From Acinetobacter bereziniae (lineage in GTDB: Bacteria > Pseudomonadota > Gammaproteobacteria > Pseudomonadales > Moraxellaceae), in the NCBI GenBank assembly GCA_009912575.1, contig WNDP01000027.1, positions 1-37,139 of the forward strand: a DNA stretch of 37,139 bases, in the 5' to 3' direction. Positions 1 through 37,139 of this stretch are shown in pieces (positions within the stretch are counted from its first letter, which is position 1; every line of letters starts with the position of its first letter). Position numbers and translations under genes: made by a program. A model generated the notes under the pieces. The model saw nothing but the letters and a program-made list of their open reading frames with translations. It did no database searches and had not been told where the DNA came from.

Positions 1-127
1 CTGGGTTCACTCTCGTATAGATTTCGAATTATCTGAATATCATTCGAAAGCTGAGGCAAATAGGGAAAATGGTAAAAAAGGTGGTCGTCCTAAGAAAAAT
101 GCACCACAAAAACCCATAAATAACCCA
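1..127. repeat. Terminal direct repeat, left copy
   Basis: Bases 1-127 are identical to 37013-37139. The repeat lies inside one reading frame, so joining the ends restores a single gene. A 127-base overlap is the usual mark of a circular contig left by an assembler with k=127, so it probably is not a biological terminal repeat. It does show that the genome is complete and circular or circularly permuted. Confidence 0.97.
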
Positions 128-589
128 AGTGGTTTTGATTCGGTTGAAAATAAAACCCAAACGGTTAGCGAAACAAAACCCAATGATAACCCAAACATAA
201 CCTTAACCAATAAACCCATTAACCCATTAACCAATGAACCTATTATTAATAATATAGATTCAGATAAACCAAAGAAAAAATCTGTAATGAAGACTTTACC
301 TGATGATTTCGGTATTAGTGATCAAGTAAGAAAGTGGGCTAGTGAAAACAATCATCAAAATCTTGAATTGCATCTTGAGAGATTTACTGAGTACGCAAAA
401 TCAAATGGCAAAAAATATGCTGATTGGGATAGCGCATTCAAACGAGCGATTCGAGAGGATTGGGGGAAAGTGAATAAACCTGTTTATCAGAGCAACGGAT
501 TTAACCAGCAACCAAACAACACATTTAACAAACTAGGGCAATTAGCAGATGAATGGGATAGAAATAATGCAGATTACACACCATACTGA
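2..589 (+). CDS. DUF1376 (YdaU-like) phage replication protein, 3' part
   Basis: This is the C-terminal part of a gene whose start is at 36786 on the other side of the circle; joined, it encodes 271 residues. The frame is open from base 2, so the ATG at 287 is internal. After the DUF1376 domain comes a basic stretch (GKKGGRPKK), then a long Asn/Pro/Thr-rich linker (about residues 100-170 of the joined protein). A C-terminal helical segment begins near LPDDFGISDQVRKW. The layout is a conserved N-terminal domain, a flexible linker and a C-terminal DNA-replication-like domain. This matches phage replication proteins of the DUF1376 group, which usually sit before a helicase loader. The next gene overlaps its end by about 40 bp, so the two are probably translated together. 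Confidence 0.8.
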   Translation, partial: WVHSRIDFELSEYHSKAEANRENGKKGGRPKKNAPQKPINNPSGFDSVENKTQTVSETKPNDNPNITLTNKPINPLTNEPIINNIDSDKPKKKSVMKTLPDDFGISDQVRKWASENNHQNLELHLERFTEYAKSNGKKYADWDSAFKRAIREDWGKVNKPVYQSNGFNQQPNNTFNKLGQLADEWDRNNADYTPY

Positions 590-1277
590 CAATCAGATTG
601 AAAAAACAAACGTACCTCGCTTTCTGCAAACAATGAAAGCACTTGCTCCACGATCTTATGAAAAAGCGTTTCATGGTATGGATGAGGAAGTTGTAATCTT
701 TGCGATGGGTAAAGCAATTCAAGGTTTATCTAAGCAACAATTGCAAAATGGATTGGATGCAATGCTTGAACAAGGTTACTGCCCTGATCCAATCATGTTT
801 CATAAGTGGTGTTTAGGAATTAAAGGTATTGGTGAGGGGGTTAATCCAATACATGCTTCATATCGAGCTAAAAACGCTGCCTTAGCAAATATTGAAGCTT
901 GGCTGATAGATTGCACCACTAAGATAACAAACGCTGAGAGAGAAGCTTACAATCGCTGTTACGGTATGTTTAATGATTTAAAATGGAACTACTCTGACAA
1001 ACAGAAATTTCACACCTATGCAGCGTTTAAAGATTTCTATGATGAGGTGGTCAAAGAGCTAGTTGCAAACGGTGTTAGTCAATCTATTTGGATTGAACCA
1101 CCAAAGATTGAAAATAAAATTAAGCATGTATCAAAAGATTATCTGAAGCAGTATCGAGAGGATAACCCAGAATATGCAAAAGAAGCCGATGAGAGAGATA
1201 AAAGAGTTAAAGAAATGGTTGAAGGTGGCATGAGTGTTGGTCAGGCTTACATGGCACTTTTGAAGGAAAAGAAATGA
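549..1277 (+). CDS. Probable phage replication protein (helicase-loader position)
   Basis: A 242-residue protein directly after and overlapping the DUF1376 gene. The N-terminal 100 residues (APRSYEKAFHGMDEEVV, then a YCPDPIMFHKW stretch) resemble the N-terminal part of phage replication proteins that sit in the lambda P position. The C-terminal third is highly charged and helical. No Walker motif is visible, so it is not a DnaC-type ATPase. By position and composition it is probably a loader or primosome protein; this is inference. The start is uncertain: ATG 549 has AGGG 10 bases upstream, and ATG 567 is equally possible. The stop overlaps the next ATG by four bases. Confidence 0.6.
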   Translation: MNGIEIMQITHHTDNQIEKTNVPRFLQTMKALAPRSYEKAFHGMDEEVVIFAMGKAIQGLSKQQLQNGLDAMLEQGYCPDPIMFHKWCLGIKGIGEGVNPIHASYRAKNAALANIEAWLIDCTTKITNAEREAYNRCYGMFNDLKWNYSDKQKFHTYAAFKDFYDEVVKELVANGVSQSIWIEPPKIENKIKHVSKDYLKQYREDNPEYAKEADERDKRVKEMVEGGMSVGQAYMALLKEKK

Positions 1278-1495
1278 CAGCATTTGAAAGACGTTTGGAG
1301 GTTATTAAATTCATGATGTTTCACAATGAGCCAGTATTAAGAAGTGAAATTATGGATCTTATTCACTTAAGCCAAACTGGAACATTGGCGGTGTTAAAAG
1401 AATTGCGTGATTGTGGTTTTATTAAATATTCTGGTGTAAGTGGATACTCTAGCTATGTTATTACAGATAAAGTAAAAGAGATATTTAAATTTTAA
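1274..1495 (+). CDS. Small winged-helix DNA-binding protein
   Basis: 73 residues. The pattern is helix (FERRLEVIKFMMFHNEPVLRSEIMDLI), turn, recognition helix (SQTGTLAVLKELRDCGFI), then a wing (KYSGVSGYSSYVIT), as in ArsR/MarR-like winged-helix domains with nothing added. It is translationally coupled to the replication gene (ATGA overlap). It could be a phage transcription regulator and is one candidate for the factor acting at the repeated promoter families in this genome; nothing in the sequence proves that. Confidence 0.6.
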   Translation: MTAFERRLEVIKFMMFHNEPVLRSEIMDLIHLSQTGTLAVLKELRDCGFIKYSGVSGYSSYVITDKVKEIFKF

Positions 1496-1563
1496 TTGTC
1501 ACCACGAATACCAATACGATTTTTTCAATCATATTTGGATTTGTCGGTGGTGTGGAGGTGAGT

Positions 1564-1755
1564 GTGAGTGATTTAAGAGAGTTACACAAGAAGTTTGAGG
1601 AAATTGATTTTGTAAAATCCGAAAAAGAGCTATATGGAGTAAGCTTTGACTATCAAACAGGTTGGTATGTAGATAAAACAAACAACCAGATGAGAAAGGG
1701 TTGCTGTAATTATTTACAAGGCGCATGGCGTTTATATCGGGAGATAAACAAATGA
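1564..1755 (+). CDS. Hypothetical protein
   Basis: I do not recognise this 63-residue protein. GTG 1564 is chosen because GGAGG at 1554-1558 lies five bases upstream; GTG 1552 and 1558 would overlap or crowd that ribosome binding site. It has an acidic and basic helical N-terminus and a Trp/Tyr-rich centre (FDYQTGWYVDKTNN). The stop overlaps the next gene's ATG. Confidence 0.55.
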   Translation: MSDLRELHKKFEEIDFVKSEKELYGVSFDYQTGWYVDKTNNQMRKGCCNYLQGAWRLYREINK

Positions 1756-2069
1756 GCGATTTAATAGAACAAAGTTGCGATCACTTTTGGGCGCATGATC
1801 ACATGGGTTATGCTAAGAAATGTATTAAATGCAATAAAATGGTAAGAATGAGCTTCACATCAGATTCTTTCATAGGGAGAAAAATTGAAGAAGATAATGT
1901 AACTAATATTGGAAACCATTTATCACCATCAACCAAAATCATCAACCAAAATCATCAACAAGTGATTCATAACCAAAAGTATTCGATTCATAAAAATCTT
2001 TCATTAGTCATGGGTATGGTTATTTTGCATAATAGCCATATCGAAAGGAGATTAAGAAATGAATTTTAA
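1752..2069 (+). CDS. Small zinc-ribbon-like protein with odd C-terminus
   Basis: ATG 1752 overlaps the previous stop and follows GGGAG. Residues 8-30 have the pattern C-x2-H then C-x2-C (SCDHFW and KKCIKCNKM), suggesting a zinc-binding knuckle of the short phage 'H..C..C' type. After about residue 60 the protein becomes Asn/His/Gln-rich because the frame runs through a repetitive stretch (AACCAAAATC twice near 1931-1953) and through the class B promoter at 1989-2033. The original gene may have ended near 1930, with the rest a read-through extension. Total 105 residues as read. Confidence 0.5.
   Translation: MSDLIEQSCDHFWAHDHMGYAKKCIKCNKMVRMSFTSDSFIGRKIEEDNVTNIGNHLSPSTKIINQNHQQVIHNQKYSIHKNLSLVMGMVILHNSHIERRLRNEF
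1989..2033 (+). promoter_or_regulatory. Class B promoter, copy 1
   Basis: CATAA at 1989, TTCATTAG at 2000 (11 bp later), and a -10-like CATAAT at 2028 (28 bp after the second box). An extra half-box TTCATAA lies at 1966-1972, 21 bp upstream of the first box and so on the same helix face. Transcription would start near 2040, just before AAAGGAG and the ATG at 2059. It overlaps the 3' end of the preceding frame. Confidence 0.6.
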
Positions 2070-2313
2070 AGTTGAATTATTAGGTTATGAAGATAAGTTG
2101 GCAGATTTTGAAGTGACTTTGAGTAATCTTGATGTAGTGACTTGCCATGCTATTATTGATTTGATTGATTTTAAAAATGGTGATGTAAATATTGATCCTG
2201 ATAATTGGTTTGATGCTGAAGGTGATTCGATTGATAAGCCTGAAGAATTTAAGTCATATGAGCGTCACTTGCTTAATGAATGCTTTGAAAATAATGTTGG
2301 TAATTTCTTATGA
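2059..2313 (+). CDS. Hypothetical acidic protein, class B promoter
   Basis: 84 residues, strongly acidic, with a strand-rich start (NFKVELLGYEDKLADF) and a DINPDNWFD-like acidic centre. The ribosome binding site AAAGGAG ends nine bases before the ATG. It is first in a run of small genes and directly follows class B promoter copy 1. No family recognised. A highly acidic small early phage protein could be a DNA mimic or host-protein inhibitor, but there is no direct sign of that. Confidence 0.6.
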   Translation: MNFKVELLGYEDKLADFEVTLSNLDVVTCHAIIDLIDFKNGDVNIDPDNWFDAEGDSIDKPEEFKSYERHLLNECFENNVGNFL

Positions 2314-2495
2314 AGGTAAAAATTAAAAGTTTTAAGGGTCAACTTCCTGAGTGTATAACTCAGGATAAGGAATATCAAATTGGTGTCTTTGATGGAAAAG
2401 GATTTGATTTTGTAGATGATGATGGTGATTGGTGGTACACAAAATTAATTAACTCATGGGTTTTGAATGGTGGTGATTGGGAGATTGTTGAGTGA
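2310..2495 (+). CDS. Hypothetical small beta-rich protein
   Basis: 61 residues, ATGA overlap with the gene before. The pattern of short strands ending in WWYTKLINSWVLNGGDWEIVE resembles a small SH3-like barrel and the 49-residue protein at 3903-4052, which also ends in a Trp-rich strand. Function unknown. Confidence 0.55.
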   Translation: MKVKIKSFKGQLPECITQDKEYQIGVFDGKGFDFVDDDGDWWYTKLINSWVLNGGDWEIVE

Positions 2496-2653
2496 ATTTA
2501 ATTATATCTATAGTCATGTTTTTTGCATTACTTGGCATTGGTATTTTTTTGGCAGAATGTATAAACAAAACCCAAAGAAAAAGACGTATTCAAAATTTAG
2601 AAAATCATCAAAGATTTTTTAATAAACAACATAAGAAGTGGTGGGAAAGATGA
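2492..2653 (+). CDS. Small single-pass membrane protein
   Basis: 53 residues starting at GTG 2492, which overlaps the preceding TGA (GTGA). Residues 2-22 are hydrophobic (LIISIVMFFALLGIGIFLA), followed by a strongly basic tail (KTQRKRRIQNL). This predicts an N-out or N-in single membrane helix with a cytoplasmic basic tail. The overlaps on both sides support it as a real gene of the operon. Confidence 0.5.
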   Translation: MNLIISIVMFFALLGIGIFLAECINKTQRKRRIQNLENHQRFFNKQHKKWWER

Positions 2654-3003
2654 GTGAATTGATTAGTGGCAAAGAGGCGTTATCAAGAGTTCATGAGGGT
2701 GTTGTTCAATACAAGTGTGTTAATGATCCGGTAAAAGATAGATGGACAACAATTACAGATCATTATTGGAGTCAATATAATTTAGGTGTTTTTCTTGACT
2801 TGGATACAACTTGGGAATTTAGAATTAAACCAAAAACCACAATTTTAAATGGTGTTGAGGTTGGTCAATTGGTTTCTGCTCAGTGGTCAAGAGATGAACC
2901 AAACAAGGTTAAACTAGAATTTAATAATCCAGAAGATGCTAATTATTTCAGAAGCAAAGCATTGGATATATTTAATTTCAATGAGGGTGTGAAAAATGAT
3001 TAG
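2650..3003 (+). CDS. Hypothetical phage protein
   Basis: 117 residues from ATG 2650, which overlaps the previous stop; an upstream in-frame GTG at 2638 would lie inside the previous gene. The N-terminal part (SGKEALSRVHEG, later DTTWEFRIKPKT) matches the general pattern of small phage early proteins of the 'SGKEAL...W.F..KP' kind found in many gammaproteobacterial phages. No enzymatic motif. Overlaps the next gene by eight bases. Confidence 0.55.
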   Translation: MSELISGKEALSRVHEGVVQYKCVNDPVKDRWTTITDHYWSQYNLGVFLDLDTTWEFRIKPKTTILNGVEVGQLVSAQWSRDEPNKVKLEFNNPEDANYFRSKALDIFNFNEGVKND

Positions 3004-3394
3004 TGCAACAAATGGCTACGATGTAGCAAACAGACAAGCTTTACGTGATAAATGGGATGTTTCAGGATTCCTTAAGTCTAAGAAAGTTACTAAAGAAAAA
3101 AAACCTAAGATTATTCAGGATATTAATCTAAACAAAAACAAATGCAAAAAAGCTGATGTGGATGCAAAGAATGAAAGATTAAAAATTCAAAGACCAGTTT
3201 TGGAAAGAGCAAAGAAAGTTTTTGGAAAAACACCGTGGAAGAATCTTTCTGATGCTGTCGATGGGATTGTGACAAGTAGTTATTTGGGTTGCATTTCAAG
3301 AGGGGTTTACAGTATTTCAAATCCAAATACTTGGGCTAGAATTGAAAATGCGGTGATTCAACGTGAAAAGGAATTTGAAAATGAAAAAAATTAA
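2996..3394 (+). CDS. Hypothetical basic protein
   Basis: 132 residues. A Lys-rich stretch (residues 25-60) is followed by a helical domain containing PWKNLSDAVDGIV and SNPNTWARIENAV. The basic character suggests nucleic-acid contact; no family recognised. Overlaps the next gene. Confidence 0.5.
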   Translation: MISATNGYDVANRQALRDKWDVSGFLKSKKVTKEKKPKIIQDINLNKNKCKKADVDAKNERLKIQRPVLERAKKVFGKTPWKNLSDAVDGIVTSSYLGCISRGVYSISNPNTWARIENAVIQREKEFENEKN

Positions 3395-3857
3395 GAAACG
3401 CTTAATTGCAAAATGGGAAATCATGATCACGGCTGAGATTGTTGAAACTGAATATAGCAACAAGCCGATTGATGATGAGTTTTTTGAACGGGTTTATAAG
3501 GGGGATTTTGTTCGAACTTATCGTGATGGGCGAACAGATGGCAAACAGATTTGGAAAATCCAAATTCTAACTAAGGCTCAGGATGATGAGGGTAATATTC
3601 ATGAGCATTTGCTTGAATGGGAATTTGATAAGCAAATGACAATTCGTGAAGTGTTGGAAGGTGCTAAACATATAAAGATGAATAATGAGTTTAAGACTCG
3701 CTGGACTGGTGTTACTAAGCAATGGCTTGATTGTGTTGATAATGACTTAAAAGGAATGACTTGCTTAGAGGCATGGGCTACTGCGGAGTGCGTGGCTAAT
3801 ATCACTCCAGAACGAGTGCAAAATAAATTTAGTAGATTGATGTTAAATGTTGCATAA
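3381..3857 (+). CDS. Hypothetical protein
   Basis: 158 residues from ATG 3381 (AAGGA ten bases upstream; GTG 3363 is an alternative). The sequence has a beta-rich N-terminal half (RTYRDGRTDGKQIWKIQI, LLEWEF) and a helical C-terminal half with conserved-looking Trp and Cys residues (WLDCVDN, CLEAWATAECVANI). I do not recognise it. The last codons (GTT GCA TAA) contain the -35 box of the next promoter. Confidence 0.5.
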   Translation: MKKIKKRLIAKWEIMITAEIVETEYSNKPIDDEFFERVYKGDFVRTYRDGRTDGKQIWKIQILTKAQDDEGNIHEHLLEWEFDKQMTIREVLEGAKHIKMNNEFKTRWTGVTKQWLDCVDNDLKGMTCLEAWATAECVANITPERVQNKFSRLMLNVA

Positions 3858-3878
3858 TTATATATATTAATATATATT
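3850..3878 (+). promoter_or_regulatory. Class A early promoter, copy 1
   Basis: -35 TTGCAT at 3850-3855, 17-bp AT-only spacer, -10 TATATT at 3873-3878. The spacer and -10 form the near-palindrome ATATATTAATATAT also found at 31411 and, with one change, at 33217. It drives the operon starting at 3903 (Imm, RusA and others). Confidence 0.65.
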
Positions 3879-3902
3879 GTATTTAAGTTTGGAGGGTTTG
3901 TT

Positions 3903-4052
3903 ATGAAAGTTGGAGATAAGGTTAAATTTACTGAAAATTCAATCCTTACAACCGAAAACGATTTATATATTGCTGAAATTAAAGATAGTCAATATATATT
4001 AAGTAATGGATGGAGTGTTCAAAAAGATTGGGTGATTAAAGATGAAACTTAA
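3903..4052 (+). CDS. Hypothetical small SH3-like protein
   Basis: 49 residues from ATG 3903, with GGAGGG nine bases upstream. It starts MKVGDKVKFTEN and ends with a strand NGWSVQKDWVIKDE. The 'GDKVKF' start and short strands suggest a small beta-barrel. First gene after class A promoter copy 1. Overlaps the next gene. Confidence 0.55.
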   Translation: MKVGDKVKFTENSILTTENDLYIAEIKDSQYILSNGWSVQKDWVIKDET

Positions 4053-4131
4053 AGATAATTGGAAAGTATTAACTGGTGTGGCTGTTGTTATTTACGGGTT
4101 GGTTTATTGGATTTTGAGAGGTGGGGTGTGA
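4042..4131 (+). CDS. Tiny single-pass membrane protein
   Basis: 29 residues: basic start (MKLKDNWK), one hydrophobic helix (VLTGVAVVIYGLVYWIL), basic end. It overlaps both neighbours (start inside the previous gene, TGA sharing bases with the ATG at 4131), which supports translation. Function unknown. Confidence 0.4.
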   Translation: MKLKDNWKVLTGVAVVIYGLVYWILRGGV

Positions 4132-4823
4132 TGGAAGATTTGAAAATTAAGATTGATAGTAATTTGGATGAGCTTATTGAATTATTTTGTCAGTTGGGTT
4201 TTAAGTATTTTAATCATACTTGTTCTGTTAAGAACTACCTAATATGTGAGTCTGGAAAGGTATTTTTTTGCAAATTTGATAAAAACTTTAAGGCTTCTAA
4301 TGCAAAAGAAATCACAATAGAACAGCTTAAAGATATGGTTATTTTAAATCGAAATGACTCGAATAATGCAAACGTCCATCAAGAAGGTGATATTCCTTGT
4401 TTGTATAATCTTTACTTAACTAATGATAAGGAATTGTATTTTTATCATTGCGGGAAAAAGAAATGGATTTTATCAAATCTTAATCATGATGAGGATTACT
4501 ACAGATTATTAAAACCAATCCAAGCGGATAAAGTTGAGGTTGAGGATAGTAAAATAGATACTGATAAGATGATTGCAGATGTTGAGGTTCAAATGGCTAC
4601 ATACAGCCAGCACAGCCACTATTTTAAAGATGTACGTGATTTGAATGTGATTGATGTTTATCAGGTGCTGAAGTTATTTAATGTGAATGACCCATGCTTA
4701 CAGCATATTGTTAAAAAGGCTCTAGTTGCTGGTGGTCGTGGTCATAAAGACTTAGAACGTGATTTAAAAGATATTCACGACACATCTAAACGAGCTTTAG
4801 AAATTAATAATATTTTACATTGA
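4131..4823 (+). CDS. Hypothetical protein with DUF3310-like C-terminus
   Basis: 230 residues starting at ATG 4131, which overlaps the preceding TGA; the longer frame from 4059 would run across the whole previous gene. The first 130 residues are unknown. The last 75 (HSHYFKDVRDLNVIDVYQ, then HIVKKALVAGGRGHKDLERDL) follow the pattern of DUF3310 proteins: HY followed by 'VIDV', then a lysine- and glycine-containing helix and an acidic helix. DUF3310 is common in phage early regions, function unknown. The assignment is tentative. Confidence 0.5.
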   Translation: MEDLKIKIDSNLDELIELFCQLGFKYFNHTCSVKNYLICESGKVFFCKFDKNFKASNAKEITIEQLKDMVILNRNDSNNANVHQEGDIPCLYNLYLTNDKELYFYHCGKKKWILSNLNHDEDYYRLLKPIQADKVEVEDSKIDTDKMIADVEVQMATYSQHSHYFKDVRDLNVIDVYQVLKLFNVNDPCLQHIVKKALVAGGRGHKDLERDLKDIHDTSKRALEINNILH

Positions 4824-4833
4824 GGATTGAATA

Positions 4834-5049
4834 ATGGAATTTTTAATAGCTGCTTTTGTTTTTTATTTCCTGCCTACAATTATTGCATTGTGTCGAGGCC
4901 ATGCAAGTAAGTGGGGGATTTTTGCAATGAATCTGTTTTTAGGTTGGTCGGTTATCTTCTGGATATGGAGCTTTATTTGGTCATTATCCAATAAAGGTGG
5001 AAGCGTAAATGTTAATGTAAATAATGTGATGAATAATAGGAATGGTTAA
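4834..5049 (+). CDS. imm: Superinfection immunity (Imm-like) membrane protein
   Basis: 71 residues with two membrane helices. The arrangement FLPTIIALCRGH, then FAMNLFLGWSVIFWIWSFIW, matches the superinfection immunity family (PF14373), whose best known member is T4 Imm. T4 Imm blocks entry of DNA from related phages at the inner membrane. The hallmark 'FLPTIIA..RGH....IF.LN..LGW..I.W' can be read throughout. An Asn/Val-rich tail (NVNVNNVMNN) follows. GAGGA precedes the ATG, and the 3' end overlaps rusA. The role in exclusion is inferred from the family. Confidence 0.75.
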   Translation: MEFLIAAFVFYFLPTIIALCRGHASKWGIFAMNLFLGWSVIFWIWSFIWSLSNKGGSVNVNVNNVMNNRNG

Positions 5050-5392
5050 AATAATTCTTGATGCTGAAATTCCGTTAAGCCCTCCAAGTGTAAATACATA
5101 TTGGAGAGCTAATGGAAATAGAAGATTTATAACCCCTAAAGGTGTTAAGTTTAAAAAAGATATGGGTTATTGGGTTAAGCCTGTAATGAGTGATAAACGG
5201 CTGAAATGTGAATTGACTTTGCATTTCGCTACTAAACGAAAGGCTGATATTGATAATTTCACTAAAGCAATCTTCGATAGTTTGGTTCAGAATGGTTTGT
5301 GTGTGGATGATGAGCAGTTTGATGAATTGCATATAAAACGTGGTGAAGTTATTAAAGGTGGTTTAATTAAAATAAGGGTGATAGAGATATGA
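5042..5392 (+). CDS. rusA: RusA-type Holliday junction resolvase
   Basis: 116 residues, the usual RusA length. The N-terminal strand and SPPSVNTYWR motif, then ADIDNFTKAIFDSL with Asp69, Asp71 and Lys75 at the positions of the E. coli RusA active site (Asp70, Asp72, Lys76), and a later acidic pair near 89-90, are all present. It should cut four-way junctions made during replication and ERF/exonuclease-driven recombination, preparing concatemers for packaging. It lies in the class A early operon, overlapping the Imm gene and the next small gene. Confidence 0.9.
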   Translation: MVKIILDAEIPLSPPSVNTYWRANGNRRFITPKGVKFKKDMGYWVKPVMSDKRLKCELTLHFATKRKADIDNFTKAIFDSLVQNGLCVDDEQFDELHIKRGEVIKGGLIKIRVIEI

Positions 5393-5637
5393 GCGCATAT
5401 GATTTTGTAAAATTGGAAGGATGGAAAAAAGCAAAGGATTATTTAAGAAATGCCGAGAAAGAAAGATGGAGCGGTGTTGCATTTGGTGATTTGCGTCAAT
5501 TAATCTACTATTATGATGTTGTTATGGATCACGGTAGTATTGATCGTGCAAGAGAATATGCCAATTCACCATACACAGCGCCAGAAATAAAGGCGGTAAT
5601 TATTAAGGCAATAGCTGAAATGGAGAAATGCCAATGA
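5389..5637 (+). CDS. Hypothetical protein after rusA
   Basis: 82 residues, all-helical by composition (GWKKAKDYLRNAEKERWSG, DLRQLIYYYDVVMDHGS). ATGA overlap with rusA and with the next gene. I do not recognise it; the position suggests a small early accessory protein. Confidence 0.55.
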   Translation: MSAYDFVKLEGWKKAKDYLRNAEKERWSGVAFGDLRQLIYYYDVVMDHGSIDRAREYANSPYTAPEIKAVIIKAIAEMEKCQ

Positions 5638-5741
5638 AGATAATCAAAAGGCTGTTTTGTTGGCATAAGTATGAATACCAATATGATTTAAACGGTGATC
5701 TTTTTATAGAGTGTAGGAAGTGCTTTAAAAAGGGAAGGTAG
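5634..5741 (+). CDS. Tiny zinc-ribbon-like protein
   Basis: 35 residues: basic start, C-W-H at residues 9-11, then C-R-K-C at 27-30. This is the short 'CxH...CxxC' knuckle typical of small phage proteins. It is coupled by overlap to the gene before and lies just upstream of the endonuclease gene. Confidence 0.5.
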   Translation: MKIIKRLFCWHKYEYQYDLNGDLFIECRKCFKKGR

Positions 5742-5742
5742 T

Positions 5743-6363
5743 ATGTCTGGTTATTATGGATCAAGTGGAAAAATTATATATGATGTTGGAATTAATGATA
5801 TTGGAGTGAGTTTAAATAAAATAGATAATGGGAAAAGGGCTTACACCGTTTGGGAGAGCATGCTTTCAAGATGTTATTCGGATAAGTTTATTAAAAAGAA
5901 TCCAACCTATATAAATTGTCAAGTTGAGGAGTCTTTCAAATCATTTAAGAGTTTTTATGAATTTGTATCAAAAATGAAAGGATTCAACTCTATAGATAGT
6001 AGTGGTTCATTTTATCAACTAGATAAAGATTTACTAAAAAGGGGTAATAAATTATATTCAAGAGATAATATTTGCTTTGTTCCATCGGAAATTAATAATT
6101 TTCTTTTGAATTGCAGTGTTGCTAGGGGTAGGTATCCAATAGGCGTTTGCTTGCATACTGATGGTATTAGGTTTAGATCTCAAATAAAATCTATGGGGAA
6201 AAAGAGGCATATAGGATTATTTGATAATGAGCATGATGCATTTGTTGCATACAAAATAGAAAAGGAGAAGTATGCTAAATATCTTGCTGATAAATGGTTT
6301 GAAAGCATAGATTACAAGGCGTATGAGGCACTAATTCGATTTGTTGTGGATATTAATGATTAG
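5743..6363 (+). CDS. Homing-endonuclease-like protein with AP2-type DNA-binding domain
   Basis: 206 residues. The N-terminal half (YTVWESMLSRCY, later INCQVEESFKSFKSFYEF, then LDKDLLKRGNKLYS and NICFVPSEINNFL) has the layout of free-standing phage HNH-type endonucleases of the 'W..M..RCY...LDKD...GN..YS...C.FVP..IN' type. The C-terminal part (YPIGVCLHTDGIRFRSQI, GKKRHIGLFDNEHDAFVAY) is an AP2-like DNA-binding domain. Such genes are mobile and usually sit in intergenic positions. The HNH residues are not all obvious, as is common in this group. It is followed by a 340-nt stretch with no gene. Confidence 0.7.
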   Translation: MSGYYGSSGKIIYDVGINDIGVSLNKIDNGKRAYTVWESMLSRCYSDKFIKKNPTYINCQVEESFKSFKSFYEFVSKMKGFNSIDSSGSFYQLDKDLLKRGNKLYSRDNICFVPSEINNFLLNCSVARGRYPIGVCLHTDGIRFRSQIKSMGKKRHIGLFDNEHDAFVAYKIEKEKYAKYLADKWFESIDYKAYEALIRFVVDIND

Positions 6364-6702
6364 CATAACAAATAACCATATCAGTAAAATGAATTGATGT
6401 TTTTTGGTGGTGTGGTAATATTGTTTTATTGATTGAATCTGTGAGCGACACAGTGACCTAAACGAAGTCTGTGCACAAGATGGATACCTAATATAGTGGG
6501 ATGGTGGAATCTATAAAGCAACTATTCGCACGTTACCAATCAATTGACTGATGGAAAGACATGATTGTAGGTTTCTTAATTCCCGATAATAAAATAATTA
6601 AGTGACCGCCACGAACAGTGTGGTAATTTTAGAAAGTGAATTTGGATTACTCCTTAATATCGAATCATGTAGGAAGTTCACTCTACTAAAGTTAAGATAA
6701 CC
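6364..6702 (+). other. Gene-free region, possible structured RNA
   Basis: No convincing reading frame on either strand. It holds GTGTGGTAAT twice (6410-6419, 6618-6627). CTGTG (6439) and CTGTG (6469) can each pair with the single CACAG at 6449. A 9-bp stem joins 6635-6643 to 6674-6682. It ends in the terminator at 6703-6725. The richness in pairing and the terminal hairpin suggest a noncoding RNA of about 300 nt or an intron-like remnant of the endonuclease insertion. I could not fit a group I core. Confidence 0.4.
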
Positions 6703-6725
6703 AAGACTCGAAAGGGTCTTTTTTA
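6703..6725 (+). terminator. Rho-independent terminator
   Basis: Stem AAGACTC (6703-6709), loop GAAA, GGGTCTT (6714-6720), then T run to 6724. One T-G pair in the stem. Confidence 0.8.
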
Positions 6726-6745
6726 TTACCAAAAGTTTGGTGACT

Positions 6746-6787
6746 TATAAAAAAGTTTCATTAGTCGTGAGGGGAAAATAATAATAT
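6746..6787 (+). promoter_or_regulatory. Class B promoter, copy 2
   Basis: TATAA at 6746 (CATAA with C to T), TTCATTAG at 6757, 11 bp apart as in the other copies. The -10 is TAATAT at 6782 (25 bp after TTCATTAG) or TATATC at 6785 (28 bp). GAAACGAAA follows at 6797, as at 13421 in copy 3. It is placed between a terminator and the small gene at 6821. Confidence 0.55.
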
Positions 6788-6820
6788 ATCTTTATCGAAA
6801 CGAAATTAGAAAATATTAAA

Positions 6821-7009
6821 ATGATTAAGTATGAATCTAAGATTATTGCACAAAATGATTTGGGTAGAACTTGGGTGGTAATTCAAACAATAGAACATGT
6901 TAATGGTGATGTGAGTAGAAATAATTTATTTACATCAGAGCATAAAAATAATAAAGGTTTATTAGAATGTGAAAAAATGATTAGGAAAATGAAATCTATC
7001 ATTTGGTGA
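6821..7009 (+). CDS. Hypothetical small protein, class B promoter
   Basis: 62 residues, isolated between terminators at 6703 and 7014 and behind class B promoter copy 2, so it is a self-contained moron-like unit. The N-terminal half looks beta-stranded (KYESKIIAQNDLGRTWVVIQ), the end helical and basic (CEKMIRKMKSIIW). There is no clear ribosome binding site before the ATG, which lowers confidence in the start. Confidence 0.5.
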   Translation: MIKYESKIIAQNDLGRTWVVIQTIEHVNGDVSRNNLFTSEHKNNKGLLECEKMIRKMKSIIW

Positions 7010-7013
7010 TAAT

Positions 7014-7035
7014 AAGCCCTTAATTTGGCTTTTTT
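7014..7035 (+). terminator. Rho-independent terminator
   Basis: Short stem AAGCC (7014-7018) and GGCTT (7027-7031) with an 8-base loop and a run of six T. It ends the small transcription unit at 6821. Confidence 0.65.
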
Positions 7036-7051
7036 ATTGTCTGTTGTTTTG

Positions 7052-7060
7052 TGGTATATT
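7052..7060 (+). promoter_or_regulatory. Candidate extended -10 promoter for packaging/head operon
   Basis: TGG-TATATT is an extended -10 element, with no good -35 at the usual distance. It lies between the terminator at 7014-7035 and the first gene of the packaging block. There is no class A or class B box here. Confidence 0.35.
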
Positions 7061-7086
7061 TATATAAAATGATAGGAGGTGGCGAG

Positions 7087-7149
7087 ATGCTATTTTTAAT
7101 TCTGTTTGTTCTTAGTTTCTTTATTTATAAAAAAGCTTTTGGAGGTTGA
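7087..7149 (+). CDS. Leader-like hydrophobic peptide
   Basis: 20 residues (MLFLILFVLSFFIYKKAFGG) with a strong ribosome binding site AGGAGG eight bases upstream. Its stop is one base before the small-terminase ATG. It could be a tiny membrane peptide or only a device coupling translation to terminase. Confidence 0.35.
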   Translation: MLFLILFVLSFFIYKKAFGG

Positions 7150-7150
7150 T

Positions 7151-7600
7151 ATGGGTGAGTTGGGGAGACCTACGAAGTATAAGGAGGAATATAACGAGCA
7201 AGCTTATAAATTATGTTTGCTTGGTCATACTGATGCTGAGCTTGCTTCTTTTTTTGAAGTGTCTGAGGCAACAATTAACAATTGGAAAATTGACTTTCCA
7301 AGTTTTTTAGAGTCCATAAAAAAAGGTAAGGAGTTTGCGGACGTTGATGTTGTTCAGTCTTTATATAAAAGAGCAACAGGAATGAAACTCACTAAGCAGG
7401 TTGTTAAGGAGAGTGGAATTGTTGAAGTTGAGGATGAGATTGCACCAGATACAACAGCTATGATTTTTTGGCTTAAAAACAGACAGCCTAAAAAGTGGCG
7501 TGATAAGCAAGATATCCAACATTCTGGAGTAATTGGTTCTGAGTTGAGTGATGAAGATTTAGATGCGAGAATTAAGGCATTGCAAAATGACCAGAGTTGA
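7151..7600 (+). CDS. Terminase small subunit
   Basis: 149 residues from ATG 7151 (GGAGG seven bases upstream; the frame open from 7106 overlaps the leader peptide). The N-terminus GRPTKYKEEY and a helix-turn-helix (HTDAELASFFEVSEATINNW) are typical of phage small terminases that bind the pac site. The C-terminal part has AMIFWLKNRQPKKWRDK, a hallmark of this terminase group. It directs headful packaging together with the large subunit, whose start lies inside this gene's end. Confidence 0.85.
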   Translation: MGELGRPTKYKEEYNEQAYKLCLLGHTDAELASFFEVSEATINNWKIDFPSFLESIKKGKEFADVDVVQSLYKRATGMKLTKQVVKESGIVEVEDEIAPDTTAMIFWLKNRQPKKWRDKQDIQHSGVIGSELSDEDLDARIKALQNDQS

Positions 7601-9041
7601 AAAGCTAGAATACCTAGCGTTACTTGAAGAAAGAAAGCGTAGAGCTGAAGTTTATCGCTATAAAGATTTTGGTGATAAGTTATATCCGTTTCAGCACAAT
7701 TTAATTAAAAAGACTTCTGAGTATTCTCAAGTAATGTTGATGGCTGCAAACCGTGTTGGCAAGACAATGACAGGAACATATATTGATGCCATACATGCGT
7801 TAGGTCAATATCCTGATTGGTGGGATGGCCATGCGTTCAATCATTCACCGTTGATTTGGTTGTTGGGTTATTCGGGTGAGAAGATTCGAGACTTGCTTCA
7901 GACTCCTATATTTGGGCGTAGACAAGAGAATAATTGGATAGGTGGGTTGATACCGCCGGAATATATTTTAGAGCATGAATCAATGACTGGTACGCCTAAT
8001 GCTATGCGTACCGTATATGTTCGTCATGGCGGTGGCGGTGATGTTCAGCATGGAGTTTCAAAGGTTCAGCTTTGGTCTTATTCACAAGGTCAGCATGCGT
8101 TAATGGGTGACTCGGTTGATTGGTATCATATTGATGAAGAGCCGAGAGATCAGGATATTTTCCCTCAAGTATTAACACGTACCGCAACAGGTGATAAAGG
8201 CAATGGTGGTCGTGGAATATTAACGTTTACTCCTGAGAATGGCCGTACTGAATTGGTTGTTCAGTTCATGGATACACCATCAAAAGGACAGCACTTAATT
8301 CAGGCTGGTTGGGATGATGCGCCACACTTGACAGATAATGTAAAAGAAACATTACTTGCTTCATTTCCACCACATCAAAGAGATATGCGAACAAAAGGCA
8401 TACCGATGCTCGGTCATGGTCGTATCTATGATTTAAGCGAGGATTATGTTGTTTGTGATCCATTTGAAATACCTGATCATTGGATGGTAATTGATGGTAT
8501 GGACTTTGGTTGGGATCACCCCCAAGCCCAAGTGCAATTAGCTATTGATATGGATAATGGTGGTTTCTATGTTACTAATTCATGGAAGCAATCCAAAGTA
8601 TCGCCTAATGAAGCTTGGGGGGCTGTTCAGGCATGGGCTAAAGATGTTCCAACGGCATTCCCTCATGATGGTTTACAAACCGAGAAAGGTTCAGGTAAGC
8701 AACAGAAGTCTTACTATAAAGAAGCTGGATTTAATATGTTGGCTGAACATGCAACATGGCAAGCTGGTGGTAATAGTGTTGAGGCTGGATTGTTTGAGAT
8801 ACTAGACTTGATGCGTAAAGGTAAGTGGAAAATCTTCAGGGGAAATCGTGAGCTAATTAATGAGTTCCTACAATACCATCGTGATGAGAAAGGAAAGATT
8901 GTTAAGACTGGCGATGACTTGCTTGATGCTATGCGCTATGCCTATATGATGCGTAGATTTGCTATCCAAAAGGGATTGGTAGGAAAACCAAAAGTAAATA
9001 AAGCAGTAGTTATGCCAACACTTAACTATTGGAACAGTTAA
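7587..9041 (+). CDS. Terminase large subunit (ATPase/nuclease)
   Basis: 484 residues from ATG 7587, close to P22 gp2 (499). Walker A AANRVGKT at about 53-60, Walker B WYHIDEEPR near 180, and a coupling segment ILTFTPENG follow in order. The C-terminal nuclease domain starts at VIDGMDFGWDHP and ends with the acidic GDDLLDAMRYAYM. It pumps DNA into the procapsid through the portal and cuts it. ATG 7563 is an alternative start but lies deeper in the small-subunit gene. Confidence 0.95.
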   Translation: MTRVEKLEYLALLEERKRRAEVYRYKDFGDKLYPFQHNLIKKTSEYSQVMLMAANRVGKTMTGTYIDAIHALGQYPDWWDGHAFNHSPLIWLLGYSGEKIRDLLQTPIFGRRQENNWIGGLIPPEYILEHESMTGTPNAMRTVYVRHGGGGDVQHGVSKVQLWSYSQGQHALMGDSVDWYHIDEEPRDQDIFPQVLTRTATGDKGNGGRGILTFTPENGRTELVVQFMDTPSKGQHLIQAGWDDAPHLTDNVKETLLASFPPHQRDMRTKGIPMLGHGRIYDLSEDYVVCDPFEIPDHWMVIDGMDFGWDHPQAQVQLAIDMDNGGFYVTNSWKQSKVSPNEAWGAVQAWAKDVPTAFPHDGLQTEKGSGKQQKSYYKEAGFNMLAEHATWQAGGNSVEAGLFEILDLMRKGKWKIFRGNRELINEFLQYHRDEKGKIVKTGDDLLDAMRYAYMMRRFAIQKGLVGKPKVNKAVVMPTLNYWNS

Positions 9042-9092
9042 TTTCCAGTAAAATTCGTGTAATATACAGTAAATTATTAAAGGGTTTTGAAT

Positions 9093-11135
9093 GTGAACAA
9101 TCAAGAGAAACTTCAAGGCATTCACGAAGAGGCAATGAGATTGTTTACTCGTGCGCAAGATTCTGTTCGGGAAGAGCGTAAACAGTGTTTAGAGGATCGT
9201 AGATTCTGTTTTATTGCTGGTGCGCAATGGGAAGGGTCATTAGCTCGACAGTTTGAAAATAAACCAAAGTTTGAAGTAAATAAGGTTCATTTAGCTGTAA
9301 TCAAAATTATTAATGAATATCGAAATAATAGAATTACAGTTACATTTGTTTCAAGAGATGGCAAGGGTTCAGATGATTTAGCCGATAAATGTGCTGGTTT
9401 ATATCGTGCTGATGAGCAAGATTCATGTGCCGAAGAAGCTTATGACGCTGCATTTGAAGAAGCTGTAAGCGGTGGATTTGGCGCTTGGCGTTTACGTGCT
9501 GACTATGAGGATGATGAGGATGAGGAAAACGATTATCAGCGTATTTACATAGAGCCAATTTATGATGCTGATTCTTCTGTATTCTTTGATCCAAATTCTA
9601 AGCGACAAGATAAGTCTGATGCTGAGTATGGGTTTGTTATGAACTCAATGACTTATGATGACTTTAGAGCTGAGTTTGGGAAAGATCCTGCATCAGTTCC
9701 AAGAGAAATTACATCATCAGAATATGATTGGGTTGGTACGGACTTTGTTTATGTTGCTGAATACTACAAGAAAGAGAAAAAGAAAAAGCTTATTAATGTT
9801 TACTATGGTTTAACTGGTGAGCGTGAAACACTAGATCAAGATGATATTAAAGAGAATCCAGAACTAGAAACCGATCTGGAGGCTAGAGGTTTTTCTTTAT
9901 TCAATACCAAGAAAATTAAATGCACTAAGGTTCGCAAGTATTTAATTTCTGGTAGTGAAGTGCTGGAAGATTGTGGTCTTATTGCTGGGAAGAATATTCC
10001 TATTGTCCCTGTTTATGGTAAACGAAGATACATTGATGGCATTGAGCGCTGCATGGGTCATGTTCGTTTATGTAAAGATGCGCAACGACTCAAGAATATG
10101 CAGTTATCAAAGCTTGGTGAGTTAAGCGCAAGATCATCAGATGAGAAGCCTATAGTTACTCCTGATCAAGTGATCGGCCATGAAAGAATGTGGGCCGAGG
10201 ATAATGTAAAAAACAATCCATTCTTGCTTATCAATCCGATGAAAGATGCTAGCGGTAATATTGTTGCGACTGCTCCAACAGCATATACAAAACCGCCTCA
10301 AGTCCCACCAGCAATGGCAGCATTATTGCAAGTAACTGAAACTGATTTAGGCGACATTTTAGGAAATCAAGATGCTGGTGATGAGGTTCAGGCCAATCTA
10401 AGTGGTAAAGCTGTTGAGTTGGTTCAAAACCGTTTGGATATGCAAGCGTTTATCTATATGAGCAACTTTGCCAAAGCTATGAAGCGTTGTGGTGAAATTT
10501 GGCTTGATATGGCGAAAGAGATTTATATCGAAGAAGGTCGTTCATTAAAAACTGTTGGTGAAAAGGATGAGGTGGGTAACACAACCATCATGAATCCGAT
10601 GATGAACGATGACTATTCTATTGAATATGAATCTGACTTAAAGAATGCTAAGTTTGATGTGGCTGTTGATGTTGGCCCAACTTCATCATCTAAACGTTCT
10701 GCAACATTAAGAGCATTAACGGGAATGATGCAATTAGTTTCTGATCCAACTGACATGGCTGTATTATCTGGTATGGCGATGATGAACATGGAAGGTGAAG
10801 GAATTGGTGATGTTCGTGATTACTATCGCAAGAAGATGGTAACTATGGGTGTTATTCCGCCAACTCAAGAAGAACAGATGCAGATGCAAGAGGAAGCAGC
10901 TAATCAGCAACCTGATGCACAAACTTTATTCTTGCAAGCTGAAGCAGCTAAGAGTGAATCATTAGCCGTTAAAGCTCAAGCAGATACAGCATTGATTCAA
11001 GCGAAAACAAAAGATACAATAGCGAAAACAGCAGAGACCTTAGCTGGGATTGATCGAGATGATCAAGAACAGGCTTTGAAAGAGGCTGAAGCTATGTTTA
11101 AAGCGGCATCCGTCCAGTCGCAACAAAGTGGATGA
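9093..11135 (+). CDS. P22-like portal protein
   Basis: 680 residues from GTG 9093, which has AAAGGG eight bases upstream; TTG 9087 is too close to it. Conserved portal features include RRFCFIAGAQWEG near the start, NKVHLAVIKIINEYRNNR, the EPIYDADSSVFFDPNSK block, and IPIVPVYGKRRYIDG. The end is a long Ala/Gln/Glu helical tail (about residues 590-680) like the barrel of P22 gp1 (725 residues). It forms the dodecameric vertex ring that takes terminase and then gp4. Confidence 0.93.
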   Translation: MNNQEKLQGIHEEAMRLFTRAQDSVREERKQCLEDRRFCFIAGAQWEGSLARQFENKPKFEVNKVHLAVIKIINEYRNNRITVTFVSRDGKGSDDLADKCAGLYRADEQDSCAEEAYDAAFEEAVSGGFGAWRLRADYEDDEDEENDYQRIYIEPIYDADSSVFFDPNSKRQDKSDAEYGFVMNSMTYDDFRAEFGKDPASVPREITSSEYDWVGTDFVYVAEYYKKEKKKKLINVYYGLTGERETLDQDDIKENPELETDLEARGFSLFNTKKIKCTKVRKYLISGSEVLEDCGLIAGKNIPIVPVYGKRRYIDGIERCMGHVRLCKDAQRLKNMQLSKLGELSARSSDEKPIVTPDQVIGHERMWAEDNVKNNPFLLINPMKDASGNIVATAPTAYTKPPQVPPAMAALLQVTETDLGDILGNQDAGDEVQANLSGKAVELVQNRLDMQAFIYMSNFAKAMKRCGEIWLDMAKEIYIEEGRSLKTVGEKDEVGNTTIMNPMMNDDYSIEYESDLKNAKFDVAVDVGPTSSSKRSATLRALTGMMQLVSDPTDMAVLSGMAMMNMEGEGIGDVRDYYRKKMVTMGVIPPTQEEQMQMQEEAANQQPDAQTLFLQAEAAKSESLAVKAQADTALIQAKTKDTIAKTAETLAGIDRDDQEQALKEAEAMFKAASVQSQQSG

Positions 11136-11152
11136 GTAAGTAGGATTGAATA

Positions 11153-12019
11153 ATGACTGAAGAAAGTTTAACGGTAGAACAAGAGTCACAACCAAATGAA
11201 GAGGTTAATCAAGAAATTGACGAAACCTCTCAACCTGAAACAACCGAGGGTGATACACCTGAAGATGAAGAAGAGTTGGTTGTAACTATTGGCGAGGAAT
11301 CACCACCTCAAAGTCAAGATGAGAGCTTTAATGGTCAACCAGCACCTCAATGGGTTAAGGATTTGCGTAAATCTGAGCGCGAATTAAAGCGCAAGGTTAA
11401 AGAGCTTGAAACTCAATCTCAAACTAAATCTGAATCGATTAAAGAGGAATTAACTTTACCAGAGATGCCGAAAATTGATGATCATGATATTGATTATGAT
11501 CAAGATGTTTTTGCGCAACGTATGCAAACTTGGGTTTCTCAACGTGATGAATACCAAAAGCAGAAATCTGAAAAGTTAGCTGAACATGAAACTCAACAGA
11601 AAGCGTGGCAAGGTGTCTTGAATTCTTATAAAGAAAAGAAAGCCAATTTAAAAGTTAATAACTTTGATGAGGCTGAATTTGAAATCACTGAGAAATTAGA
11701 CCAAACCCAACAAGCGGTAATTCTGCAAGGTATGGAAAATCCTGCACTTGTAGTCTATGCTTTGGGAAGCGCACCTGATAAACTTGATGAACTTTCTAAG
11801 ATTAAAGATCCAATTAAATTTGCTGTTGCAATCGCAAAACTTGAAACTCAATTGAGACAAACCAAGCGTAAAGTTGCAACTGCTCCAGAAAAGAAAATCA
11901 GCTCGACTGGTAGCTTATCTGGTACTCACGATTCAACACTTGAGCGACTACGCCAAGAAGCTGAAAAGACTGGCGACTATTCAAAAGTTGCCACTTATAA
12001 GCGTCAAGGCCGTAAATAA
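11153..12019 (+). CDS. Scaffolding protein
   Basis: 288 residues. Very acidic, disordered N-terminal 60 residues (runs of Glu, Gln, Thr), then a helical, coiled-coil-like body and a basic C-terminus (GDYSKVATYKRQGRK). Position between portal and coat, length near P22 gp8 (303) and a basic C-terminal helix, which in P22 binds coat protein, all fit. It should guide procapsid assembly and leave on packaging. Confidence 0.88.
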   Translation: MTEESLTVEQESQPNEEVNQEIDETSQPETTEGDTPEDEEELVVTIGEESPPQSQDESFNGQPAPQWVKDLRKSERELKRKVKELETQSQTKSESIKEELTLPEMPKIDDHDIDYDQDVFAQRMQTWVSQRDEYQKQKSEKLAEHETQQKAWQGVLNSYKEKKANLKVNNFDEAEFEITEKLDQTQQAVILQGMENPALVVYALGSAPDKLDELSKIKDPIKFAVAIAKLETQLRQTKRKVATAPEKKISSTGSLSGTHDSTLERLRQEAEKTGDYSKVATYKRQGRK

Positions 12020-12037
12020 ACACATTGGAGATAAAAC

Positions 12038-13306
12038 ATGGCTAATGCCTTTTCTAAAGAAGAACGTGTGGCGTTTGAAGATATCCTTGAGGGATTTGAC
12101 GATCAGCTTGTTCTTTCAAAGCTTGTAAATAAGTTCCAAATGGATGCTACAGAAGCAGAACGTGCCAATAACACTATCTGGCGTCCTATGCCTTACGTTG
12201 CAACTTCGTACGATGGTATGGATCAAACTGCCAACTTCAAAGATCAAACTCAGTTATCAGTTCCAGCAACTATTGGTTATAAAAAATCATCACCTTTTAT
12301 TCTTGATGCTCTAGAGTTGCGTGACCAGTTGCAAGAAAAGCGTTTGGGTGAAGCAGCTAAAGATAAATTAGCTTCTGACATTAACGTTGCCGTTACTAAG
12401 GTTGCGGCTCAACAAGGTACGCTAGTTGTTAAACGTACTGGTGCTGCATCGGGGTTTGATGATATTGCGCTTGTTGATGCAATCATGAATGAGCAAGGCG
12501 TTAATATGAATAACCGACGTGCTGCTCTATCAACTCGTGATTACAACTCAATGGCTGGAGATTTGGCTCAACGTCAATGGGTTGAAGGTAAAGTATTGAC
12601 TGCTTATGATCGTGCTTTCGTTGGTCAAGTGGCTGGATTTGATACATTCAAGCTCGATTATTCTGAGCGTATCGCAGCTGCTGCTGGTGTAACTGTAACA
12701 ATCAATGGTGCAAACCAATTCTATACACCTAAAGCAACTTCAACAGCAACAACTGGTGAATTAAGCAACGTTGATAACCGTTATCAAAACATTGCAATCA
12801 CTGTGACAAGTGGTATTGTGAAAATTGGTGACTCATTTACGATTGCTGGTGTTGAATCTGTACATCAAATCACTAAGCAAGCAACTGGTCAGCTTAAAAC
12901 TTTCCGTGTAACTGGTATTGTGACTGGTGCTGGCGGTACTGGTACTATCACAATCTCACCTCCTATCATTTCTGGTCAAGGTGCAACACAAGCAGAATTG
13001 CAATACAAGAACGTTAGCGCAACTCCTGCGACTGGCGCTGCTGTAACATGGTTAAATACTGCAACCGCATTTGCTAACCCATTCTGGCATCGTGATGCTA
13101 TTGAGTTGATTCCTGCTCGTTATGCTGTCCCTACTGATGCTGGTGCTGCTGTGATGCGTGCTACAACTGATCAAGGTATTGAGGTTGTATTCCAGAAGCA
13201 ATATGACATTAACACAATGAAAACCAAGTATCGTTTAGATACAATGTTTGGTGTAGCAATGGTTAATCCAGAAATGGCTGGGATCTTGTTGTTCAATCAA
13301 ACCTAA
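12038..13306 (+). CDS. P22-like major coat protein
   Basis: 422 residues (P22 gp5 is 430). The N-arm is followed by ANNTIWRPMPYV, matching the 'SSNTIWMP' of P22 coat. A DINVAVTKVAAQQGTLVV helix comes next, then VDNRYQNIAITVTSGIVKIG, equivalent to the 'VDNRFATVTLS' insertion-domain border of P22. The C-terminus has AFANPFWHRDAIELIPA. TTGGAG precedes the ATG and a terminator follows directly, so this is the last gene of the head operon segment. Confidence 0.95.
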   Translation: MANAFSKEERVAFEDILEGFDDQLVLSKLVNKFQMDATEAERANNTIWRPMPYVATSYDGMDQTANFKDQTQLSVPATIGYKKSSPFILDALELRDQLQEKRLGEAAKDKLASDINVAVTKVAAQQGTLVVKRTGAASGFDDIALVDAIMNEQGVNMNNRRAALSTRDYNSMAGDLAQRQWVEGKVLTAYDRAFVGQVAGFDTFKLDYSERIAAAAGVTVTINGANQFYTPKATSTATTGELSNVDNRYQNIAITVTSGIVKIGDSFTIAGVESVHQITKQATGQLKTFRVTGIVTGAGGTGTITISPPIISGQGATQAELQYKNVSATPATGAAVTWLNTATAFANPFWHRDAIELIPARYAVPTDAGAAVMRATTDQGIEVVFQKQYDINTMKTKYRLDTMFGVAMVNPEMAGILLFNQT

Positions 13307-13330
13307 TGCGTAACTGCATTTAACAAAGTT

Positions 13331-13356
13331 AGCCACCTTCGGGTGGTTTTCTTTTT
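13331..13356 (+). terminator. Rho-independent terminator after coat gene
   Basis: Stem AGCCACC (13331-13337), UUCG-type loop, GGTGGTT (13342-13348), then a T-rich run. It separates the head operon from the accessory island. Confidence 0.8.
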
Positions 13357-13366
13357 CCTCGTGATT

Positions 13367-13411
13367 CATAAAAATTATTCATTATTCAAAGTTATTCATA
13401 ACCGTTAATAT
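13367..13411 (+). promoter_or_regulatory. Class B promoter, copy 3
   Basis: CATAA at 13367, TTCATTAT at 13378 (11 bp), -10 TAATAT at 13406 (28 bp), then GAAACGAAA at 13421. The -10 overlaps the ATG at 13410, so the following gene must start further in if this promoter is used. Confidence 0.6.
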
Positions 13412-13691
13412 GTACTTATTGAAACGAAACAAACAAATTAAGGATACATTATCTCAAGTGCATTTTTCAAATGATAACTTTTCTGATTTACAAGATGAAT
13501 TTTTTGAAGAGATGGCTGTTTTAGGTTTTGTTGTTAATGGTGGAATTAAGTCTGTAAACCTAAATAAAGTTATTGCCTTAGCTAAAGATAAAGCTAAGAT
13601 ATTTAATAAAGTGGCAACAGTTCACACTTGGGGTATTCGCAAGAATGGAAGAATTGATTTTGATAATAAAGTTGAGTCTTTCGAGGTTTAA
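13410..13691 (+). CDS. Hypothetical protein, class B promoter; start uncertain
   Basis: 93 residues if ATG 13410 is used, but that ATG is part of the -10 box of class B promoter copy 3 and has no ribosome binding site. In-frame GTG 13458, with AAGGA upstream at 13440-13444, would give 77 residues starting near HFSNDNFSD. The centre (FEEMAVLGFVVNGGIKSVNL) and the end are mixed helix and strand; no family recognised. It sits between the coat terminator and another small gene. Confidence 0.5.
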   Translation: MYLLKRNKQIKDTLSQVHFSNDNFSDLQDEFFEEMAVLGFVVNGGIKSVNLNKVIALAKDKAKIFNKVATVHTWGIRKNGRIDFDNKVESFEV

Positions 13692-13738
13692 TGATTGGTT
13701 TATAAACATTAATATGAGTGCATAGGAAGGAGATTGTT

Positions 13739-14035
13739 ATGAAAAAATTATTATTAGTTTGTGCTTTGGCGTTTGGTTCATTGGCTCATGCTGATGAGTG
13801 TGAAAGCTTGCATCAATTAGCTGGAACTATTGCAGATGCTCGGATGGGTGGAATGTCGCAGAATCAAGCTTTAGATATTGCAGAGAATAGCGAACTTCCA
13901 GAGATCGCTGTCTATTTGGTCAATCATGCTTATGACTTGGATTTAATGGGTACTGATAAGGATAAGCGCATTGAGGTTCAGTTATTTCAAACTGAGATTT
14001 ATATCATGTGTAAGGAATATTTGAATGACCTATAA
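13739..14035 (+). CDS. Secreted small protein with signal peptide
   Basis: 98 residues from ATG 13739, preceded by AAGGAG. A classical signal peptide (MKKLLLVCALAFGSLAHA) with likely cleavage before DECES. The mature part is about 80 residues, helical and acidic, with two cysteines (ADECES and IMCKEY) that could form a disulfide in the periplasm. Phage-encoded periplasmic proteins often change host surface or adsorption; that role is only a possibility here. The 3' end overlaps the next tiny gene. Confidence 0.7.
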   Translation: MKKLLLVCALAFGSLAHADECESLHQLAGTIADARMGGMSQNQALDIAENSELPEIAVYLVNHAYDLDLMGTDKDKRIEVQLFQTEIYIMCKEYLNDL

Positions 14036-14150
14036 AACAGAAACAGGAATAACATTCCAAAAGGCTTTTGATGCGGTGCAATGGGCTATGCGACATGGTA
14101 AGCATGTTGATATTTACAAGGGTGATAAGTTTTTGCGGAGGTTGGTTTGA
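14025..14150 (+). CDS. Small hypothetical protein
   Basis: 41 residues from ATG 14025, overlapping the end of the secreted protein gene and the start of the next gene. The sequence has TFQKAFDAVQWAMRHGKHV followed by a basic end KFLRRLV. It resembles the many short 'FDAV.WAM..GK.V' phage peptides with a helix and strand; no function known. Confidence 0.5.
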   Translation: MTYKTETGITFQKAFDAVQWAMRHGKHVDIYKGDKFLRRLV

Positions 14151-14365
14151 TCTATATAGTCAGGAAGTGTTTTAAATTCGATTCTCAAAATATATGTTGC
14201 GCAACAAATAATTTATGTTTTGCTGAAGATGTTTTCGATAAAGAAGTTTTAAGTTGTGATATTGGTATAAATTATGAGTGGGTTGAGTTAATTTGTTTTG
14301 ATGGTCAAAAGCACTATGAGTTTAATAACCATAAAACTATAAAAACAACATATAAAGACTCATAA
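14147..14365 (+). CDS. Hypothetical protein, TTG start
   Basis: 72 residues. The only start in place is TTG 14147, overlapping the previous TGA and five bases after GGAGG (14137-14141). It is cysteine-rich (FDSQNICCATNNLCFAEDV, LSCDIG, LICFDG). Class B promoter copy 4 begins over its last codons. Function unknown. Confidence 0.5.
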   Translation: MIYIVRKCFKFDSQNICCATNNLCFAEDVFDKEVLSCDIGINYEWVELICFDGQKHYEFNNHKTIKTTYKDS

Positions 14366-14405
14366 CTTTTATTCATTAGTCGTTTTAATTGAAAGTTGGT
14401 AAATT
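14361..14405 (+). promoter_or_regulatory. Class B promoter, copy 4
   Basis: CATAA at 14361, TTCATTAG at 14372 (11 bp), -10-like TAAATT at 14400 (28 bp). The transcript would begin near 14412, immediately before TTTTAGGAGG and the ATG at 14425. Confidence 0.55.
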
Positions 14406-14424
14406 AGGGTTTTAGGAGGATGCT

Positions 14425-14577
14425 ATGAAAGGCATATTTATGGCTTTGTCGGCTATATTGGTAATTTTATTTTTCTTTATTGGTTCTCATAACGCAAGCA
14501 AAGAGCAATGCGATGGGAAACAAAAAATATATTTGTTTGCTGGAAAATTTTATGCATGTGAAGATTGGGGAAAGTAA
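14425..14577 (+). CDS. Small membrane-anchored protein, class B promoter
   Basis: 50 residues: a hydrophobic helix (MALSAILVILFFFIGS) then a short polar domain with two cysteines (EQCDGKQKI and YACEDWGK). AGGAGG stands five bases before the ATG. A periplasmic or cell-surface miniprotein held by its N-terminal helix is likely. The stop is directly followed by the next ATG. Confidence 0.55.
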   Translation: MKGIFMALSAILVILFFFIGSHNASKEQCDGKQKIYLFAGKFYACEDWGK

Positions 14578-14808
14578 ATGACTAAATTCCGCAACCTAAA
14601 AATAGCTATCACCGAAGATCAACTGCTTGATGATGTGATGATGGAGTTGGAGCGAATTGGATATAAGATTTCATACAAGACTATAGCGCCAGTTAGGTGT
14701 GTAATTTTTGATAATTGTCATTACTCATTACTTGGTTCGGATATTGACCTTGTTGACAATTATGAGTTAACCACCCTAGCCGAACTTAAGGAGATGGAAA
14801 ATGATTAA
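14578..14808 (+). CDS. Hypothetical protein
   Basis: 76 residues, ATG directly after the previous stop, 3' overlap with the next gene. Helix then strand pattern (ITEDQLLDDVMMELERIGY) with a Cys pair further on (RCVIFDNCHY). Not recognised. Confidence 0.5.
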   Translation: MTKFRNLKIAITEDQLLDDVMMELERIGYKISYKTIAPVRCVIFDNCHYSLLGSDIDLVDNYELTTLAELKEMEND

Positions 14809-15238
14809 AATTTCTAATTGTATTGTTGATGAATCTGAAAACCATATTGTTAAAGATATTCAATATGATTCAAACAGCAAGATAACTTTCACATTGTTTG
14901 ATGGTCGTATTTTTTTAAAAAATGACGTTAGCATGAACGATGTAAACTTTGCACTAAATAGCCCAGATGTAGTTTATAAGAATTGGTTTGAGGGGGGTGA
15001 AATGAAAAGTTTTGATGATGCTAATTACAGCCAGCGTGATTGTGAAGTTCATAATCATGCGTATTATCTAGGCCAACAATCCAAACAAGCCGAGATTGAT
15101 AGCATTAATAGAGATTTAAATCATGCGTTTGCTACAGTTGAGCTACAAGTTGCCGAGATTGATAGATTGCGGAAACGGATTGACTTTTTGAAACAAATAA
15201 TAGACTACGGTCTAGGTGAAGACGATTTCAAATCTTAA
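14801..15238 (+). CDS. Hypothetical protein with C-terminal coiled coil
   Basis: 145 residues. The first 66 are beta-like (SKITFTLFDGRIFLKND). From residue 68 the sequence reads MKSFDDANYSQRD, then a coiled coil (KQAEIDSINRDLNHAF and LQVAEIDRLRKRIDFLKQI). ATG 15002 has the strong ribosome binding site GAGGGGGGTG just upstream, so a second protein of 78 residues may start there, or two genes may have fused. The C-terminal part resembles the Q/E-rich coiled-coil proteins common in phage early regions. Confidence 0.5.
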   Translation: MIKISNCIVDESENHIVKDIQYDSNSKITFTLFDGRIFLKNDVSMNDVNFALNSPDVVYKNWFEGGEMKSFDDANYSQRDCEVHNHAYYLGQQSKQAEIDSINRDLNHAFATVELQVAEIDRLRKRIDFLKQIIDYGLGEDDFKS

Positions 15239-15250
15239 AAGGAAACACAA

Positions 15251-15573
15251 ATGAAGATTGAAGAACAAAGAAAGGCTTTTGAGGAATATTACATAGCGAA
15301 TCATCATGATGGTGATATTCACCCAAACCAAAAGTTACTAGAGTGGAGTGAAAAGGTGAATTCTACTTTGAAACTAGCGTAAATGACCTATGGGATATGT
15401 GGTACGCAAGCGCAAACCGACAAGGGCATAAGCTTGTGCCTGTTGATACACTAGAATGTGCTTTGGAGTGGTTTGATGTTGTTGAGGCGGAGTGGTCTGG
15501 AGCTTGTGATTTATCTAACGATTTTAAACATAAAGATTTAATTGAAGCAGTGATCGGAGGTTATGATGAGTAA
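15251..15573 (+). pseudogene. Small phage gene split by a -1 frameshift
   Basis: ATG 15251 (GGAAAC upstream) opens a frame (KIEEQRKAFEEYYIAN...HPNQKLLEWSEK) that ends at 15382. A second frame in phase 1 continues from 15352 (GEFYFETSVNDLWDMWYAS...) to the stop at 15571-15573. One extra A in the AAAA run at 15351-15354 would join them into a single protein of about 107 residues (EWSEKGEFYF across the join). The joined product has the look of one small early phage protein (WDMWYASANRQGHKLVPV). The site is not a canonical slippery heptamer, so a mutation or base-call error is likelier than programmed frameshifting. Confidence 0.6.
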
Positions 15574-15712
15574 AAACATTATTATATTTATCTTATTGTG
15601 ATATTCATTCAATGTAACTTTTGTGTGGTTTCTGCAAAGAGCAATGTTTAATAGATACATAAGAGAAATCGAAAAAAATAAGGAAAAACCAAAGCATGAA
15701 ATCGGCCTCTAA
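15563..15712 (+). pseudogene. Small membrane protein gene with in-frame TGA
   Basis: After GGAGG, ATG 15563/15566 starts MMSKNIIIFILL and stops at TGA 15599-15601. The frame then stays open for 36 codons (YSFNVTFVWFLQRAMFNRYI, ending KPKHEIGL) to TAA 15710-15712. The two halves together make one membrane helix plus a basic tail, very like the 53-residue protein at 2492-2653. TGA probably replaces TGG. The terminator at 15705 overlaps its end. Confidence 0.5.
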
Positions 15713-15728
15713 ATTAGGGGCTTTTTTT
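15705..15728 (+). terminator. Rho-independent terminator
   Basis: Stem GCCTCT (15705-15710) and AGGGGC (15716-15721) with one T-G pair, loop AAATT, run of seven T. Confidence 0.75.
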
Positions 15729-15773
15729 ATGCCTCATAAATGTTAAACTATAGAAAATTTAGGAGTGCATAAC

Positions 15774-15914
15774 ATGCCATTAAAGAAAGGTTCAAGTAAG
15801 AAAGCAATTTCTGAAAATATTAAAACCGAAATTAATTCGGGTAAACCACAAGATCAAGCTGTTGCTATCGCATTAAGCAAGGCTGGTAAATCTAAAAAGA
15901 AGGGTAAAAAATAA
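15774..15914 (+). CDS. DUF6496-like small basic protein
   Basis: 46 residues, [16 protein letters not shown] then [15 protein letters not shown] and a Lys-rich tail. This is the pattern of DUF6496, a short family often found next to phage structural genes. AGGAG precedes the ATG by nine bases, and the stop overlaps the next ATG. Very basic, so DNA or RNA contact inside the head is possible; unproven. Confidence 0.65.
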
Positions 15915-16063
15915 TGGCTATGAAGAAACCCGCAAAACAGACACCAAATAAGCCACCAAAAAACGAAGTTAAGATTAACGAAGTCGAAGGTATTTCATTA
16001 ACTGATGCGGTTCAAATTAAACGCCCTAAACGCAAAGTAATTACAGGAAAACCAAAGAAATGA
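15914..16063 (+). CDS. Small basic hypothetical protein
   Basis: 49 residues, Lys/Pro-rich ([16 protein letters not shown]...KRPKRKVITGKPKK). Overlaps both neighbours by one to four bases, so it is part of the same translated run as the DUF6496 gene. Probably disordered; function unknown. Confidence 0.55.
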   Translation: MAMKKPAKQTPNKPPKNEVKINEVEGISLTDAVQIKRPKRKVITGKPKK

Positions 16064-16182
16064 AAGAAGCTACAATGTTATATAAAAAAGGTTCAATGCT
16101 TGATACTGAGTTGGGTTCATTTGACTATACTATTGTTGATGCCTCTGATATTCCTGAAGCAAAAAACAAGGTTGGTTTTTGA
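16060..16182 (+). CDS. Small virion-region protein with possible -1 frameshift extension to 16253
   Basis: In the zero frame it makes 40 residues (KEATMLYKKGSMLDTELGSF...EAKNKVGF). Homologous-looking phage proteins of this kind continue with a 'GWFLT..EA' segment. Here that segment (QGWFLTQAEAIEKSKR) is in the -1 frame. It starts directly after the heptamer A AAA AAC at 16161-16167, which is in the correct phase, and runs to TGA 16251-16253. The frameshift product would be 64 residues. The next gene starts at 16237 inside this extension. Either programmed frameshifting or loss of one A has occurred. Confidence 0.6.
   Translation: MKEATMLYKKGSMLDTELGSFDYTIVDASDIPEAKNKVGF
16161..16167 (+). other. 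Canonical -1 ribosomal frameshift heptamer
   Basis: A AAA AAC, with the zero-frame codons GCA-AAA-AAC. Slippage of both tRNAs by -1 places the ribosome on CAA GGT TGG TTT, the frame that continues the conserved-looking protein. About five bases downstream, TTGG...TTTTTGA can pair with TCAAAA...CCAA near 16206-16219, a weak possible stimulating stem. Confidence 0.5.
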
Positions 16183-16236
16183 CTCAAGCTGAAGCAATTG
16201 AAAAATCAAAACGCACCAATACAAAGGTGAATACTG

Positions 16237-16704
16237 ATGAAAACCAAGCGTGATATAGTAACTGAAGCATTTAGTGAAATTGGTTTAGCTGAGTATGTGT
16301 TTGACTTAAATCCAGAACAAATGGATGGCGCATTGCGAAAGCTTGATTCAATGATGGCAAGCTGGAATGCTAAAGGTGTTAAGATTGGTTATTCATTGAA
16401 TACTCAATCTGATCTTGACGATATTCTCAATGTTCCAGATGGTGCGCATGAAGCTATGTATAAAAACTTAGCTTTGCGCATTGCTCCTTCATTCGGAAAA
16501 CAAATCCAAGTTGATACACGATTAAGCGCAAAAGAATCTTATGATGATTTAGTAAATCTCATTGTTCAAGTTCCTCAAGTTGGTTTGGGTTCAGACTTTC
16601 CACTTGGTACTGGAAATAAGTTGATTAACAATTTTACGCATTGCAAGAAAGACAATATTATTGGTAATCCAGTTCAAGAGATGGAGTTTGTAAATGACAA
16701 CTAA
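16237..16704 (+). CDS. P22 gp4-like tail accessory/head completion protein
   Basis: 155 residues (P22 gp4 is 166). MKTKRDIVTEAFSEIGLAEY, the DLNPEQMDGALRKLDSMMASW helix and APSFGKQI are typical of this family. It binds under the portal ring and receives gp10. AGGTGA precedes the ATG. P22 gp4 also has a muramidase activity; whether this shorter protein does cannot be said. Overlaps the next gene. Confidence 0.88.
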   Translation: MKTKRDIVTEAFSEIGLAEYVFDLNPEQMDGALRKLDSMMASWNAKGVKIGYSLNTQSDLDDILNVPDGAHEAMYKNLALRIAPSFGKQIQVDTRLSAKESYDDLVNLIVQVPQVGLGSDFPLGTGNKLINNFTHCKKDNIIGNPVQEMEFVNDN

Positions 16705-17137
16705 TCCGAGTGTAACAGATAGCATAAATGGTAACGATTTCATTGTTATTCGAAAGAATAAGGATTTCGATTACCGTGTTATACCATACCCTGATTTTAT
16801 TCAGCAATTAAAAGCTGATCTTGGTGAAACTGGATTGGTTAATGAATATGTTTCAATGTCAGCAAATACAACTCTTGACTTAAATAGTGTTGTTTTAAAC
16901 ATTTGGGCTAAAATTGTTGTTGCTAATATTGATTTAACGTTAACCGTAAATCTACCACTACCAACTTATGCGCTTAATGGTCAAGAATTTCTTTTGAGCA
17001 ATCCAACAGCAAACACTGTAACTCTGGCTTTTAATGGTTTTGGTGCGCAAATTATAGGCAGTGTCTCAAGTATTGCTTCTGGTACTTCAATCGTACTTAA
17101 ATATGATAAATCATTAAATGGCTGGTATAAGGTTTAA
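16694..17137 (+). CDS. Virion-region hypothetical protein
   Basis: 147 residues, overlapping gp4-like and two bases before the gp10-like gene, so part of the tail operon. N-terminal segment (NGNDFIVIRKNKDFDYRVIPYPDF) then a beta-rich C-terminal domain with hydrophobic strands and a final strand SIVLKYDKSLNGWYKV, as seen in phage fibre or decoration domains. P22 has no gene at this position. Confidence 0.6.
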   Translation: MTTNPSVTDSINGNDFIVIRKNKDFDYRVIPYPDFIQQLKADLGETGLVNEYVSMSANTTLDLNSVVLNIWAKIVVANIDLTLTVNLPLPTYALNGQEFLLSNPTANTVTLAFNGFGAQIIGSVSSIASGTSIVLKYDKSLNGWYKV

Positions 17138-17139
17138 TT

Positions 17140-18537
17140 ATGCAAATACCTATTGTTAATGGAATTTACACAAATGATTCTTCTGATTTTAGAACATCAT
17201 ATCCTGTAAATCTTATTCCAGTTCCGAAATCAAATGGTATATCTAATGGGTATTTGCGCCCTGCTGATGGAATAATTCATTTAGTTGATGTTGATGGAGT
17301 TGATCGTGGCGGAATAAACTGGAATGGTTTTTGTTATCGTGTTTGTGGATCAGATTTAATTAGGTTAAATCCAGATAATACTGTTACTATAATTGGCTCG
17401 GTTGGTAATGGGGGGCAATGTCATTTTGATTATTCATTTGAGTATTTAGCTATAAATAGTAATGATAGGTTGTATTTATACAATGGTACTGATTTGAAGC
17501 AAGTAATAGATGGTGATTTGAGGATAGTTAAAGATATAATATGGGTTGATGGTTACTTTATGTCAACCGATGGAACGTATTTAATTGTTACTGAATTAAC
17601 AGATCCATTTCAAGTAAATCCATTAAAATATGGTTCTGCTGAGGTTGATCCTGATCCAATTAATGCACTAATGAAAATTAGGAATGAGGTGTATGCGCTT
17701 GGTAGATATACAATTGAGGTTTTTGATAACGTTGGTGGTGATCTATTTCCATTTGCTCGTATTGATGGAGCTATGATTCCGAAAGGAACTATAAGCGTTA
17801 CAACTTGTTGTAATTTCCTTGAAAACATCGCATTTGTTGGTTCAGGTAGAAATGAGCCAATTGGTATTTATGTTGGTTCGAGTGCTAATGCTCAAAAGAT
17901 TTCCAATCGTGAGATTGATCAAATAATCCACACTTATAGTGAGGCTGTTTTATCTAAATGTTTACTTGAATCACGATCACAAAATGGTCATAACTGGATT
18001 TATTACCATTTGCCTGATCAAACATTAGCGTATGATTTTGCAGCTACACAAGAAATGGGTTCTCCTGTTTGGTTTAAGCTATCAACTGGAATTGAATTAA
18101 GTCAATACACGGCTAAAAATCATGTATGGTGTTATGACAAATGGATTGTTGGTCATCCAAAATTACCAAAGTTAGGCACATTAACTAATAAAGAGAGTCA
18201 TCACTGGGGTGAGTCTGTTAATTGGTCATTCGATACCGCAATTGCTTACAATGAATCACGTGGCGCATTATTTCATCAGATTGAATTGATTGCTTTAACT
18301 GGCCATGTTGATATTGATAAAGATCCAACAATATACACTCAATATTCACTTGATGGTGAATCATGGTCACAACCTAAATTCATCAAATCTGGTCGTATTG
18401 GTCAAAGAGCTAAACGTTTAGTTTGGTTGCAACAAGGATCAATGAATAATTGGCGCATACAGCGTTTTGTTGGCACTAGTGATAGTCATCTATCAATTGC
18501 AAGGTTAGAGGCTCAAATCGAGCCATTGGCGGTGTAA
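17140..18537 (+). CDS. P22 gp10-like packaged DNA stabilisation (tail hub) protein
   Basis: 465 residues (P22 gp10 is 472). Starts QIPIVNGIYTNDSSDFRTSY with VNLIPVPK, then RPADGI, the classic opening of this family. A beta-propeller-like body (HFDYSFEYLAINSNDRLYLY, VWVDG-like repeats) follows, and the end has SWSQPKFIKSGRIGQRAKR. It forms the hexameric hub below gp4, closes the head after packaging and carries the needle and tailspikes. Confidence 0.92.
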   Translation: MQIPIVNGIYTNDSSDFRTSYPVNLIPVPKSNGISNGYLRPADGIIHLVDVDGVDRGGINWNGFCYRVCGSDLIRLNPDNTVTIIGSVGNGGQCHFDYSFEYLAINSNDRLYLYNGTDLKQVIDGDLRIVKDIIWVDGYFMSTDGTYLIVTELTDPFQVNPLKYGSAEVDPDPINALMKIRNEVYALGRYTIEVFDNVGGDLFPFARIDGAMIPKGTISVTTCCNFLENIAFVGSGRNEPIGIYVGSSANAQKISNREIDQIIHTYSEAVLSKCLLESRSQNGHNWIYYHLPDQTLAYDFAATQEMGSPVWFKLSTGIELSQYTAKNHVWCYDKWIVGHPKLPKLGTLTNKESHHWGESVNWSFDTAIAYNESRGALFHQIELIALTGHVDIDKDPTIYTQYSLDGESWSQPKFIKSGRIGQRAKRLVWLQQGSMNNWRIQRFVGTSDSHLSIARLEAQIEPLAV

Positions 18538-18538
18538 C

Positions 18539-19783
18539 ATGGCTACTGATAAGAGGCTTGGAATAAATCGTAATGATTTGGCTAAATTCCTTCCTGATCA
18601 ACGATCAATTAAAGCATTTGAAAATTTATTTGTGGATGTTGATAACAATCAAGAAATCAATGTTGATTTAATCAACACAGTTTCCTTGTCTTCTGAAAAC
18701 GCAGGCGCTAATGCTATTTTGGCCTTGGCTTTAATTGAGGCTATTAATCAATTGGCAGAGTTAAAAGCAACTGAGCCAAATAACGTATTGCTTGAAGAAA
18801 ATAAGATTGATGTGAATTATGTTCTGAGCAATATCACCGATTACTTAGATTTCGACACAGCTAATACTTATGATTTTTCTGTTGCTCGACTAGCTTGGTC
18901 GGCTAATGATGATACATTGTCTATTGGCCACACTGGTGGAGTGGTTCAGCAAATAGGTGAGGAGACTTTTGCACGTGTAACCAATAATACTGGATCATTA
19001 ATTCAAAATGGTTCTGTAATTGGATTAACTGGTTCTGGAACAGCAATAGGGAAATACATAGCTAATGGAACTCTTCCGTCAAACTATTGTTTGGGATTGG
19101 CAACACAAGATATTGCAAATACACAAAGAGGTCGTGTAACTGTATATGGTCGTGTGCGTGGGATAAATACCACTGCTTATGTGGTTGGTGACATTATTTA
19201 CGCTGATCCAACAACAGCAGGGGCATTCACAAAAGTTAAACCAACTGCGCCAAATATATCAATTCCTTTGGGCATCGTGACGTTGGTTGCGATTGATGGT
19301 GAAGTATTTGTTAGGCCTATACTCGAACAACAAAGATATTTTGGTTCATTCTCTTTAACTGCAAGCGCTTCATTGGCGTCAGTTAATACGGCAACAGCCA
19401 TAACATTAAACACAACCAATGTATCAAATGGTGTTGCTCTTGGATCTCCTGCTTCTCGTGTTGTTGTTGCTAACTCTGGTTTGTATTCTTTCGTTGTGTC
19501 ATTTCAGCTATCAGCCACAAATTCCAGCATTAAAGATGTTTACTTGTGGTTCAGAAAAAATGGTGTTGATATACCAAATTCAACAATTGTTCATTCTCTT
19601 GAAAGCGGATCAGCAAAAACAGTACAATCAAGAAACTATACAATTTCGATGAATGCTGGTGACTATATAGAATTATATTGGGCATCACCTGATAATGGTG
19701 TTCAATTAAGCGCTATTGCTTCTACTGCTTTTAGCCCTGCTGCGCCAGCAGTTACTTTAAACGTAAATCAAATTCAGCAATAG
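18539..19783 (+). CDS. Virion protein in the gp26 (tail needle) position with C1q/TNF-like C-terminal domain
   Basis: 414 residues. N-terminal part (LPDQRSIKAFENLFVDV, then helical IEAINQLAELK) is shared with many phage virion proteins. The middle (ETFARVTNNTGSLIQNGS...GRVTVYGRVRGINTTAYVVGD) is a beta domain common in tail proteins. Residues 270-414 (YFGSFSLTASASLA, NSGLYSFVVSFQLSAT, MNAGDYIELYWAS) have the strand pattern of a C1q/TNF jelly roll. P22 has the needle gp26 here, and the Sf6 needle ends in a TNF-like knob, so this may be the functional plug/needle. The short coiled coil makes that uncertain. Confidence 0.6.
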   Translation: MATDKRLGINRNDLAKFLPDQRSIKAFENLFVDVDNNQEINVDLINTVSLSSENAGANAILALALIEAINQLAELKATEPNNVLLEENKIDVNYVLSNITDYLDFDTANTYDFSVARLAWSANDDTLSIGHTGGVVQQIGEETFARVTNNTGSLIQNGSVIGLTGSGTAIGKYIANGTLPSNYCLGLATQDIANTQRGRVTVYGRVRGINTTAYVVGDIIYADPTTAGAFTKVKPTAPNISIPLGIVTLVAIDGEVFVRPILEQQRYFGSFSLTASASLASVNTATAITLNTTNVSNGVALGSPASRVVVANSGLYSFVVSFQLSATNSSIKDVYLWFRKNGVDIPNSTIVHSLESGSAKTVQSRNYTISMNAGDYIELYWASPDNGVQLSAIASTAFSPAAPAVTLNVNQIQQ

Positions 19784-19791
19784 AGGTTATT

Positions 19792-20127
19792 ATGGCAATT
19801 ACTCCAAAGGTTTTAGTCCCATCCAAAGTGATGGAGAATACACAACAACAGCAATACACAGCTCTAAACGTTACATCAATTATTGATAAATGCACTGTAA
19901 CCAATACAAGCGCAAGCAATGTTGTTTTTAGCTTGAATATTGTTGCTGATGGTGGCACAGCTTCAAATGCAAATATCTTAATTAAGAATCGTGCAATTGC
20001 GCCTAATCAATCTTATCATTGCCCTGAAGTAGTCGGTCATTCTATGAGTGTGAATGCTTTTATTAGTACAATCGCTGGAACAGCTTCAGCCTTAACACTT
20101 CGAATAAGTGGTCGTGAAATCTCTTGA
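19792..20127 (+). CDS. Virion-region beta protein
   Basis: 111 residues with alternating hydrophobic strands (YTALNVTSIIDKCTVTNTSA, NVVFSLNIVADGG, ISTIAGTASALTLRISGREIS). Such short proteins occur next to tail fibre and needle genes and may decorate the virion. GAGG before the ATG. I cannot name a family. Confidence 0.6.
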   Translation: MAITPKVLVPSKVMENTQQQQYTALNVTSIIDKCTVTNTSASNVVFSLNIVADGGTASNANILIKNRAIAPNQSYHCPEVVGHSMSVNAFISTIAGTASALTLRISGREIS

Positions 20128-20136
20128 GGGTTTGTT

Positions 20137-20325
20137 ATGTGGGGAGTTTATGAGTTTCATGATTCGGTTCATGTTTTGCCTGTAAATGAATGCAATGAGC
20201 ATTATTTCATTGAGTGTCAGTGTGGTGTAAAATATCAAGATGGTGTTTATGTTCATAATTCATTTGGTGGAGATGCTTCTGTTGATTTAGATAACATTAT
20301 TTCCCACCCTTTTGGGAATTGTTGA
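20137..20325 (+). CDS. Small hypothetical protein with CxC motif
   Basis: 62 residues after GAGGG. HDSVHVLPVNECNEHYFIEC then QCGVKY and a final Cys, a possible metal-binding or disulfide miniprotein (it looks like the H..C..C knuckle proteins of phage accessory genes). It ends near class B promoter copy 5. Confidence 0.55.
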   Translation: MWGVYEFHDSVHVLPVNECNEHYFIECQCGVKYQDGVYVHNSFGGDASVDLDNIISHPFGNC

Positions 20326-20340
20326 ATTATAGCAATAACC

Positions 20341-20385
20341 CATAACTTTATTTCATAAGACATTAATTGAAGCTCATAGTAATAT
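20341..20385 (+). promoter_or_regulatory. Class B promoter, copy 5
   Basis: CATAA at 20341, TTCATAAG at 20352 (11 bp), -10 TAATAT at 20380 (28 bp). TTTTAGGAGG and the ATG at 20410 follow, as in copies 4 and 6. Confidence 0.6.
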
Positions 20386-20409
20386 GGGCTTTTATTTTAG
20401 GAGGTTGAT

Positions 20410-20817
20410 ATGATTGATGTTGAATTGCAAGTAGCTAAAATAAATTTTGAGAGAGTAATGATGAAAATTGAGGAGGAAAAAAGACTTCAAGAGATGTCAA
20501 TTGATGATCTTGTTAAATTAATGCAATTCAAGAATGATGTTGCTGAATTTTTTATGTATGCATCATATAAAACAACAAATGTTTATTCTGATGAATTATT
20601 TGGTATTGTTCAACATAGGGAAAAAGAGTTAAATGATGCTGGGTATAAGACATTTTCTGTTCAAAATAACGGTTGGTATTCGATGGATAGAACTTGGTAT
20701 GTTTGGAGTAAAAATAAAATACAAGATAGAAAAGAAGGTGCTGAAAATGCAGTAATTCTAGTTTCTATTCTTACTGTGTTGCTTATTGTATTTATTTTAT
20801 TTATCAAGTTTAGATAA
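20410..20817 (+). CDS. Coiled-coil protein with C-terminal membrane helix, class B promoter
   Basis: 135 residues: charged helical N-terminus (residues 1-45), a middle domain with Tyr/Trp (FSVQNNGWYSMDRTWYVWSK), and a C-terminal transmembrane helix (AVILVSILTVLLIVFILFI) ending in KFR. A tail-anchored inner-membrane protein in a tail-gene region but with its own promoter is typical of a moron, for example an exclusion factor. Function is inferred only from this layout. Confidence 0.6.
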   Translation: MIDVELQVAKINFERVMMKIEEEKRLQEMSIDDLVKLMQFKNDVAEFFMYASYKTTNVYSDELFGIVQHREKELNDAGYKTFSVQNNGWYSMDRTWYVWSKNKIQDRKEGAENAVILVSILTVLLIVFILFIKFR

Positions 20818-20829
20818 ATTGGAGTATTT

Positions 20830-21033
20830 ATGAATTTTATAATAGTAGATTCAATACTCGTAAATCTTAACGAGATAAGCTATGTGATTGATGTTAATTA
20901 TATTAAAGTGACATTAGGTAGCGGATCGCTAAAAATTGATGGTTGTCGAATTTTCTTTAAATCCGGGCAAGAGATAGAGATAAACGGAGTTAAATCTAAG
21001 AGTATTTTAAAAATGATTCATGAGTTAAAGTAA
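20830..21033 (+). CDS. Small hypothetical protein
   Basis: 67 residues with a PH-like strand pattern (FIIVDSILVNLNEISYVIDV, KVTLGSGSLKIDGCRIFF) and a C-terminal helix. Same transcription unit as the gene before; TTGGAG upstream; terminator directly after. Confidence 0.55.
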   Translation: MNFIIVDSILVNLNEISYVIDVNYIKVTLGSGSLKIDGCRIFFKSGQEIEINGVKSKSILKMIHELK

Positions 21034-21044
21034 CATGCTAAAAT

Positions 21045-21067
21045 AGCCCTCAAAGGAGGGCTTTTTT
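21045..21067 (+). terminator. Rho-independent terminator
   Basis: Stem AGCCCTC (21045-21051), loop AAAG, GAGGGCT (21056-21062), T run. It ends the class B unit 20410-21033 and lies directly before the gp14-like ATG. Confidence 0.85.
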
Positions 21068-21529
21068 ATGATTGAAATAAAATCTTTAACAAATGTGAAA
21101 ACAATAAATTCAATAATGTCTAATGAGTTTTTGAAGGATGATATTTGTGATGATGCAAGCGAGGATTCATTGCTATCTGAAATACCAAACTTTATGAAAT
21201 TTCATGGGGTTTATAAAGATTCTGATTGTGTAGGGTTTTACGCTACTCAAATGCAAAACGGATCGACCGTTGAGATACATACTTGCTTACTTCCTGAGTT
21301 TAGAGGAAGAGATGCTTTGCAAAGTGGTAGGTTAATTTTATCTCTGCTTTTTAATGATTTTGATAAGGTAATTTCTTGGATTCCTGAATATAATAAAAAA
21401 GCATTGATTTACTCTAAGTTATTAGGCTTATCAATTGAGGGTGAAAATAGATTTTCATTCAAGAAAAATGATATTCTATATCATCAATATTTAGTTGGAA
21501 TAACTAAAGGAGAATTTTCATGCCAGTAG
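21068..21529 (+). CDS. P22 gp14-like protein (DUF2824, GNAT-like)
   Basis: 153 residues with the acetyltransferase-like core VGFYATQMQNGSTVEIHTCL, LPEFRGRDALQSGRLILSLL and a C-terminal GLSIEGENRFSF. The length, the GNAT-like fold pattern and the position directly before the gp7-like gene match P22 gp14 (DUF2824), which is needed for virion infectivity or assembly. Whether it has enzymatic activity is not known. It overlaps the next gene by ten bases. Confidence 0.75.
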   Translation: MIEIKSLTNVKTINSIMSNEFLKDDICDDASEDSLLSEIPNFMKFHGVYKDSDCVGFYATQMQNGSTVEIHTCLLPEFRGRDALQSGRLILSLLFNDFDKVISWIPEYNKKALIYSKLLGLSIEGENRFSFKKNDILYHQYLVGITKGEFSCQ

Positions 21530-22164
21530 CAGCAGCCGTAGTAGCTGGTGGCGTTGGTTTGTATAGTGCTAATAAGGCAGCAAAAGCCCAAAGTAAAGCA
21601 TCTAACCAAGCAGCGTCAGCACAAACAGAAGCATCACAAGCAGCAATTGACGAACAAAAACGCCAGTTTGATGCATTACAAAAACCATTTGAACCGTATA
21701 TAAATGCTGGAACAGGTTCTCTATCAGCACAGCAGAATATTTTAGGTTTGAACGGTACGCAAGCTCAACAACAAGCCTATGATCAAATTGCTAATAGTCC
21801 AGCCATGCAAAGTATGTTGCAACAAGGAGAAAACTCGTTGCTTCAAAATGCCTCTGCAACTGGTGGTTTGCGTGGTGGAAACTTACAAGGTGCTTTAGCT
21901 CAGTATCGACCGCAATTATTGAATCAATTGGTAAGTCAGCAATATCAAAATCTAGGTGGTATTACTTCACTTGGTCAAAACTCTGCTGCTCAAACTGGTA
22001 ATGCTGGAATGACTTCAGCATCAAATATTGGAAACTTACTACAATCACAAGGCGCTTATCAAGCTGGTAATGCTTTAGCTCAAGGTAACATTGCTGCAAA
22101 TAATTATGCAACAATGGGAAATGCTTTAGGTAGCTTGGTTGGTGGTATTGGTAAATTCTTCTAA
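21520..22164 (+). CDS. P22 gp7-like injection protein
   Basis: 214 residues (P22 gp7 is 229). Ala/Gln/Gly/Asn-rich with a small hydrophobic N-terminus (PVAAAVVAGGVGLYSANKAAK), the glutamine-rich helical middle and Gly-rich end (NALGSLVGGIGKFF). This composition and its place as first of three injection genes identify it. It should leave the head with the DNA and help build the channel through the envelope. Confidence 0.82.
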   Translation: MPVAAAVVAGGVGLYSANKAAKAQSKASNQAASAQTEASQAAIDEQKRQFDALQKPFEPYINAGTGSLSAQQNILGLNGTQAQQQAYDQIANSPAMQSMLQQGENSLLQNASATGGLRGGNLQGALAQYRPQLLNQLVSQQYQNLGGITSLGQNSAAQTGNAGMTSASNIGNLLQSQGAYQAGNALAQGNIAANNYATMGNALGSLVGGIGKFF

Positions 22165-22176
22165 GGATAAAATGAA

Positions 22177-23526
22177 ATGGCTTTAAATCCTGTAAATTAT
22201 TTAACTGATGTTGCCAATCCGTATACTGCTTCTATGCAAGGATATACGCAAGGCACTAATCTTGTTGCTGACATTCAAAAAAATGAGCTTGATCAGCAAT
22301 TAGCGAAACAAAAGAGACTAATTGAGCAACAAAAACGCGATGACATGAAAGCATTTGTTTCTTTGCAAAACCCAACTGCAAAAGATTACACAGCTATCAT
22401 GAATAAATATCCTGAACTTTCTGAGAACTATAAGCGCTCTTGGGATATTCTTGACAAAGATCAAAAACAAAAGACGTTAAGTTCATCATCTCAGGTTTAT
22501 GCTGCTTTATCTGCCAATCAACCTTTAGTTGCTCAACAGTTATTAGAACAGCAAGCAGCAGCATTTTTAAATTCTGGTGATGTTGAAACATCCAAACATT
22601 TAGATGCATTAGCTCAGATTGTGCAACAAGATCCTAGTTTAGCTCAAAAGCAAATTGGCATGTTTATGTCAGCAACTTCACCTGATCAGTTTGCAACAAT
22701 AACAAAAACATTAGGTGAAGAACAGCGTTCTAATCAATTACAGCCTTATGAGTTAGCACAAAAGCAAGCTCAAAATGAGAAATTGAGAATTGAGAATCAG
22801 TATTTACCTCAAGAAAAAGAGGCAAGCTTATCTAACATTGAATCTCAGATCGAAGATAGAACAGTTAATCAATATTTTGAAAAAGAAAAAATGAGATTGC
22901 AGAATGATCAGTTCTATAAAAAACTAGATCAAGATCAAGCGCAATTTTATGAAAACTTGAATCAAGAGGAACGAAACAAGGCTCGTGCAATGGCAAGTGC
23001 TGGTGTTGAGAATGATGAAAAAAAGCTTGCTAGACTTGAAAAGGCTCAAAACTTCGCAACAACAACAGTAAACGCTTCAGAAACTGCAAAGCTTGCTGCT
23101 GAGTTGATTAACGATTACAAGAGATTGTCTGATGCTAGTGGTGCTGGTGTTTGGAATGCCGCAATGCGTAATGTTCCTGGAACAGCAGAATATGATTTTG
23201 CTCGTAGAGTTGAAACATTAAAGAGTCAAGCATTTTTGATTGGTTCGCAAAACTTAAAAGGTTTGGGCGCCATGACAGAGATGGAGGGGAAAAAGGTAAC
23301 TGATGCTCTCGGAAATCTCGATTTAAGTCAAGAGACTTCACAAGTAGCTAAACAACTTGCAAATATCGCCAAGTCTGCAAATGTTGTTGCTCAATCGGCA
23401 AATAAAAACGCCCAATTGTATGCAACAAGAGGTAAGGGGTATTCTGCTGAGGTTATTGAGGCTGCCAAGCGTAGAGGTGTATCTCCAGCAGAGATGCAAA
23501 AAATAGCAAACCAAATGGGGCTTTGA
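22177..23526 (+). CDS. P22 gp20-like injection protein
   Basis: 449 residues (P22 gp20 is 471). Mostly helical, Gln/Lys/Glu/Ala-rich with coiled-coil stretches (ADIQKNELDQQLAKQKRL, EKEKMRLQNDQFYKKLDQDQ) and the C-terminal GKGYSAEVIEAAKRRGVSP motif seen in phage DNA-transfer proteins. Second injection gene by order. Confidence 0.82.
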   Translation: MALNPVNYLTDVANPYTASMQGYTQGTNLVADIQKNELDQQLAKQKRLIEQQKRDDMKAFVSLQNPTAKDYTAIMNKYPELSENYKRSWDILDKDQKQKTLSSSSQVYAALSANQPLVAQQLLEQQAAAFLNSGDVETSKHLDALAQIVQQDPSLAQKQIGMFMSATSPDQFATITKTLGEEQRSNQLQPYELAQKQAQNEKLRIENQYLPQEKEASLSNIESQIEDRTVNQYFEKEKMRLQNDQFYKKLDQDQAQFYENLNQEERNKARAMASAGVENDEKKLARLEKAQNFATTTVNASETAKLAAELINDYKRLSDASGAGVWNAAMRNVPGTAEYDFARRVETLKSQAFLIGSQNLKGLGAMTEMEGKKVTDALGNLDLSQETSQVAKQLANIAKSANVVAQSANKNAQLYATRGKGYSAEVIEAAKRRGVSPAEMQKIANQMGL

Positions 23527-23527
23527 T

Positions 23528-26074
23528 ATGGCTACAAAAAGTGAATTAATTGATGCCCTTGACAACAATCCTAATGTTAAAAAGATGTTGGATATTATTG
23601 CCGCATCTGAGGGTGTTAAACTTGGTTATAATACTGGCTTTGGTAATGAAAATATTGCTGATTTGAGTAAACATCCAAATCAGAAAAAATCATTTACTGA
23701 GATTACAGGAAATAAAAACAAAACGACTGCTGCTGGTCGTTATCAATTTTTAAACCCGACTTGGAATGGTGTTGCCAATAGATTTGATCTGAAAGACTTC
23801 TCACCACGAAACCAAGACATTGGGGCAGTAGCATTGCTCGCTGAAAATGGTGCATTGCCTTATGTTTTAAAAGGTGACTTTAAAACTGCTGTTGCTAAAT
23901 CAGGTGGAACTTGGGCATCATTCCCAACATCAAAAGCCCCACAGAACAAAAGATCATGGGCGGAGATTGAGAAAATGATTGGTGGCTCTATCAAGAACCC
24001 AGATAGAGGAAGTGACTTATCTAAAATTGATAGACTTGTTGCTGAACATAAAAAACTTGTTGAAGGAACAAAACCAAAACAGGTTAGCCAAGAGCAAAGA
24101 AATGCAAGAATTAATAGCCTTGTTAATGCTTTTGATACTGCTAATCCAGATCGTACTGCACCGAGTGAGGGTTTACCTGATTTTGATGCTCAAGGTAATT
24201 TTGTTCCTCAATCAAAAATGCCAATTGAGCTACCAAAACCAACACAAGACAGAACACTAGCGCAACGAGCTATTGGCGCATTGGAAACAGGAGCAACATT
24301 AGCAAGCGGAACTATTGGAGCGCCAATTGGTCAAGCTATTGGTACGTTTAAAGGTGCTGCGCAAGCATTAATTAATGGTGAGTTTGGAACACAGCAAGGC
24401 GCTCAGAATATTCTTAACAATGCCAATCAAACTGCTGAAGCACTAACATATCAGCCACAAACGGCAGCAGGGCAAGAATATGTGCAAAATATTGGTGAGG
24501 CAATTCAAGATACTGGACTTGATACCTTGCCTGCTGTAATGGGTGGGTTGGGTGTTGCAACTGGAACACTCGGAAAGGCTTCAATTCCAATAGTTACAAA
24601 CACAGCAAGAGATTTAACTCAAGCGGCAAAGCCAGCAGTGGCGCAAGCTGTTGAAGCAATTCAAGCTCCAATACAAGCCACAACAGATGCTATTAGCAGT
24701 GGTGCTAATCGTGTTGCTGAAGCTGTTGGTTTGAGGGAGCCGCAAGCAACTCCTGATCTTGGTGCGAGTGTTGGCGCTTCTCAAGTTACACAGCCGCAAT
24801 TAAGACAAGCATTGGCACAAGACTTACCCGTTCCAGTTGGAGATTTACTCACTGAAGGGCAATTATCACGAGATCCAATGCAATTAAAGTTTGAGGTTGA
24901 AACAGCAAAGCAAGAAATCGGAACACCAATAAGGCAGCGTTATGAACAACAACATGCAGCCGTTGGAGCTAATCTTGATAAATTCTTTGAATCAACTGGA
25001 GCGGAGAGAGTAACACCACGTGAGATTGGGTTAGCTGTTGATGATGCTATGCAAAAAGAGTTAGCAAAAGATAAGGCTAGAACTCGTGCTGCTTATAAAA
25101 AAGCCGAAAAATCTGATGAGGCCAAAACTATTGTTGATTTAACTCGTCCTGTTTCTGGTGTTCTTGAAGATGGCGACACAACATTAATCAATTACCTTAA
25201 TGATCAAGTTTCTGGTGTAACAGAGCCAATTCTTGATAGTGCTAAAAAATTAGCTGTTAAGCGTGGTTTAGCTGTCGAAGAAGATGGTGTTTTAGTTCCA
25301 GTTTCAGCAACGATTAAACAGATGGAAGATTTCCGAAAAGATATTGTTGCAAAAACTGATTCAAAAAGTGCGCCCGATATTCGCCAATCAACCATTATCA
25401 AAAATCTTGTTGATGGTCAAACAGAGCCTTATGAGGGAAATCTTTATAAAAATGCTAGACAGTTACGGAGAGAGCAAGCGCAAAAATGGGAAAGCAACAC
25501 AATCATTAAGAATCTTACCAATATGAAACGTGGTACAGAAGATCGAATTATTGCTTTGGAGGATGTTGCGGACAAGGTAATTAACAAAGGATCTTATGAC
25601 GACTTAAACCAAGTTAGAAAAACATTACTTTCTAGCGGTGACGAAGGCAAACAAGCATGGAAAGATTTGCAAGGTGCTACTATTCGCCAAATTCATGACG
25701 CTGCAACTGCTGGTGTTGCTCCTGATGCAAATGGTAATCAAATGATTAGCCCTGCTGCATTAAATAAGCAAATACGAAACCTTGAGGCTGATAATAAGCT
25801 TGATTTAATATTTGATCGCGAGACTGCTGATAAATTAAGGGCATTAAATGAAATATCTAAAACTTTGTTTACTGTTCCAGCTAGTGCAGCAATCAATCAC
25901 TCAAATACAGCAAGCGCAATTCAAGTTGCAATTGATCTGGCAGCATCAGCAGCAACAGGATTGCCAGCTCCAGTGGCCACAGCATTAAAGTTAGCCACAA
26001 ACCACATTAAAGACCGTAAAATAAAAGCAAGGGTAAATAAAGCACTTCGCTTAAATGAAAGAGGAGATTTTTAA
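23528..26074 (+). CDS. gp16-position injection protein fused to lambda R-type transglycosylase
   Basis: 848 residues (P22 gp16 is 609). Residues about 14-150 match the lambda R/GH104 lytic transglycosylase: IIAASEGVKLGY with Glu28 at the catalytic place, TAAGRYQFLNPTWNGVA, LKDFSPRNQDIGAVALL and GGTWASFPTS. Then comes a disordered linker, an Ala/Gly hydrophobic region (about 250-350) and a helical body (LPVPVGDLLTEGQLSRDPMQ, then long charged helices). It is the third injection protein, ejected with DNA. The enzyme domain should locally open peptidoglycan so the inner channel can form. Stop overlaps the tailspike ATG region. Confidence 0.85.
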   Translation: MATKSELIDALDNNPNVKKMLDIIAASEGVKLGYNTGFGNENIADLSKHPNQKKSFTEITGNKNKTTAAGRYQFLNPTWNGVANRFDLKDFSPRNQDIGAVALLAENGALPYVLKGDFKTAVAKSGGTWASFPTSKAPQNKRSWAEIEKMIGGSIKNPDRGSDLSKIDRLVAEHKKLVEGTKPKQVSQEQRNARINSLVNAFDTANPDRTAPSEGLPDFDAQGNFVPQSKMPIELPKPTQDRTLAQRAIGALETGATLASGTIGAPIGQAIGTFKGAAQALINGEFGTQQGAQNILNNANQTAEALTYQPQTAAGQEYVQNIGEAIQDTGLDTLPAVMGGLGVATGTLGKASIPIVTNTARDLTQAAKPAVAQAVEAIQAPIQATTDAISSGANRVAEAVGLREPQATPDLGASVGASQVTQPQLRQALAQDLPVPVGDLLTEGQLSRDPMQLKFEVETAKQEIGTPIRQRYEQQHAAVGANLDKFFESTGAERVTPREIGLAVDDAMQKELAKDKARTRAAYKKAEKSDEAKTIVDLTRPVSGVLEDGDTTLINYLNDQVSGVTEPILDSAKKLAVKRGLAVEEDGVLVPVSATIKQMEDFRKDIVAKTDSKSAPDIRQSTIIKNLVDGQTEPYEGNLYKNARQLRREQAQKWESNTIIKNLTNMKRGTEDRIIALEDVADKVINKGSYDDLNQVRKTLLSSGDEGKQAWKDLQGATIRQIHDAATAGVAPDANGNQMISPAALNKQIRNLEADNKLDLIFDRETADKLRALNEISKTLFTVPASAAINHSNTASAIQVAIDLAASAATGLPAPVATALKLATNHIKDRKIKARVNKALRLNERGDF

Positions 26075-28344
26075 TGTCAGTTAAGATCGAACAACCATAT
26101 CCAGTATTTAGAGATAAAATCGGACTTCCTCTTGATGGCGGTTTGATTTATATCGGAGTATCTGGACTTAATCCAGAAACCAATCCAATTCAATGCTATT
26201 TTGATGAGGATTTTACATTGCTCGCACCACAGCCATTAAGAACAATTAATAGTTATATTTCTAGAAATGGTAGCCCTGCAAATATTTTTTTAAAAGTATC
26301 TGAGTGTTCGATCACAATCAAGGATAGATTTCGTATAACTCAATACACTGATCTACACCTTCAGCTGTCGAACTTTGGATCATTAAGTGCATCTCAAATT
26401 TTTGATGAGGTTGGAATTAGTCAGCAACAAGTAAACAATGGATTAAATAGTGTTAATGAGTTGTTAGATGTACCATCCCCAAAACACGGAAATAGACAGT
26501 ATGTTAAATCATACAATCTAGGTCAAGGTGAGGGGGGTGGGTATTTTGTTTTTGATGAAAGTAGGCAATCTGAAAATGATGGCGGTAATGTTATCAACGG
26601 ATGGGTTAGAAAGGTGGTTGATGGTTATTTGAATATATATAATTTTGGAGCAACAGGCGTTGGATCACAAGACTACACCGATCATGATGCTTTAGTTAGA
26701 ATCAGTAATGTTGTTAAAAATGGGAATCTAACTAGTTATGTTATTGACCTAGATGAAGGTGACTTCACGGTAGGCCGTCAAGTTTTTAGTAATGGTAGCT
26801 TAACACATGAAAATGGGATTGATATTTCATTTAATAGTATGACCGATAAGCATATTATTGTTAACAGCAAAAGTGCTAATTTTAAAGTTCGAAATAATCT
26901 TCAATTTGGGGTTTTTAACAAAACAACAAGAGAGCCATTTCAAACAACAATGCCATTTTATCCTGGCACTCCATCATATGCTCAGGATGGAGATAAGGTC
27001 TATCGAGCTGATATTGGTTATATGTTTAACTTCTCAAACTTCAAAAGCCTCTTAATTACAGGTATTCTTGATATTAGTGGTAATAGAAATGCCCAGCAGA
27101 TCGGAGGAAAATATGGTGATATCGATTGGCAGTTGTTAGCTTACGGACTTCGCATTGCTCTTATTGAAAACTTTAAAATCGAAGGGGTAACAACTCACAA
27201 CCACCTTCTTGATGGATTATATGTTGCTGGATGCTCAGATAGCAGTAATCCAAATGAGTTAAATCCAAACTATAGGGGTGTTGTCCAGAATGTCACCTCT
27301 ATAAACAACTCAAGACAAGGATGCTCTTTTACTGGTGGTCAAAATATATCTTGGTATGATTGTAATTTCGCTAATTCTGGTATGCCAAGTTTTACTGTTG
27401 CATCTGCACCAAAATCCAATTTTGATATTGAGGCTGAAGTATCACCTATTCGAAATTCTGCATTCTATAATTGTTTTTTTGGCGACTCTGGAAATACAAG
27501 CTTAGTCGCAGATAGCGGAGACACAAAAGATATTAAATTCTTTAATTGTAAGTTTATAAATAGCACAAGCACATCAATCTGGTCAAGAAAACCAATGATG
27601 CGTTTTTATGAGTGCTATATAAATGGATACATGGAGGGCTTCTATTCCACAGACAAGCATATTGATAGAACTTTGTTTGAGAGATGTGTTATAACCGACA
27701 ATCCGCAAGTGAATCCCGAAATGTTATCTAGGGAGTATCTAATAAATGCAAGCGGATCAAACCCATTGTTTAATAATTGCACTTTTGACTTTTATCTTTC
27801 TGGCTGGGTATACGATTACGGCTACATGGGAAGCATTGATCCATTCACTATCAAGAATAGTGAGTTTAATGTTTACTCAACAAGAATTACTGGTGCTATG
27901 CAAGGTTTATACGAAAACCTAACCATCAATGATTTGAGAGCTGACCCTTCGGTGGTGGCACTACCCACGCTTGATGGTGGTAGATATATAGATATTTTAG
28001 TTCAATCACCAACTGGAATTAGTGGAATTAATATATCTGGGTACACTATACCCAACAATAAGAGGAAAATCATCCAAGGCAGGTCAGGAAATCCTTATGA
28101 CTCTTTGAATATATTGCCTTTTGAGTTTAAGGGGAGGTTTAACTATGGAAATCAAAACATATCAGATTTAGTTAAGGTTATTTATTCTGACAATTTTTCA
28201 ATTGATAACATAACTTACAACGTGGGTGATACAATTTTCTGTACAAATCCAGCGCTTCTTATTGACAGATGGATATGCACAACATCTGGAACTGGGAACG
28301 GATCGGTTTGGAAAAAAATCCCTCTAGTTTTACAGAATATTTAA
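26074..28344 (+). CDS. Tailspike (P22-type head-binding domain, beta-helix receptor-binding body)
   Basis: 756 residues. Residues 1-100 are a P22 tailspike head-binding domain: PYPVFRDKIGLPLDGGLIYIG, QCYFDEDFTLLAPQPLRTIN, and SRNGSPANIFL. After a linker, YNLGQGEGGGYFVFDESRQ and NDGGNVINGWVRK, then YLNIYNFGATGVG start the right-handed beta-helix of the pectate-lyase type (repeated NCxFxNS-like rungs from about 330 to 600). The tail end is a smaller beta domain. It should bind and probably cut a surface polysaccharide. GAGG precedes the ATG and a terminator follows. Confidence 0.92.
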   Translation: MSVKIEQPYPVFRDKIGLPLDGGLIYIGVSGLNPETNPIQCYFDEDFTLLAPQPLRTINSYISRNGSPANIFLKVSECSITIKDRFRITQYTDLHLQLSNFGSLSASQIFDEVGISQQQVNNGLNSVNELLDVPSPKHGNRQYVKSYNLGQGEGGGYFVFDESRQSENDGGNVINGWVRKVVDGYLNIYNFGATGVGSQDYTDHDALVRISNVVKNGNLTSYVIDLDEGDFTVGRQVFSNGSLTHENGIDISFNSMTDKHIIVNSKSANFKVRNNLQFGVFNKTTREPFQTTMPFYPGTPSYAQDGDKVYRADIGYMFNFSNFKSLLITGILDISGNRNAQQIGGKYGDIDWQLLAYGLRIALIENFKIEGVTTHNHLLDGLYVAGCSDSSNPNELNPNYRGVVQNVTSINNSRQGCSFTGGQNISWYDCNFANSGMPSFTVASAPKSNFDIEAEVSPIRNSAFYNCFFGDSGNTSLVADSGDTKDIKFFNCKFINSTSTSIWSRKPMMRFYECYINGYMEGFYSTDKHIDRTLFERCVITDNPQVNPEMLSREYLINASGSNPLFNNCTFDFYLSGWVYDYGYMGSIDPFTIKNSEFNVYSTRITGAMQGLYENLTINDLRADPSVVALPTLDGGRYIDILVQSPTGISGINISGYTIPNNKRKIIQGRSGNPYDSLNILPFEFKGRFNYGNQNISDLVKVIYSDNFSIDNITYNVGDTIFCTNPALLIDRWICTTSGTGNGSVWKKIPLVLQNI

Positions 28345-28348
28345 AGCT

Positions 28349-28369
28349 AAAGCCCTTCGGGGCTTTTTG
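28349..28369 (+). terminator. Rho-independent terminator after tailspike
   Basis: Stem AAGCCC (28350-28355), TTCG loop, GGGCTT (28360-28365), T run. Confidence 0.85.
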
Positions 28370-28418
28370 TTTATATCGTTAAATTTTGTTATTATTTACC
28401 ACATTAAAGTAATGGCGT

Positions 28419-28742
28419 GTGAAAATGGATAATTTAGATGAATATGCGATTAAACTGTTTAAAGCAGTTAATTTCGGCATTGAACACGGATATACAGTTA
28501 TGGGAATTATAGCAGCTTTCTTAGTAGCATTTTGGCGAACCTCTCAACAGAAAGGGAAGGGAGATTGGTTGGAAGCTGGTATATGTTCTACATTCACACT
28601 TAGTTTATCTGTATTGCTTGAGTGGATGAAATTGCCTATTCAGTTGTCCATTCTCATTGGTTCTTTTGTTGGTTATATTGGTGCAGCCAAGATCAGCAAA
28701 ATTATTTCAAAAAAAGTTGGACTAGAGGATGATGAAAAATGA
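28419..28742 (+). CDS. Lambda S-family holin with dual start (107/105 residues)
   Basis: The frame opens GTG(28419)-AAA-ATG(28425), giving MKMDNLDE or MDNLDE. Lambda S has the same Met-Lys-Met arrangement and the same lengths, 107 (antiholin) and 105 (holin). Three hydrophobic segments (TVMGIIAAFLVAFW; ICSTFTLSLSVLLEW; LSILIGSFVGYIGAA) and the end SKKVGLEDDEK match the lambda holin family. It makes holes in the inner membrane at a set time to release the endolysin. Overlaps the endolysin ATG. Confidence 0.85.
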   Translation: MKMDNLDEYAIKLFKAVNFGIEHGYTVMGIIAAFLVAFWRTSQQKGKGDWLEAGICSTFTLSLSVLLEWMKLPIQLSILIGSFVGYIGAAKISKIISKKVGLEDDEK

Positions 28743-29179
28743 ATACAAGTCAAACTGGAATAAACTTAATAAAAGGTTTTGAGGGTAAGCGACTATCTGC
28801 TTACGATGATGGAGTTGGAGTTTGGACTATTGGATATGGAACAATTAAATACCCCAATGGCGTACGTGTTAAAAAAGGTGATACTTGCAATGATTCACAA
28901 GCTGAATCATACCTAAAAAACGATTTGGTTAAACTTGAAAGTGCAATTAATCGTTTGGTTAAAGTTCCATTGAATCAAAATCAATTCGATGCTCTATCAT
29001 CTTTCACTTACAATCTTGGTGAAACCAATTTATCTAAATCAACACTACTTAAGAAGCTTAACGCAAAAGATTACAAGGATGCTGCTGATCAATTCTTGGT
29101 ATGGAATAAAGCTGGCGGCAAAGTAATGAATGGCCTTGTCCGCAGACGAGAAGCAGAAAGGAGTTTATTCTTAAAATGA
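28739..29179 (+). CDS. Endolysin, T4-type lysozyme (GH24)
   Basis: 146 residues. Catalytic triad Glu15, Asp24, Thr30 in GFEGKRLSAYDDGVGVWTIG, with the same spacing as T4 lysozyme (11, 20, 26). NQFDALSSFTYNLG and GLVRRREAERSLF are further GH24 marks. No signal peptide or SAR helix, so it depends on the holin for release. ATGA overlap with the holin, and overlap with Rz downstream. Confidence 0.95.
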   Translation: MNTSQTGINLIKGFEGKRLSAYDDGVGVWTIGYGTIKYPNGVRVKKGDTCNDSQAESYLKNDLVKLESAINRLVKVPLNQNQFDALSSFTYNLGETNLSKSTLLKKLNAKDYKDAADQFLVWNKAGGKVMNGLVRRREAERSLFLK

Positions 29180-29619
29180 TATTACTTTACTGGAAAGAAT
29201 TAATAATCATTTCCTTAGTTATATTGTGTGGATCGCTTGGGTTAAAGTTGCAATCTGCACAATATAAAGCTAAAGAAGTTCAAATCCTCCATGATAAAAT
29301 GATTGCTGAAAACAATGCAAAAACAGCAAACATTGTTGCTACATATCAACAGCAGCGCCAATTAGATGCGGAGAAATACGCAAGTGAAATCAGCAACATT
29401 AATGATAAGTACGTTAATCTTGTGTCTAGTAGCAACAGGATGCAGCAAAAAGTTACAACCTATAACACCAACTTGCACACAATTGCTAGAGAAACCCTTG
29501 AGACTTACGCCAAAACAGGAACGCTTCTCTTTAACGAGTGTAGAAAAGAATATATCGACTTGGGACAATACACTTCAAAAGTCGATGCAGAATTAGATGG
29601 AGTAACGAGAACCCCTTAA
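29176..29619 (+). CDS. Rz-like inner-membrane spanin
   Basis: 147 residues: N-terminal membrane helix (LIIISLVILCGSLGLKL) then a long periplasmic coiled coil (QSAQYKAKEVQILHDKMI, ATYQQQRQLDAEKYASEI). With the nested lipoprotein it should fuse inner and outer membranes in the last step of lysis. ATGA overlap with endolysin. Confidence 0.85.
   Translation: MILLYWKELIIISLVILCGSLGLKLQSAQYKAKEVQILHDKMIAENNAKTANIVATYQQQRQLDAEKYASEISNINDKYVNLVSSSNRMQQKVTTYNTNLHTIARETLETYAKTGTLLFNECRKEYIDLGQYTSKVDAELDGVTRTP
29366..29596 (+). CDS. Rz1-like outer-membrane spanin lipoprotein, nested in Rz
   Basis: Entirely inside Rz in another frame. 76 residues from ATG 29366, or 70 from GTG 29384, which has GGAG ten bases upstream. 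Signal peptide with lipobox LVATGC (LMISTLILCLVATGC), followed by a Pro-containing short periplasmic part (QPITPTCTQLLEKPLRLTP). The nested arrangement is the lambda Rz/Rz1 one. Confidence 0.82.
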   Translation: MRRNTQVKSATLMISTLILCLVATGCSKKLQPITPTCTQLLEKPLRLTPKQERFSLTSVEKNISTWDNTLQKSMQN

Positions 29620-29796
29620 CCAAAGGGGTTTTAATTCATACATTGATAAATTATATGTAAAATCTAAAAATACAAACTTTACCTCATTCCACATTTTTAT
29701 TGATGTATCTACCTGATAGTAAAAAACATGATTCCATTGAACATCCCAATGTGTACTACCCTCGGATGCATTAGCCTTAATTTGGTCTAGGTTCAT
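29593..29796 (-). CDS. Small hypothetical protein, 'MNLDQI' family
   Basis: 67 residues on the minus strand, last of the recombination operon. Starts MNLDQIKANASEGSTHW, the same opening as the interrupted gene at 34527 (MSLDQIRKDAPSMATHY). Both continue with an aromatic strand and a '(M).EL' end. The last residues (LKPLWLRGSRYSI) come from reading through the lysis terminator and look fortuitous. Function unknown. Overlaps the gene before by four bases. Confidence 0.55.
   Translation of the reverse strand: MNLDQIKANASEGSTHWDVQWNHVFYYQVDTSIKMWNEVKFVFLDFTYNLSMYELKPLWLRGSRYSI
29610..29632 (+). terminator. Rho-independent terminator after lysis genes
   Basis: Stem AACCCCTT (29610-29617) and AAGGGGTT (29623-29630), loop of five bases, short T run. 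It lies between the converging plus and minus operons. Confidence 0.75.
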
Positions 29797-30053
29797 TTTA
29801 AATCACTCAACATTGCTTTATAAATAAACACAGGAAGATCGGCAGTAGCAAAAGCACTATCCGACTCCCAATTTACGACTTCTTCTGTCATCCATTCTGG
29901 TGGTTCACCAATAAAACGATCAAAGTATTTCTTTAATGTTTTCGGGCAATATCTATCATGCATTTGCATATATCTACCCAAATGACGAGCCAATCCATTC
30001 CATTGATGATATGTTGGTTCAAATGGTGCGAGTATCTTATCTTGTTCACTCAT
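29793..30053 (-). CDS. Hypothetical protein of the recombination operon
   Basis: 86 residues, ribosome binding site AGGAG upstream on the minus strand. Starts SEQDKILAPFEPTYHQWNG with helices rich in His and Tyr; not recognised. Lies after the exonuclease gene and is cotranscribed. Confidence 0.55.
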   Translation of the reverse strand: MSEQDKILAPFEPTYHQWNGLARHLGRYMQMHDRYCPKTLKKYFDRFIGEPPEWMTEEVVNWESDSAFATADLPVFIYKAMLSDLK

Positions 30054-30072
30054 TTATTAAACTCCTAATTGC

Positions 30073-30684
30073 TTAATACATATCTGCAATTTGGTTAACA
30101 GCCTCATCAATCATTTGATTGTATTTAACAATCAGTGATTCAATTTTTTCCATTTGATCTTTGCAGTCTTTAGCATAGATGCGCTTTATGAATAATGGTA
30201 AGCTAGGGCAATAGCTAACAAAGTCTATCCAATCTAATTCAGCGCAAGATAAACCACCATGCAATTGATCAAGATGTTTCTTAGGTATTTCACCACTTCT
30301 TAAAATATGCATTTGCTCATAAGGTTGTTTGACCTTAATTTCTATAGCGCCAATTAAATGATTGCTATTGTAAATTAAACCATCTGGAGAATATCCAAAA
30401 CCCTTGTTTTTAACAAAAGAAACCATGCTGACTTCTAAGCCAGTTTTAACCTCATACATATTTCTAGCAACTGGCTCTAATTCTTGACCTCTTTTAGTCC
30501 AATCATTGCCATCAAATACAGAAGCAGATTCACCAGTCAGTCTTTCAAAAGCCAAACCATTGATATAACTACAAGCCCCTGCTCCATCGGCTCGAATAGA
30601 TGACATTTCAGAACATGTGATAATGCCTAAACGTAAATCAATCCATTCTGGCGAACCTTGCTCAATATGATCTATAATCTCCAT
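30073..30684 (-). CDS. YqaJ-like (lambda exo-type) viral exonuclease
   Basis: 203 residues. IEQGSPEWIDLRLGIITCSE is the opening motif of the YqaJ family. TKRGQELEPVARNMYE, FGYSPDGLI (catalytic Asp) and AIEIKVKQPYEQM (catalytic Glu-x-Lys) are the nuclease core. It should chew 5' ends of double-stranded DNA to give single strands for the ERF annealing protein made from the gene directly upstream, with which it overlaps by one base. Confidence 0.9.
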   Translation of the reverse strand: MEIIDHIEQGSPEWIDLRLGIITCSEMSSIRADGAGACSYINGLAFERLTGESASVFDGNDWTKRGQELEPVARNMYEVKTGLEVSMVSFVKNKGFGYSPDGLIYNSNHLIGAIEIKVKQPYEQMHILRSGEIPKKHLDQLHGGLSCAELDWIDFVSYCPSLPLFIKRIYAKDCKDQMEKIESLIVKYNQMIDEAVNQIADMY

Positions 30685-31379
30685 TATTCAGCGTCCTTTT
30701 TAGCAACCTTGGAATCTAAAGCGTTGCACCAATAATCAAATGCGCCTTTTTCAATTTCATGCAATTCACAACCAATATGGGCAATCATTTTCTCTTTTGT
30801 ATCACCACCCAAGAAGTTCAATTTCTTCTCTAAAATCTTAACTTGAACAGGTGTAATGGTTACTTTTGTTTGACCGTCATTATCTTCAGCAATAACCAAT
30901 CCAAGCAATGAGCGCATTGTGTAGCGTTGGGCATAACTAATAGCAGAGCCGTTTGCTTGAATTGCTGACTTGCTACCTCCTGCATCTGGCAACACATCCA
31001 TTGATGATGTTTCGCTATGACCACCAATATGACTACAAATGCAAGTTACACGAGTTTTATTGTCGCTAACTGCTTCTGTTTTCCATCGAACAAATAAACC
31101 GAATTTACGCAATACCGGTTCAATCACAGATTGAATATACTCAAGCTTTGCATATTTAGAGTTATGCCCTTTTGATGCTTTCTCAAGAATTGGCTTTTCA
31201 ACCTGAAAACTAAGCATTGCACTATCAAACTGTTCTTTAGCTTGTCGATCCATAACACGCTCTTGTAGCTCAATCATTTTTTCAAGCTTTAATACATCCG
31301 CATTAGGATCTAAAGCAACACGCTCAATCATATTTAAAAATGGTGTAACATTATTATCTTGTTTAACTAATTCACTCAT
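30684..31379 (-). CDS. erf: ERF-family single-strand annealing protein
   Basis: 231 residues. HNSKYAKLEYIQSVIEPVLR, FGLFVRWKTE, TCICSHIGGHSETSSM and the signature SAISYAQRYTMRSLLGLVIA with EDNDGQ define the ERF superfamily. P22 Erf circularises incoming DNA by annealing terminal repeats, which suits a circularly permuted genome. The first gene of the minus-strand operon, with GAGGAAAA as ribosome binding site and the divergent class A promoter upstream. Confidence 0.93.
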   Translation of the reverse strand: MSELVKQDNNVTPFLNMIERVALDPNADVLKLEKMIELQERVMDRQAKEQFDSAMLSFQVEKPILEKASKGHNSKYAKLEYIQSVIEPVLRKFGLFVRWKTEAVSDNKTRVTCICSHIGGHSETSSMDVLPDAGGSKSAIQANGSAISYAQRYTMRSLLGLVIAEDNDGQTKVTITPVQVKILEKKLNFLGGDTKEKMIAHIGCELHEIEKGAFDYWCNALDSKVAKKDAE

Positions 31380-31401
31380 AACATTTTCCTCATCTGCATT
31401 G

Positions 31402-31430
31402 TTGCATTGAGATATATATTAATATATACT
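31402..31430 (+). promoter_or_regulatory. Class A promoter, plus strand (nucleotide operon)
   Basis: -35 TTGCAT (31402-31407), 17-bp spacer, -10 TATACT (31425-31430). The two divergent promoters overlap almost completely. GTTGCA at 31401 and TGCAAC at 31440 form the outer arms, and ATATATTAATATAT forms the centre. Confidence 0.65.
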
Positions 31431-31444
31431 TGGAGGTATTGCAA
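31416..31444 (-). promoter_or_regulatory. Class A promoter, minus strand (recombination operon)
   Basis: Read on the minus strand: -35 TTGCAA (31444-31439), 17-bp spacer, -10 TAATAT (31421-31416). Start would be near 31409, 30 bases before the ERF gene. It shares the AT palindrome with the plus-strand promoter. Confidence 0.6.
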
Positions 31445-31460
31445 CAGGAGATTTTCTTAA

Positions 31461-31652
31461 ATGAAAAAAAGTAAGGTTCAGGTTTTAAAGCAAACTCAAT
31501 TCAGAATTAATGATGACAACGATATGGATTTGCTGGAAGCTATTAATAATTCACAAGAAAACTTTTCAAAAGTGACTAAGTTATTTTGGGCTGAAAAACT
31601 TGGAATTGAATATACCCCACGTAAATGCGGAGCAAAAAAGAATGAAGAGTGA
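31461..31652 (+). CDS. Small hypothetical protein
   Basis: 63 residues after CAGGAGA. MKKSKVQVLKQTQFRINDDN suggests a short strand then helices, the pattern of small ribbon-helix-helix proteins (strand near residue 10, then two helices); a DNA-binding role is possible but unproven. It stands first after the divergent operator, a usual place for an autoregulator. Confidence 0.5.
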   Translation: MKKSKVQVLKQTQFRINDDNDMDLLEAINNSQENFSKVTKLFWAEKLGIEYTPRKCGAKKNEE

Positions 31653-31827
31653 ATCTCAAATTCGTAAAGATATAAAAAATTGTGAGTATTTTATTAAAAA
31701 ACACAAGGAACAAATTGAATTCTATCTTGAGGAGTTTAATCCAAACAAAATAGCTTCATATGCTCAAAAAATTATTGAAATACAAGTTGAGCTTGATATT
31801 TTGTTGCTGGTATTGAATGATTCATGA
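31642..31827 (+). CDS. Small coiled-coil protein
   Basis: 61 residues from ATG 31642 (GGAG upstream; the frame from 31600 lies inside the previous gene). All helical and charged (KKHKEQIEFYLEEF, AQKIIEIQVELDILLLVL). Overlaps both neighbours. Function unknown. Confidence 0.5.
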   Translation: MKSESQIRKDIKNCEYFIKKHKEQIEFYLEEFNPNKIASYAQKIIEIQVELDILLLVLNDS

Positions 31828-32210
31828 GTATTTTTAAGGAAGCAGAATATGCAGAGTCATTAAGCATATGCAGTAAAAGAAAAGTTGGAGTGGCTATTGA
31901 ATTGCATAATCATGTTGTTTCTATTGGTTGGAATCATGGAACAAATGAAAAATGCAACTGTGATAAACACAAATCAAATCCAGATTGCCTTCATGCTGAA
32001 GTAGTCTCATTCTTCGCTGAAGATGATTTTTGCTTTCGCAATGGTGTTATGGCAGTCACTTATTTACCATGCTTAAATTGCGCCAAATTGATCTCTTCAA
32101 AAGGTATTAAAACGGTTTACTACCGAGATCACCGAGAAGACAAAACGCAAGGCATAGAATTTTTAAAGTTAAACAATGTTGAAGTATTAAACGAGTGGAG
32201 TATCAAATGA
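31824..32210 (+). CDS. Deoxycytidylate deaminase-like protein
   Basis: 128 residues of the zinc cytidine/deoxycytidylate deaminase fold. Zinc ligands are in CLHAEVV (His57, with the catalytic Glu59) and PCLNC (Cys83, Cys86). SKRKVGVAI and ISSKGIKTVYYRD fit the dCMP deaminase pattern. It should turn dCMP into dUMP, the precursor of dTMP; with the dUTPase two genes on, both routes to dUMP are covered. A cytidine-nucleotide substrate other than dCMP cannot be excluded. Confidence 0.82.
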   Translation: MSIFKEAEYAESLSICSKRKVGVAIELHNHVVSIGWNHGTNEKCNCDKHKSNPDCLHAEVVSFFAEDDFCFRNGVMAVTYLPCLNCAKLISSKGIKTVYYRDHREDKTQGIEFLKLNNVEVLNEWSIK

Positions 32211-32428
32211 GTAATTATGTAATTAATCTTTTATCAGCAACATCCCTATATCTGATTATCAAGTTTTCAAGCTGGCTTGGATCTTTATTTTATGTAAACA
32301 GAACGCAGGGTGAATTAACGGAATTTGGGGTTGTTTTTGGTTTAGTTCTTTTTGTTCTGTTTTATGTTTTTTTATTCACGAAATTACAAGATTTATTCAA
32401 ATTAATTTCATCTAAAATTATTAAGTAA
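32207..32428 (+). CDS. Small two-helix membrane protein
   Basis: 73 residues from ATG 32207 (ATGA overlap with the deaminase stop). Two hydrophobic helices (LLSATSLYLIIKFSSWLGSL; VVFGLVLFVLFYVFLFT) and a basic end. Not recognised; sits between two nucleotide enzymes without obvious link. Confidence 0.5.
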   Translation: MSNYVINLLSATSLYLIIKFSSWLGSLFYVNRTQGELTEFGVVFGLVLFVLFYVFLFTKLQDLFKLISSKIIK

Positions 32429-32442
32429 GAGGTTTTAAACGA

Positions 32443-32901
32443 ATGGAAGTAAAAATTAAGAAGTTGCATAAAGATGCTATTATTCCAAATTATGCGCATA
32501 GCTCAGACGCTGGACTAGATATTACAGCCACATCTAAATTCCATGATGAGAATGGAAATATTTGCTATGGAAGTGGATTAGCTATGTCTATTCCTTCTGG
32601 TTTTGTTGGATTGCTTTTTCCACGCTCAAGCATAAGCAAGAAGGATTTATGTTTAGCTAATTCTGTTGGTGTGATTGATTCAGGATATATTGGTGAGGTT
32701 ATCTTTAAGTTTAAAGAAAATTACCGACATATTTATAATGGTAATGATGAAATTATAATGCAAGATATTAATAGCTATGATGTTGGTGAAAGAATCGGGC
32801 AAATAATCATCATGCCATATCCAAAAATCAATTTTGTTGAAGTTGATGAACTTGATAGTTCTGATCGTGGTGATAGTGGTTTTGGTTCAAGTGGAGCTTG
32901 A
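32443..32901 (+). CDS. dut: dUTPase
   Basis: 152 residues, trimeric dUTPase type. Motif 1 SSDAGLDITA, motif 2 FPRSSISKKD, motif 3 NSVGVIDSGYIGEV, motif 4 GERIGQIII and the C-terminal flexible motif DRGDSGFGSSG (a variant of RGxGGFGSTG). It hydrolyses dUTP to dUMP, keeping uracil out of the AT-rich phage DNA and feeding dTMP synthesis. Same operon as the deaminase. Confidence 0.93.
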   Translation: MEVKIKKLHKDAIIPNYAHSSDAGLDITATSKFHDENGNICYGSGLAMSIPSGFVGLLFPRSSISKKDLCLANSVGVIDSGYIGEVIFKFKENYRHIYNGNDEIIMQDINSYDVGERIGQIIIMPYPKINFVEVDELDSSDRGDSGFGSSGA

Positions 32902-32902
32902 T

Positions 32903-33127
32903 ATGCTAGAAAAATTCATTAAATCATTTGGTTTTCTTGGCATTGATGCATCAAATGTGAACCATACGGAATGCGCTAAAAACGTTTATAAATTTGATAA
33001 CGATTCAATTGACAAACAATGGCGATGCTTCTTAGCTTTCTATCGTGACGGTCATCGTCAAGGTCGCATTGATGAGCTAAACGAAATTTCAATTCATGCT
33101 ATAAATGAGATTTCCAAAATCAAATAG
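32903..33127 (+). CDS. Small hypothetical protein
   Basis: 74 residues from ATG 32903 (GGAG upstream; the longer frame from 32834 overlaps dut). CFLAFYRDGHRQGRIDELNE resembles the 'F..G...GR...L..' helix found in several small phage proteins. Last gene of the operon; the extended -10 at 33132 lies just after its stop. Confidence 0.5.
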   Translation: MLEKFIKSFGFLGIDASNVNHTECAKNVYKFDNDSIDKQWRCFLAFYRDGHRQGRIDELNEISIHAINEISKIK

Positions 33128-33131
33128 ATAG

Positions 33132-33140
33132 TGTTATACT
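33132..33140 (+). promoter_or_regulatory. Extended -10 promoter for a tiny RNA
   Basis: TGT-TATACT is a full extended -10 element, with TTTCCA 18 bases upstream (33111-33116). The start would fall near 33147, only about 45 bases before a terminator. Confidence 0.45.
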
Positions 33141-33144
33141 CATC

Positions 33145-33192
33145 GGACTCGTAACAGTCCTTCTAGCCCAGTCACCCACTGGGCATTTTTTT
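33145..33192 (+). ncRNA. Candidate small RNA, two hairpins including terminator
   Basis: First hairpin GGACT (33145) - CGTAAC - AGTCC (33156). Second hairpin GCCCAGT (33166) - CACCC - ACTGGGC (33178-33184), then seven T after one A, a normal terminator. A promoter directly upstream and no reading frame between suggest an independent transcript of about 45 nt. The second hairpin also serves as terminator of the dut operon, so the RNA could alternatively be a processed operon tail. Confidence 0.45.
33166..33192 (+). terminator. Rho-independent terminator
   Basis: 7-bp GC-rich stem GCCCAGT/ACTGGGC, loop CACCC, then A and a run of seven T. Confidence 0.85.
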
Positions 33193-33207
33193 ACCCTAAA
33201 ATAACTG

Positions 33208-33236
33208 TTGCATTAATATATATATTGATATATATT
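33208..33236 (+). promoter_or_regulatory. Class A early promoter, copy at 33208
   Basis: -35 TTGCAT (33208-33213), 17-bp spacer, -10 TATATT (33231-33236). The spacer differs from the others by one G in the palindrome centre (ATATTGATAT). Drives the operon from 33262. Confidence 0.65.
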
Positions 33237-33261
33237 CTAGTTTCTTTAGAAGGAGTAAGTT

Positions 33262-34065
33262 ATGAGTAAGTTTAAAATAAATGATCATGTTGAAATAGTT
33301 AGTGTTGGTTTTTTAACTAAGAATGAAAGAATCACTATGAATGTTAAAGTTGGGGATTCTGGAAAAGTAATTGGTTTTTATAGACCAGCCCCAGTAGTTG
33401 CTATTATTGAAAATAATAAGTTTACAAATAGTAATGCAGGAGAGGGCAAATTATTCATACCAATGTCTAGCCTAAAAAAGTTAAATTCATTTTATCTTGA
33501 ATCAAACCGCCACAAATTATATCAAGCGATTAAAGCAACTGGATTTCACGCTGAGAAATTATCTTTAGCATCTAATCATGCTAAAACTTATTTCACTGGA
33601 TTCACTGCTGAGTCACGTTTCAATAGTCGTGGTGATATTACAGAAGAACGTTTAAATTCTTTATTAACCACATTGGAATTTGCAGAACGTGAGTTGCTTG
33701 GTGTTGGTGCTAAGACTGTTGATGAAAAAAATGTGTCTTTGGTTGAAGAAAAAACAACAATGATTGTTGGTGATACAAAATTCGAAGGAACTCTTTCGGA
33801 ATTTAAAATATTTCTTGATAAGACTTTAAGTGATGAGGAAATTAAACTTATGGATTCTTCTGAATACAAGAAGATTGCAGAGGATTTTGAATCTGGAATG
33901 CAAGAATCGATTAATGAACCAAAAAACCAAAGTGATCTGTATTCAGAATATTTTGATTCAGCTAACAAGCGCATTCAAGAAAAGAAAGATGCAAAAGTTA
34001 GAAACTTCTTGATTGTGTTTTTGGTTTTTGTTGTTCTATTGGCATTATGGTTTTTCTTTAAATGA
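33262..34065 (+). CDS. Tail-anchored hypothetical protein
   Basis: 267 residues: an N-terminal beta domain (INDHVEIVSVGFL, VKVGDSGKVIGFY, like an SH3/KOW barrel), a helical middle (SNRHKLYQAIKATGFHAEKL), an acidic linker, and a C-terminal membrane helix (NFLIVFLVFVVLLALWFFF) ending in Lys. The N-terminal part would face the cytoplasm. Not recognised. Ribosome binding site AGAAGGAG, 3' overlap with the winged-helix gene. Confidence 0.55.
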   Translation: MSKFKINDHVEIVSVGFLTKNERITMNVKVGDSGKVIGFYRPAPVVAIIENNKFTNSNAGEGKLFIPMSSLKKLNSFYLESNRHKLYQAIKATGFHAEKLSLASNHAKTYFTGFTAESRFNSRGDITEERLNSLLTTLEFAERELLGVGAKTVDEKNVSLVEEKTTMIVGDTKFEGTLSEFKIFLDKTLSDEEIKLMDSSEYKKIAEDFESGMQESINEPKNQSDLYSEYFDSANKRIQEKKDAKVRNFLIVFLVFVVLLALWFFFK

Positions 34066-34307
34066 ACAATACTGCTAAATCTTTAGACCGTGGCATTGAT
34101 GTACTGCTGGTGATAAAAAACTCACCAGTGGCGACAGCTAAGGAGGTTCACAATCAAGTTATGCACAATGAGACAATTCGATGCGTTCAGCGTTATTTGA
34201 AAGGATTATGCGAATTAGGCTTAATCTACGGCATAGCTAAAGATGGTGAAGCAACAAGATATTATTTGACTGGAAAGTCTTTACAATTATTTGGAGTGGT
34301 GAAATGA
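34062..34307 (+). CDS. Winged-helix transcription-regulator-like protein
   Basis: 81 residues. Helices SLDRGIDVLLVIKNSPVA, TAKEVHNQVMH, recognition helix ETIRCVQRYLKGLCELGLI, wing YGIAKDGEATRYYLT: a clear winged helix. Overlaps both neighbours by four bases. With the 1274 gene it is one of the few candidate DNA-binding regulators, and so a possible factor for class A or B promoters. Confidence 0.65.
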   Translation: MNNTAKSLDRGIDVLLVIKNSPVATAKEVHNQVMHNETIRCVQRYLKGLCELGLIYGIAKDGEATRYYLTGKSLQLFGVVK

Positions 34308-34525
34308 ATTTAAATTTATTATTAGATGCGAAAGCTGAAGCAGAACGTTTTATTAAATCTATTGATGATGAGATAGATAAGCAAAATAAAGATGCAAAAA
34401 AATATTCATGGATTAAATCAACAATTGATCGTGGGTATTTATATTCTGGCGCTGGAGTTGCAACAATTAAACGCAGATCAATGGATTTAACTCGATCATT
34501 GTCTAAGATGCGTCAAGGAAAATAA
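34304..34525 (+). CDS. Small charged hypothetical protein
   Basis: 73 residues; helical N-terminus (LLLDAKAEAERFIKSIDDEI) then a basic end (IKRRSMDLTRSLSKMRQGK). ATGA overlap with the gene before. Function unknown. Confidence 0.5.
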   Translation: MNLNLLLDAKAEAERFIKSIDDEIDKQNKDAKKYSWIKSTIDRGYLYSGAGVATIKRRSMDLTRSLSKMRQGK

Positions 34526-34526
34526 C

Positions 34527-34679
34527 ATGAGCCTAGACCAAATCAGAAAAGATGCGCCATCAATGGCAACTCATTATTGTAAAAAGAATGAAGTTTACAT
34601 TTCAGGTGGTAAATGATTTTTAAACGGTAACTGGATTCAATATGATGATAGTTGCAGAATGGAGCTTACAGAGTTATGA
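34527..34679 (+). pseudogene. 'MSLDQI' family gene with in-frame TGA
   Basis: ATG 34527 gives MSLDQIRKDAPSMATHYC...YISGGK and stops at TGA 34614-34616. The same frame goes on FLNGNWIQYDDSCRMELTEL to TGA 34677-34679, which overlaps the next ATG (34676) in the usual coupled way. The paralogue at 29593 (minus) is uninterrupted. TGG to TGA is the simplest explanation, since a Trp fits before FLNG. Translation past the TGA would be needed to couple the next gene. Confidence 0.6.
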
Positions 34680-35056
34680 AGGTAATGAGTAAAGATTTTG
34701 TTTTATCTTGTGTTGAAAAACTAAATGAAACACAGCATAAATTATTCATTGACTATGGATTGCGTCAAATCAAATACATGTTTGATGTTGATAAAATACT
34801 AGAAGTTGAATTACCTGAAAATTCAAAATTAATAGGTTTATCCGAAATGGGTAGATTTACTGCAATTGATCATGAAAATAAAATTCGTTATGGATATTTC
34901 CCCCATGACAAAAGATGGTCACAAGCAAATGAGTTTGGAAATTTAACAAAATTTGATTCAATAGATGATTTTGGTTTTATATACAATACATTCAAGTTAA
35001 TCAAATATGAATTAAACTCATTGACATATGTTCATAGAAATTATATTAATTGGTAA
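34676..35056 (+). CDS. Hypothetical protein
   Basis: 126 residues from ATG 34676, or 123 from ATG 34685. Helical start (LSCVEKLNETQHKLF), a beta middle with GRFTAIDHENKIRYGYFP, and an aromatic end. Not recognised. Last gene before a terminator. Confidence 0.5.
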   Translation: MKVMSKDFVLSCVEKLNETQHKLFIDYGLRQIKYMFDVDKILEVELPENSKLIGLSEMGRFTAIDHENKIRYGYFPHDKRWSQANEFGNLTKFDSIDDFGFIYNTFKLIKYELNSLTYVHRNYINW

Positions 35057-35061
35057 AAACT

Positions 35062-35082
35062 AGCTCCTTCGGGAGCTTTTTT
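35062..35082 (+). terminator. Rho-independent terminator
   Basis: Stem AGCTCC (35062-35067), TTCG loop, GGAGCT (35072-35077), T run. Confidence 0.85.
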
Positions 35083-35102
35083 ATTCCTTAAAGTTTCACC
35101 AC

Positions 35103-35147
35103 TCATAAAAATATTCATTAGACGCAATGTTTAAGTTGGAGAATAAT
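35103..35147 (+). promoter_or_regulatory. Class B promoter, copy 6
   Basis: CATAA at 35103, TTCATTAG at 35114 (11 bp), -10-like AATAAT at 35142 (28 bp), then ATTTAGGAGG before the ATG at 35172. Directly after a terminator. Confidence 0.6.
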
Positions 35148-35171
35148 TGGGGAAATTTAGGAGGAAATACA

Positions 35172-35417
35172 ATGTTAAAAGCTCAATATGATTTAGAAGC
35201 ATTCGGTAGAACCATTAATGATTTAGATGATAGATTACCAAAAGGTCGAAGCCGTTGTTTTGATATTGGTATATGGGGTGGTTCTGGTTGTGCTGCTTTT
35301 GTTGATGGTGAATGTGATGAACCACAAGAGATTGATTATATTTACATGGTCGAAGATCATGGCGAAGATGGTGCAAAAGAAATTAAGAGTAAATACCCTG
35401 CTGGAACATGGGAATAA
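35172..35417 (+). CDS. Acidic hypothetical protein, class B promoter
   Basis: 81 residues from ATG 35172 (AGGAGG nine bases upstream); the ATG at 35127 lies upstream of the promoter's -10 and is excluded. Acidic, with a Gly/Cys-rich centre (GIWGGSGCAAFVDGECDEP) and a C-terminal acidic helix (VEDHGEDGAKEI). Function unknown; same promoter type as five other small genes. Confidence 0.6.
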   Translation: MLKAQYDLEAFGRTINDLDDRLPKGRSRCFDIGIWGGSGCAAFVDGECDEPQEIDYIYMVEDHGEDGAKEIKSKYPAGTWE

Positions 35418-35421
35418 TTAA

Positions 35422-35667
35422 ATGAACCACACAATAAACGATTCTTTCATGAATCCTGACCGTTTTGTCTATTCTGTTATTCCTTTTAAGTTGAGTGATA
35501 GAGAGCCTAGAAAAGATATACCAGATTGGCGCATAGCTCGCAGTAATGCGCGTTCAATGGGTAAAGTGTCATATCTATACACCAAACCCTCAAAATGTTG
35601 TGGTAGCCTTACTAGACGTGTTTATGATAATAGTTGTTATGAGTGTTTTAAATTGGAGAAGAAGTGA
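35422..35667 (+). CDS. Small zinc-finger-like protein
   Basis: 81 residues. The end carries KCCGSLTRRVY and SCYECFKLEK, i.e. CC...C-x2-C, a likely zinc knuckle. The middle is basic (DWRIARSNARSMGK). GTGA overlap with the methyltransferase start suggests translational coupling. Confidence 0.5.
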   Translation: MNHTINDSFMNPDRFVYSVIPFKLSDREPRKDIPDWRIARSNARSMGKVSYLYTKPSKCCGSLTRRVYDNSCYECFKLEKK

Positions 35668-36416
35668 TTAATTTAATGCAAGGCGACTGCCTAGAGCTAA
35701 TGAAAACCATTCCCGATGGTAGTGTGGATTTGATTTTAACTGATCCTCCTTATGGGACAACGGCATGTAAGTGGGATAGCGTAATTCAATTTGATTTAAT
35801 GTGGTCTGAATTAAAGCGCATTATCAAACCTAACGGTGCGATTGTTTTGTTTGGTAGTGAGCCTTTTAGTAGCGCTTTACGCATGAGCAATATTAAGCAG
35901 TATAAATATGACTGGATTTGGTCTAAGAGCAGGGCATTAGGATTTACCAATGCAAAAAACAAACCAATGAATAAGCATGAAATAATAAGCGTATTTAGTG
36001 ATGGAACTTGTGCAAATGGATCGAAAAACAAAATGCCTTATTATCCTCAAGGATTAATTCCTTATGGGAAAAAAGTATCAGGAATTAAAATTTGTAATGC
36101 CGATATGTCTGAAGGTGGTCATAAGTTCTCAAGAAAATCCCACAAGGAAGAGTTTATCCAATAATTTACAAATTATCCAACTCAAGTCTTAGAGTTTAAA
36201 AATGAAGGGAAAACACTTCACCCAACACAAAAGCCTATTGCATTGCTTGAATACTTAATCAAGACATATACAAAAGAAGGTGAAACTGTTTTGGATTTCA
36301 CCATGGGTTCAGGTTCAACAGGGGTGGCTTGCAAAAATACCAATAGAAGTTTCATTGGTATTGAACTAGTCGAAAAATACTTCGATATAGCAAAAAATAG
36401 AATTGAATCTGCGTAA
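35664..36416 (+). pseudogene. Beta-class adenine/cytosine-N4 DNA methyltransferase gene split by TAA
   Basis: GTG 35664 (GGAG five bases upstream) gives 166 residues: QGDCLELMKTIPDGSVDLIL, catalytic motif IV DPPY at 27-30, YDWIWSKSRALGF and so on, to TAA 36162-36164. The frame continues without change to 36416: FTNYPTQVLEF, KTLHPTQKPIALLEYL, then the AdoMet-binding motif FTMGSGSTGVAC and IGIELVEKYFDIA. The order IV then I is the beta class. The split removes the AdoMet site from the first part, so only a read-through product would be active. AAA to TAA (IQ-K-FTNYP) is a one-base explanation. Confidence 0.8.
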
Positions 36417-36420
36417 CATT

Positions 36421-36443
36421 AAGCCCTTTAACTAGGGCTTTTT
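36421..36443 (+). terminator. Rho-independent terminator
   Basis: Stem AAGCCCT (36421-36427), loop TTAACT, AGGGCTT (36434-36440), T run. Confidence 0.85.
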
Positions 36444-36492
36444 AATCTGTTATATATCAATTTTTCTTATTTTGTATATTTGAATTATTTAT

Positions 36493-36520
36493 TTTACAGT
36501 ACTAAAAATAGAGCTATAAT
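36493..36520 (+). promoter_or_regulatory. Strong sigma70-like promoter with GTAC sites
   Basis: -35 TTTACA (36493-36498), 16-bp spacer, -10 TATAAT (36515-36520). GTAC occurs at 36499-36502 and 36523-36526, on both sides of the -10. Phd/YefM antitoxins act on sites with a GTAC core, so these may be operators for the Phd-like product of the gene at 36546. Confidence 0.65.
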
Positions 36521-36545
36521 AAGTACAAATCAAAGGAGATTAAAC

Positions 36546-36776
36546 ATGATTCCATTAATTAAATTTTCAGATATTAAGAAAAATCCTCAAGAGCTTATCA
36601 TTAAGGAAGGTCATGCGGCAATTGTCCGTTACAGTGATGTTGTTGGTTTTGTAGTTGAACCTGAGCGAATGAAGCAGTTAATAGATGCTGAAACAAAATC
36701 ATTAAATTATCTTGACGCATTAAGGAAAGTTGCTAGTGGTCAATTATGTGGTGATGATCTTATTAATTTGGATTGA
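36546..36776 (+). CDS. Phd/YefM-like antitoxin-type protein without a toxin partner
   Basis: 76 residues from ATG 36546 (AAAGGAG seven bases upstream); the ATG at 36480 is upstream of the promoter and is excluded. IPLIKFSDIKKNPQELIIKE, GHAAIVRYSDVVGFVVEPER and MKQLIDA follow the Phd/YefM fold: N-terminal strand, helix, 'G..A.V.R......VV.P' strands, then helix. In toxin-antitoxin systems this domain binds its own promoter. Here the next gene is the replication protein, with no toxin. Roles as repressor of the replication operon or as a decoy antitoxin against a host toxin are both possible. Confidence 0.65.
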   Translation: MIPLIKFSDIKKNPQELIIKEGHAAIVRYSDVVGFVVEPERMKQLIDAETKSLNYLDALRKVASGQLCGDDLINLD

Positions 36777-36785
36777 GGTATTTTG

Positions 36786-37139
36786 ATGTTTTATTTTAAA
36801 TTCCATATTGGTGACTATAGACGAGAAACCCAGCATCTAACCCTGTTAGAGCATGGTGTTTATATGACTTTAATGTCCACTTACTACACAAGTGAGCAAC
36901 CACTTCCAAAAGATGAGAGACAGCTTTTGCGCCTTGCTGGTGCTAGAACTGATGAGGAAAAACAAGCCGTACTAGATATTGTTAATGAATTTTTTATCCC
37001 AACAGAAACCCACTGGGTTCACTCTCGTATAGATTTCGAATTATCTGAATATCATTCGAAAGCTGAGGCAAATAGGGAAAATGGTAAAAAAGGTGGTCGT
37101 CCTAAGAAAAATGCACCACAAAAACCCATAAATAACCCA
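36786..37139 (+). CDS. DUF1376 (YdaU-like) phage replication protein, 5' part
   Basis: Starts MFYFKFHIGDYRRETQHLT and LLEHGVYMTLMSTYYTSEQP, then AGARTDEEKQAVLDIVNEFF: the DUF1376 domain with its characteristic 'GDY...T.HL...E.GAY..L...Y' opening. The frame runs to the window end and continues at base 2, with 118 residues here. TGAGG lies 11 bases before the ATG. It is likely the replication initiator, under control of the promoter at 36493. Confidence 0.85.
   Translation, partial: MFYFKFHIGDYRRETQHLTLLEHGVYMTLMSTYYTSEQPLPKDERQLLRLAGARTDEEKQAVLDIVNEFFIPTETHWVHSRIDFELSEYHSKAEANRENGKKGGRPKKNAPQKPINNP
37013..37139. repeat. Terminal direct repeat, right copy
   Basis: Identical to 1-127. Removing one copy gives a 37,012-bp circle. 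Confidence 0.97.

Follow-up and report, generated by a model that had tools for sequence, protein, structure and literature searches.

Six copies of one promoter-like element, here called class B, lie in the window, that is, the whole stretch of 37,139 nucleotides of Acinetobacter bereziniae DNA that was analysed, which belongs to a P22-like phage. Seven further sites were found in a metagenomic phage (phage R) and five in Acjo_20, a deposited Acinetobacter johnsonii phage, which also has a weaker sixth. In our opinion, class B is probably (with a rough probability of 0.6) a class of promoters that belongs to a group of Acinetobacter phages and is read with the help of a phage-encoded activator of the class-II type. 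A literature search found nothing on the element.

Sequence and geometry of the element

The class B dyad is an imperfect inverted repeat of 25 bp, GAYTCATAA-N6-TTCATTAGWC (24 bp in site f among the six window copies), and the distance from its end to a -10-like hexamer is exactly 18 bp in all six copies (Table 1); the original prediction of a single promoter class with fixed geometry therefore stands. Its six sites were placed correctly, as were the second box and the -10 of each, and only the CATAA of the last copy starts at 35104 rather than 35103. Likewise, the distance of exactly 11 bp between the two boxes holds in five of the six copies and is one base shorter in the last. The boxes had also been described as half-sites one helical turn apart, which is inaccurate, because the CAT elements are 13 bp apart (12 bp in site f). 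Nor are all the sites cleanly intergenic, since site a lies inside an ORF of 114 aa. An imperfect inverted repeat seems the best description of the dyad (60% of mirror positions are complementary at the best axis), with a direct repeat of 13 bp as the alternative (50% identity at lag 13). A Pho box or another 11-bp tandem site was rejected on the 13-bp spacing of the CAT repeats. The XerD arm of dif/pdif sites is TTATGTTAA, after a 6-bp centre; a XerCD site was also rejected, because the right arm of the dyad differs from it (TTCATTA or TTCATAA throughout the 18 copies, with GTCATTA once) and a -10 follows 18 bp downstream.

Table 1. Positions in the window of the class B sites, their -10-like hexamers, and the neighbouring genes and stems
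Feature	Position	Strand	Remarks
Class B dyad, site a	1985..2009	+	GATTCATAAAAATCTTTCATTAGTC; inside ORF 1725-2069; R has the element at 37364, preceding the homologous gene
-10-like CATAAT, site a	2028..2033	+	18 bp after dyad
First gene after site a, 84 aa	2059..2313	+	No known function; shares 87% identity with R 37439-37693
Terminator-like stem directly before site b	6703..6720	+	Letter-identical to stem upstream of R 40272
Class B dyad, site b	6742..6766	+	GACTTATAAAAAAGTTTCATTAGTC; before terminase module
-10-like TATATC, site b	6785..6790	+	At 18 bp; TAATAT from 6782 scores better
First gene after site b, 62 aa	6821..7009	+	Without confident family of known function
Terminator-like stem closing site-b unit	7014..7031	+	Before terS
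Terminator-like stem just upstream of site c	13331..13348	+	After coat gene
Class B dyad, site c	13363..13387	+	GATTCATAAAAATTATTCATTATTC
-10-like TAATAT, site c	13406..13411	+
Class B dyad, site d	14357..14381	+	GACTCATAACTTTTATTCATTAGTC
-10-like TAAATT, site d	14400..14405	+
First gene after site d, 50 aa	14425..14577	+	No family match
Terminator-like stem closing c+d unit	15704..15722	+
Class B dyad, site e	20337..20361	+	AACCCATAACTTTATTTCATAAGAC; weakest in window
Terminator-like hairpin	20369..20392	+	Contains site-e -10
-10-like TAATAT, site e	20380..20385	+
First gene after site e, 135 aa	20410..20817	+	No known function
Terminator-like stem closing site-e unit	21045..21062	+
Terminator-like stem upstream of site f	35062..35077	+
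Class B dyad, site f	35100..35123	+	CACTCATAAAAATATTCATTAGAC; 24-bp form
-10-like AATAAT, site f	35142..35147	+
First gene after site f, 81 aa	35172..35417	+	Start re-assigned to after -10; no PHROG match
Cys-rich protein, 81 aa	35422..35667	+	phrog_11472 type; in site-f unit here, as in R and Acjo_20; weak candidate for the activator

The six copies form a genuine element. Five of the six window sites match GAYTCATAANNNNNNTTCATTAGWC at three or fewer mismatches, a fixed-length pattern that the 24-bp copy cannot fit, where 0.07 matches are expected, and five matches occurred in none of 100 shuffles. Equally good chance matches inside genes had been named as a possible refutation; with leave-one-out matrices, no non-site position in the window reaches the score of any held-out site. 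When the matrix is derived from the seven sites of R alone, the six window sites rank first in the window, and the window-derived and R-derived matrices each recover the sites of the other phage first. The short form CATAA-N6-TTCATTAG is much weaker, with eight matches at two or fewer mismatches (2.94 expected), of which five are true sites.

The hexamer at +18 matches TATAAT at four or five of six positions in all 18 sites, which are partly homologous across phages and do not count as 18 independent events. The mean -10 log-odds is 3.61 at offset 18 versus -5.59 (sd 1.56) elsewhere (z 5.9). A better-scoring hexamer lies at another offset in four of the 18 sites, and the hexamer at 16 equals that at 18 in matches in three; at site b the -10 at 15 bp, and at site f the hexamer at 8 bp, outscores the one at 18. 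As predicted, there is no normal -35: at 16-18 bp the best match to TTGACA is at most 4/6 in all 18 sites and 5/6 in none. Because the weak -35 is nonetheless nearer to TTGACA than random (mean 3.7 versus 2.56, individual values 3-4/6), basal promoter activity without an activator is possible. The orientation is that of the downstream gene in 18/18 sites, and the dyad starts 47-80 nt 5' of the first ORF of at least 40 aa in 14 of them and farther away in the remainder. Conservation is focused on the dyad and the -10; the 18-bp spacer is variable, and the flanks are 0.28-0.68 identical in five of six window-R site pairs.

Distribution and the candidate factor

The carriers of class B are phages of 37-45 kb, either P22-like or with contractile tails. 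Six or seven copies each are present in the window phage, R, and Acjo_20, where most of them stand in front of short clusters of accessory genes that are unrelated to one another; the weaker sixth site of Acjo_20 likewise has its -10 at 18. Six diverged copies, missed by the strict matrix, were found in five of six Obolensk-type phages, one or two per phage, each with its -10 at 18. In these six phages, eight positions score at least 14 bits, and six of them (in five phages; several are homologous) have a -10 at 18, against a base rate of 0.04. In the pattern searches of viral_contigs (47 stretches; 80 listed of 102; 21), only IMGVR_UViG_3300037805_000216 besides R had two sites (scores 22.9 and 16.5), and no further phage with several strict sites was among the matches listed. 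No further phage with several strict sites emerged when viral_contigs was searched with genes 2059 and 35422, from plasmids, or from phages carrying two other sites. None of the 18 coat-gene loci examined (of 29) has a match at three or fewer mismatches, and the strict pattern found three stretches in genome_contigs, none from Acinetobacter.

In the host's own assembly outside the phage contig, there is no class B match at two or fewer mismatches, and at three there are 12 matches versus 21 for the reversed control. The exact degenerate pattern, which fits four of the six window sites, occurs in one of 176 genomes of the genus, the own one, and in none of the 175 others; a second pattern, at one mismatch or fewer, has a single match in one of 149 other genomes. 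Because the host assembly is without a regulon of such sites, a phage-encoded factor of the activator type is indirectly supported. No exclusive shared regulator was found. The two winged-helix proteins proposed for this role (1274-1495 and 34062-34307) are not supported: in tblastn neither has a relative in Acjo_20 or in any of the five Obolensk-type phages that carry diverged sites, and relatives (33-40%) are encoded in another contig of the same assembly, which has no class B sites. The HTH protein at 33262-34065 was also rejected, because it has a relative in phiAC-1, which has no site.

Two proteins are common to all the phages with sites, the Cys-rich 35422 type and a DnaT/Phd-like protein. 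The former is also present in SHI, where there is no site, and both occur in a 20-kb part of L244, a part without a site. The Cys-rich family is the best activator candidate, albeit a weak one; in each of the three phages with six or seven copies, its own gene follows a class B promoter. The DnaT/Phd-like protein adjoins replication genes; as an activator it is disfavoured by the match of a profile of five members to DnaT (E 4.7e-7) and may be kept open by the match of one member to Phd/YefM (0.0016). The 10 phages scanned with a softened matrix and the 18-bp -10 rule are too few to single out the activator.

Downstream genes and terminators

Each window copy precedes a small gene without a named function, in the early and structural regions alike, and the downstream genes are unrelated to one another, both as predicted: among the first genes after the 18 sites there is only one homologous pair, and 16 have no homologue among the others. 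The notion of a moron regulon rather than a housekeeping set fits the window, where no first gene has a known function, but is too narrow for the other copies, which precede recombination, methyltransferase, and replication-region genes. The Acjo_20 site at 11110 is followed by genes for an exonuclease-like protein, Gp157, SSB, and dUTPase; a class B cluster of this phage encodes a cytosine methyltransferase, a typical defence-evasion gene; and the diverged Obolensk-type sites precede DnaT-like or small regulator genes. In the window, extra genes between co-oriented genes have their own promoter and terminator in the units 6703-7031, 13331-15722, and 20369-21062, and similar units are present in R and Acjo_20.

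The sites had also been said to lie often between terminators. Terminator-like stems are indeed near many of them (10/18), ending 14-23 nt before the dyad at seven sites or overlapping the -10 at three, but they are hardly commoner than at other intergenic starts (13/28; random positions, 63/600), and sites a and d have no such stem of their own upstream. Because stems are similarly frequent at other intergenic starts, insulation is not special to class B and was dropped as its hallmark.

Explanations and related systems

According to the activator reading, a phage-encoded DNA-binding protein would sit on the dyad, from about -55 to -31 and centred at about -43 (assuming that the -10 occupies -12 to -7), and would help host RNA polymerase to start at a decent -10. 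The degenerate -35 (TAGWCR at 17 bp) would then lie inside the right half-site, as in class-II activator geometry. The motif, its fixed spacing, the poor -35, the orientation, the occurrence in several phages, and the lack of a host regulon are read from the sequence itself; we infer activation in preference to repression, the phage origin of the factor, the course of evolution, and the timing. That the dyad is instead the operator of a phage repressor, which occludes a weak sigma-70 promoter and shuts the genes off together, seems unlikely. A dyad over a -35 that is above the random mean would suit a repressor too, Acjo_20 has genes for a Cro-like protein and for one more transcriptional regulator, and Obolensk-type phages carry a multi-copy repressor-like word, TTTACTATTGAGAAT. 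In three annotated phages of this type, the best -10 lies at offsets of -33 to +23 from the 18 copies of this word, three of which run against gene orientation, a variability that may be that of a repressor operator. In contrast, class B is invariant in spacing and uniform in orientation, no copy has a 5/6 -35, and neither a CI-type or other repressor nor an integrase was recognised in the subset of window proteins scanned.

It is quite improbable that class B is chiefly a terminator-promoter cassette kept alike through recombination at its borders, with no dedicated activator, like the PeSLs, which are composite promoter-terminator cassettes of T4-type phages with an early sigma-70 promoter, as cited in PMC4503421. 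PeSLs may resemble class B in having a promoter with a stem-loop at the borders of exchangeable genes; the two stereotyped places of the stems, the identical stems before window 6742 and R 40272, and the lack of homology among most of the first genes agree with such a cassette. However, the dyad takes the place of the -35, terminators show hardly any enrichment, the phages are P22-like or contractile-tailed and 37-45 kb in size, conservation is focused on the dyad and the -10 amid a variable spacer and divergent flanks, and a recombination patch would not require a precise spacing from the -10; the window phage in particular, P22-like and with a poor -35, does not match a T4-type myovirus with an early sigma-70 promoter. 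Binding of the dyad by a host regulator of few genes, for which it speaks that no phage activator could be named, is very improbable given the near absence of sites from the own assembly and from other genomes of the genus. Least probable of all is a phage-modified polymerase or an alternative sigma factor that reads the whole element: the length of the conserved upstream element and the fixed position of the -10 would suit it, but 25 bp exceeds a sigma -35 contact, the -10 is ordinary, and none of the window proteins scanned was recognised as sigma-like.

Under the preferred activator reading, a promoter of this kind, perhaps first that of replication-region genes, would have multiplied into a regulon with a shared activator, a direction drawn from the one or two diverged copies in Obolensk-type phages versus six or seven in the window phage, R, and Acjo_20. 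The regulon would have kept its place during exchanges of virion modules and of the genes in the clusters. More tentatively, and at slightly less than even odds, class B may be a portable regulon, in which most accessory clusters are under the joint control of a new type of phage activator (the Cys-rich 35422 family being one possibility), in which sockets keep their order during module exchange, and which grew from one or two replication-region promoters.

Activator-dependent promoters in several copies are known from P2 (Ogr/Delta) and Mu (C and Mor), where they drive late or middle phage genes. Class B shares with them several promoters per genome, an upstream dyad, and the lack of a good -35. 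Theirs are read by one small phage activator, whereas the cognate activator of class B is only postulated; the dyad also differs in sequence and span, and class B lies mostly at accessory clusters and, in some phages, at recombination or replication-region genes. Lambdoid morons are extra genes with an individual promoter and terminator between co-oriented phage genes. The class B units are built similarly in co-oriented surroundings, but form one promoter class for many clusters, common to phages of another virion type. In cluster K mycobacteriophages, the SAS is a repeat of 13 bp located 3-7 bp upstream of the start codon, and the ESAS is an inverted repeat whose partner is not known, with variable spacers, mostly of 4-13 bp (PMC3203893). 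These elements are likewise multi-copy, mostly in one orientation, before genes of different families, and nearly absent from hosts, but the fixed distance of class B runs to the -10, and its dyad starts at least 47 nt ahead of the first ORF of 40 aa or more.

The usual view is that each accessory phage gene has its individual promoter. One operator for most accessory clusters, across capsid and tail types, would show how newly acquired genes can come under common timing and, if the portable regulon is true, genes entering a socket would fall under common control. The class B sites may serve as bait for the activator and supply a matrix with which other Acinetobacter phages can be searched for accessory genes.

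Anatomy of the putative class B promoter

The window is an entire contig (G000:C190) of the bacterial assembly, and a direct terminal repeat of 127 bp at its ends indicates that the genome is circular, with a length of about 37,012 bp. Its related phages point to an Acinetobacter as the host. Matches to P22-like families were obtained for the genes of terminase, portal, coat, head-tail adaptor, and head closure, and neither an integrase nor a repressor was seen among the proteins scanned, which covered part of the ORFs.

All six sites of the original prediction are present in the window sequence, one box-1 coordinate being wrong by one base, and their frequency there is far beyond chance expectation. 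They align as GAYTCATAA-N6-TTCATTAGWC. The two boxes had been described as similar half-sites; they are better described as an imperfect inverted repeat (60% complementary about the best mirror axis) or, less well, as a 13-bp direct repeat. The claimed intergenic placement holds only in part, site a lying within a 114-aa ORF.

In the window, the dyad ends exactly 18 bp upstream of the -10 hexamer, a rule kept by all 12 additional sites in the statistics, which come from the metagenomic phage IMGVR_UViG_3300010373_000081 (hereafter R) and the Acinetobacter phage Acjo_20. When the -10 signal is summed across these 18 sites, which come from a small number of phages and are partly homologous between them, offset 18 is the sole peak (z 5.9), and another offset gives a better score in four individual sites. 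At a spacing of 17 bp lies a TAGWCR-like hexamer that agrees with TTGACA at three or four of its six positions, never at five, in the 18 sites. The -10 weights and the comparisons with TTGACA, dif, Ogr, and Mu follow general background knowledge. At several sites, a leader resembling ATTGAAACGAAA follows the -10, alike in the window (after a, b, and c), R, and Acjo_20.

Positions of class B sites and other features in the window and in related sequences
Feature	Sequence	Position	Remark
Class B sites a-f	window	1985; 6742; 13363; 14357; 20337; 35100	copy at 35100 is 24 bp
Weaker sixth site	Acjo_20	39309	precedes C-5 cytosine methyltransferase gene; flanked by terminator-like stems
Class-B-like elements CCCTCATAAAAATGTTTCATT	IMGVR_UViG_3300037805_000216	L204 14339; record position 23306	TATAAT 17 bp on
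TTGCAT/TATATT promoters	window (+)	3850; 33208	17-bp spacer holding AT-rich palindrome
TTGCAT/TATATT promoter	window (+)	31402	assigned by repeat only
Similar TTGCAT/TATATT copy	R	31489	
Similar TTGCAT/TATATT copies	phiAC-1	4579; 15013	
Cys-rich 81-aa gene	window	35422-35667	inside site-f unit, as in R and Acjo_20
DnaT/Phd-like small protein	window	36480-36776	adjoins replication genes
Its relatives	R; Acjo_20; Cato; L244	33708; 2797; 36118; 10529	
HTH protein	window	33262-34065	HTH domain and C-terminal membrane helix, both by eye
Winged-helix relative	G000:C257	17864-18076	33 and 40% identity to the two window proteins
Terminator-like stem	window	21045-21062	directly 5' of structural gene at 21068

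Strict and diverged sites in other phages

R (41,525 bp, with a terminal repeat of 123 bp) carries seven class B sites, all on the gene strand, against none for the control. Much of its early region recurs in the window phage, including the Erf-type protein, exonuclease, dCMP deaminase, and gene 2059 (the first after site a), whereas the window terminase, portal, and coat proteins have no counterpart in R at E 1e-4, and several R virion proteins resemble those of the contractile-tailed phage Cato. The circular order of the sites is the same in both genomes. Flank identity pairs them clearly at a (0.82), f (0.68), and e (0.57) and moderately at b and c (0.50 each); the pairing of d is based solely on dyad spelling (0.28). 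Acjo_20 (PV067699.1), retrieved through a match to one class B promoter (E 4e-5), has four strong sites and a fifth that scored 18.8 before joining the matrix. It is a distant relative of R, with virion proteins mostly 23-28% identical, terS 52%, and endolysin 76%. Among the 18 first downstream genes, the sole homologous pair at E <= 0.01 is 2059 and its R counterpart.

With the strict matrix, no convincing class B site was found in the Obolensk-type phages Cato, RM_A2, phi1_092006, and SHI, the one 19.4-bit match in RM_A2 being without a -10. Two further Obolensk-type phages, vB_AQ1 and fThrA (retrieved at E 0.8), have a 14.3-bit element with TAATAT exactly 18 bp on. A softened matrix gave eight positions of at least 14 bits in the six Obolensk-type phages, and six of these, spread over five phages, are followed by a -10 at 18 (base rate 0.04). 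No such site is present in phiAC-1. The elements of vB_AQ1 and fThrA are spelled identically and three others have a common spelling, so few independent events are represented. The genes that follow are DnaT-like in Cato, RM_A2, vB_AQ1, and fThrA, and at the other sites encode small regulators, a ribbon-helix-helix protein in Cato (Pfam) and an Arc-like protein in phi1_092006 (annotation).

The CCCTCATAAAAATGTTTCATT elements of an unrelated-looking phage (42.6% GC) may be distant relatives of class B or a convergence. The TTGCAT/TATATT promoters form a second family, whose members probably drive strong early expression and contain an operator of their own. Over 38000-43216, IMGVR_UViG_2706795112_000001 (records L201-L203) and Acinetobacter phage phiAC-1 (JX560521) are identical.

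Candidate factors

A host regulator is an unlikely reader of class B because matches are nearly absent from the own assembly and the genus genomes. Outside the window, the assembly has no match at up to two mismatches and no surplus at three (12 versus 21 for the reversed control). The exact pattern, which covers four of the six window sites, occurs in one of 176 genus genomes, the own one, and a second pattern at up to one mismatch has a single match, in one of 149 others. The assembly itself (5.16 Mb in 335 contigs) is large compared with 1.4-4.9 Mb for the genus genomes scanned.

The two winged-helix proteins had been put forward as candidates for the factor. R has a relative of one at 43% and a second similarly positioned, but relatives are absent from Acjo_20 and the Obolensk-type phages, which argues against them; relatives also occur on a phage-like contig of the own assembly that has no class B site. 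Our best guess, and a doubtful one, is the family of the Cys-rich gene, found in all eight phages with strict or diverged sites. Identity is 72-76% among the window, R (across 51 aa), and Acjo_20. The family is also present in the site-free SHI and L244 and absent from phiAC-1. The frame of the R copy is apparently broken relative to the window gene, by sequencing error or as a pseudogene.

The DnaT/Phd-like protein is likewise found in all eight phages, the window member via profile only. Its profile matches the replication restart protein DnaT (E 4.7e-7), one member matches the Phd/YefM antitoxin, and the Cato copy carries the annotation of a transcriptional regulator. The HTH protein, with relatives in R and phiAC-1, is possibly a membrane-anchored DNA-binding protein.

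Proposed activation, terminators, and transcription units

We favour an activator over a repressor, mainly because class B keeps a single distance and orientation in 18/18 sites and has a poor -35, whereas TTTACTATTGAGAAT is variable. The latter, with 5-8 copies within or near promoters in each of the six Obolensk-type phages, looks like a dispersed repressor operator: in the annotated Cato, RM_A2, and phi1_092006, the offset of the best -10 ranges between -33 and +23, and of the 18 copies, 3 point away from the gene.

Class B could instead be a composite terminator-promoter cassette of the PeSL kind, kept by recombination. Terminator-like stems adjoin 10/18 sites versus 63/600 random positions, and their placement is distinctive (ending 14-23 nt upstream of the dyad at seven sites, enclosing the -10 at three). 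Such stems also occur at 13 of 28 other intergenic starts, and thus mark gaps in general. This control and the diverged Obolensk sites slightly lower the weight both of the cassette, which is very improbable, and of a portable regulon, in which one phage activator would govern most accessory clusters, having grown from replication-region promoters; we put the portable regulon at roughly 0.4. No description of the element was found in the open papers searched.

Class B units that end at a downstream terminator-like stem occur in the window, R, and Acjo_20. Because one terminator-like stem in the window directly precedes a structural gene, late transcription must read past it, and we infer that the transcripts confined to the clusters are those from class B.
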